A stretch of 37,507 nt of DNA from Clostridia bacterium (GTDB lineage Bacteria > Bacillota > Clostridia > Oscillospirales > Acutalibacteraceae): positions 1 to 37,507 of the forward strand of contig JAFSDL010000062.1 of assembly GCA_017436285.1 (NCBI GenBank), read 5' to 3'. The notes beneath the pieces are model-generated. The model was not told the DNA's origin, did no database searches, and was given only the letters and a program-made list of their open reading frames with translations. Every line of letters begins with the position of its first letter. Position 1 is the stretch's first letter. The position numbers and the translations under genes are program-made. Shown here in pieces: positions 1 through 37,507 of this stretch.

Positions 1-6
1 AGGTGT

Positions 7-402
7 TTGGCTACCTCACCATTCAAACCGGCATTTGACAGTAGCAACAATTTGGCGGGATTAACAGACCCTAAATCCATAGTGGATGTGGTTTGTGTTC
101 TTGCTGACGGTTCAACTATGAGTTTTACCAATACCGCTAAAAATGTGGTGGACAACGGTAGCTTTTCCAAGGGCAATTTTGAAACTAAAAGCGGTGCTTA
201 TCAAGGCGAAACAAGAGAGAGCCACTTTATGTGTGAGCTGTGCTTGTACACCGAAAGAGAAGAACTTTCAAGTGCTTTCTTTGAAGAATATAACGCAGTT
301 GTGGAAAATGGTTATATCAAAGATGTTGTATTGCATTACCAAAATAAACCCGAAATTGAAAATGTTACTGCTCATTATTTAGGTGGTGATACCGTTGGCT
401 AA
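7..402 (+). CDS. Unrecognised small phage-type protein
   Basis: 131 residues from a TTG start preceded at once by AGGTG. I do not recognise the family. The protein is soluble-looking, with no signal peptide or membrane span; it has two cysteines in a Cys-x-x-Cys pattern near residue 76 and an acidic, aromatic C-terminal half. It is the first gene of a tight run that continues with a small membrane protein, a holin and an endolysin, so it is probably a late phage gene placed just before the lysis cassette, perhaps a virion or tail-associated accessory. That role is inference from position. The true start could lie upstream of the window, but the ribosome site supports TTG at 7. The end overlaps the next gene by 8 bases. 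Confidence 0.6.
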   Translation: MATSPFKPAFDSSNNLAGLTDPKSIVDVVCVLADGSTMSFTNTAKNVVDNGSFSKGNFETKSGAYQGETRESHFMCELCLYTEREELSSAFFEEYNAVVENGYIKDVVLHYQNKPEIENVTAHYLGGDTVG

Positions 403-697
403 CAACATTATTCTTATCGCATCCGTTCTCACAGCTTTAGGCGTAATTATCACAACTGCAATTAAAATTTATAAATTCATTCGTAAGTGGGAAAAGTGGG
501 TTGAAGAGCAGAGTGAGCACGCTCTTGATAACTACTTATCTATTAAAAGGCTTACGATTATGTCTCACGAAATGCCACTTTCCGAGCGTATTGCCGCAGG
601 GGAGAAATACATAAAATATGGCGGAAATGGTGAAGTGAAGCATAAATATGAGGAGCTTTTAACATTTCTGCCAAATGAAAATAAAATAAATATATGA
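395..697 (+). CDS. Small membrane-anchored phage protein upstream of holin
   Basis: About 100 residues. The TTG start at 395 is preferred because AGGTGG at 381-386 is well spaced for it; an in-frame GTG at 383 lies inside that ribosome site. One N-terminal hydrophobic segment (roughly residues 4-24) is followed by a basic and then mixed-charge tail with the block RLTIMSHEMPLSERIAAGEKYI and a Gly-Gly-Asn-Gly turn. I recall this tail pattern from small proteins encoded next to holins in clostridial phages; that is memory, not a search. It overlaps the previous gene and is followed 8 bases later by the holin. It may be an accessory holin, antiholin or other lysis helper. Function unproven. Confidence 0.65.
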   Translation: MANNIILIASVLTALGVIITTAIKIYKFIRKWEKWVEEQSEHALDNYLSIKRLTIMSHEMPLSERIAAGEKYIKYGGNGEVKHKYEELLTFLPNENKINI

Positions 698-705
698 GGT
701 AATAT

Positions 706-984
706 ATGAAAATTAATTTAAAAGCAAGACTGAAAAATAAAATGTTTGTGTTATCTGCATCGGCACTTATTGTTTCCTTTGCATATCAGATGCTCAGTGC
801 ATTTGATATTGTGCCGAAAATAACAGAAAACGAAATTATGGGCTTAATCACAATGGCGGTAAATATTCTCGCGTTTGTGGGTGTGCTTATTGACCCTACC
901 ACAGAGGGTATGAGCGACAGCGACAGAGCGATGACCTATTGCACCGATTGTGATGTAAGAGAAGCGGAAGAGGTGAAAAGATGA
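706..984 (+). CDS. Phage holin, phi LC3 type
   Basis: 92 residues. The protein begins with a basic stretch (MKINLKARLKNK), has two hydrophobic segments (about residues 13-32 and 44-61), then the family hallmark DPTTEGMSDSDRAMTY and an acidic, basic-ended tail. This is the phi LC3 holin layout: a small inner-membrane protein that makes lesions and lets the endolysin reach the wall. RBS is GAGGT at 696-700. It overlaps the endolysin start by 4 bases (ATGA), the usual holin-lysin coupling. Family call is strong; whether the element is still an active phage cannot be judged because the rest lies upstream of the window. Confidence 0.9.
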   Translation: MKINLKARLKNKMFVLSASALIVSFAYQMLSAFDIVPKITENEIMGLITMAVNILAFVGVLIDPTTEGMSDSDRAMTYCTDCDVREAEEVKR

Positions 985-1652
985 GCAAGAAAATTTATAT
1001 TTCACCAAGTAATCAGGTAGGCAATACCTATGCTACAGGTGGCACAAACGAAAAGGAGCAATGCCACAAAATTGCAAAATACTGTGTCAGCTATCTTAAG
1101 AAAAAAGGCTTTTCGGTAAAATGCACATATAATCTTGATATGTATGAAAGAGTTAAGGAAAGCAATTCCTTTGGTGCGGATTTGCATGTGGCAATCCACA
1201 CAAATGCAACCGCAAAGCATAATGTAACAGGCGGTTCACAGATTCTTCTTTATAATTTATCGGGCGAAAGGAAAAAGGTGGGTCAGGCAGTGCTTGACCG
1301 CCTTGCACCCATCACACCCGGTAAAAGTGCAGAAAGGCTTATTGAAAAGCCTGATTTTTATGAAATTAATTCTGCAAAGGGTATTACCGTTTACTGTGAG
1401 TGCGAGTTCCACGACACAAAGGAGGGCTCGGATTTCATAAGAAAGAACACAAAAGCAATTGGCGAGGCAATTGCCAAGGGTATCTGCGATTATTATGGCG
1501 TGAGCACTGCAGAAAAAAACAACGCTTCGTCAGAAAACGAAACGTTGTATAGTGTTCAGGTTGGCTCCTTCAAAAGTAAAAAGAATGCCCAAGGCTATGT
1601 TGAAAAGCTTAAAAAAGCAGGCTTTGAGGGTTTTATTGTGAAAAGTAAGTAA
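981..1652 (+). CDS. Endolysin: N-acetylmuramoyl-L-alanine amidase (Amidase_3) with SPOR domain
   Basis: 223 residues. Residues 4-175 fit the Amidase_3 zinc amidase fold, which cuts the bond between muramic acid and the stem peptide. His73 lies in the AIHTNA motif, Glu140 in the VYCECEF motif, and Glu24 is a likely second ligand. Residues 188-223 are a SPOR domain (YSVQVGSF at its start), which binds glycan strands. No signal peptide, as expected for a lysin released through a holin. Odd point: the first zinc ligand, normally the His of the DPGHGG loop, is replaced by SPSNQ at residues 8-12. I recall a clostridial sub-family with this SPS-x-Q start, so it may be a natural variant and not a broken gene. 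Translationally coupled to the holin. Confidence 0.88.
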   Translation: MSKKIYISPSNQVGNTYATGGTNEKEQCHKIAKYCVSYLKKKGFSVKCTYNLDMYERVKESNSFGADLHVAIHTNATAKHNVTGGSQILLYNLSGERKKVGQAVLDRLAPITPGKSAERLIEKPDFYEINSAKGITVYCECEFHDTKEGSDFIRKNTKAIGEAIAKGICDYYGVSTAEKNNASSENETLYSVQVGSFKSKKNAQGYVEKLKKAGFEGFIVKSK

Positions 1653-1659
1653 GAGATAA

Positions 1660-2739
1660 TCAGACAATTCCTGTAGCTCTCTGAAGAATAATGTTCGCAT
1701 CCTCAACATCAAACCTACCGTTCTGATTAAGGTCGCCTAAAAGGAGCATATCGTCTGTAACCTTTTTATTCATTTTAGCTGCAAGGCGAAGTGCTTTTTT
1801 TGCATCAAGTGTTGTAACATCACCATCACCATCAATATCGCCAAAGGAGTTGATTGTTCTGTCAAGCTCAATGATATATACGGGTGCGTTGTTCCTTACG
1901 CTGTAATCAACACCTGCCGAGCCTAAGTGACAGTTGATTTTAACTGTGTGGGTGAATACGGTGCTGTCAGTTTCACGGAAGGCAAAAGCATTTCTGCCGA
2001 TATAAGTAACATTTTCAGGAATTGTAACCTCTGTTAAAAGTATGCAGTTTTCAAAGGCATAAGCACCGATTTCAAGCTCCCCTGTGCCGAAGGTAAGAGC
2101 TTCAATAGCAATACAGTTGCTGAATGCACTTGTTCCGATGGATTTTAAGGAATCGGGGAAAACAAGAGAGGGCAGAAGCTCGCAGTTGGAAAAGGCATAA
2201 TCACCAATGGTTTCGAGAGTGGGAGCGAATTTTATGTAATTAATCATTTTATCGCTCCAGAAGGCTCTTGTGCCGATGTGCTTCAGAGCAGTTCCGCAGT
2301 CAACCCATTCAAGCTTAGAGCAACCATAGAAGGCGTAGTCCCCAAGGTGCTCCGTGTTTCTCAGATTAACACTTGTAAGCTCAACACAACCGTTGAACGC
2401 CTTTTCGCCAATGGTTTTTACCCCCGTGCCGATTGCAACGGAATAAAGCTTTTTACAGCTGTAAAATGCCATATCACCGATTTCTGTAACAGTTGAGGGA
2501 ATGCTTACATATCTTATAGAGTTTTTCTGACGGAAGCCTGTAATTGAAATAACAGTAAGTCCGTCAATTTTTGAGGGAATAACAACATCTTCTGCATAAA
2601 AATCATTGTAGCCTGTAATACTGCAGGTGCCATCTCCATTGTCAACATAAACAAAGCCGTTGTAGTTGAGTGCGGTTGCAAGGGGGAGGGTGATGATTAT
2701 TAAAAGCAGGGCGAGGATGAGAGATATAATTTTTTTCAT
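1660..2739 (-). CDS. Secreted BspA-type leucine-rich-repeat protein with C-terminal dockerin
   Basis: 359 residues. The ATG at 2739 is chosen because it has AGGAGT in front and begins a clear signal peptide (residues 1-23, ending LATA). Residues 75-255 hold about eight repeats of 22-24 residues of the LRR_5/BspA kind (IGDMAFYSCKKLYSV, IGEKAFNGCVELTSV, IGTSAFSNCIAIEAL). Residues 299-357 are a dockerin: two calcium-loop and helix units, DIDGDGDVTTLDAKKALRL and DLNQNGRFDVEDANIILQ. BspA repeats usually mediate surface or host binding; the dockerin implies docking on a cohesin, none of which is seen here. It converges on the endolysin with a 7-base gap and no evident terminator. A repeat cassette forms its 5' leader. 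Confidence 0.88.
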   Translation of the reverse strand: MKKIISLILALLLIIITLPLATALNYNGFVYVDNGDGTCSITGYNDFYAEDVVIPSKIDGLTVISITGFRQKNSIRYVSIPSTVTEIGDMAFYSCKKLYSVAIGTGVKTIGEKAFNGCVELTSVNLRNTEHLGDYAFYGCSKLEWVDCGTALKHIGTRAFWSDKMINYIKFAPTLETIGDYAFSNCELLPSLVFPDSLKSIGTSAFSNCIAIEALTFGTGELEIGAYAFENCILLTEVTIPENVTYIGRNAFAFRETDSTVFTHTVKINCHLGSAGVDYSVRNNAPVYIIELDRTINSFGDIDGDGDVTTLDAKKALRLAAKMNKKVTDDMLLLGDLNQNGRFDVEDANIILQRATGIV

Positions 2740-2761
2740 TTTTGACTCCTGAATATATGCG

Positions 2762-2815
2762 TGGCAAGTTGAAAGTGGCAAGTGGCAAGTTTCGGGACCT
2801 GCGGTCGGCATTATA
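2762..2815 (-). repeat. Heptamer array plus hairpin and TATAAT: leader cassette copy 1
   Basis: Four seven-base units (TGGCAAG, TTGAAAG, TGGCAAG, TGGCAAG) run from 2762 to 2789. To the right come a short inverted repeat (GACC-GCA-GGTC) and ATTATA at 2810-2815, which reads TATAAT on the minus strand. On the coding strand of the LRR gene the order is therefore TATAAT, hairpin, heptamers, AGGAGT, ATG. The 48 bases 2761-2808 recur exactly at 26024-26071 in front of smpB. A third, diverged copy precedes dnaX. The promoter reading is inference: no good -35 box is visible. Confidence 0.8.
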
Positions 2816-2842
2816 AAAATGCACTATCGTAGTTTATTATGT

Positions 2843-3025
2843 GGTATAGGCAAGCCTATACCTTACGGTTACGACCCTATGTGACATATTTTAAACCATC
2901 AAACCTGTAGGGCACTGGCTTGCCTGTGCCACAGAAAATGTAGAGATAATGCGAAGTTTATAAATGTTTGGAAGCGTAGCTTCCCCTAAACTTTCCACTT
3001 GCCATTTGCCACTTTCAACTTGTTA
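2843..3025. repeat. Intergenic mosaic of palindromes and an inverted heptamer array
   Basis: This gene-free stretch holds two related palindromes with a GGCAAGCC/GGCTTGCC core (2843-2862 and 2911-2930), the palindrome GGAAGCGTAGCTTCC (2970-2984), and five heptamers CTTTCCA, CTTGCCA, TTTGCCA, CTTTCAA, CTTGTTA (2991-3025). The last array is the reverse complement family of the one at 2762-2789, so the 264-base block 2762-3025 has inverted, heptameric ends like a miniature mobile element. No transposase or target duplication is evident. Related modules recur at 5638-5740 and 26025-26175. Confidence 0.7.
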
Positions 3026-3067
3026 CCTAAATTATACACCCTTTCTCCACTTTTGTATATACCCCAA

Positions 3068-3143
3068 ATGTATATTTTTCTTTAATAATATGCATAATCG
3101 TAAAAATATACATAAAAAACTGTATATTGTGAATTAATTTTCA
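3068..3143. promoter_or_regulatory. Inverted repeat and ArgR-box-like site upstream of the ABC operon
   Basis: A perfect 12-base inverted repeat, ATGTATATTTTT at 3068-3079 and AAAAATATACAT at 3102-3113, flanks an AT-rich spacer with TATGCATA at its middle. At 3130-3143 TGAATTAATTTTCA differs by one base from the E. coli-type ARG-box core TGAATWWWWATTCA and ends 8 bases before the -35 box. An arginine-repressor family site is plausible for an amino acid importer, but AT-rich sequence gives such matches by chance, so the factor is unproven. Confidence 0.35.
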
Positions 3144-3151
3144 AAATGTTC

Positions 3152-3180
3152 TTGCAATTTCCTTTTATTAGTTGTATAAT
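3152..3180 (+). promoter_or_regulatory. Sigma-A promoter of the amino acid ABC operon
   Basis: TTGCAA at 3152-3157 and TATAAT at 3175-3180 are 17 bases apart. The predicted transcript starts near 3187 and carries a short leader with CGGAAG (3192-3197) able to pair with CTTCCG (3214-3219) ahead of the ribosome site GAGG at 3233. Confidence 0.8.
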
Positions 3181-3245
3181 TCACTCACAAACGGAAGAGT
3201 GGTAAAATATCAGCTTCCGAAAAAATTTATTGTGAGGTTTTTAAA

Positions 3246-4052
3246 ATGAAAAAGTTTTTAAAAGTTGCTTCCATAGTTCTTGTTATTGCTATGATTGCTT
3301 GCTTTGCAGCTTGCGGTGGTAACACAGATGCTGACACAAACAATGGTGACACAACAGAAGCTCCCAAGGCAGTTCTTACAATGGCTACAAATGCTGCATT
3401 CCCTCCCTACGAATATAAAGAGGGCGACGCTTATGCAGGTATTGATATTGAAATTGCACAGGCTATTGCTGACAAGCTTGATATGACTCTTGAAATCAAG
3501 GATGTTGAGTTTGGTTCTATCATCGGTGGTGTTCAGTCTGGTAAGTTCGATATGGGTATTGCAGGTATGACAGTTACTGATGAAAGACTCGAAAGCGTTA
3601 ATTTCTCTACATCTTACGCAACAGGTATTCAGGTTGTTATCGTAGCAGAAGGTTCAGACATCAAATCTCTTGATGACCTCAAGGGTGACGGTTCAATGAA
3701 ATTTGGCGTTCAGCAGGATACAACAGGCGATATCTACGCTTCTGACACAATCGAGAATGGCGGATACGGTGAGGATAATGTTATCCGTTACAAAACCGGT
3801 GCAGACGCAGTTCAGGCTCTTAAAGCAGGTAAGGTTCAGGCAGTTATTATTGACAATGAGCCCGCAAAAGCTTTTGTAGCAGCTAACGAAGGTCTTGCAA
3901 TTCTTGATGGCGAGTGGACAAAAGAAGATTATGCAATCGCTATTGCTAAAGAAAACACAGAACTTCTCACTAAGGTTAACGATGCTCTCGCTGAGCTTGA
4001 AGATGAGGGCAAGCTTGCAGAAATTATTGATAAATATATCCCTGCAGAATAA
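3246..4052 (+). CDS. Polar amino acid ABC transporter, substrate-binding lipoprotein
   Basis: 268 residues. A hydrophobic signal peptide ends in FAAC, making Cys23 the likely lipidated residue, followed by a Thr/Asn/Asp-rich linker to about residue 40. Residues 42-266 are an SBP_bac_3 domain: MATNAAFPPYEY, the family's GIDIEIAQAIADKL block, FDMGIAGMTVTDERLESVNFS and the hinge region around AVIIDNEPA. It captures an amino acid outside the membrane and hands it to the permease encoded next. Substrate cannot be read from sequence; Glu/Gln, Arg or cystine are usual for this clan. First gene of the operon, with its own good promoter, and separated from the permease by a hairpin that probably raises its dose. 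Confidence 0.92.
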   Translation: MKKFLKVASIVLVIAMIACFAACGGNTDADTNNGDTTEAPKAVLTMATNAAFPPYEYKEGDAYAGIDIEIAQAIADKLDMTLEIKDVEFGSIIGGVQSGKFDMGIAGMTVTDERLESVNFSTSYATGIQVVIVAEGSDIKSLDDLKGDGSMKFGVQQDTTGDIYASDTIENGGYGEDNVIRYKTGADAVQALKAGKVQAVIIDNEPAKAFVAANEGLAILDGEWTKEDYAIAIAKENTELLTKVNDALAELEDEGKLAEIIDKYIPAE

Positions 4053-4071
4053 GTTTATTTAAACAATCTGG

Positions 4072-4101
4072 TACGAGGGCGGTAATCCGTCCTCGTATTT
4101 T
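4072..4101 (+). terminator. Partial terminator between binding protein and permease
   Basis: TACGAGGGCGG (4072-4082) pairs with CCGTCCTCGTA (4087-4097) around a TAAT loop, with one G-U pair, followed by only four T. Such a weak terminator typically lets a fraction of transcripts continue, giving more binding protein than membrane parts. Its sequence closely resembles the hairpin at 5606-5629. Confidence 0.75.
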
Positions 4102-4124
4102 GTGGTATTTAGGAGTGAAATTTT

Positions 4125-4868
4125 TTGAAATCTCTGGAATTATGGTTTCTTGAAATGAAGGATGTTTTTATTCTTTGTTTTGTAGATGATAACCGTTGGG
4201 AATGGCTCTTAGAGGGCTTTATTAACTCAATAATAATCACAGTACTTGCTATAGTCATCGGTCTGTTTTTTGGTATTGTGCTTGCAGCTATACGCTCTTC
4301 CTATGACAAAAATGAGGAATCACTGAAGCTTAGGGGTGGAGTAGGATTTGTGCTTCTTAAGGCTTTAAATGGTATCGCCAAGGTGTATATCACCGTTATA
4401 CGTGGTATTCCTGTGGTTGTTCAGCTTATGTTGTGGTACTTTGTAATTCTTGTTTCTCAGGATAATGATATTCTTGTTGCAATAGTTGCATTCGGCTTCA
4501 ATTCTGCTGCCTATGTAGCAGAAATTTTCAGAGGCGGTATTATGTCAATTGATAATGGTCAGTTTGAAGCAGGAAGAAGCCTTGGCTTTAACTATGTGCA
4601 GACCATGATATATATTGTTCTTCCCCAAACAATAAAAGCAACTCTCCCAACTCTTCTTAATGAAATTATAGCTTTACTTAAGGAAACATCCGTTGCAGGT
4701 TATGTTGGTATTATGGATCTGACAAAGGCAGGCGACCTTATCAGAGGACGAACCTTTGAAGCGTTTATGCCACTTATAGCAGTTGCAATTATTTATCTTG
4801 TAACAGTTATTGTACTTACCAAGGTATTCAGTATAATCGAGAGGAGGTTGCGCAAAAATGAGCGCTAA
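4125..4868 (+). CDS. Polar amino acid ABC transporter, permease
   Basis: 247 residues from a TTG start with AGGAG at 4111-4115; no ATG lies near. It is a BPD_transp_1/HisM-type permease: an N-terminal periplasmic-side helix, then about five membrane spans, and the EAA loop read as [33 protein letters not shown] near residues 145-180, which contacts the ATPase. It forms the membrane channel, probably as a homodimer because only one permease is encoded. A cytosolic insertion around residues 60-75 ([15 protein letters not shown]) is a little longer than usual. It overlaps the ATPase gene by 11 bases, indicating translational coupling. Confidence 0.92.
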
Positions 4869-5601
4869 TGCATTTATTAAAGTAACCGACCTTAAAAAGC
4901 ACTATAATGGTGGCGAGGTTAAGGCTCTCGATGGTGTTAACTGCGAGATTAATAAAGGCGAGGTTGTTGTTATTATCGGACCCTCAGGCAGCGGTAAATC
5001 CACCTTCCTTCGTTCTCTTAACCTTCTTGAAATCCCCACAAACGGTGAGATTATTTTCAACGGAACAGATATTACTGCTCCTAAAACAAATATTAATAAG
5101 CATCGTCAGAAAATGGGTATGGTTTTCCAGCATTTTAACCTTTTCCCCAATATGACTGTTCTTAAAAATATGACAAGCGCACCTGTGACCATCCTTAAAA
5201 AGAGCAAGGAAGAGGCAGAAAAAAAGGCTCTTGAATTGCTCGAAAGAGTTGGTCTTAAGGACAGGGCAGACGCTTACCCCAGCCAGCTTTCAGGCGGTCA
5301 GAAGCAGAGAGTTGCAATTGTCCGTGCTCTTTGTATGGAGCCCGATGTTATGCTCTTTGATGAGCCCACATCCGCTCTCGACCCCGAAATGGTAGGCGAG
5401 GTTCTTGACGTTATGAAGGAGCTTGCCGCAGAGGGTATGACAATGGTTGTTGTTACTCACGAAATGGGCTTTGCAAGAGAGGTTGCAACCCGCGTAATCT
5501 TTATGGATGAGGGCATCATTCAGGAGGATGGCACACCCGAGGAAATCTTCGACAATCCCAAATGCGAAAGGCTTAAATCTTTTTTAGGAAAAATCTTATA
5601 A
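4858..5601 (+). CDS. Polar amino acid ABC transporter, ATPase (GlnQ/HisP type)
   Basis: 247 residues, full length for the family. Walker A is GPSGSGKST (41-49), the Q-loop is in [13 protein letters not shown], the signature is [15 protein letters not shown], Walker B is [13 protein letters not shown] and the switch His is in VVTHEMGFA. It powers uptake through the upstream permease. The start overlaps the permease end. The gene is followed within 5 bases by a terminator hairpin, so the operon is binding protein, permease, ATPase. High-affinity amino acid specificity cannot be narrowed further from the ATPase. Confidence 0.94.
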
Positions 5602-5605
5602 TTGT

Positions 5606-5637
5606 AGGGGGCGGAACAATCCGTCCTCTTGTTTTTT
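5606..5637 (+). terminator. Intrinsic terminator of the ABC operon
   Basis: AGGGGGCGGA (5606-5615) pairs with TCCGTCCTCT (5620-5629), loop ACAA, with two G-U pairs, then TGTTTTTT. Shares its core (GGGCGG, then TCCGTCCTC) with the hairpin at 4072-4097. Confidence 0.85.
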
Positions 5638-6031
5638 AGTGAGGAGTGAGGAAGGAGGAGTGTTGGGGAAGCTTCGCTTCCAAATATTATATATGCTTCG
5701 CGTTACTTTTGAATTATCTAAGGCACAGGCAAGCCTGCACTTTACAGTGCATTACAGTTTCACCTATGGTGAAATGACGCTCGAGGGATCGCGTCAAGAA
5801 CTCTCCACCACCCGACCGACTTCATTATAAACTTTATTATCAGGCGCGCTTGAAACTAAAATCAAATAAATATAAAAATCAAAAGGTGGTCCCCCTCTCT
5901 TCGAAGAGAGGCAGAACCACCAATAACTTTATTACTCTTTTTTACTCCTTGCGAAGCTCTGGTGACTGGTGACTGGCGACTGGTGACTATTCAAGACCGT
6001 TCCCTACATTCCGCATTCCACATTCGCCGAT
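5638..6031. repeat. Gene-free gap with heptamer arrays and palindromes
   Basis: No convincing gene lies between 5602 and 6195. Seen instead: heptamers AGTGAGG, AGTGAGG, AAGGAGG, AGTGTTG (5638-5665); palindrome GGAAGCTTCGCTTCC (5667-5681); GCTTCGCGTTA (5695-5705, again at 8710-8720); a GGCAAGCC-core palindrome (5722-5740); heptamers GGTGACT, GGTGACT, GGCGACT, GGTGACT (5961-5988); and TACATTC, CGCATTC, CACATTC (6005-6025). The last family is the complement of the array at 8677-8711. Confidence 0.75.
5885..5921. other. Long hairpin with perfect 18-base palindrome core
   Basis: GGTGGT (5885-5890) pairs with ACCACC (5916-5921) around a perfect palindrome at 5894-5911 (CCTCTCTT, CGAAGAGAGG). It is not followed directly by a T-run on either strand, so it is not a standard terminator. 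It may be a repeat palindrome or a processing site. Confidence 0.5.
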
Positions 6032-6099
6032 AGGCAACTTGCACAACAAACTCCATCTTATTTTGATATTTCTTACAAGGGGTAAAATTGCATAATAGG

Positions 6100-6174
6100 T
6101 TGAAAAATTTTTGCGGTTGTGTTATACTTTCTCTATTAGTAGTGTGTTAAAGTATGTCATTGTGTTTTAACACA
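6100..6174 (+). promoter_or_regulatory. Promoter and operator-like palindrome of the GPH symporter gene
   Basis: TTGAAA (6100-6105) and TATACT (6123-6128) are 17 bases apart. Downstream, in the leader, TGTGTTAAA (6143-6151) is inverted at 6166-6174, and 6161-6174 is itself the palindrome TGTGTT-TT-AACACA. A regulator of the sugar symporter binding here is plausible; the factor is unknown. Confidence 0.65.
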
Positions 6175-6195
6175 AAATCTACGGAGGTGTATCTT

Positions 6196-7764
6196 TTGGC
6201 AGACGAAAAAACAAATGTTGTTGAAACGCCGGAAATAGACGCTGCTTCCCGTGAGTATGTCTATGAAAACAGAAGATATGTCGGTATGAAGGAAACAATC
6301 TGGTATGTTGTTTACGATATGTGCCAGAGCTTCAATATTGACTCTTTTAACGACCGTTTCATCACAAGTATTCTTCAGATTGACCTTGACTATCAGACAT
6401 TCGTTAGTGTTTTTAACGGCTTCTGGGATGTTATCAACGATATCTTTACAGCGGCAATCGTTGAGAAAACCCGTACCCGTTGGGGTAAATTCAAGCCCTA
6501 TCTTGTAGGTCTCGGTATTCCCGGCACATTGGGTACTTGCTTCTATTGGCTTCTTCCTATGTTCTTCAAGGGCAAGGGCGCAAGGGATATGACAAAATTC
6601 CTTACATATTTTATTCTTGCTGTTGTCCGTGAGGGTGCAGGTACATTCCGTGCTATTGCAAAAACAGGTATGCTGGCTACCATAACGCCGCACCCTGTTG
6701 ACCGTACGCGACTAATCACTATGGCGGAGTTCTTCTCGGGTCTTCTGGGTGAAAAGCTTCCACAGCAGATTCTTACAGTTATCATCGACCTTATCGGTAA
6801 TAAGGTTATTAACCTTTCATATACCTCAACCTTTATGTTTATGGGTAACTTTACTGCAATTGTAAGCGGTGTTGCATCCCTTATCTTCTGCGTTATGACC
6901 CGTGAGCGTGTTCTTCAGTCTGTTGAAACACCCAGTGTTGTGCAGAGCCTGAAATCAGTTGTTAACAACAAGCCCATCTTGTTGCTTACTCTTTCAGAAA
7001 CTCTTTCAAACTTCAGTGTCGGCGGTAGCATCAACGACTACTACATTGACGTTCTTAATTTCGCGTCAATGACAATGGTTGCCGGTATTCCCGGTGCTAT
7101 TATTAACCCCTTCTCATTCTCTCTCGTGCCTTGGTTCAGAAGAAAGTTCTCAACAAAAACTCTCTACCTCCTGGGTACAAAGAGCCAGCCACTCCTTGAT
7201 ATTCCCGTATTCCTTATCGGTATGATAGGTGGTAAGCATAACGGTATTTATAAAAAGGTTCTGCCCATGTTCTTCGTTATGGCAATCAAGGAAGCCATTT
7301 ATATGGTATTCTGGGGCGTTCGTCGAGTTATTCCCAGTGAAATGTATAACGAGTCTATGGACTATTGTGAATGGAAGAACGGTTATCGTACAGAGGCTAT
7401 GACCTCCGTTGCCCGTGACCTTACAAAGAAGCTTGCAAGCATTGCAAACTCTGCTCTTTCCCTTCAGCTTAAGAAGCTTATCGGTTACGATATTTCTTCT
7501 TACACAAGAGGCGAGGCTCAGACAGATAATACCAAGTTCGGTCTTTTCGCTATGGCAACAATTATTCCAACAGTTACAGGTCTTCTTGGTATCGTTCCTA
7601 TTCTCTTCTATGACCTTAGTGGTGAAAAGAGAGAACGTATGTATGCGGAGCTTCTTGCTCGTCGTGAAGAAGCAGGTAAGCTTGCTATGGCAGGCGATAA
7701 AGAATCAATGGAAAAGCTTGCTAAAGAGCAGTTGTCCGTTGGTGAACAGAAAAGAGAGCTTTAA
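6196..7764 (+). CDS. GPH-family (MelB-like, MFS_2) sugar:cation symporter
   Basis: 522 residues from TTG at 6196, chosen because GGAGGTG at 6183-6189 is ideally spaced; an in-frame ATG at 6154 has no ribosome site. About twelve membrane spans. The family motif is FWDVINDIFTAAIVEKTRTRWGKFKPYL at residues 76-103 (matching the WDaInDP...RTRWGKfRPyl signature of melibiose, glucuronide and xyloside carriers). A long loop around residues 380-400 and a charged C-terminal tail of about 35 residues (REEAGKLAMAGDKESMEKLAKEQ) make it longer than MelB. It probably imports an oligosaccharide or glycoside with Na+ or H+. No glycosidase gene is adjacent, so the substrate is open. It ends in a strong terminator. 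Confidence 0.88.
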   Translation: MADEKTNVVETPEIDAASREYVYENRRYVGMKETIWYVVYDMCQSFNIDSFNDRFITSILQIDLDYQTFVSVFNGFWDVINDIFTAAIVEKTRTRWGKFKPYLVGLGIPGTLGTCFYWLLPMFFKGKGARDMTKFLTYFILAVVREGAGTFRAIAKTGMLATITPHPVDRTRLITMAEFFSGLLGEKLPQQILTVIIDLIGNKVINLSYTSTFMFMGNFTAIVSGVASLIFCVMTRERVLQSVETPSVVQSLKSVVNNKPILLLTLSETLSNFSVGGSINDYYIDVLNFASMTMVAGIPGAIINPFSFSLVPWFRRKFSTKTLYLLGTKSQPLLDIPVFLIGMIGGKHNGIYKKVLPMFFVMAIKEAIYMVFWGVRRVIPSEMYNESMDYCEWKNGYRTEAMTSVARDLTKKLASIANSALSLQLKKLIGYDISSYTRGEAQTDNTKFGLFAMATIIPTVTGLLGIVPILFYDLSGEKRERMYAELLARREEAGKLAMAGDKESMEKLAKEQLSVGEQKREL

Positions 7765-7776
7765 TTTAAAGTATTT

Positions 7777-7805
7777 TCGGCGGCACGATGTGTCGCCGAT
7801 TTTTT
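7777..7805 (+). terminator. Intrinsic terminator after the GPH symporter gene
   Basis: TCGGCGGCAC (7777-7786) pairs with GTGTCGCCGA (7790-7799), one G-U pair, followed by six T. Confidence 0.9.
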
Positions 7806-7827
7806 AAGAAAAATGAAAGGAGCAATT

Positions 7828-8622
7828 ATGGCAAAATCAAGTTATTTATCTAATTCAGCAAAAATATTAGCCGTTTTGTCGGCAATGCTCCTTCTGGCTA
7901 ATATTCTTGTGGCGGTAGGCTCAATGGGGAATTTACCCGAGGCTTCCAAGCTTGCCACAAGCTTTTCTAATTTGTGCCTTTATGTTGTTTTGGTTATGGG
8001 TTATGTTGCATTTAATGGTGAGGCAGTTTGCCATAAGCGATACAGAAACAGAAAAAGAAAAAAGCTTTTAGGTTTTTTTAAATTGCTTCTGCTTCTCGCT
8101 TTTCTTTCAAGATATATAAAGGTTGTTCCTGAAAATCTTGTTATGACAATACCTGCACAGAGCACAGGTGGTATTGTTGCCAGATTTCTTATGAGCCTTT
8201 TATCAACCGCTTGCTCATTCGGGTTTCTTTTTGGCGCAATTTCTCTTTGGTATTTTATAAGAGATAAGGAGCATACAAGGCTTCTTTTTCCCCAACTGCT
8301 TTCCCTTATGCTCAGCATAATTTATAATTTCTTTAAATTTATGAATTATGCTGTCGGTAAATATCATGTAACAGTTTTAGGAGAGGGGATTTCTGAGATT
8401 TTTGCACGGGATGAAATTGCACAGCTTCTTTGCATTTTCCAATTCCTTGTTAATTTGATAATGCTCATTTGCGTTGCTGTGTTTTATGGTAAAAAAGGCG
8501 ATGAAGAGCAGGAAATTCTCGATAAAAACACCAAGGTGCTTAAAAAAGCAAGAAATGTTTACAACGACGAGGGCTACGGAATTGATACCTTTGAGGATGA
8601 TTATTTAAGCTCTGATAATTGA
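7828..8622 (+). CDS. Unknown multi-span membrane protein
   Basis: 264 residues. ATG at 7828 is chosen because AAAGGAG precedes it; the in-frame ATG at 7813 overlaps that site. Hydrophobic segments fall near residues 12-32, 47-64, 82-97, 117-144, 152-172 and 198-220, so five or six spans. A strongly basic loop (HKRYRNRKRKKLLG, residues 69-82) follows the second span and should be cytosolic. The C-terminal 40 residues are charged and acidic, likely cytosolic. I do not recognise the family. It sits alone between two terminators, just downstream of the symporter gene; no promoter is obvious, so limited read-through is possible. Function unknown. Confidence 0.75.
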   Translation: MAKSSYLSNSAKILAVLSAMLLLANILVAVGSMGNLPEASKLATSFSNLCLYVVLVMGYVAFNGEAVCHKRYRNRKRKKLLGFFKLLLLLAFLSRYIKVVPENLVMTIPAQSTGGIVARFLMSLLSTACSFGFLFGAISLWYFIRDKEHTRLLFPQLLSLMLSIIYNFFKFMNYAVGKYHVTVLGEGISEIFARDEIAQLLCIFQFLVNLIMLICVAVFYGKKGDEEQEILDKNTKVLKKARNVYNDEGYGIDTFEDDYLSSDN

Positions 8623-8640
8623 AAAGTGAATAAATCAGTA

Positions 8641-8677
8641 ACACCATCTGTATAAATTTACAGGTGGTGTTTTTTTA
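8641..8677 (+). terminator. Intrinsic terminator of the unknown membrane protein gene
   Basis: ACACCATCTGTA (8641-8652) pairs with TACAGGTGGTGT (8659-8670) with one G-U pair, then seven T. The T-run touches the heptamer array that starts at 8677. Confidence 0.9.
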
Positions 8678-8720
8678 TGCGGAATGCGTAGTGCGGAATG
8701 CGGAATGAGGCTTCGCGTTA
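8677..8720 (+). repeat. Heptamer array ATGCGGA x5 plus GCTTCGCGTTA module
   Basis: ATGCGGA, ATGCGTA, GTGCGGA, ATGCGGA, ATGAGGC occupy 8677-8711 without a break in the seven-base period. GCTTCGCGTTA follows at 8710-8720, identical to 5695-5705. The array lies about 40 bases upstream of the GHL10-type gene, and its unit is the complement of the array at 6005-6025. Confidence 0.8.
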
Positions 8721-8747
8721 TTTTTATAAGCTCTGAATGGTGGTTTT

Positions 8748-9977
8748 ATGAAGAAATTAATTGTTTTTTTAATTTTTGTAGCTACAATATTTTTATTTTA
8801 TTATTCTTTTCAAACACAGAGTAACCAAAAAACAAATTTTGAAACTGCAAATGTTACAACACAAGCTTGCGATAAAAAAGGAAACGCAAGCTTTTATTGC
8901 GTCTGGCTCACTTATTCGGAAATCGGGGCTCTTGTTAAAGGGCAAGGTGAAGGTGAATACCGAGAAAGCATTGAAGCTATGTTGAATAATTTAACTGAAA
9001 ACAAAATTAACACGGTTTTTTATCAATGCAGAGCTTTTTGCGATAGCTTTTATAATTCTGATATTTTCCCTGTGTCAAAATATATTACTGCTGATGCGAA
9101 AGCACCAAACTATGACCCCTTTGAAATATTTTTACAAATGGCGGAAGGCTACGGAATTTCTGTTCATTGCTGGGTTAATCCTTACAGAATTTCCTATGAC
9201 AGTGCCCTTGAAAATTTACCGGAAAATTCACCTGCAAGGGAGCTTTATAAGGGGGATAAAAATGCACTTATAATATGCGAAGAGGGGGTTTTTCTGAATC
9301 CTGCCCATAACGAGAGCAGAAAGCTTGTGCTTTCGGGTATAAGAGAAATTTTAGAGAATTATCAGGTGGCAGGGGTGCATTTCGATGATTATTTTTACCC
9401 CGAAAGCAGTAGCATAAACGACAAGGCTTTATATAAGCAATATAAAGAAAAAGGAGGGAGTTTTTCTCTTGATGATTGGCGCAGAGAAAATGTGAATGTG
9501 CTCATAGGCTCGGTTTATTCTCTCGTGAAATCCAAAGACAGTAATTTGATTTTCAGTGTAAGTCCCTCGGCAAACATTGAAAAATGCAAAAATGCTTTTT
9601 ATTGTGATGTTGAAAAATGGTGCAGGGAAGAGGGGTTCGTTGATTTTTTAATTCCGCAGATTTATTATGGCTTTGAAAACGAAGAAATGCCCTTTAATCG
9701 AGTGGTGCAGGAGTGGGAAAGGCTTTCTGACGAGGGTAATATGAAGCTGATTTGCGGTCTTGCGGTTTATAAATGTGGAAAGCAGGATTCCTTTGCAGGC
9801 ACGGGTAAAAATGAATGGAAAGAAAATGTAAATATTTTGAAAAGGCAATATGAACAAGTGCTGAAAAGTCAGCAATGGCAAGGCTTTGCCCTTTTTTCAT
9901 ATTCATTTTGTTTTGGTGATAATGTAACTCAAATTTCTAAAAAAGAAATAAAAAACCTGCTATATATGGTAGAATAA
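8748..9977 (+). CDS. Secreted/anchored GHL10-type (DUF187/YngK-like) glycoside hydrolase
   Basis: 409 residues. An N-terminal hydrophobic segment (residues 4-20) without a clear cleavage site suggests a signal anchor. Residues 48-395 match the glycosyl-hydrolase-like 10 pattern: FYCVWLTY at the start of the barrel, NKINTVFYQCRAFCDSFYNS, HCWVNPYRI, the acidic motif GVHFDDYFYP near residue 210 and LIPQIYYGF. Family members are thought to act on cell-wall or polysaccharide material; the exact reaction is not established. The following two genes are wall hydrolases, which supports an envelope role. Extra cysteines (41, 51, 94, 98) are unusual for a secreted clostridial enzyme and might form disulfides. 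No strong ribosome site precedes the ATG (TGGTGG at 8738). Confidence 0.85.
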   Translation: MKKLIVFLIFVATIFLFYYSFQTQSNQKTNFETANVTTQACDKKGNASFYCVWLTYSEIGALVKGQGEGEYRESIEAMLNNLTENKINTVFYQCRAFCDSFYNSDIFPVSKYITADAKAPNYDPFEIFLQMAEGYGISVHCWVNPYRISYDSALENLPENSPARELYKGDKNALIICEEGVFLNPAHNESRKLVLSGIREILENYQVAGVHFDDYFYPESSSINDKALYKQYKEKGGSFSLDDWRRENVNVLIGSVYSLVKSKDSNLIFSVSPSANIEKCKNAFYCDVEKWCREEGFVDFLIPQIYYGFENEEMPFNRVVQEWERLSDEGNMKLICGLAVYKCGKQDSFAGTGKNEWKENVNILKRQYEQVLKSQQWQGFALFSYSFCFGDNVTQISKKEIKNLLYMVE

Positions 9978-10037
9978 CAGTATATTATGGGATAAAAGGT
10001 CAAAATATAGTCCTGAACTAAAAGTAAAGAGGTAACT

Positions 10038-12524
10038 ATGAAAAGATGTTTAAAGCTCATAGCATTATTGCTTGTTGTTCTTTCTTTTAATTTAATAGTT
10101 CCCGTAGTCAAAGCGGAAGGTGATTTGGGTGATGTGAATGCCGATGGCAAAATCACCTCTGATGACGCACGCCTCGCCTTGCGATATTCTTCAAAAATGC
10201 AAAAGCTCACATCCGCTCAGAAATCTGCCGCCGATATGAATGATGACGGTTCTGTTACACTTGAGGATGTAAATCTCATTATGGCAGATGCCATTGACCT
10301 TGAAACCTATGAGGAGAAGCTTTTGCGACAGGGCTTCCCCAAATCCTATATTGAGCCTCTTTCTGAGCTTCACAAAAAATATCCTCAATGGGAATTTGTT
10401 CCTATGGTAACAGGTCTTGATTGGCAGGATAGTATTGACGGTGAGCGTTCAAGTCACAAAAAACAGCTTATAGAAAGCGTTGTTCAGTCCTCCTTTAAAT
10501 GTAGCTGCAGCTCATGTAGTGGTGTTATTCAGGAATATCCCAATTGGGTAAGTGCTTCCGAGGAAGCGGTTAAATACTATATGGACCCGAGAAATTTCCT
10601 TACAGAAGAATATATTTTCCAGTTTGAAAGCACAGAGTATGACGGTACTTATACCAAAGCAGGTGTTGAAGCAATTCTCAAAAATACTTGGATGTATAAA
10701 TCTGAAATTACATATCTTAACGCTCTTGGAGATACTAAAACCTTTAGCCTTGACGGAGAGGAATTGACCTATTCCGATGTTATACTTAAGGCTGCAAAGG
10801 ACAGCGGAATGAGCGCATATTACCTTGCATCCAAAATGGTGCAGGAGGTTGGCTCAACGTCATCCTCAAATGCAGGTGGCTCAAGCGGTAAAAATTCGCC
10901 CTACAATGGTATCTATAACTACTATAACATCGGTGCATATACAGGTGCTTCCGATGGTCTGAGATGGGCAAACGGTTTTATGAAAACCGCTACCTCAACT
11001 AAAATGTATAAAAAAGCATCTGCCTCAAGCACTCAGGTTGTAACCATTCCCTCAAACACAGAGCTTAACTATATCAGCGCAAGCGGTAGCTTTTACAGAG
11101 TCAAGGCGAAGGTCAACGGAACAACCTATTCGGGCTATGTAAAAAAAGATAACACCTCTGTTTATACCTCCTATGGCAGACCCTGGACAAATCCATATAA
11201 AACCATATATTATGGGGCACAGTATATTTTTGATTCCTTTGGTGATACACAGTTTACCGGGTATTTGCAGAAATTCAATGTTAATCCCGATTCGGAAACC
11301 CTTTACGGTCACGAATATATGGCAAATGTAAGGGCGGCGGCATTTGAATCTCAAAAGACCTATAACGCCTATGCTTCTGCAGATATTCTTGAAAACAGAA
11401 AGGTTTTCTCAATTCCCGTTTTCAAAAATATGCCCGGTGCGGATATGACAAAAGAGGATTATTTCAAGGAATCAAAGCCCACTGTAACAGTTCCCGAATA
11501 TACCGATTCCTCTGTTACTCTCAGTTGGACAAGTCTTGACAACGCACAAAAATATCAGGTTTATAAATATAACAAATCCTCTGAAGACTATGAAAAGATA
11601 AAAACAACAAGCAACACTACCTATACAGATACAAGCCTTTCTGAAGGCGATTTTCCAAGGTATAAGGTGAGAGCTTATTATATCAATGAGGATGGAGAAG
11701 CAATTTATTCCTCATTCAGCTCAGTATTTTATGCAACTGTTGCTCCTGATACACCAACGGGGCTTGAGCTTGTTTCAAAGAGCGATAGTTCAGTTAAGCT
11801 TAAATGGAGTAGCGCCGGCTCTACGGGCTACCTTATTTACCGTTATGATTCTGTTTCGGGCGGTTATGAAAGAATCGGCTCAACAAAATCCACCTCTTAT
11901 ACAGATTCCACAGTGGATAGCGGAACTGCATATAAATATAAAATCAAGGCATACACAAAAACTAATAGCAGAACCTTCTATTCTGCGGATTATTCCTCAG
12001 TGGTTTCTGTTACAACAAGTGGTGAAGCCACTGCTAAAAAGGGTTATGTAAGTATAACAGAGGGCTCTCTTAACATAAGAAAATCTGCAAGCACCTCAGG
12101 TGATATTTTAGTGCAGGTTTCAAATGGCTATCCTGTAACAATACTTGGCTCATCGGGTGATTGGTATAAGGTAAGCCTCGCCTTTAACGGAGAAGAAATA
12201 ACGGGCTATGCCCATAAGGATTACATAAAAATCGGTACATATTCAGGCACTACAACCGAAGAACCCGAAGAGCCTGAAAAAGAAGAGTGCCCCTATACAG
12301 AGCCTGATGTTACTCTTCGTCAGGGCGACAGTGGTGATAGTGTCAGATGGCTTCAATGGTATCTCTATAAATTAGATTATCTTAAGGAAAGTGATATTGA
12401 CGGTTCATTCGGTCCCACAACCCTTTCTGCAGTAAAGGAGTTTCAGACAGATGAAAAGCTTGATGTGGACGGGCTTGTGGGCTCAGGAACAAGAGGCGCT
12501 CTTAAAGCTACTTACGGAGCATAA
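10038..12524 (+). CDS. Secreted dockerin-bearing endo-beta-N-acetylglucosaminidase with SH3, FN3 and PG-binding domains
   Basis: 828 residues; signal peptide to about residue 26 (VKA-EG). In order: dockerin pair 30-88 (GDVNADGKITSDDARLAL, DMNDDGSVTLEDVNLIM); glucosaminidase domain from about 95 to 430, with likely catalytic Glu270 in ASKMVQEVGS and the family tail YGRPWTNPYKTIYYGAQYI; an SH3-like segment at about 318-376 lying inside that catalytic domain; two fibronectin III domains (480-568, 572-660); a second bacterial SH3 (668-733); a Pro/Glu linker; and a PG_binding_1 domain (757-825). It should cut the glycan backbone of peptidoglycan, so an autolysin or daughter-cell separation enzyme. 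A Cys-x-Cys-x-x-Cys cluster at 155-160 is odd. RBS is AGAGG at 10028-10032. The amidase follows after 5 bases. Confidence 0.9.
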   Translation: MKRCLKLIALLLVVLSFNLIVPVVKAEGDLGDVNADGKITSDDARLALRYSSKMQKLTSAQKSAADMNDDGSVTLEDVNLIMADAIDLETYEEKLLRQGFPKSYIEPLSELHKKYPQWEFVPMVTGLDWQDSIDGERSSHKKQLIESVVQSSFKCSCSSCSGVIQEYPNWVSASEEAVKYYMDPRNFLTEEYIFQFESTEYDGTYTKAGVEAILKNTWMYKSEITYLNALGDTKTFSLDGEELTYSDVILKAAKDSGMSAYYLASKMVQEVGSTSSSNAGGSSGKNSPYNGIYNYYNIGAYTGASDGLRWANGFMKTATSTKMYKKASASSTQVVTIPSNTELNYISASGSFYRVKAKVNGTTYSGYVKKDNTSVYTSYGRPWTNPYKTIYYGAQYIFDSFGDTQFTGYLQKFNVNPDSETLYGHEYMANVRAAAFESQKTYNAYASADILENRKVFSIPVFKNMPGADMTKEDYFKESKPTVTVPEYTDSSVTLSWTSLDNAQKYQVYKYNKSSEDYEKIKTTSNTTYTDTSLSEGDFPRYKVRAYYINEDGEAIYSSFSSVFYATVAPDTPTGLELVSKSDSSVKLKWSSAGSTGYLIYRYDSVSGGYERIGSTKSTSYTDSTVDSGTAYKYKIKAYTKTNSRTFYSADYSSVVSVTTSGEATAKKGYVSITEGSLNIRKSASTSGDILVQVSNGYPVTILGSSGDWYKVSLAFNGEEITGYAHKDYIKIGTYSGTTTEEPEEPEKEECPYTEPDVTLRQGDSGDSVRWLQWYLYKLDYLKESDIDGSFGPTTLSAVKEFQTDEKLDVDGLVGSGTRGALKATYGA

Positions 12525-12529
12525 TTTTT

Positions 12530-14080
12530 ATGAAAAGAATATTTAAAACTATGATTTCGATGGTGCTTGTGCTTTCGGTGCTGGCACCATTCTCTACCTG
12601 CCTTTGTGCAGATATTAAGGGCGATATGAATTCAAGCGGGAAAATCACCCTTTCGGATGTCCGAAAAATAATGCGTATTGCTTCAGGTATGGAAATTCCT
12701 GACGAAGAAGCAGGTTTAAAAGCAGATATGAATTCAGACGGGAGCATTACTATGGCAGATGTGAAAACCGCCCTTGCCAAAGCGGTTGATATTGACCCTT
12801 CCTGGACGCTTGGCAAAATAACACAAATTACACCCTCTGAAAAGCACAATTCCTCAACCCGTGTTCAGTTCTGTAAGGTTACGGATTATTGCGGTGAAAC
12901 CTTTCCCTCTTCGCCTGTGAATGATAAATCCAATCCCTTGTATTCACCCTTGCCCAAGGGGACCTATGACTATGTCACATCAGGTCCTGTAACAGATGGT
13001 GCAAGCGGTAAAAGCTTCTATATTTTAGGCTCGGGCAGAAGAATTTATGCTGATGAGGTAAAGGTTTTCACAGGCTATAAAATGCCGTATAATAATATAA
13101 GCCTTCGCGACCATATAGAGTATGCCGGGGACAGCACTAAAATGTATCTTGCTCTTGATTGGCGTGTGCCCTTTAATGTAACAATCAGTCCTCAGAGCTA
13201 TGAAACCGGTTATGATGGGCGCGAATTCAATGTTGCAGACGGTGAATTTACAGGGGCGCATATGGATATTACCTTCCGATATACCAAGTCTGCCGAGGGC
13301 AAATTGACCTTCACCGAAAGCGAGACTATTAAATCTTGCAAGTGGATTGTGAACAGTGAAAATAAAACTGCCACCTTGCGCATATATTTCCGTGAGGAAG
13401 GGGAGTTTTACGGCTATTCAGTTAATTATGATAAAAATAATCTCCTTGTGATTTCCGTGAAGGAGCCTGTAAACAAGCTTAAAGGCAGAACAATTGAAAT
13501 CGACCCCGGTCACGGCGGAAATCAACCGGGAGCAGGGTCGGGCACAGGGGTTTATGAAAGTGCTATTACATATAAAATTGCATTGCAATTGAAAAAATAT
13601 CTTGAAAATGCAGGCGCAAGGGTTATTTTATCAAGGGATAACAGTGCATCTGCTCCTGAAATTGAAGAGCGCAGAATAAATGCGATGAAAAACGATGCGG
13701 ATATGTTTATTTCAATTCACCTTGATGCTTCGGATGCAAAATCTGCTAACGGCTCTTCGGTTTACTATTATAAAAATTATTCAGCACCCTTAGCGGAAGC
13801 AATTTCAGAAGAACTTACCGGAACTCTCAAAAATGAGGTGGGCTACCCTATGAGAGACAGAGGCTTTCATTTCTATCCCTTCAGAGTTATAAGGATTGAA
13901 AATTGCCCTGCGGTTCTGGTGGAATGCGGCTTCATTTCCAATACAAGTGCCGTTATAACGCCTTCATCCAACGCAAAGGTTCAGGCGGATTGCGATTTTG
14001 AGCTGTTGAATACCGCAACAGGTCAGAAATATGTTGCAAAGGGAATTTATAAGGGCATACTTGAATATTTTGATATATAA
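12530..14080 (+). CDS. Secreted dockerin-bearing N-acetylmuramoyl-L-alanine amidase
   Basis: 516 residues. Signal peptide to about residue 27 (CLCA-D). Dockerin at 29-88 (GDMNSSGKITLSDVRKIM, DMNSDGSITMADVKTAL). Residues 95-315 form a beta-rich region that may resemble AMIN-like wall-targeting modules, but I cannot name it. Residues 319-515 are Amidase_3 with a complete active site: His328 in DPGHGG, Glu343, His397 in ISIHLDA and Glu465 in LVECGFISN. It removes stem peptides from glycan strands. It starts 5 bases after the glucosaminidase stop with GGAG at 12515-12518, so the two enzymes are probably co-translated and act on the same wall material. A bidirectional terminator follows. Confidence 0.92.
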   Translation: MKRIFKTMISMVLVLSVLAPFSTCLCADIKGDMNSSGKITLSDVRKIMRIASGMEIPDEEAGLKADMNSDGSITMADVKTALAKAVDIDPSWTLGKITQITPSEKHNSSTRVQFCKVTDYCGETFPSSPVNDKSNPLYSPLPKGTYDYVTSGPVTDGASGKSFYILGSGRRIYADEVKVFTGYKMPYNNISLRDHIEYAGDSTKMYLALDWRVPFNVTISPQSYETGYDGREFNVADGEFTGAHMDITFRYTKSAEGKLTFTESETIKSCKWIVNSENKTATLRIYFREEGEFYGYSVNYDKNNLLVISVKEPVNKLKGRTIEIDPGHGGNQPGAGSGTGVYESAITYKIALQLKKYLENAGARVILSRDNSASAPEIEERRINAMKNDADMFISIHLDASDAKSANGSSVYYYKNYSAPLAEAISEELTGTLKNEVGYPMRDRGFHFYPFRVIRIENCPAVLVECGFISNTSAVITPSSNAKVQADCDFELLNTATGQKYVAKGIYKGILEYFDI

Positions 14081-14116
14081 AAAAACTTCGGAACAGAAAT
14101 GTTCCGAAGCTTTTTT
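14081..14116. terminator. Bidirectional terminator between convergent genes
   Basis: CTTCGGAAC (14086-14094) pairs with GTTCCGAAG (14101-14109); five A precede and six T follow, so it works for the amidase (plus) and the WYL gene (minus). Confidence 0.92.
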
Positions 14117-15113
14117 AATAGTTGTTAAGTATCTCTTCCGCCTTCTTCTTCACCTCATAAATCAAATCATTAGGAGCCTTTACCTTGATTTTTCCGCCGA
14201 ATTGAACAACCCATTTTGTAAGCCCGTCACTTACAATTCCGTTGGTTTTCAAAAGAAAGTGCTCATTATCGAATTTCTGGATTTTTACATTCTCGCCGAA
14301 TCGGTCAAGAATTACCTCAAGAATTTCATTACTGCAAATCAGTTCAATAGGCTTTGGTTCACCGCTATACATATTGAAAAGCTTTGTGGCATAGTCAGCA
14401 GAATCAAAGTTATTTCTGTAATCGGAAACCTCTGAAAAGTGTCTTGCAGGGGATTTAGTCTTCTGCAATTTTTTTATTTTATCTATTCTAAGATGCATCA
14501 GGTTGTCATATTTTTCATTGTTGCAAACAAGGTAATAATGGTCCTCAGACCATATAAGTGCATAGGGGCTGACCGTAAAGGCTTTTTCTTCCTTTGCGGT
14601 TTTAAATTCCTCTGTGATTTTTCTTCTTGTGTAATTGAAGCTTACCTTTACACCCTCTGTAATAGCCTCATCAAGAAGGCTTATGGTGTAATAAATTTCT
14701 TCGTTACTGCATTTTGGGCGATTATCAACATAAACCTGAGAATGTAAAATTTTAGCCTGATTTTCACTTGCAAAGCTTTCAATTTTTTCAACCAATTGGT
14801 TTGTTTTTTTCTGTGAAATGAAGTTTGCCGCCTGAACCGCATCAGAAAGAAGGCGGATTTCGGCAAGCTCAAAATCCCTTGTACCTAAAAAATAACCGCC
14901 ACGATTTTTAGAGCCTGAGTGAATAATGTCAAAGCCATATTCCTTTAAAATTTCAATATCCTTATATATTGATTTTCTTTCTGCAGGAATATCTGATTTG
15001 TTAAGCTCCTCAACAATTTCCGTTGCTGCAAGAAAGTGCTCCTCATCGGTTTTTTTCTTTAAAATATCTGCAAGATAAAGTAATTTTAATTTGGATTTCT
15101 GAGTTCCTGCCAT
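14115..15113 (-). CDS. WYL-domain transcriptional regulator
   Basis: 332 residues. Residues 5-65 form a winged helix (HTH_11 type: ILKKKTDEEHFLAATEIVEELN, then ERKSIYKDIEILKEYGFDI and a Gly-rich wing GGYFLG). Residues about 150-225 are the WYL domain, with the pocket region FTVSPYALIWSEDHYYLVC; the C-terminal WCX-like extension runs to residue 330. These proteins regulate transcription, often in response to nucleic acid or a small ligand. It is divergent from the mreB-like gene, and a perfect 30-base palindrome covers the -35 boxes of both promoters, so autoregulation and control of the mreB-polA side are likely. Ligand unknown. Confidence 0.9.
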   Translation of the reverse strand: MAGTQKSKLKLLYLADILKKKTDEEHFLAATEIVEELNKSDIPAERKSIYKDIEILKEYGFDIIHSGSKNRGGYFLGTRDFELAEIRLLSDAVQAANFISQKKTNQLVEKIESFASENQAKILHSQVYVDNRPKCSNEEIYYTISLLDEAITEGVKVSFNYTRRKITEEFKTAKEEKAFTVSPYALIWSEDHYYLVCNNEKYDNLMHLRIDKIKKLQKTKSPARHFSEVSDYRNNFDSADYATKLFNMYSGEPKPIELICSNEILEVILDRFGENVKIQKFDNEHFLLKTNGIVSDGLTKWVVQFGGKIKVKAPNDLIYEVKKKAEEILNNY

Positions 15114-15151
15114 ACTAACACCTCTTGTACTATTAATAGGTCTATAACTCT

Positions 15152-15223
15152 ATTATAATATAAATAAAAACATTTGTAAACAGGCAGAAAAATGTTTACA
15201 AAAAAAGATTAAGGGTGTATAAT
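15152..15223. promoter_or_regulatory. Divergent promoters sharing one palindromic operator
   Basis: Plus strand: TTTACA 15195-15200 and TATAAT 15218-15223, spacer 17. Minus strand: TTTACA (plus-strand 15175-15180) and TATAAT (15152-15157), spacer 17. Both -35 boxes lie in the arms of a perfect inverted repeat, TTTGTAAACA (15173-15182) and TGTTTACAAA (15193-15202), separated by 10 bases. A dimer bound here would block both promoters. The WYL protein encoded next door is the obvious candidate. Confidence 0.8.
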
Positions 15224-15258
15224 TACTATGTATTTTTATGCGTGAGTGAGGTGCTTGA

Positions 15259-16284
15259 ATGGTAGGTCTCAAAATCGGTCTTGATATAGGCACAGGTAGC
15301 GTTATTGCGGCTGTTGAAAATAAAGGTGTGGTTCTTTCCGAGCCTGCTGTTCTGGCGCTTGAAAGAGAAACCGATGAGGTGCTCGAAGCAGGTAAAAGGG
15401 CTTTTGATATGACGGGCAGATGCCCTGATGCAATAAAGCTTGTTCGCCCTCTCTTAAGTGGTGGAATTTCTGAGCTAGAAAGCAGTGAAAAGCTTTTGAG
15501 ATGCTTTCTGGACCGTATTTGTAAAAACAAAATTTTTAAGCCCACGGTTGTTGCAACAATGCCGGCAGGAATAACAAATCTTGAAAAACGCAATATTTTA
15601 GGCTGTATTTTAAGAGCAGGTGCAGGCAGGGCAGTTCTTATTGAAGAGCCACTTGCGGCTGCTTTGGGTATCGGTGTTATGACGGACAAGCCCTATGGCA
15701 CTATGATTGTAAATGTAGGTGCAGGAACAACAGGTGTTGGTGTTGTGACAATGGGTAGCATTGCTGTTGCAAAAAGTGCCGCAGTGGGCGGTGATGATAT
15801 GGACAGGGTTATAAAAACATATCTTAAAAATAATCGTGGTGTTAATGTGGGCAGGCTTACTGCAGAAGAGTTAAAAACTCTTATCGGCGGTGCAAAAATG
15901 CGAGATGAAACCATTGCCGCAGTTGCCAAAGGTAAGGATATGGCGGATGGTATGCCCTTGTTTTTTGAGGTTACTGCTCAGGAAATCAACTTTGCAGTCC
16001 GTGATTGTGTTGATGAAATATGCAAAGCCATAACAGATGTTCTTGAGGTAACTCCTCCTGAACTTGTGAGAGATATTACGGATGATGGTATATTCCTCTG
16101 TGGTGGTATGGCAAAGCTTTACGGACTTGATAAATATATTGAAGAAGCCACGGGAATAAAGGTTAAAATCCCCGGTAATGCTACAAATGTTGCGGCATTG
16201 GGTTGCCTTCGTGCCTTGAATGAGGAAAATTATCTTTCTTCCAACGGGTATCATTTTGTAACCCTTGAAACTTTGAATGTATAA
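15259..16284 (+). CDS. mreB: MreB/Mbl-family actin-like protein
   Basis: 341 residues, close to the usual length. The actin ATPase blocks are present: phosphate 1 IGLDIGTGSVIAA (5-17), the block leading to VATMPAGITNLEKR, connect 1 EEPLAAALGIG, phosphate 2 IVNVGAGTTGVGVV and the adenosine motif IFLCGGMAKLYGL near residue 275. It forms membrane-bound filaments that guide wall synthesis. No mreC or mreD follows; polA starts 12 bases downstream. Sequence around phosphate 1 is slightly unusual (GTGS and not GTAN), and the isolated context suggests a paralogue (MreB, Mbl or MreBH type) and not the main mreBCD copy. Starts at ATG with GAGG at 15248-15251. Confidence 0.87.
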   Translation: MVGLKIGLDIGTGSVIAAVENKGVVLSEPAVLALERETDEVLEAGKRAFDMTGRCPDAIKLVRPLLSGGISELESSEKLLRCFLDRICKNKIFKPTVVATMPAGITNLEKRNILGCILRAGAGRAVLIEEPLAAALGIGVMTDKPYGTMIVNVGAGTTGVGVVTMGSIAVAKSAAVGGDDMDRVIKTYLKNNRGVNVGRLTAEELKTLIGGAKMRDETIAAVAKGKDMADGMPLFFEVTAQEINFAVRDCVDEICKAITDVLEVTPPELVRDITDDGIFLCGGMAKLYGLDKYIEEATGIKVKIPGNATNVAALGCLRALNEENYLSSNGYHFVTLETLNV

Positions 16285-16296
16285 AGAGGTATATAG

Positions 16297-18906
16297 ATGA
16301 AACTTCTTGTTATTGACGGTAACTCAATATTGAACAGAGCCTTTTATGGTGTTCGTCTTTTAAGCACCAAGGATGGCAGATTTACCAACGGAATATTCGG
16401 GTTTATGAATATTTTTCTTCATCTTCTTGAAGAGTATAAGCCCGATAATGTTGCAATTGCGTTTGATGTTAAGGCGCCCACATTCCGCCATAAAATGTAT
16501 GATGCTTATAAGGGCACAAGAAAGCCTGCTCCAAGTGAGCTTGTTGAGCAATTTCCCACCCTTAAGGAATTGCTTGGCTACCTTGGTTACAAGGTTGTTG
16601 AAATGCCCGGCTATGAAGCGGATGATATTTTAGGAACACTTTCTGCCGCTTGCGGTAAGGATGATTTCTGCTATATTGCAACAGGGGACAGAGACAGTCT
16701 TCAGCTTGTAAGAGATAATGTGAATGTTGTTCTTGCAACAACAAGAATGGGCAAATCCGAAGCTGTTTTATATAACACTGAAAAAATCAAAGAGGTTTAC
16801 GGAGTAGCCCCTGAGCAGTTAATTGATATAAAAGCAATTCAGGGCGACACATCCGATAATATTCCCGGTGTTGCAGGTATCGGTGAAAAGGGCGCTCAGG
16901 ACCTTATAGGTCGTTTCGGCTCAATTGAATATATTTACGAAAATCTTGAAAATATTGATATTAAAGCAGGTATCCGCGCAAAGCTTGAGGCATCAAAGGA
17001 AAACGCTTTTTTAAGCAAGGATTTGGGCAGAATTTGCCTTCAGGCACCCATAAGCACAGATTTAAGCGATTATGAAATAAAAGCCCCCGATAGCGTTAAA
17101 GCAACCAATCTTCTTATGTCCTTGGAGATGAGCAAGCTTTTAGGAAGACTTAAGCTTTCTCAGGATGAAGCTATAGTTCAGGAGGATGCAAAGGAAATAA
17201 AGCTTTATGAAATAAGTGATACAGATGAATTTCTTAGTTTATTGAAGAAATCAGGTAAAGCATATTTCACGGTTAAATATAATAATGGCGGAATTGAATA
17301 TGTTTTATTTAAAACCGTCGATGGCGTTGCACTTGTTGAAAACAGCAATTTCCTTTTTATGTCCTTTGCAAGTGCATTTTTCTCTGATGAAGGTATAGAG
17401 AAATTTACTGATGATTCAAAGCAGCTTTACGGGTTTTGCGATGCAAACGGCATAGAGCTTAAAAATATAGCTCTTGATACTTCTCTTGCGGCATATCTTC
17501 TTAACCCCAATTCTTCGGATTACTCCGTTAAAATGCTTGCAGGCTCATATTCTCTTGCACCCGTTAAAATTGAAGCGGGTGATTTAGCAGATTTTTATCT
17601 TGCAGAAAAGGATTTTGTTGATGGCAGCGCGTATATTGAGGCTTTAAGCATCAAGCTTTCAGCAGAAATTAAAGAGAATAATCAGGAAAAGCTCCTTTAT
17701 GAAATAGAAATACCCCTTGCAAGAGTGCTTGCATCAATGGAGCGAGAGGGCTTCCTTGTTGATAGAGAGGGTATTGAAAATTATAACGAGGTTATTTATT
17801 CAAAATTAGAGGAAAAGCTCAGAAATATCTATGATATGGCAGGGTGCGAGTTCAATGTGAATTCCCCTAAGCAGTTAAGCGAGGTTCTTTTTGATGAGGA
17901 TAAATTGAATCTTCCTCACGGAAAGAAAACTAAAAGCGGTTATTCTACAAATGCAGAGGTTCTTGAATCCTTAAGAGACAAGCACCCCATAATTAATGAA
18001 ATACTTGAATACAGAGGTCTTTCAAAGCTTAAATCCACCTATTGCGAGGGTCTTTTAAAGGTTATTGATAATGACGGAAGAATCCATTCAACCCTTAACC
18101 AGACGGAAACCCGAACAGGCAGAATTTCCTCTGCAGAGCCCAATCTTCAGAATATTCCCGTAAGAACAGAGCAGGGAAGAGAATTAAGGAAATTCTTTGT
18201 TGCAAAAGAGGGCTACGCACTTGTGGATGCGGACTATTCACAGATTGAGCTTCGCGTTTTAGCTTCTCTTGCTGATGATAAAACAATGATTGATGCTTTC
18301 CTGAGCGGTGCGGATATTCACTCTATTACCGCTTCTCAGGTTATGGGAATTCCTCTTGAAAAGGTTACTCCCAATGACAGAAGAAAGGCGAAAGCGGTTA
18401 ATTTCGGTATTGTTTACGGTATCGGTGCATTTTCTCTTTCCAATGATATCGGCACCTCAGTTGTTGAGGCGGACAGATATATTAAAGGCTATCTTGCAAA
18501 TTATTCGGGCGTTGCAGGGTTTATGGAAAATGCCAAGAAATCTGCTAAGGAAAAGGGCTATGCTGAGACATATTTCGGCAGAAGAAGATATCTTCCCGAA
18601 TTGCAGGAGAAAAACGCCATCCGCCGTGGCTTTGGCGAAAGAGTAGCAATGAATATGCCAATTCAGGGCACTGCGGCAGATATAATTAAAATTGCTATGA
18701 TTAAGGTTTATGACCGTCTGAAAAACGAGTTTCCTGAAGCCAAGCTCATTATGCAGGTGCATGACGAATTGATTATTGAAGCTCCTGAAAAGGATGCTGA
18801 AAATGTTGCAGCTCTTCTTAAGGAAACAATGGAAAAGGCTTGTGAAATGGCAGTACCGTTTACTGTTGATGTGCAATACGGTAAAACCTGGTACGATACA
18901 AAATGA
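16297..18906 (+). CDS. polA: DNA polymerase I
   Basis: 869 residues, normal length. Residues 1-290 are the 5'-3' exonuclease (VIDGNSILNRAFYG, AFDVKAPTFRHKMYDAYKGTR, YEADDILGT, TGDRDSLQL, GDTSDNIPGVAGIGEKGA). Residues about 300-480 occupy the place of the 3'-5' exonuclease but lack the Asp-x-Glu metal motif (AYFTVKYNN stands there), so proofreading is presumably lost, as in Bacillus Pol I. The polymerase domain has motif A DYSQIELRVLA (about 643), motif B RRKAKAVNFGIVYG (about 697) and motif C QVHDELIIEAP (about 816). It fills gaps, removes RNA primers and serves excision repair. RBS AGAGG at 16285-16289; overlaps rimI by 4 bases. Confidence 0.97.
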   Translation: MKLLVIDGNSILNRAFYGVRLLSTKDGRFTNGIFGFMNIFLHLLEEYKPDNVAIAFDVKAPTFRHKMYDAYKGTRKPAPSELVEQFPTLKELLGYLGYKVVEMPGYEADDILGTLSAACGKDDFCYIATGDRDSLQLVRDNVNVVLATTRMGKSEAVLYNTEKIKEVYGVAPEQLIDIKAIQGDTSDNIPGVAGIGEKGAQDLIGRFGSIEYIYENLENIDIKAGIRAKLEASKENAFLSKDLGRICLQAPISTDLSDYEIKAPDSVKATNLLMSLEMSKLLGRLKLSQDEAIVQEDAKEIKLYEISDTDEFLSLLKKSGKAYFTVKYNNGGIEYVLFKTVDGVALVENSNFLFMSFASAFFSDEGIEKFTDDSKQLYGFCDANGIELKNIALDTSLAAYLLNPNSSDYSVKMLAGSYSLAPVKIEAGDLADFYLAEKDFVDGSAYIEALSIKLSAEIKENNQEKLLYEIEIPLARVLASMEREGFLVDREGIENYNEVIYSKLEEKLRNIYDMAGCEFNVNSPKQLSEVLFDEDKLNLPHGKKTKSGYSTNAEVLESLRDKHPIINEILEYRGLSKLKSTYCEGLLKVIDNDGRIHSTLNQTETRTGRISSAEPNLQNIPVRTEQGRELRKFFVAKEGYALVDADYSQIELRVLASLADDKTMIDAFLSGADIHSITASQVMGIPLEKVTPNDRRKAKAVNFGIVYGIGAFSLSNDIGTSVVEADRYIKGYLANYSGVAGFMENAKKSAKEKGYAETYFGRRRYLPELQEKNAIRRGFGERVAMNMPIQGTAADIIKIAMIKVYDRLKNEFPEAKLIMQVHDELIIEAPEKDAENVAALLKETMEKACEMAVPFTVDVQYGKTWYDTK

Positions 18907-19349
18907 TGAATTTAGAAATTAAAGAAATGACCTGTGCTCATATTGAAGAAATAGCAAGGCTTGAAAAGGAATGCTTTTCTTCACCTTGGAGCGAGGATGG
19001 TCTGAAGGCTGAATTAAATAATAATTTTGCTCGTTTCTTTGTTGCTTTTTCAGGCGAAAAAGTTGCAGGTTATATAGGCTCTCATAATGTTTTAGGCGAA
19101 GTTTATATAACAAATGTTGCGGTTTTTCCTGAATTTCGCAGGAATGGTGTTGGTAAAGCACTCGTTGAATTCCTTGTTAATGAAATGAAATCCGAAAATG
19201 CAGAATTTGTTACACTTGAGGTAAGAAAAAGCAATCAGAACGCTATTTCTCTCTACGAGAAATGCGGTTTTGAAAAAGTGGGCGAAAGAAAAAAATTCTA
19301 CGAAAAGCCCACAGAAGATGCAATTTTAATGACATATTTTATAAAGTGA
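18903..19349 (+). CDS. rimI: Ribosomal protein S18 alanine N-acetyltransferase
   Basis: 148 residues, single GNAT domain. The acetyl-CoA pyrophosphate loop is RRNGVG (79-84), preceded by VYITNVAVFPEF; the end has the family block LEVRKSNQNAISLYEKCGFEKVGERKKFY. It acetylates the N terminus of S18, although related GNATs in this place can be broader. The start overlaps the polA stop (ATGA), and tsaD follows after 15 bases. In many Firmicutes rimI sits in a tsaE-tsaB-rimI-tsaD run; here tsaE and tsaB are absent and polA takes their place. Confidence 0.9.
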   Translation: MMNLEIKEMTCAHIEEIARLEKECFSSPWSEDGLKAELNNNFARFFVAFSGEKVAGYIGSHNVLGEVYITNVAVFPEFRRNGVGKALVEFLVNEMKSENAEFVTLEVRKSNQNAISLYEKCGFEKVGERKKFYEKPTEDAILMTYFIK

Positions 19350-19364
19350 TTTGGAGAAAATTTT

Positions 19365-20375
19365 ATGAAAATTCTCGGAATTGAAAGCTCTTGTGATGAA
19401 ACTGCCGCAGCAGTTGTTGAGGATGGCAGAAAAGTGCTTTCAAATGTTATCGCCTCTCAGGTTGAGGAGCATAAAATATATGGCGGTGTTGTGCCTGAAA
19501 TTGCTTCAAGAAGGCATACTGAAGCAATATGCGGTGTTGTTGAAAAAGCCTTGAGCGATGCGGACTGCACTATTGATGATATTGATGCAATAGCAGTTAC
19601 ATATGCACCGGGTCTTATAGGCGCATTGCTTGTTGGCGTGAACTATGCAAAGGGTCTTGCTTATTCAACGGGAATTCCTCTTGTACCCGTTCACCATTTA
19701 AGAGGGCATATTGCCGCCAATTACATATCAAACGAAGAATTGAAGCCACCATTTATGTCCTTGGTGGTGTCAGGCGGTCACAGTCACATTATCAATGTGA
19801 AGGACTATACGGATTTTGAAATAATCGGCAGAACCCGTGATGATGCGGCAGGTGAGGCGATGGATAAAGCAGCAAGAACTGTCGGACTTCCTTACCCGGG
19901 TGGTGTTAACCTTGATAAAATATCTGTAAACGGTGACGAGAATAAATATAATTTTCCTGTTCCCAAGATTGCAGATTCTAAATATGATTTCAGCTTTTCA
20001 GGTCTTAAAACCTTTGCAGTGAATCTTGTTCACAATGCTTCTCAGAAGGGTGAAGAGGTTAAGGCAGAGGACTTGGGAGCATCCTTTATCAAAGCGGTTA
20101 CAGACCTTCTCGTTTCTCACACAATGGAAGCTGTTAAGGATTTTGGTGCAAAAAAAATCGTCCTTGCAGGTGGCGTTTCTGCTAACTCACGTTTAAGAAG
20201 AGTTATGGAAGAAAAATGCGCAAGCAAGGGTGTTGAGCTTTATAAGCCTGAGTTGAAATATTGCGGTGATAATGCGGCGATGATAGCATCTCAGGGCTAT
20301 TATGAATTCTTGGCAGGGAAGAGGGCAGATTTAACTCTCAATGCAGTTGCATCAATGCCTATAACTGACAAGTAA
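19365..20375 (+). CDS. tsaD: tRNA N6-adenosine threonylcarbamoyltransferase
   Basis: 336 residues, normal length. Starts MKILGIESSCDETA; has VVPEIASRRHTEAI, the metal-binding HHLRGH (His111, His115), SGGHSHI, the nucleotide region DDAAGEAMDKAARTVGLPYPGG, SFSGLKTF and the end motif YCGDNAAMIA. It transfers threonylcarbamoyl onto A37 of ANN-decoding tRNAs, making t6A, with TsaB and TsaE encoded elsewhere. Ribosome site GGAG at 19352. Third gene of polA-rimI-tsaD. No clear terminator follows; a 150-base AT-rich gap leads to the next promoter. Confidence 0.97.
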   Translation: MKILGIESSCDETAAAVVEDGRKVLSNVIASQVEEHKIYGGVVPEIASRRHTEAICGVVEKALSDADCTIDDIDAIAVTYAPGLIGALLVGVNYAKGLAYSTGIPLVPVHHLRGHIAANYISNEELKPPFMSLVVSGGHSHIINVKDYTDFEIIGRTRDDAAGEAMDKAARTVGLPYPGGVNLDKISVNGDENKYNFPVPKIADSKYDFSFSGLKTFAVNLVHNASQKGEEVKAEDLGASFIKAVTDLLVSHTMEAVKDFGAKKIVLAGGVSANSRLRRVMEEKCASKGVELYKPELKYCGDNAAMIASQGYYEFLAGKRADLTLNAVASMPITDK

Positions 20376-20478
20376 TCTTCTTTACAAAAACAAGAAAAAT
20401 GTGTAAACACTCATTAACTTTAACAGTTTTTTTGCCTTATGTTTGGTGAATATGTTAATATAAATTTTTCAATAAGTA

Positions 20479-20487
20479 TGCTATAAT
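20479..20487 (+). promoter_or_regulatory. Extended -10 promoter of the InlB-repeat gene
   Basis: TGCTATAAT at 20479-20487 is an extended -10 element (TG-N-TATAAT). No good -35 box lies 16-18 bases upstream. A second TATAAT at 20495-20500 lacks both features. Confidence 0.55.
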
Positions 20488-20528
20488 TCTATTGTATAAT
20501 TATATGTATTTGATTTGGAGGAATCACA

Positions 20529-22172
20529 ATGAAGACAAACTTCAAAAAAACATTGGCTGTCTTTCTTGCTGTTTTGATGCTTGCATCAGTTTTTAGTGTA
20601 ACAGCATTCGCAGCAACCTACACCGTTACCTATATGCCGGGTGAAGGTGTTGAAGGTGAAGTATATGTAGACGAATTTACATCATCTATCAAAATTCGTA
20701 AAGCTACATACACCAGAGAGCATTTTACCCAAACCGGTTGGTCAACAACTGAAGGTGGTAAGAACACAAACTCTTTTAACTCTACTTACAGAACCAAAAA
20801 GAGCATTGTTCTTTACCCTGTATGGAAGGGTGATACATACACCATCACTTATGATCCCGGTATGTATGCAACATCAGGATCTATTGTTACCGATAGTGCC
20901 AATTATGGTGAAGGTAAAGCTTTGAAAGGCGCTATTTTCTCTCGTGACGGCTATGTTCATGCCGGTTGGTCTCTTACAGATGGTGGTGCAAAGGTTTATG
21001 AAGTTGGTTCAATGAGTGACGCCATTACAGGTAACCTCACATTGTATCCCTATTGGGCAAAAATTTGTAAAGTTACTTATGTTCCCGGTGAATATGGTGT
21101 GGGTGCTAGTGTTGAAGACTCAGTCGAAAGTGGAATAGAATTCACAGTAAAAAATAAACTCTTCACTCGTGAAGGCTACAGACAGGAAGGTTGGAGTCTT
21201 ACAGATGGTGGAGAAAAAGTTTACAACTTGTTACAGGGCTTCGTTACAATAAATGAAGATATTGTTTTATATCCTTATTGGGTGGAAAATGTTTACGGTA
21301 TTGAAGTTAGTGCAAATGAGCTTTATTTTGGTGAGGTTTGTGAAGGTTATACAACTCCCGCAGCGCAGAGTATAAGCATAACTAACACCGGTAATATTGA
21401 TATTACACTTACAGCTGTTTTACCTGCTAATTACACAATTTCAGCAAATGGTTCTTTAGTTTTAGCAGCAGGTGAAACCAGAGAGTTTGCTATTCAGCCG
21501 GGTTCAGCTCTTGGTATCGGTGATTATGTAGAACAAATCGTTATTTCAACTGCAGAAAAAAATACAATTGTAAAAACAGTTGATTTACAGTTTTATGTAA
21601 GTGAGCATGTTTACGATGATTTTAAATCTAATAATGATGCAACCTATACCGCTGATGGTACAAAAACATCAACATGTGTAAAAAACTGTGGTAAAGAAAC
21701 TACAATAGTAGATGTTGGTTCAAAGAAGATTTATTCTATTGACAACAACACAGCGGCAGGCCTTGCATCTTCTTACGAATACCACAGAACAGTTCGTTTC
21801 ACCGCTTTTGGTAGCGGTATGGATGCAAAGACCAATACTGAGATTGGTAAGCGCTTCCGTCCTGTTTCATGGTATGTGAATGATGAATTCAATGGTGAGT
21901 TCACAGGTAATCAGTTCGAAAATGGTTACGATGTAACATTCACACATACAATTTTCGGTAACTATACTCTCATCATCAATTATGTAGAAGAAGAGTATGA
22001 TGCAACAACAGGCGAATGGATTGCAACAGGCGAAACAGATACCAAAACTTTTGAGTATACTGTTGGAACAACTGCAGAAGAAGAACAGGAAATTGTAAGA
22101 CCCAATACAATTCTCAATATTATCTTCGGTCTTTTCGCAGAGCTTCTTAAATTACTCGGTCTTGGTGGCTGA
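20529..22172 (+). CDS. Secreted InlB-repeat surface protein with hydrophobic C-terminal tail
   Basis: 547 residues. Signal peptide 1-28 (AFA-A). Three tandem InlB_B/Listeria-Bacteroides repeats of about 73-77 residues cover 30-254, each starting with a TYTITYDPG-like strand and ending GW-S-TDGG...LYPYW. Residues 258-356 are an immunoglobulin-like domain (ITNTGNIDITLTAV). Residues 360-397 carry a small pattern with two cysteines (ADGTKTSTCVKNCGKETTI). Residues 400-515 form another beta domain. The last 25 residues (TILNIIFGLFAELLKLLGLGG) are hydrophobic or amphipathic and not an LPXTG signal. Likely cell-surface adhesin or scaffold. Strong RBS GGAGG at 20517-20521, own promoter, own terminator. 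Confidence 0.85.
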   Translation: MKTNFKKTLAVFLAVLMLASVFSVTAFAATYTVTYMPGEGVEGEVYVDEFTSSIKIRKATYTREHFTQTGWSTTEGGKNTNSFNSTYRTKKSIVLYPVWKGDTYTITYDPGMYATSGSIVTDSANYGEGKALKGAIFSRDGYVHAGWSLTDGGAKVYEVGSMSDAITGNLTLYPYWAKICKVTYVPGEYGVGASVEDSVESGIEFTVKNKLFTREGYRQEGWSLTDGGEKVYNLLQGFVTINEDIVLYPYWVENVYGIEVSANELYFGEVCEGYTTPAAQSISITNTGNIDITLTAVLPANYTISANGSLVLAAGETREFAIQPGSALGIGDYVEQIVISTAEKNTIVKTVDLQFYVSEHVYDDFKSNNDATYTADGTKTSTCVKNCGKETTIVDVGSKKIYSIDNNTAAGLASSYEYHRTVRFTAFGSGMDAKTNTEIGKRFRPVSWYVNDEFNGEFTGNQFENGYDVTFTHTIFGNYTLIINYVEEEYDATTGEWIATGETDTKTFEYTVGTTAEEEQEIVRPNTILNIIFGLFAELLKLLGLGG

Positions 22173-22191
22173 TTCCTCAATTAAATAATTT

Positions 22192-22225
22192 TCGGCATCG
22201 CAGGTTACTGTGATGCCGATTTTTT
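22192..22225 (+). terminator. Intrinsic terminator of the InlB-repeat gene
   Basis: A 12-base stem, TCGGCATCGCAG (22192-22203) with CTGTGATGCCGA (22208-22219), loop GTTA, one G-U pair, then six T. Confidence 0.93.
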
Positions 22226-22285
22226 ATTGCTTTTTTTACATATAATGTGATATATTAAATTTACATAAATATGGGAGGGGTATTT

Positions 22286-23605
22286 GTGAGCAGAAAAATA
22301 ATAGTAGCAGGTGGTGGTCACGGTGGTATTGCAGTGGCTTCAATCCTTTCTCGTAATGGCTATGATGTAACTGTTTATGAAAAAAACTCAAGAGAAAATA
22401 TGGGTTACGACTGGACTGATATTTTTGACCCTAAGGCACTTGCTAAAGCGGATATACCAATGCCTGATAATTCTCTTTTTGAATACAAAGAGAATATGAC
22501 CTTTTATTCACCCAATGAAAAAACTCCCATAAAGCAACAGGTTCCCGAAGCAGAGCTGGAAATTAAAATGGAGCGTAAGGATATCTATAATTTGCTTATA
22601 GATACTGCAGAGAAAAACGGAGTTGAGTTTGTTTATAATTGTAATATAGAAAGAGCCATTATAGAAGATAATCGCGTTGTGGGTATAAATACCTCAATGG
22701 GTCAGGCGTACGGTGATTTGATAATAGATGCCTGCGGTTGCGAATCACCTGTAAGAATCAGTCTGCCTGAGGAGTTCGGTATAGAAAAGCACCCTGCTAA
22801 AAACGAAAAATTCTATGTTTACAGAGCTTTCTATAATAAAGCAAATGAAAAACCTGTTGAAGATAAATATAAAGTATGTCTTCTTCCCGAAGGTGAATTG
22901 GGGATTGGTTGGGTTGCAACTGAGAATGAATATACAGATTTGCTTATTGGTAGATTTGAGCCCTTTGATATGGCAGAGGTTGAAAGAACTGCAGAATACT
23001 TCAGAAGTCGTAACGAAAGCCTCGGAACAAAGGTTGTTCGCGGTGGTCAGTTTGTTGAAATTCCTGTTCGTCAGTCCCTTTCTCTTATGGTTGCCAATGG
23101 TTATGCTGCGATAGGTGATAGTGCATTTATGACGGTCCCCATTATAGGTTCAGGTATTGCAAATTCATTAAGAGTGGCACCCTTGCTTGCAAAAGCCATA
23201 ATGGATGACAGAAGCGAAACCTATACCGCAGAAGCTTTGTGGCAGTATCAATATAAATTCTATAAAAATTTAGGAGCGGGCTTGGCACCCTTAGCGGCGG
23301 TAAAGCTTTTGCTTACCAAAATCACACCCGAACAGCTTGACTACATATTTGAAAAAGGTATACTTACCTGGAAAGAGATGACTATTACTGCAGATACCAC
23401 GAGCATAACAGATTTTGTGCATCCTGCACTGGATATGCCCAAACGCGCAGTTTCAATCGTAAAAGACAAGGACCTTTTAAAGAAAATGCTAAAGGTTGGT
23501 GCTGATATTGGTAAGATAATGGCGCTCTGCATAGCTCTTCCGAAAGAGTATAATAAGGAAAAAGTAAAGCATTGGGCGGAAAAATATAACAAAATATTCA
23601 AATAA
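22286..23605 (+). CDS. FAD-dependent oxidoreductase, geranylgeranyl-reductase-like
   Basis: 439 residues from GTG at 22286, chosen because GGGAGGGG (22273-22280) is a ribosome site for it; the in-frame ATG at 22271 overlaps that site. N-terminal dinucleotide fold KIIVAGGGHGGIAVASILS with the acidic end YDVTVYEK; a second FAD contact GYAAIGDSAFMTVPIIGSGI near residue 270, where the Gly-Asp pair binds the ribityl chain. This is the p-hydroxybenzoate hydroxylase/geranylgeranyl reductase clan. A role in lipid or quinone saturation or in hydroxylation is possible; substrate unknown. A weak TTGCTT (22227), N18, TATATT (22251) promoter may drive it. Alone between two terminators. Confidence 0.78.
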   Translation: MSRKIIVAGGGHGGIAVASILSRNGYDVTVYEKNSRENMGYDWTDIFDPKALAKADIPMPDNSLFEYKENMTFYSPNEKTPIKQQVPEAELEIKMERKDIYNLLIDTAEKNGVEFVYNCNIERAIIEDNRVVGINTSMGQAYGDLIIDACGCESPVRISLPEEFGIEKHPAKNEKFYVYRAFYNKANEKPVEDKYKVCLLPEGELGIGWVATENEYTDLLIGRFEPFDMAEVERTAEYFRSRNESLGTKVVRGGQFVEIPVRQSLSLMVANGYAAIGDSAFMTVPIIGSGIANSLRVAPLLAKAIMDDRSETYTAEALWQYQYKFYKNLGAGLAPLAAVKLLLTKITPEQLDYIFEKGILTWKEMTITADTTSITDFVHPALDMPKRAVSIVKDKDLLKKMLKVGADIGKIMALCIALPKEYNKEKVKHWAEKYNKIFK

Positions 23606-23661
23606 AAAAACAGGGAACATTCCAAGTCATTTGAACTTGAAATGTTCCCTGAAGCTTTTTT
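23604..23661. terminator. Bidirectional terminator between convergent genes
   Basis: CAGGGAACATT (23611-23621) pairs with AATGTTCCCTG (23641-23651); inside, CAAGT and ACTTG extend the structure. Seven A on the left and six T on the right serve both strands. Confidence 0.92.
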
Positions 23662-24133
23662 ATTCGGGTAACTTGCAAACATCAATCCATTCAATGAAAG
23701 AGCTGGAATATTTTTCTAATTCCTCAGGTGTGAGTTCAATGGCACTGTTACTGCTTCCGCAGGCAGGGAAAACAGTTTCGAAACGCTTGATGCTATCATC
23801 AAGGTAAACCTTAACACCGTCGTTAATAGCAAAGGGACAAACACCGCCAACTGCGTGACCGATTTTCTCTTCAACCTCGTCAAATGAAAGCATTTTAGCC
23901 TTTGCGCCAAAAAAGGCTTTATATTTCTTGTTATCTATTTTCGCATCTCCTGCAGTAACAATCAGAATAGGAGAATCGTTAACAGAAAATGAAAGGGTTT
24001 TTGCAATTCTGCAACCGTCTGTGTTAAGTGCCTGTGCAGCAAGCTCAACCGTTGCACTTGAAACAGGAAATTCTAAAATTTTATCTTCAATATCATAGCC
24101 TTTAAAATAAGCTCTTACATTTTCGATGGACAT
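23660..24133 (-). CDS. YbaK/EbsC-type aminoacyl-tRNA deacylase
   Basis: 157 residues, single YbaK domain. Lys45 in CRIAKTLSF is the conserved catalytic-site lysine; GGVCPFAI (96-103) and ACGSSNSAIELT (124-135) are the other family blocks. These proteins clear mischarged tRNAs in trans, most often Cys-tRNA(Pro). Closest appearance is the bacterial YbaK/ProX group; which amino acid it clears is not readable. ATG at 24133 with AAAGGAG ahead on the minus strand. Single gene with its own promoter and a shared terminator. Confidence 0.88.
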   Translation of the reverse strand: MSIENVRAYFKGYDIEDKILEFPVSSATVELAAQALNTDGCRIAKTLSFSVNDSPILIVTAGDAKIDNKKYKAFFGAKAKMLSFDEVEEKIGHAVGGVCPFAINDGVKVYLDDSIKRFETVFPACGSSNSAIELTPEELEKYSSSFIEWIDVCKLPE

Positions 24134-24162
24134 ATAATCTGCTCCTTTGTGATGATATTTGT

Positions 24163-24191
24163 AGTATAGCAGAAATAATAATCAAGTTCAA
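24163..24191 (-). promoter_or_regulatory. Promoter of the YbaK-like gene
   Basis: On the minus strand TTGAAC (24191-24186) and TATACT (24168-24163) are 17 bases apart, with TGC before the -10 box. Confidence 0.75.
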
Positions 24192-24196
24192 GTTAA

Positions 24197-24365
24197 ATGA
24201 TATATCGAAGATGCGATATGATATACGGCTTTGACGTGTGATATATTTGCTATGCAAATATGAGATAATATCCGTTCCGTTATGCGCGAAGCGTATATCA
24301 TCTTCGGAGCAGATATCATAGCTTATAGCTATATCATCCGTGACCTTAGGGAACGGATATCATTG
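24197..24365. repeat. ATGATAT-type imperfect inverted repeat element
   Basis: About 170 bases between ybaK-like and ssrA. The left half repeats TGATAT on the plus strand, the right half repeats ATATCA, so the whole is a loose inverted repeat centred near 24285. Between the ATGATAT motifs lie small stem-loops such as ATTTGC-TAT-GCAAAT (24245-24259), CGAAGATG (24206-24213) with CATCTTCG (24299-24306), and TATCCGTTCC with GGAACGGATA. No transposase is encoded. I recall similar ATGATAT-spaced stem-loops in clostridial genomes; they look like non-autonomous repeats. Confidence 0.65.
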
Positions 24366-24396
24366 AAAAAAGCACTTCTTTCGAAGTGCTTTTTTT
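24366..24396 (-). terminator. Terminator of tmRNA
   Basis: GCACTTC (24372-24378) pairs with GAAGTGC (24383-24389), six A and seven T on the sides. On the minus strand it comes directly after the CCA end of tmRNA. Confidence 0.92.
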
Positions 24397-24397
24397 A

Positions 24398-24749
24398 TGG
24401 TGGAGATGATGGGAGTCGAACCCATGTCCGAAAATCTATTCCCGAAACTTTCTACGAGCGTAGTTTATCTTTTGAAATTCCCTTGGGGAAACGCCGATAA
24501 GCAGGCTTTAACCCTCGGTAGCCCTTTAGACCGTGACAAGATACAAGGCTCTCTCTTGTTCACGTGCACCGCTAAATGACGCTCCTATCTGAGTCGCGGT
24601 ACTCTCAGTAGGAACGGCAGCTGACTTAAGCAGCTGCTAAAACTGTTTTATTATTGTCAGTTATTTTTAAAAGTGTGGTTTTTAAAGCGGTACCACGCCT
24701 CTGCTCGCTTATAACGGTTCAAAATCCCCGTCGAAATCCTTTCATCCCC
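24398..24749 (-). ncRNA. ssrA: Transfer-messenger RNA (tmRNA)
   Basis: About 352 nt. The 5' end GGGGATG pairs with CATCTCC before the encoded ACCA 3' end; the T arm (GGGTTCGACTCCC type) and 5' GAAAGGATTTCGACGGGGA are diagnostic. The tag reading frame is at 24661-24626: T-D-N-N-K-T-V-L-A-A-A then TAA, with the stop placed in the loop of a GCAGCTG/CAGCTGC hairpin, as usual. The first codon appears to be ACU (Thr) where Ala is common; the exact resume codon is inferred. It rescues stalled ribosomes and marks their products for proteolysis, together with SmpB encoded 0.8 kb upstream on the same strand. Confidence 0.97.
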
Positions 24750-24760
24750 GGATATCTTTT

Positions 24761-24806
24761 GGTACATATACAGAACATCAAATTGCTCTGTATATGTACC
24801 TTTTTT
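24761..24806. other. 14-base perfect hairpin between the XRE gene and ssrA
   Basis: GGTACATATACAGA (24761-24774) pairs perfectly with TCTGTATATGTACC (24787-24800). The T-run (24801-24806) is on the plus-strand side, where no gene needs a terminator; on the minus strand the hairpin follows the XRE gene stop by 7 bases and ends 11 bases before the mature tmRNA end. It could mark RNA processing of a joint transcript, or be a remnant palindrome. Confidence 0.7.
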
Positions 24807-24807
24807 G

Positions 24808-25383
24808 TTATTCTATTATAAATCTGACAATTGTGCCATCTTCGGCTTCAACCTTGAAAACCTCGCCGGTTGCTCCGTCTTCAACTATATTGAGAATTTC
24901 ATCAAGCTGAACACCGTTTAATGTATTGTTGCCTAAAACACCGGAAATACCATTACCCATTTTAGCAAATCTTTTTATTGTTGAAAAGGGGAGGGAAACA
25001 TTTACCGGATTTTGATTTTGTTTAGTGACATTAATAGTGAAGCTTAATTTGCTTGTATCAACGGATTTTGTTTTTTGCTCTTCGGTTTTCTTTTGTACAT
25101 TTCCTAATAATTCATCGATACTTATATTAAGCAGTTGAGAAATTTTAGGAAGTAACTGAATATCAGGACAGGATACATCATTTTCCCATTTTGATACTGC
25201 TTGAGGAGTTACGCCCAAAAGCTCAGAAAACTCCTCTTGTGTGTAGTTGCTTTTCTTTCTGCCTTCGGCAATTTTTTGACCTAATGTTGAGACTTCTGCA
25301 TCCTCTTCGTTGATAACGGGAGCATCATTTTCCTGCTCATTAATAACGTTCTTTTCTTGTTCTTTTCTCTTAAATATTGACAT
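24808..25383 (-). CDS. XRE-family regulator with C-terminal stress-type domain
   Basis: 191 residues from ATG at 25383 with AAGGAG ahead. Residues 1-30 are highly charged; residues 34-90 are a HTH_3 domain (LGQKIAEGRKKSNYTQEEFSELLGVTPQAVSKWENDVSCPDIQLLPKISQLLNISIDELLG). The last 75 residues (VNVSLPFSTIKRFAKMG...LDEILNIVEDGATGEVFKVEAEDGTIVRFIIE) recall the small module found beside DUF4097/YvlB-like envelope-stress proteins; this is memory only. DNA binding is near certain; target unknown. It lies between smpB and ssrA on the same strand, and two direct repeats in its leader suggest self-control. Confidence 0.83.
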   Translation of the reverse strand: MSIFKRKEQEKNVINEQENDAPVINEEDAEVSTLGQKIAEGRKKSNYTQEEFSELLGVTPQAVSKWENDVSCPDIQLLPKISQLLNISIDELLGNVQKKTEEQKTKSVDTSKLSFTINVTKQNQNPVNVSLPFSTIKRFAKMGNGISGVLGNNTLNGVQLDEILNIVEDGATGEVFKVEAEDGTIVRFIIE

Positions 25384-25400
25384 AATTCTTTCTCCTTTAC

Positions 25401-25426
25401 TTCGGTAAAATTTTCCTTTCGGTAAA
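25401..25426 (-). promoter_or_regulatory. Direct repeat in the leader of the XRE gene
   Basis: TTCGGTAAA occurs at 25401-25409 and 25418-25426, 17 bases start to start, between the coding start and a nearby TTCT-ATCGG-AGAA dyad at 25431-25443. A candidate autoregulatory operator; no promoter of good quality is seen. Confidence 0.4.
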
Positions 25427-25537
25427 TCCATTCTATCGGAGAATATGTTTTTTTAGAAGATAGCAAAGGTTGAAATGGAGGTTTTTTTATAAACTATTGG
25501 TTGTAAAGCCATAAAACCAACTAAACTATCAGTTGAA

Positions 25538-26005
25538 TTACCTGTTTCTTTCAGCTAAACTGCGTTCGATGTTGCGTTGTGCATCTCTTTTGGCTTCAGC
25601 TTCTCGCTTGTCGTAGTTTTTCTTACCTTTACATAATCCTACAAGCATTTTTGCTTTTCCTCTTTCGTTGAAATAAACAGAGAGGGGGATGAGGGCACAG
25701 CCTTGTTGCTTAACCTCGCCCATAAGCTTCATAATTTCTTTTTTATGCATTAAAAGACGCTTGGGTCTTAAAGGGTCACGGTTGAAACGGTTACCCATTT
25801 CATAGGGTGATATATGCACACCATTTGCAAGCATTTCACCATTTACAACATTGCACCAGGAATCCTTAAGGTTAAGCTTACCTGCACGGATGGATTTGAT
25901 TTCCGTACCGAAAAGCTCAATTCCTGCTTCATAGGTTTCAAGAACAAAGTAGTCATGGTAAGCCTTTTTGTTCTGTGCAACGGTTTTATTTTCCTTTGTA
26001 GCCAT
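25538..26005 (-). CDS. smpB: SsrA-binding protein
   Basis: 155 residues, full length. AYHDYFVLETYEAGIELFGTEIKSIRAGKLNLKDSW, the block VHISPYEMGNRFNRDPLRPKRLLMHKKEI and the basic tail GKKNYDKREAEAKRDAQRNIERSLAERN are diagnostic. It carries tmRNA into the A site of stalled ribosomes. AAGGAG precedes the ATG at 26005. Its leader is the second copy of the heptamer cassette (26025-26085), which contains TATAAT elements on the coding strand and may hold its promoter. The XRE gene follows after 150 bases and tmRNA after that. Confidence 0.97.
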   Translation of the reverse strand: MATKENKTVAQNKKAYHDYFVLETYEAGIELFGTEIKSIRAGKLNLKDSWCNVVNGEMLANGVHISPYEMGNRFNRDPLRPKRLLMHKKEIMKLMGEVKQQGCALIPLSVYFNERGKAKMLVGLCKGKKNYDKREAEAKRDAQRNIERSLAERNR

Positions 26006-26024
26006 AACTACTCCTTTCTAAAAG

Positions 26025-26175
26025 TGGCAAGTTGAAAGTGGCAAGTGGCAAGTTTCGGGACCTGCGGTCGGAAATTATAATTATAATATTCGGAAGCGAA
26101 GCTTCCCCTTAATTTTCCACTTTCCATTTTAAATTTTCAATTCAATTACGTATTACGTATTAAGCATTACGAATT
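26025..26175. repeat. Leader cassette copy 2 and two more heptamer arrays up to the recR stop
   Basis: From left to right: TGGCAAG, TTGAAAG, TGGCAAG, TGGCAAG (26025-26052); hairpin GACC-GCA-GGTC; TATAAT on the minus strand twice (26074-26079, 26080-26085); palindrome GGAAGCGAAGCTTCC (26092-26106); TTTTCCA, CTTTCCA, TTTTAAA, TTTTCAA, TTCAATT (26113-26147); ACGTATT, ACGTATT, AAGCATT, ACGAATT (26148-26175). The last array overlaps the recR stop codon. 26024-26071 equals 2761-2808 exactly. The whole gap between recR and smpB consists of these modules; no normal terminator is present. Confidence 0.85.
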
Positions 26176-26773
26176 ATAATTCGCTTCTGCCTGCCAACGC
26201 TCTCATAAGTGTGACATCGTCAGCATACTCAATATCTGCACCAACGGGAATACCATAAGCAAGTCTTGTTACCTTAACACCGAATGGCTTTATTAACTTG
26301 CTTATGTACATTGCGGTTGTGTCACCCTCAATAGTGGGGTTTGTTGCCATAATAAGCTCTGTTATTTCGCTTTTTGCACATCTTTCAACAAGGCTTTTTA
26401 TGGTGAGCTGTTCAGGACCTATACCATTCATAGGTGAAATAACTCCGTGAAGAACGTGGTAAACGCCACTGAAATCTCTTGTTCTTTCCATTGCAAGAAC
26501 ATCCTTGGGCTCTTCCACAACGCAGACTGTTGCTTTATCTCTGTTTACGCTTTCGCATATAGGACAAAGCTCGTTTTCTGTAAGGTTATGGCAAAGTGCA
26601 CAACGGTGTATTTTTGTGTGGGCATTTATTATTGCTTCGGAAAATTCTTTTGCCTCTTCGTCAGTTAAATCAAGCACATGAAAAGCCATTCTCTGAGCAG
26701 TTTTTCTGCCGATTGAGGGCATTTTCTGAAATTGCTCAATTAACTTTTCAAGGGCCGCAACATCGTATGCCAT
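26174..26773 (-). CDS. recR: Recombination protein RecR
   Basis: 199 residues, normal length. Helix-hairpin-helix MPSIGRKTAQRMAFHVL (18-34), zinc finger Cys58-x2-Cys61 and Cys70-x2-Cys73, then TOPRIM with VCVVEEPKDVLAMERT and a Walker-like ATNPTIEGDTTAMYI. It acts with RecF/RecO to load RecA on gaps. One base separates its start from the ybaB stop, so it is the last gene of dnaX-ybaB-recR. Its final codons and stop lie inside a heptamer array, which may set the 3' end. Confidence 0.97.
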   Translation of the reverse strand: MAYDVAALEKLIEQFQKMPSIGRKTAQRMAFHVLDLTDEEAKEFSEAIINAHTKIHRCALCHNLTENELCPICESVNRDKATVCVVEEPKDVLAMERTRDFSGVYHVLHGVISPMNGIGPEQLTIKSLVERCAKSEITELIMATNPTIEGDTTAMYISKLIKPFGVKVTRLAYGIPVGADIEYADDVTLMRALAGRSEL

Positions 26774-26774
26774 A

Positions 26775-27122
26775 TCAGAAACCTAAGCCTGCGGGAAGTC
26801 CGAGTCCGCTTGTTGCACTACCCATCTTCTGCTCCATAGTATCGGATGCCTTGCGGATTGCTTCGTTAGTAGCTGCAATAATCATATCGGAGAGAATTTC
26901 AACATCGTCAGGGTCAACAACATCTGGCTGAATGTTAACAGAAACAACCTCGTGCTTGCCGGTTACAGTAACCTCAACTGCACCGCCACCTGCACTTGCA
27001 GAAAATTCAGAGCTTTCAACCTCTTCCTGAATACGAGCCATTTCGTTCTGCATATCCTGGATTTTTTTCATCATTGCAGCCTGAGAGTTTCCGCCGCCTT
27101 GGTTAGGAATTCTTGCTTTCAT
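26775..27122 (-). CDS. ybaB: YbaB/EbfC nucleoid-associated protein
   Basis: 115 residues, normal for the family. A Gly/Gln-rich start, a coiled-coil-prone helix MMKKIQDMQNEMARIQEEVESSEFSASAGGGAVEVTVTG and the block VVSVNIQPDVVDPDDVEILSDMIIAATNEAIRKASDTMEQKMG. A small dimeric DNA-binding protein that usually lies between dnaX and recR, as here. Its exact role is not settled in any organism. Confidence 0.95.
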   Translation of the reverse strand: MKARIPNQGGGNSQAAMMKKIQDMQNEMARIQEEVESSEFSASAGGGAVEVTVTGKHEVVSVNIQPDVVDPDDVEILSDMIIAATNEAIRKASDTMEQKMGSATSGLGLPAGLGF

Positions 27123-27148
27123 ATTATTCTACCATCCTTTTTTATGAT

Positions 27149-28927
27149 TTATTCTTCAATTATAAAATCTATATTGTGTTTACTGAGCTTTGAGAGAAAC
27201 GCATCAATTGGTTCAGCAGTTTCATCTGCAGCAGGGGAAGAACCGTCATTGTAAATCATCGGCTTGAGCTTTTCGCCTGTTGCCCGCATAAGTGCTTCTG
27301 CAATTGAATCTGCGTGCATTTTTTGAGTAAACATCTGACTGAATGCAGTATTTTTAGCTTTAATGAAAACTGTGTTACCTGCTCTGAAAGCAGTTGAGCC
27401 GATAAGCATCGGATATAAGGGTCTGCTTATTTTTGAAAGCTGATTTAAAGTGTTTTCCCAGGCTGCAAAGGGCACAGCGTTATCTGAATCTGTAACAATA
27501 CCTGTATCTATCTTTTGTGGTTGAGGTGCAAGTTGGGGAGCAACCTCTTTAATTTCTTCAACAACCTTTTCTTCGGGAGCTTCGGGGATGAACTCTTCAA
27601 AAGCAGGTGGCTCATCAAAGGGTATTTCATTGAGAGGAATTGCATCGGGCTCTTCAACCTGAACGGGAGCAGCCTCTTCAACCTCTTTAATTTCTTCAAC
27701 AACCTTTTGAGGTGCAGTTTCTTCTATCACTTTCTTCGGCTTCTGAGACTCTGCAACTGTGACTGTTACACCCTGAGCCTTTAGAATCATCAGTTGTGCT
27801 TCTAATTCATCAAGCCTGCGGATAACTGCCGCATTATCTGTGGAAAGAGCAGGCTCACACAGTCTTATAAGAGTGGTTTCTGTCTGAGCTCTCTGGTGAG
27901 AGCTGTATTTTAATTGTGAAGCCTCACGGCAAAGGGTCTCCATTATATGAAGAATTGTGCCATAGGTCATTTTCTCTGCGTTTTCCTTGTAGCGTTTGAG
28001 CTCATCAGGAGTGCTTACAATGAATTTTTCAGGATTTTTAGTGGTTTTTGCCATCATAATATTCCTGAAATGGTTAACAAGCTCACTCATAAGCCTTTCC
28101 ATATCGCAGGAAGAGGAATGGAGCCTGTCAATTATGTTGAGAACAGCGGGACTGTCCTGGTTTAAAAGGGCATCGGAAATTTCAAAAAGATAATCCTTTC
28201 CCAAAAGACCGGCTGCATTACCAACTGTGTTTACAGTAATGGGCTCGTTATAGCCTGCACATTGGTCAAGAATTGAAAGTGCATCACGCAAGGCACCATC
28301 AGAAACTCTTGCAATAAGAAGAGCAGCATCATTTGATAACTGCAAATTCTCATTTTCTGCAACTGTCATAAGTCTTGCGGCAATGTCTTCAGGCGGAATT
28401 CTCCTGAAATCAAAGCGTTGGCATCTTGAAAGAATAGTTGCAGGAAGCTTCTGAACCTCGGTGGTTGCAAGAATAAATAAAACGTGCTCTGGTGGTTCTT
28501 CAAGAGTTTTCAAAAGGGCATTAAAAGCACCGGTTGAAAGCATATGAACCTCGTCAATAATATAAACTCTGTATTTTGCGGCAGCAGGAGTGAAATTAAC
28601 CTCATCCCTTAAGTCACGTATGTTGTCAACACTGTTGTTGCTTGCAGCGTCAATTTCCGTAACATCAAGAATTGAACCATCATCAATGCCCTTACAAATA
28701 CGACATTCGTTACAGGGACTGCCATTAACGGGATTAAGGCAGTTAACCGCCTTTGCAAGAATTTTTGCACAGGTAGTCTTACCGGTACCTCTGGAGCCGG
28801 TAAAAAGATACGCGTGGGAAAGCCTGCCGGTAGAAATCTCATTCATAAGAGTTTCTGTGATATGGTTCTGACCGGAAACATCCGAGAAAACCTGCGGTCT
28901 CCATTTTCTGTATAATGCTCTGTACAA
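27149..28927 (-). CDS. dnaX: DNA polymerase III subunit gamma/tau
   Basis: 592 residues from TTG at 28927, chosen because it gives MYRALYRKWRPQVF, the exact family start, with AAGGAG ahead; the longer frame upstream translates intergenic repeats. Walker A TGSRGTGKT (43-51), zinc cysteines 63, 72, 75 and 78, Walker B VYIIDEVHML, and SRC motif LSRCQRFDFR. Residues 380-500 are an acidic Pro/Glu-rich linker with VVEEIKEV repeated twice; the C-terminal 110 residues are the tau-like domain. It is the clamp-loader motor and ties the replisome together. I see no A-AAA-AAG slip site, so a short gamma form is not predicted. Confidence 0.97.
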   Translation of the reverse strand: MYRALYRKWRPQVFSDVSGQNHITETLMNEISTGRLSHAYLFTGSRGTGKTTCAKILAKAVNCLNPVNGSPCNECRICKGIDDGSILDVTEIDAASNNSVDNIRDLRDEVNFTPAAAKYRVYIIDEVHMLSTGAFNALLKTLEEPPEHVLFILATTEVQKLPATILSRCQRFDFRRIPPEDIAARLMTVAENENLQLSNDAALLIARVSDGALRDALSILDQCAGYNEPITVNTVGNAAGLLGKDYLFEISDALLNQDSPAVLNIIDRLHSSSCDMERLMSELVNHFRNIMMAKTTKNPEKFIVSTPDELKRYKENAEKMTYGTILHIMETLCREASQLKYSSHQRAQTETTLIRLCEPALSTDNAAVIRRLDELEAQLMILKAQGVTVTVAESQKPKKVIEETAPQKVVEEIKEVEEAAPVQVEEPDAIPLNEIPFDEPPAFEEFIPEAPEEKVVEEIKEVAPQLAPQPQKIDTGIVTDSDNAVPFAAWENTLNQLSKISRPLYPMLIGSTAFRAGNTVFIKAKNTAFSQMFTQKMHADSIAEALMRATGEKLKPMIYNDGSSPAADETAEPIDAFLSKLSKHNIDFIIEE

Positions 28928-28949
28928 AATATTCACTCCTTGAATAAAG

Positions 28950-29150
28950 TTGCAAGTTGGAAGTGGCAAGTTGGAAGTGGCAAGTATCGGGGCGAAGCCG
29001 ATTATAAAGATGCCAGATACCAGATGCCAGATGCCAGATGCCAGTATCGGGGCGCGAAAATGCGCCGTAGAAGATTTGGTAACAGTATCGCGACGCTTAA
29101 AATGCCGTGCGCAGCACCCGACATTCCTCACTCCTCATTCCTCATTCCTC
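28950..29150. repeat. Leader cassette copy 3 of dnaX and two further heptamer arrays
   Basis: TTGCAAG, TTGGAAG, TGGCAAG, TTGGAAG, TGGCAAG (28950-28984); a TCGG/CCGA hairpin (28986-29001) and TATAAT on the minus strand (29001-29006); ATGCCAG, ATACCAG, ATGCCAG x3 (29010-29044); GGGGCGC-GAAAAT-GCGCC stem (29049-29066); ATTCCTC, ACTCCTC, ATTCCTC, ATTCCTC (29123-29150). TATCGGGGCG flanks the middle array on both sides (28985, 29045). The stretch lies between SRP RNA and dnaX and holds no gene. Confidence 0.85.
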
Positions 29151-29180
29151 ACTTTTTTCATTTGCAAAGCAAATGAAAAA

Positions 29181-29331
29181 CTTACGCTCCGCTCGGTCAT
29201 ACGACGAGCAGGCGGACTGTGGCGCACAGAACGGTCCGCTTAATGCTGCTCGGTTCCCCGCCTGACATGGTTCACGGTGCCCCGTCGCACAGGACCCACC
29301 CGTCGCATGACCGAATTGAGCGTAAGTTGTT
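29181..29331 (-). ncRNA. ffs: Signal recognition particle RNA, small bacterial type
   Basis: Minus-strand GTCAGG-CGG-GGAA-CCG-AGCAGC (29265 down to about 29243) is the Ffh-binding domain with GGAA tetraloop and AGCAGC bulge. The flanks pair into one long rod: CGTCGCATGACCG (29301-29313) with CGGTCATACGACG (29194-29206), and AGCGTAAG (29319-29326) with CTTACGCT (29181-29188). No Alu domain, so 4.5S-like though somewhat long. Five T follow the stem (29180-29176), so the terminal stem can itself act as terminator. It lies upstream of dnaX, the usual Firmicutes place. The 5' end near 29331 is inferred from the promoter. Confidence 0.95.
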
Positions 29332-29338
29332 ACTACAT

Positions 29339-29367
29339 ATTATATATTAATAATAAGTAAAAATCAA
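29339..29367 (-). promoter_or_regulatory. Promoter of SRP RNA
   Basis: Minus strand TTGATT (29367-29362) and TATAAT (29344-29339) with a 17-base spacer; start predicted near 29331, 5 bases before the rod structure. Confidence 0.85.
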
Positions 29368-29383
29368 TAGTTAAAAGAGGAAA

Positions 29384-30127
29384 TTAACCTTCGTATTCGT
29401 CCTCATTCTCCCAGTTGTGCCAAACACCCTGAATGTCGTCATTGTCATCGAACATTTCAAGCATTTTGCTCATTTTTTTCATACTCTCTTCATCCTCAAG
29501 GCGAGTATATGTCTGGGGAATATAAGCGGTTTCACTGCTCATAAATTTATAACCCTTTGCTTCAAGGTCGCTTGTAACTGCGCCAAGGTCGTTGGGGTCA
29601 GTACGGATTTCGAAGATTTCTTCTTCATCTGTGATGAAGTCCAAGGCACCGCATTCAATAGCATCTTCCATAAGCTTATCTTCATCAACATCTTCTTTTT
29701 CTATGATGATTACACCGTAGTAATCAAACATAAACATAACACAACCTGATGTGCCCATATTTCCACCGTATTTATCGAAATAGTGGCGAACATCACCTGC
29801 AGTACGGTTACGGTTATCGGTAAGTGCTTTAACAACAACTGCAATACCGTTGGGACCATAGCCCTCGTAGATGATTTCTTCGTAGTTTGCGCCACCTGTT
29901 TCGCCGGCAGCCTTTTTGATAATTCTTTCAATGTTATCGTTAGGAACATTGTTTGCCTTAGCCTTAGCAATGCAATCCTTGAGCTTTGAGTTACCTGCGG
30001 GGTCGGGACCGCCCTCGCGAACTGCAACAGCAATTTCACGGCCTATTTTTGTGAAAACCTTAGCTCTTGCTTCATCAATTTTGCCTTTTTTTCTCTTAAT
30101 GGTACTCCATTTGGAATGTCCTGACAT
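29384..30127 (-). CDS. yebC: YebC/PmpR (TACO1) family protein
   Basis: 247 residues, normal length. MSGHSKWSTIKRKKGKIDEARAKVFTKIGREI at the start and DNRNRTAGDVRHYFDKYGGNMGTSGCVMFMFD in the middle are diagnostic; acidic C-terminal tail. Members were long called transcription regulators; more recent work links them to translation of difficult motifs such as polyproline. GGAGG precedes ATG 30127. Single gene with its own promoter; no terminator is seen before the SRP RNA promoter. Confidence 0.95.
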   Translation of the reverse strand: MSGHSKWSTIKRKKGKIDEARAKVFTKIGREIAVAVREGGPDPAGNSKLKDCIAKAKANNVPNDNIERIIKKAAGETGGANYEEIIYEGYGPNGIAVVVKALTDNRNRTAGDVRHYFDKYGGNMGTSGCVMFMFDYYGVIIIEKEDVDEDKLMEDAIECGALDFITDEEEIFEIRTDPNDLGAVTSDLEAKGYKFMSSETAYIPQTYTRLEDEESMKKMSKMLEMFDDNDDIQGVWHNWENEDEYEG

Positions 30128-30184
30128 TTGAAAGCCTCCAAATTAACATTAGAATTAAATTATATATATTTATACAACCTCAAT

Positions 30185-30213
30185 ATACTATCACAAGCAA
30201 TTTATTTTGTCAA
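30185..30213 (-). promoter_or_regulatory. Promoter of yebC
   Basis: Minus strand TTGACA (30213-30208) and TAGTAT (30190-30185), spacer 17. Confidence 0.85.
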
Positions 30214-30314
30214 TAATTTTAGCGGATGTATATATTTAATAAAAAATAGTCAAAAATACCAAAGAAACCATAATATTTTTGAAAGTCAGGAGATAAGAAA
30301 AAATGAAAAAAGAG

Positions 30315-30343
30315 TGGAAACATTTTCCGTATTATGTTAAAAT
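30315..30343 (+). promoter_or_regulatory. Probable promoter of the M16-lgt-folD operon
   Basis: TGGAAA (30315-30320), 17 bases, TAAAAT (30338-30343) with TGT just before (extended -10). It would start transcripts near 30350, which fits a coding start at 30378 better than the in-frame ATG at 30303. Confidence 0.55.
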
Positions 30344-30377
30344 GTTAATTAATTATGGAATAAAACGGAGTGGTACT

Positions 30378-31661
30378 GTGAAATACGACTTACAGAATAA
30401 AAAATTATTCGAGGGAGTTGAGCTTTGCTCGGTCAGTGCAGAAGGGTTCAAGACAGCTTGTGCATCATTAAGCTTTGTTATGCCCTTGGGAGAAAAGGCA
30501 TCTCTTTTTGCCCTTGTTCCCAATGTGCTTACCCGTTCTTGTAAAGATTATCCCGATGTTACAAGTGTTGAAAGAAAGCTCGCACTTCTTTACGGAGCAG
30601 AGGTTGTTGTTGATGTTACAAAATCAGGTGAAAACCAGATTCTGAAGATAGAGACTTCCTGTATTGACGACAGATTTTCAATTGGTGAGGAAAGCATAAC
30701 AAACGAATGCCTGAAGCTGTTGTTTCAGATGGTTTTTGAGCCACGCCTTGAAAACGGTGTGTTTTGCTCTGATGATGTTGAAAGTGAAAAGCGCCTTTTG
30801 GCAGAGCGCCTTATTGCAGAAAACAGTGATAAGAGAACCTATGCAAAAAATCGTTGTAATGAAATAATGTTTGAAAATGAGCTTTATGGTATTCATCGCT
30901 ACGGTACAGTAGAGGATATTGAAAAAATCACGTCCGAAAGTCTTTATGATGCATATAAGCAAATGCTTTCAAGTAGCAAAATGCTTGTTTGTGTCAGTGG
31001 TGGCAGCTTCAGTAATGTTGAAGAGCTTCTGGAAAAATATATTTCTGATGATGACCGCAAGGCAGAGCTTAACGAAACGCTTTATGTTGAAGAGTGTGAA
31101 GATGTAAAGTATGTAAAAGAACAGGAATCAGTAAAGCAGGGTAAGCTTGTTATGGGCTTCAGGCTTGGTATGAAGAGTGAGGATGATGACTATGCCGCAC
31201 GAAGAGTTATGGTTGACCTGTTCGGCGGGAGCCCACATTCAAAGCTTTTTACGGTAGTCAGAGAAAAAATGAGCCTTTGCTATTATTGTTCAGCTATGAT
31301 GTTCCGTCAGAAGGGTGTTATGCTTGTTCAGAGCGGTATTGAAAGCTATAACGAAGAAAAAGCCAAAAATGCAATTTTAGCTCAACTTGAAGATATTAAA
31401 AACGGAAATTTTACAGATGATGATATTTCATCCTCGGTTAAATCTCTTGAGGATGGCTTCAGAAGTGTTTCCGACTCTGCAGAATCTGTTGCAAATTGGT
31501 TTACCTCTCAGGTCTGCTCAGATAAATATTTATACCCCGAGGATTTTATTGAACAGTTTAAAAAGGTAACACGCGATGACATCATCAAGGCGGCAAAGGC
31601 TGTAACTCTTGATACAGTGTTTATGCTTGAAGGAACAGGGGAAGGCGGTGTTAAGGAATGA
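30378..31661 (+). CDS. M16-family protein without zinc motif (YfmF-like)
   Basis: 427 residues from GTG at 30378 (GGAG at 30367-30370). An in-frame ATG at 30303 with AGGAG is an alternative, but would add 25 residues not typical of the family and would lie upstream of the likely promoter. The fold is M16 (LVPNVLTRSCKDYPDVTSVERKLALLYGAEV; late block LFGGSPHSKLFTVVREKMSLCYYCSAM), but the HxxEH zinc motif is absent, as in the non-catalytic half of paired M16 proteins. It overlaps its catalytic partner by 4 bases (ATGA). In Bacillus the YfmF/YfmH pair has been linked to EF-P modification; that role here is inference. Confidence 0.88.
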   Translation: MKYDLQNKKLFEGVELCSVSAEGFKTACASLSFVMPLGEKASLFALVPNVLTRSCKDYPDVTSVERKLALLYGAEVVVDVTKSGENQILKIETSCIDDRFSIGEESITNECLKLLFQMVFEPRLENGVFCSDDVESEKRLLAERLIAENSDKRTYAKNRCNEIMFENELYGIHRYGTVEDIEKITSESLYDAYKQMLSSSKMLVCVSGGSFSNVEELLEKYISDDDRKAELNETLYVEECEDVKYVKEQESVKQGKLVMGFRLGMKSEDDDYAARRVMVDLFGGSPHSKLFTVVREKMSLCYYCSAMMFRQKGVMLVQSGIESYNEEKAKNAILAQLEDIKNGNFTDDDISSSVKSLEDGFRSVSDSAESVANWFTSQVCSDKYLYPEDFIEQFKKVTRDDIIKAAKAVTLDTVFMLEGTGEGGVKE

Positions 31662-32938
31662 GCGAGAATGTTGTGAGATTTATTGAAAATGAGATTCTTG
31701 GTGAGGGTTATTATAGTATCGGCCATAAATCAGGCTTGAAAATACTTGTTTACCCTAAGCCTGAATTTACCTCAACCTATGCAGTTTTCGGTACAAAATA
31801 TGGTTCAATTGATACCCGCTTTAAACGAAGCGACAGAGAATCTTTTACAGAAATTCCTGCAGGTACAGCTCATTTTCTTGAGCATAAGCTTTTCGAAAGT
31901 GAGGAGCTTGATGCCTTCCAGAGATACGCTAAAACAGGCGCATCAGCAAATGCCTACACAAGCTTTGACAGAACCTGTTATCTCTTTGCTTGCACAGGGC
32001 ATTTTAAAGAAAATTTTGAAATACTTCTTGATTTTGTAAGGCATCCTTATTTTACCGAGGAAACTGTTCAGAAGGAGCAGGGCATAATCGGTCAGGAAAT
32101 TGATATGTATAAGGATTCTCCCGAGTGGGAATGCCTTTTTAATCTGCTTGAATGTCTTTATCATAAGCATCCTGTTAAAATTGATATTGCAGGCACAAAG
32201 GATTCTATTGCACAGATTACCGCAGAAATGCTTTTCTCCTGCTATGAAACCTTTTATAATCTTTCAAATATGGCTCTTGCAGTTGCAGGTAAAACAACTG
32301 TTGAAGAGGTTCTTGAGGTTGCAGACAGGCTTCTCGAAGGTGATGAAAACGTTACTGTTGAACGCGCCTTTGAAAAGGAGGAAGAAAGCATAGTAAAGAA
32401 TTATATTGAAGAAAAGCTGCCTGTTGGTACACCCGTTTTTGTTTTGGGCTATAAGGAGAGCTTCTTTAACGAAAGCTGTACCTTGGAAGAGGAAATTGCA
32501 ATGAGCTTAATGCTTGATATTATCGCAGGGCAGATTTCACCTCTTTATAAGGAGCTTCTTGATGAAGGGCTTATAAACGGTAGCTTTGGTACAGAGTTTT
32601 TCAATGGTCATAATTATGCCTCTTGTCTCTTTTCGGGTGAATCAGTAAATCCTGCAGAGGTTGCAAGAAAGATTAATTCCTGTGTTAAAGAATTAAAGGA
32701 AAAAGGCATAACCGAGGAGCAGTTTGAAACAGTCCGCAAAAAGCAATACGGAAAAACCGTCAGAGCCTTTACAGATATTGACACGGTTGCAAACGGACTT
32801 GTGGTTTCTCATTTTGAAAAGGAAGAGCTTTTTTCCGAGTTTGAGGTTATCAAAAATTTAAAGCTTGAATTTGTGAATGAGCTTCTTAAAAAATGCTTTA
32901 ACGAGGATAAAGCAGCACTTTCAGTAGTTAAAAATTAA
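31658..32938 (+). CDS. M16-family zinc peptidase (YfmH-like)
   Basis: 426 residues. Inverted zinc motif HFLEH (72-76) and the third ligand Glu147 in GQEIDMYKDSPEW are intact. A substrate-cleft block TGASANAYTSFDRTCYLF follows, and the C-terminal half is the second M16 domain. It should be the catalytic member of a heterodimer with the preceding protein. No signal peptide, so cytosolic. Followed by a small hairpin and lgt. Confidence 0.93.
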   Translation: MSENVVRFIENEILGEGYYSIGHKSGLKILVYPKPEFTSTYAVFGTKYGSIDTRFKRSDRESFTEIPAGTAHFLEHKLFESEELDAFQRYAKTGASANAYTSFDRTCYLFACTGHFKENFEILLDFVRHPYFTEETVQKEQGIIGQEIDMYKDSPEWECLFNLLECLYHKHPVKIDIAGTKDSIAQITAEMLFSCYETFYNLSNMALAVAGKTTVEEVLEVADRLLEGDENVTVERAFEKEEESIVKNYIEEKLPVGTPVFVLGYKESFFNESCTLEEEIAMSLMLDIIAGQISPLYKELLDEGLINGSFGTEFFNGHNYASCLFSGESVNPAEVARKINSCVKELKEKGITEEQFETVRKKQYGKTVRAFTDIDTVANGLVVSHFEKEELFSEFEVIKNLKLEFVNELLKKCFNEDKAALSVVKN

Positions 32939-32939
32939 A

Positions 32940-32960
32940 AAAGCAACCTGAAGTTGCTTT
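32940..32960 (+). terminator. Weak hairpin between the M16 pair and lgt
   Basis: AAAGCAAC (32940-32947) pairs with GTTGCTTT (32953-32960), loop CTGAA; only three T. Probably an attenuator, since lgt begins 17 bases on with AGGAG and no new promoter. Confidence 0.5.
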
Positions 32961-32976
32961 ACATAGGAGTGATAAA

Positions 32977-34017
32977 ATGGAATGGTTTGCAGATTTTGCC
33001 CGTGTTACATTCGGCGGAATTGACAATGTTTTCGATGTTTCATCTGTGTTCTGCGAGTTTAATATAGGTGATAAGTTCTTTCAGATAAAATGGTACGGAG
33101 TGATTATTGCCTTCGGCTTCACTCTTGCGGCTCTTTTTGGTGGGAGAATTGCATATACCTGGCGAATTAATCTCAGTAAAATGATTGATGTTCTTATTTA
33201 CGGAACCTTTGGCGGAATAATTGGTGCAAGAGCATATTATGTAATTTTCCAATGGGATTATTACAGTCAGAATCCTGCTGAAATATTCCAGATATGGAAT
33301 GGCGGTCTTGCTATTTACGGTGGTATAATCGGCGGTATTTTAGCAGCGTTTATTACCTGCAAGGTAGAAAAGCTTAATTTCTGTAACCTTCTTGATATGG
33401 TTGGTATGAGTCTTCTTATCGGTCAGGGTATCGGCAGATGGGGTAACTATGCCAATCAGGAGGCTTTTGGTACATTTACTAACGGAAATTTCGGTATGAT
33501 GAGTAAAAAGGTTGTGGCTTACATAGCTTCTCATCCTGACAAGTTCGGATTAGAGGGCGTAACCGATGTAAGTGCATATATTGAAGAAAATAATCTTTTC
33601 GTTCATCCTACATTTTTCTATGAATTTGTATGGTGTATATTAGGCTTCCTGGTGCTTTATATCATACTTAAAAAATTCCGTAAATTCAGTGGTCAGCTAT
33701 TTCTTTCCTATGGTATCTGGTACGGCTTAGGCAGAACCTTTGTTGAGGGCTTGAGAACTGATAGCCTTTATATTGCTGACACCAATTTAAGAGTTTCTCA
33801 GGTTCTTTCAATATGTATTGTTATAGTTTGTGCAGTAGTTCTTGTGGCTATGCTTGTTAAAGTGAAAAAGCATCCCGTTAAAATTGAGGGCGTTGATTAT
33901 TTTCCGCCCGATGCTGCAAAAATGAGAAAAGAAATAAAAGAGGAAAAATTAAAGGCACAGTCCAACATTAAAACTGTTGAGCTCGATGATGAAAAAGGGG
34001 AAAGTGACAATGGCTGA
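32977..34017 (+). CDS. lgt: Prolipoprotein diacylglyceryl transferase
   Basis: 346 residues, seven or so membrane spans. The Lgt signature GRWGNYANQE is at 153-162, with WYGVIIAFGF near the start, RAYYVIF and GGLAIYGGIIGG (109-120) as other family blocks. It adds diacylglycerol to the lipobox cysteine of preproteins such as the ABC binding protein encoded at 3246. The end has a long basic and acidic tail of about 50 residues beyond the last span. AGGAG at 32966. Its last 8 bases overlap folD. Confidence 0.96.
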   Translation: MEWFADFARVTFGGIDNVFDVSSVFCEFNIGDKFFQIKWYGVIIAFGFTLAALFGGRIAYTWRINLSKMIDVLIYGTFGGIIGARAYYVIFQWDYYSQNPAEIFQIWNGGLAIYGGIIGGILAAFITCKVEKLNFCNLLDMVGMSLLIGQGIGRWGNYANQEAFGTFTNGNFGMMSKKVVAYIASHPDKFGLEGVTDVSAYIEENNLFVHPTFFYEFVWCILGFLVLYIILKKFRKFSGQLFLSYGIWYGLGRTFVEGLRTDSLYIADTNLRVSQVLSICIVIVCAVVLVAMLVKVKKHPVKIEGVDYFPPDAAKMRKEIKEEKLKAQSNIKTVELDDEKGESDNG

Positions 34018-34855
34018 AATTATAAGCGGTAAGGTGGTTTCTGCTGCCAAGCGAGAAGAACTCAAGGAGCGTGTGAAAGCTCTTAACGAAAAAGGGATAA
34101 GCACAGGTCTTGCGGTTATTATTGTTGGAAATAACAGTGCATCAAGAGTTTATGTAAATAATAAGAAAAAGGGTTGCGAGGAAATCGGTGTAACCTCCTT
34201 TGAATATGCATTATCCGAGGAAACAACCGAGGCAGAGCTTCTCACTCTTATCAATGAATTGAATAATGACGATAGGGTGGATGGTATACTTTGTCAGTTA
34301 CCCCTTCCCAAGCATATTGATGAAAAGGTTATATTGAATTTCATCGATCCTGCAAAGGATGTGGATGCCTTTCATCCTGTAAATGTGGGTCATATTATGA
34401 TAGGTGATTTCACATTTTTGCCTTGTACCCCTGCAGGTATTATGGAAATGCTTAAATTCTATAATATTTCAGTAAGCGGTAAAAAATGTGTTGTAATCGG
34501 AAGAAGTAATATTGTGGGAAAACCAATGGCGATGCTTCTTCTTAAAGAAAACGGAACTGTTGAAATCTGCCATTCAAGAACTGCAAATCTTAAGGAAGAA
34601 ACTCTTTCGGCAGATATTCTTGTTGCGGCAGTTGGTATTGCAGATTTTGTAACTGCCGATATGGTTAAGGAAGGCGCAGTTGTAATTGATGTTGGTATGA
34701 ACAGAAATGCAGAGGGTAAGCTTTGCGGTGATGTGTGCTTTGATGAGGTTGAGAAAAAAGCCTCCTTCATTACACCCGTTCCCGGTGGAGTAGGTCCTAT
34801 GACAATTACAATGCTTCTTGAAAACACAGTAAGGTCTGCAGAAGCAAAAGCGTAA
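34010..34855 (+). CDS. folD: Bifunctional methylenetetrahydrofolate dehydrogenase/cyclohydrolase
   Basis: 281 residues from ATG 34010 with AAGGGG ahead. YVNNKKKGCEEIGV holds the catalytic lysine, GILCQLPLPKHI and PAKDVDAFHPVNVG are folate-site blocks, and the Rossmann part has CVVIGRSNIVGKPMAMLL, then PVPGGVGPMTITMLLENT at the end. It interconverts 5,10-methylene-, methenyl- and 10-formyl-THF using NADP. Overlaps lgt by 8 bases; last gene of the operon. No clear terminator follows. Confidence 0.97.
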   Translation: MAEIISGKVVSAAKREELKERVKALNEKGISTGLAVIIVGNNSASRVYVNNKKKGCEEIGVTSFEYALSEETTEAELLTLINELNNDDRVDGILCQLPLPKHIDEKVILNFIDPAKDVDAFHPVNVGHIMIGDFTFLPCTPAGIMEMLKFYNISVSGKKCVVIGRSNIVGKPMAMLLLKENGTVEICHSRTANLKEETLSADILVAAVGIADFVTADMVKEGAVVIDVGMNRNAEGKLCGDVCFDEVEKKASFITPVPGGVGPMTITMLLENTVRSAEAKA

Positions 34856-34943
34856 ATTTGAAGCTTTACCCAAAAATAATACGATTTGGTAAAAATATTA
34901 CTAAAATATACAAAAATTGCATATCAGTAGCCTTGTTAATTGC

Positions 34944-35006
34944 TTGACAATGAAAAGGGCGTATTTTATAATTTGATTGTAGATTTTAAAACACTTGAAT
35001 AGTGTT
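34944..35006 (+). promoter_or_regulatory. Consensus promoter and operator-like dyad of the hexuronate operon
   Basis: TTGACA (34944-34949), 17 bases, TATAAT (34967-34972): perfect sigma-A consensus. AACACT (34990-34995) and AGTGTT (35001-35006) form a dyad in the early leader, a fitting place for a repressor, since such a strong promoter on a catabolic operon should need control. Factor unknown. Confidence 0.85.
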
Positions 35007-35025
35007 GATTTCGGAGGAAAAAATA

Positions 35026-36072
35026 ATGAAAATGAAGCTTTCTTTCCGTTGGTATGGTGAAACAGACCCTGTTTCCCTCCAATACATTTCTCAGATTCCC
35101 GGTATGCGTTCAATTGTTTCTGCGGTTTATGATGTTAAGCCCGGTGAGGTGTGGCCCGAGGAATCACTTAAAACAATGAAGGAGCAGTGTGAAAAGCACG
35201 GTCTTGTTTTTGATGTTGTTGAGTCAATTCCAGTTCACGAGGATATCAAATTGGGCAGAAACAATGTTGAACAGCTTCTTGATGTTTATTGCGAAAACAT
35301 CAGAAGATGTGCAAAATACGGTGTTAAATGCGTTACTTATAACTTTATGCCTGTTTTTGACTGGACACGTACTCAGCTTGATAAAGAAGCTAAGGATGGT
35401 TCAACAAGCCTTGTAATGTATTGGGAGCAGATGAAGGGGCTTGATCCTCTTAAAGACGATATTCACCTTCCCGGTTGGGATTCAAGCTATACTCAGGAAG
35501 AGGTTCGTGAGCTTATTACCGCTTATGGTGAAATCGGTGAAGAGGGCTTGTGGGCTAATCTTGAAAAATTCCTTAAAAAGGTTATTCCCGTTGCAGAGGA
35601 ATGTGGTGTGAGAATGGCAATTCATCCTGATGACCCGCCATATCCCATTTTCGGTCTTCCGAGAATTATAACCTGCGAAAAGAATCTTGACAGAATGCTC
35701 AGCATCGTTGACAGTCCTGCAAACAGTCTTTGCCTTTGCACAGGCAGTCTCGGGTGTGCCGAAAGCAACGATATTCCCTCAATGATTGAAAAATATGCTA
35801 AGGCAGACAGAATCGCATTTATGCATATAAGAAATGTTAAAATTATGGAGGATGGCTCCTTTGAAGAAAGAGCACATCTTTCCGAGTGTGGCTCTCTTGA
35901 TATGTATAGAATTGTTAAAGCCCTTACAGATAATGGCTTTGATGGTTATGTTCGTCCCGACCACGGCAGAATGATTTGGGGCGAAACAGGTAAGCCCGGC
36001 TACGGTCTTTTTGACAGAGCCTTGGGTGCCGCTTATATCAATGGTCTTTTTGAGGCTTGTGAAAAGGAGTAA
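35026..36072 (+). CDS. uxuA: D-mannonate dehydratase
   Basis: 348 residues from ATG 35026 with GGAGG at 35013-35017. MKLSFRWYGETDPVSLQYISQIPGMRSIVSAVYDVKPGEVWP at the start, ESIPVHEDIKLG, VTYNFMPVFDWTRTQL, MAIHPDDPPYPIFGLPRI and FDGYVRPDHGRMIWGE near the end are UxuA blocks; the His/Asp/Cys metal site lies within these. It dehydrates D-mannonate to 2-keto-3-deoxygluconate. The next two genes process that product to pyruvate and glyceraldehyde 3-phosphate. The operon lacks uxaC and uxuB within the window. Confidence 0.96.
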   Translation: MKMKLSFRWYGETDPVSLQYISQIPGMRSIVSAVYDVKPGEVWPEESLKTMKEQCEKHGLVFDVVESIPVHEDIKLGRNNVEQLLDVYCENIRRCAKYGVKCVTYNFMPVFDWTRTQLDKEAKDGSTSLVMYWEQMKGLDPLKDDIHLPGWDSSYTQEEVRELITAYGEIGEEGLWANLEKFLKKVIPVAEECGVRMAIHPDDPPYPIFGLPRIITCEKNLDRMLSIVDSPANSLCLCTGSLGCAESNDIPSMIEKYAKADRIAFMHIRNVKIMEDGSFEERAHLSECGSLDMYRIVKALTDNGFDGYVRPDHGRMIWGETGKPGYGLFDRALGAAYINGLFEACEKE

Positions 36073-36077
36073 GAATA

Positions 36078-36719
36078 ATGAACGAAATGAATACAAAAAT
36101 TTCCGCTATCGGTGTTGTTCCCGTTATTAAGCTTAACAATCCCGAAAGAGACGCGGCACCTCTTGCAAAAGCGCTTTGTGAGGGTGGCGTTCCCGTTGCA
36201 GAGGTAACCTTCCGCGCAGCAGGTGCAGATACTGCTATTAAGCTTATGAAGGAGGCTTGTCCCGAAATGCTTGTCGGTGCAGGCACAGTTCTCACAACAG
36301 AGCACGTGGACAAAGCTATTGCCGCAGGCGCAGAGTTTATCGTTACTCCCGGCTTTGACCCTGAAATTGTAAAATACTGTGTTGAAAAAAATATGCCCAT
36401 TTACCCCGGCTGCACAACTCCCACAGATTACCACGCAGCTCTTAAATTCGGTCTTGAGGTTCTCAAGTTCTTCCCTGCAGAGCAGTCAGGCGGACTTGCA
36501 AAAATCAAGGCTATGAGCGCTCCATTCCCTATGTTCAGGGTTATGCCCACAGGCGGTATCGGTCTTAATAACCTTAAGGAATATCTCTCTTGCCCTGTTA
36601 TTGCGGCTTGTGGCGGTTCATATATGGTTACTGCAGACCTTATTGATAATCAGAAATGGGATGAAATTATCGAGCTTTGTAAAAAGAGCGTTGAAATTGT
36701 TAAGGAGGCAAGAAAATAA
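36078..36719 (+). CDS. eda: KDPG/KHG aldolase
   Basis: 213 residues, class I aldolase of the Eda family. GVVPVIKL, GGVPVAEVTFR (Glu42, Arg46), GAGTVLT, FIVTPGFDPEIV, YPGCTTPTD and the Schiff-base Lys130 in LKFFPAEQSGG are all present. It cleaves 2-keto-3-deoxy-6-phosphogluconate to pyruvate and glyceraldehyde 3-phosphate. Starts 6 bases after uxuA with AAGGAG; its stop overlaps the next start (TAATG). Confidence 0.97.
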   Translation: MNEMNTKISAIGVVPVIKLNNPERDAAPLAKALCEGGVPVAEVTFRAAGADTAIKLMKEACPEMLVGAGTVLTTEHVDKAIAAGAEFIVTPGFDPEIVKYCVEKNMPIYPGCTTPTDYHAALKFGLEVLKFFPAEQSGGLAKIKAMSAPFPMFRVMPTGGIGLNNLKEYLSCPVIAACGGSYMVTADLIDNQKWDEIIELCKKSVEIVKEARK

Positions 36720-37507
36720 TGGCAAAGGTTGTTACATTCGGCGAAATTATGCTTCGCCTTGCACCTAACGGATATTACCGCTTCTTCCAGAATGACCAGA
36801 TGCAGGCTACATTTGGCGGTGGTGAGGCTAATGTTTCTGTTTCTCTCGCAAACTACGGAATGGAAAGCGTTTTCGTAACAAAGCTTCCCGACCACGCTAT
36901 CGGTCAGGCGGCAATCGACTCTCTTCGTTACTTTGGTGTTGATACCTCAAAGGTTGTAAGAGGTGGCGAAAGAGTAGGTATATATTACCTTGAGAAAGGT
37001 GCTTCTCAGAGAGGCTCAGTTTGTATTTACGACCGTAAATACTCTTCAATTCAACAGGCATCAGTTTCAGATTTTGATTGGGACTCTGTTTTTGATGGGG
37101 CTGATTGGTTCCATTTTACAGGTATTACTCCCGCTTTAGGCGAAAATCTTGTTGATATCTGCCGTGAGGCTTGTAAAGCTGCAAAGGCAAAGGGAGTTAA
37201 AATCTCCTGCGACCTTAACTATCGTGGCAAGCTTTGGACAAGAGAGGAAGCAAGAAAGGCAATGACAGACCTTTGTCAGTATGTGGATGTTTGCATTTCC
37301 AATGAAGAGGATGCAAAGGATGTTTTCGGTATCGAAGCAGAGGATACTGATATTTATGGCGGTAAGCTTAACCACGAGGGCTATAAGTCTGTTGCAAAAC
37401 AGCTTGCAGATAAATTCGGCTTTGAAAAGGTTGCCATCACATTGAGAACATCTATCTCTGCAAGCGATAACGATTGGGCAGGTATGCTCTATGACGGTGA
37501 AAATTAC
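36719..37507 (+). CDS. kdgK: 2-keto-3-deoxygluconate kinase (PfkB family), 3' end cut by window
   Basis: 263 codons are visible and the frame is open at the window edge. Start ATG overlaps the eda stop, with AAGGAGG at 36702-36708. VVTFGEIMLRLAP, the PfkB signature 1 region FGGGEANVSVSLANYG, TKLPDHAIGQAAIDSLRYFGVDTS, FHFTGITPAL and VDVCISNEEDA mark a KDG kinase-type sugar kinase. The catalytic GAGD region would lie beyond the edge. It phosphorylates KDG to KDPG, the substrate of Eda, so gene order matches the pathway apart from the aldolase coming before the kinase. Confidence 0.93.
   Translation, partial: MAKVVTFGEIMLRLAPNGYYRFFQNDQMQATFGGGEANVSVSLANYGMESVFVTKLPDHAIGQAAIDSLRYFGVDTSKVVRGGERVGIYYLEKGASQRGSVCIYDRKYSSIQQASVSDFDWDSVFDGADWFHFTGITPALGENLVDICREACKAAKAKGVKISCDLNYRGKLWTREEARKAMTDLCQYVDVCISNEEDAKDVFGIEAEDTDIYGGKLNHEGYKSVAKQLADKFGFEKVAITLRTSISASDNDWAGMLYDGENY

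Follow-up and report, generated by a model that had tools for sequence, protein, structure and literature searches.

Seven-base tandem arrays and their relation to a family of short hairpin repeats in a genus of Clostridia

Seven-base arrays in the window

The window analysed here is the whole 37,507-nucleotide stretch of contig JAFSDL010000062.1 (assembly GCA_017436285.1) of a Clostridia bacterium. TRF and a lag scan of the window showed that the seven-base arrays described in an earlier note are real and lie at the places reported there. Nine arrays were found by both methods, those at 5638 and 6005 by TRF only, and that at 26113 by the lag scan only. All hairpins given below were checked directly.

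The first array is an end module of four heptads plus ART (R = A/G) of the AGTGGCA type, at 2760..2790 on the plus strand (TRF, lag scan), with its first ART degenerate. It matches R1, a module model derived from G000, G009, G017, and G001 modules (these necessarily match it), with an E value of 1.1e-19. Behind it lies a hairpin of one of the stem/loop classes described below, GACC-TGC-GGTC (2796..2806, +). The right module has the hairpin GGAAGC-GTA-GCTTCC in plus-strand letters (2970..2984, −), and its inverted AGTGGCA/AGTGGAA array (2990..3020, −; lag scan) closes an element of 261 b between 2760 and 3020. A short AGTGAGG-type array followed by GTTGGGG (5638..5662, +; TRF) stands before the hairpin GGAAGC-TTC-GCTTCC (5667..5681, +). 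An AGTCACC/AGTCGCC array on the minus strand (5959..5988; TRF), followed by AGCTTCGCAAGG, represents a second element type, and a weak AATGCGG/AATGTGG array of 2.9 copies is found at 6004..6025 (−; TRF). Another AATGCGG array (8677..8707, +; TRF) lies right behind the T-run of a terminator, without GGG.

A second full element, of 120 b, extends from 26023 to 26142. It consists of a left end module of the AGTGGCA type (26023..26053, +; R1 E 6.1e-18) with the hairpin GACC-TGC-GGTC (26059..26069, +), and a right module with the hairpin GGAAGC-GAA-GCTTCC in plus-strand letters (26092..26106, −) and an array of the AATGGAA/AGTGGAA type (26112..26142, −; lag scan). Adjoining it, an extra AATACGT array without GGG (26145..26176, −; TRF) covers the recR stop, as the earlier note had said. 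Further downstream, an AGTTGGA/AGTGGCA end module one heptad above the common form (28948..28985, +; TRF) is accompanied by the hairpin GGC-GAA-GCC, again of one of the stem/loop classes described below (28991..28999, +). An AGATGCC array, with AGA in place of ART (29008..29044, +; TRF), is followed by TATCGGGG and by the hairpin GGCGC-GAAAAT-GCGCC (29051..29066, +). The last end module, AGTGAGG/AATGAGG (29123..29153, −; R1 E 4.9e-15), lies behind the SRP-RNA terminator and has the hairpin GTGC-TGC-GCAC in minus-strand letters (29107..29117, −). Its place is occupied in five sister species too, in one of them by an eroded copy.

Apart from the recR case, the arrays had been placed in gene-free gaps. 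The arrays at 2761 and 29125 also overlap the starts of longest ORFs. The longest-ORF start of the DnaX gene is probably too early, because DnaX homology begins only at residue 70, and that of the first gene is likely too early as well, because a downstream start sits behind an RBS-like site.

In the lag scan of the window (score ≥10), ten segments were found at lag 7, two at lag 6, one each at lags 11, 15, 17, and 18, and none at lags 4, 5, 8, 9, 10, 12, 13, 16, 19, or 20; the seven at lag 14 are the period-7 arrays seen again. Stretches sampled from the source genome and its congener G009 were then scanned at a threshold of 13. Period 7 accounted for 31 of 37 segments in source-genome contigs with earlier matches (327,776 b) and for 10 of 22 in contigs without them (349,690 b; next best period, three segments). 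The congener (400,000 b) gave 16 of 25 segments at period 7, plus five at period 14. Each sample was also shuffled once by a block-wise Markov procedure, and no period-7 segment resulted. That period 7 might be no commoner than its neighbours, which the earlier note had put up against its own reading, is contradicted by these genome samples, where it stands far above them. In window and genome samples alike, the tandem period of 7 is that of heptanucleotide SSRs of the STRR type.

Skeleton, length and hairpin of the end module

When all arrays are read in one orientation, a common skeleton appears, A-R-T at every seventh base, which was fitted by 77 of 82 arrays against 37.1 expected from column permutation (arrays with less than 15% G+C were excluded from this count and from the flank, GGG, and cross-phylum pair-orientation counts). 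The letters of the units do vary, as had been noted, but the units are mostly variants on this one skeleton and not unrelated. A typical module comprises (ARTNNNN)x4 plus ART (31 b), two bases, CGGG, a small hairpin, and an AT-rich core. In 714,973 b of G000, five-ART ladders with a spacing of 7 were counted 109 times and the reversed motif 11 times. The corresponding figures for 400 kb of G009 are 44 and 2, while in 20 kb of G018 the count equalled the reversed control (10 vs 10); these counts refer to positions, and long arrays are counted more than once.

The length of the ladder was examined at 86 sites defined by nothing more than ART[GTA]TCGGG and a hairpin. Here, as in the hairpin/polarity, pairing, and T-run tallies, duplicates among arrays, flanks or sites entered only once. 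The occupancy of ART was 0.64–0.76 in each of four 7-b steps upstream, and dropped from 0.67 to 0.07 at the fifth, against a background of 0.04. By a lenient count, exactly five ARTs were present in 44 of the 86 sites, fewer in 21, and more in 21. The three to five units of the earlier description should be corrected, the commonest length being four heptads plus ART. The ladder is also polar, base 4 being T in units 1 and 2 (45/72 and 43/72) and G in units 3 and 4 (53/72 and 58/72). Identity to the next unit was 0.77/0.90 inside arrays, compared with 0.52/0.66 between arrays.

Among 77 ladders with the junction, found with a limit of 5, CGGG or TGGG lay exactly 2 b past the ladder in 64. GGG followed 53 of 84 arrays (about 63%; 7 of 10 within the window), and the other 31 had none within 12 b behind. 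It was missing in all five AATAGCA-type arrays and in 13 of 17 arrays with xxCC units (AGTCRCC type), the latter being left outside the explanation given below.

The hairpin tails fell into 28 stem/loop classes, some of them one-off and short. A hairpin score of at least 6 was reached by 42% of 67 distinct tails and by 2.2% of shuffled tails. In one hairpin geometry, represented by 17 rows, the stem varied with compensating changes and all 68 cells still paired; the covariation score of these rows was 0.632 against 0.130 when shuffled, and none of 500 shuffles reached it, but two of five covariation measures of the hairpin alignment were no higher than in shuffles. A T-run lay within 15 b of 19 of 73 modules and an A-run near 3 of 73, the background for T-runs being 9.2%. 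No known RNA family was found at the arrays up to an E value of 1.

Pairing and distribution of the elements

Most modules stand in inward-facing pairs, and the resulting non-coding elements cluster in size at about 105–120, 189–211, and 226–273 b. The facing ends enclose either an AT-rich core, ATTATAA, or a body of greater length. Over the examined loci, 45 pairs faced inward and one outward; among R1 matches no more than 400 b apart in G012, 38 were '+-' and none '-+'. Of 44 inward pairs, 41 span 105–273 b, and the elements are short, non-coding, multi-copy and dispersed in the manner of MITEs. Seven G012 copies were 89–96% identical to one locus (L300) over 249–328 b; the 20 G012 loci used were the surroundings of R1 matches. 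Outside ART, the two ends of the same element were no more alike than random ends, and the idea of matching ends on both sides in young G012 copies was not upheld by this comparison. No excess of target-site duplications of 2–10 b was found in the 44 inward pairs.

The check on relatives proposed in the earlier note was positive, since R1 matched 19 of 22 genus genomes, the source genome included; no matches were found in the other three (G004, G013, and G016). The copy number is high, with at least 98 matches in the source genome and at least 146 in one relative, R1 counts being lower bounds from at most 150 candidates scored per genome (27, with stricter filters, in a search of the order). 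An element is present in the yebC-dnaX gap of 6 of 16 genomes and absent from 10. The recR-smpB gap measures 171 b in G000 and 18–62 b in 13 of 15 relatives. At one gap the four-unit length is kept in G000, G006, G008, and G020 despite changed units.

The order search gave 14 ladders, similar ones occurring in other genera. Because R1 itself was used to find the 11 outside loci, some selection for their junction is built in, and the listing was confined to runs of four or more perfect ARTs. The parallel that the earlier note drew with cyanobacterial STRR is apt, for heptads containing ART are present in cyanobacteria and in many further phyla. The unit ACTGGYG recurs in many phyla, one record being labelled archaeal. 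Some arrays of other phyla are long, up to 706 b, and look freely expanded. Cross-phylum arrays are more variable in length and their pairs not consistently inward ('-+' 12, '+-' 9), although these loci were chosen by one unit and their other arrays may be its descendants. This variation speaks against simply carrying the module over to every phylum. No viral contig with the 23-b element pattern was found, and a plasmid search gave only two 32-b matches, both to Klebsiella records and covering array letters only.

Origin of the arrays and comparison with known systems

On balance, we favour the reading that over half of the arrays represent the end modules of a single family of short non-coding hairpin repeats, which would have spread through the spacers of the genus by being moved or copied in trans, with the ARTs as protein contacts. 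Two ends, each typically with its 31-b ladder, two bases, CGGG and hairpin, face each other around a core or longer body, and the whole would be an element of MITE or BIME kind. The seven bases would be the spacing of repeated contacts for a putative protein bound as a row of subunits, and a putative enzyme or a recombination route would provide mobility. If the ARTs are such equally spaced contacts, the spacing would be conserved while the four bases between them may drift, and slippage or conversion within each array would keep its own four bases alike. The earlier suggestion of a process counting seven bases is not supported as one that builds arrays anywhere: the period is largely a property of the dispersed element, because more than half of the arrays run into GGG, hairpin and inverted pairs. 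A seven-base register event does remain part of the story, because a local process homogenises the four variable bases of each array.

Replication slippage producing ordinary heptanucleotide simple repeats, a view that later papers credit to Mrazek et al. 2007, is an unlikely source of the arrays as a whole. In most bacterial genomes, heptads are reported to outnumber the other classes of long SSR (PMC4692102, PMC4679880), and the likeness of neighbouring units, the freely expanded look of long arrays in other phyla, and the 21 of 86 anchored ladders with more than five ARTs all agree with slippage. Free slippage is nevertheless weakened or rejected by the sharp drop past five ARTs, the polarity by unit position, and the length shared by four species at one gap with changed units; the constant junction with hairpin and the inward pairs also speak against it. 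It is likewise improbable that a host regulator or partition protein binds the arrays heptad by heptad in a row, in the manner of the ribbon-helix-helix protein omega, with the hairpins acting as terminators or RNA-stability elements and the spread being incidental. Omega of pSM19035 binds unspaced 7-b WATCACW repeats and is reported to need at least four contiguous ones (PMC9499535), which resembles the common ladder, and the T-runs near modules would suit terminators. However, WATCACW has no counterpart to the four variable bases between ARTs, and the element is absent from the yebC-dnaX gap in 10 of 16 genomes. The omega family (PF07764) was matched in none of the 22 genomes, but as the control genomes were silent too, this does not establish its absence.

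REP-like elements mobilised by a tyrosine transposase of RAYT or IS200 type (PF01797) would account for hairpins in opposed pairs without target duplication, but we hold this to be quite improbable. PF01797 is present in 9 of 22 genus genomes (drafts), among them the module-rich G012, G007, G000, and G018, which have the most R1 matches. Median module counts were 82 with it and 33 without (p 0.09), and module count against PF01797 matches over the cut-off gave p 0.07. On the other hand, no PF01797 match was found in the module-rich drafts G003 and G006, nor in G001 and G021 (at least 68–86 R1 matches in these four), whereas the draft G013 has PF01797 but no R1 matches. Only one of six examined PF01797 loci adjoins a module, the flanks of the other five holding none, and a GTAG/CGTC tag occurs somewhere in 10 of 76 tails (45 b) and at no constant place. 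A telomerase-like reverse transcriptase adding heptads to DNA ends prior to their insertion is very improbable indeed. DRT10 is described as making tandem-repeat cDNA off a short RNA template, and a unit that varies while the period stays would fit; its best-detailed repeat, however, is 9 nt, others vary, and the account gives no description of chromosomal integration (PMC12632851). RVT_1 was found in 4 of 22 genomes, in none of the module-rich G000, G012, G007, G009, G003, and G018, and module counts do not differ with its presence, which weakens or rejects this route. The YhgA-like nuclease PF12784 was matched in none of the 22 genomes, the controls again being silent. The only long inward pair among the G012 matches encloses host-type genes, for DUF559, PqqD, S24 peptidase, and 23S IVP, and one 232-aa ORF without Pfam match; no autonomous copy or transposase family was found inside it.

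Heptad units have been named in filamentous cyanobacteria (STRR), Xanthomonas (GGGAATC), and Beggiatoaceae (TAACTGA) (PMC4692102, PMC4679880). Like the arrays here, heptanucleotide SSRs are mostly intergenic, with a strict 7-b period and few units. Four such units as given in these papers contain ART on one strand (AATCGGG; AATCCCC/AGTCCCC; AGTTATC; AATCACT), as nearly half of random heptamers would. They are described there as SSRs, whereas here a mostly five-ART ladder forms one end of a paired hairpin element. With bacterial MITEs, the elements share their shortness, dispersal, lack of coding capacity, and, as far as the ART ladders go, inverted ends. BrickBuilt of Porphyromonas is reported as a MITE with a 23-nt minisatellite inside, and its copies too are said to have no target duplication of constant length (PMC4596501). 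Unlike in MITEs, the tandem array here is the end itself, of period 7, and neither a target duplication nor a parental IS was found. REP/BIME are characterised as small intergenic palindromes in opposite-orientation dimers with variable hairpin stems (PMC3733652); the elements here share these traits, but have a 31-b heptad ladder instead of a constantly placed GTAG/CGTC tag. Omega operators differ by a fixed core, ATCAC, and are not described in the above account as dispersed with hairpins; WATCACW is not the common unit in the modules.

A wider and rather doubtful proposal is that heptad arrays across bacteria (cyanobacterial STRR, those of Xanthomonas and Beggiatoaceae, and ACTGGYG) may form one class of mobile DNA, whose ends would be recognised by a repeating-subunit protein through the 7-b spacing of ART and not through sequence, the bases between drifting and being re-homogenised locally.

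The papers cited on these repeats leave open why many bacterial genomes abound in seven-base repeats. For a large share of the arrays an anatomy has now emerged, in which the ladder keeps a mostly fixed length, a hairpin follows, the ends form inverted pairs, and the sites differ between sister species. If the reading favoured here is true, few mobile elements would resemble one whose end is recognised by its spacing, with free letters, and this could be the reason that searches by sequence would miss such ends. With this anatomy, the heptad question becomes testable with simple means.

Seven-base arrays and their common skeleton

All twelve period-7 arrays listed for the window in the earlier note were recovered by TRF and/or a lag scan, nine of them by both methods, and they are intergenic, as that note held for all but the edge of one, given probable start codons. 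The comparison with neighbouring periods that it proposed came out for period 7: 10 segments were found in the window at lag 7 vs none at lags 4, 5, 8-10, 12 and 13, and segment counts put period 7 ahead in sampled stretches of the window's genome (G000) and of the congener G009 as well. Period 7 made up 10 of the 22 segments in G000 contigs without an earlier array match (349,690 b) and 31 of 37 in contigs with array matches (327,776 b); in G009, 16 of 25 segments had period 7 and a further five had period 14. Markov shuffles, one per sample, gave no segment at period 7.

The skeleton ART+NNNN (R = A/G) was fitted by 77 of the 82 arrays from G000 and G009 with G+C of at least 15%, where column permutation expects 37.1; this figure overstates independence because arrays have units in common. 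The five others were of the AGATGCC type (three), AGCGCAA (one) and mixed (one). Five-ART ladders, one mismatch being allowed, were counted with the reversed motif as control. Spacing 7 gave 109 vs 11 reversed in G000 (714,973 b), spacings 6 and 8 gave 22 vs 66 and 7 vs 10, and G009 had 44 vs 2. The contrast was weaker in small samples from other genomes (G018, 10 vs 10 in 20 kb).

Junction, hairpin and preferred length

Aligned on the ART strand, the arrays were followed by 2 bases, CGGG, a small hairpin and ATTATAA as recurrent neighbour, which together form a module. GGG lay within 12 b behind 53 of 84 arrays, the window contributing 7 of its 10, and 45 of the 53 bear the hairpin too. Units are neither xxCC nor AATAGCA in 62 of the arrays, and GGG follows 49 of these. 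Among the 77 ladders with (C/T)GGG inside 5 b downstream, the distance was exactly 2 b in 64. The tails behind ladders pair far above shuffled tails and fall into 28 hairpin classes, part of them one-off. In the 17 rows of one geometry, 68 of 68 cells were paired and the covariation score was 0.632 vs 0.130 shuffled (0 of 500 shuffles), with compensating changes in two pairs and two others invariant. The same hairpin occurs with up to eight different units, and the same unit with different hairpins; both halves of the module were therefore reshuffled.

At 86 sites anchored on the junction alone, the ladder itself being no requirement, ART occupancy going upstream was 0.73, 0.76, 0.64 and 0.67 over four 7-b steps, then dropped to 0.07 at the fifth, against a background of 0.038. 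Exactly five ARTs were present at 44 of these sites, fewer at 21 and more at 21, counting leniently any two of three matching letters as ART. The ladder is also polar, units 1-2 having T and units 3-4 having G at base 4 (majority of 72 distinct arrays). Heptads are described as the commonest long SSR class, with slippage proposed, in passages of two papers that both cite Mrazek et al. 2007 (PMC4692102, PMC4679880). Free slippage accounts for neither the drop after five ARTs nor the polarity.

AGTCACC, AGTCGCC and AGATGCC arrays often had another neighbour, GCTTCGCAAGG...TAAA with a larger hairpin (window 5945-5988; loci L032, L036 and L114). Because of this difference we infer a second element type, which seems to have the heptad ladder in common with the module. 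The AGTCRCC array was found in 4 of 299 genomes of the same phylum, with 40 matches in G000; its reversed control had one match each in two of the 299. Elsewhere in the window, beside tmRNA (24190-24365), there are two sub-threshold matches to Gut-1 RNA (RF01706), with E of about 0.013 each.

Paired elements, their sites and their range

R1, a search model built from 17 modules, had matches in 19 of the 22 genomes of the genus (146 in G012, 120 in G007, 98 in G000, and as few as 2 in G010) and none in G004, G013 or G016. Within the order, 30 of 197 genomes had matches (29 besides G000), those outside the genus all weak. Outside ladders with four or more perfect ARTs, counted by eye at 11 loci, number 21 after one overlapping run was set aside, and part of them are not R1 matches themselves; GG lay three bases past the last ART in 18, and the ART count was exactly five in 14.

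Inward orientation prevails between neighbouring modules: counts were '+-' 38, '--' 8, '++' 3 and '-+' 0 among the 146 R1 matches of G012, and 45, 14, 6 and 1 over the retrieved loci. The 44 distinct inward pairs measured 105-120 b (12), 189-211 b (12), 226-273 b (16) or other sizes (4), and no target duplication was seen. Seven G012 copies are 89-96% identical to locus L300 across 249-328 b, a sign of recent spread. At five G012 loci (L301, L303, L305, L312, L313), several elements adjoin another element's ATTAT core, a position suggestive of insertion there. In the open-access papers searched, no account of hairpin elements with heptad ends in clostridia came up.

The yebC-dnaX spacer, read by eye in 16 genomes, contains the bacterial small SRP RNA gene (RF00169; window 29203-29301) and its terminator. 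A module stands there in G000, G006, G007, G008, G020 and, in eroded form, G003; the other ten of the 16 have no ladder. The module lies directly behind the terminator or behind the palindrome next after it, and its letters differ, with four heptads plus ART in G000, G006, G008 and G020. The recR-smpB gap is 18-62 b in 13 of 15 relatives and 171 b, with arrays, in G000; at the place of the G000 arrays, G003 and G009 (L059, L060) have another insert, whose ends resemble TTTGCGTTACTTTTAC. This gap is a hot spot. Module starts lay within 15 b of a T-run in 19 of 73 cases (background 9.2%) and of an A-run in 3 of 73.

A scan of the GTDB collection for one unit, as (ACTGGYG)x3ACTGG, gave at least 118 stretches with it, where by our arithmetic about 0.001 would be expected by chance. 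Among the matches listed, carriers were, by record title, Cyanobacteria, Acidobacteria, Planctomycetes, Bacteroidetes, Proteobacteria and others, also a Ruminococcaceae MAG and one record labelled Halobacteriales. With matched arrays removed, the 80 loci among these matches gave 86 at period 7 and at most 9 at any other period except 14. ART was present in 42 of the 56 distinct other units (letter shuffle, 26.4 ± 3.2). Locus L155:286-991 (Planctomycetota MAG FR_29) is a 706-b heptad array grading from GGTTGGT-type to AGTCACC-type units. In two betaproteobacterial MAGs (L165, L177) the AGTCACC array is preceded by the same 30-b flank, which may reflect a dispersed repeat common to both or relatedness of the genomes. 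Two Klebsiella plasmids (H1, H2) have 32 b with 94% identity to the AGTGGCA array and no annotated feature beneath.

Candidate proteins and forces on the arrays

PF01797 was found in 9 of the 22 genomes, including the four with most R1 matches, and is absent from G003 and G006 despite their 80 and 86 matches; module counts were higher in PF01797 genomes (p 0.09). The genes (L279-L284) are of a smaller class of about 172 aa (G000, G007, G013) and a larger one of about 250-260 aa (G007, G012, G018, G020), and only that of G000 has a module in its flank. RVT_1 showed no relation to module counts. PF12784 and PF07764 had no match in the genomes of the genus, their controls being silent too.

In 15 elements of G000 and 20 of G012, identity at the four free bases was 0.77 and 0.90 between adjacent units of an array, and 0.52 and 0.66 between arrays, while the resemblance between the two ends of one element did not exceed that between ends of different elements. 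Therefore, two forces seem to be at work on the arrays, one local and one outside. The local force would copy a unit onto neighbouring units; the outside force would preserve the ARTs with their 7-b spacing and usual number, five, as well as the junction. We infer that the outside force may come from identical protein subunits bound in a row, with one ART contact per subunit. A known case of such a row is omega of pSM19035, which requires four or more contiguous 7-b repeats (PMC9499535).
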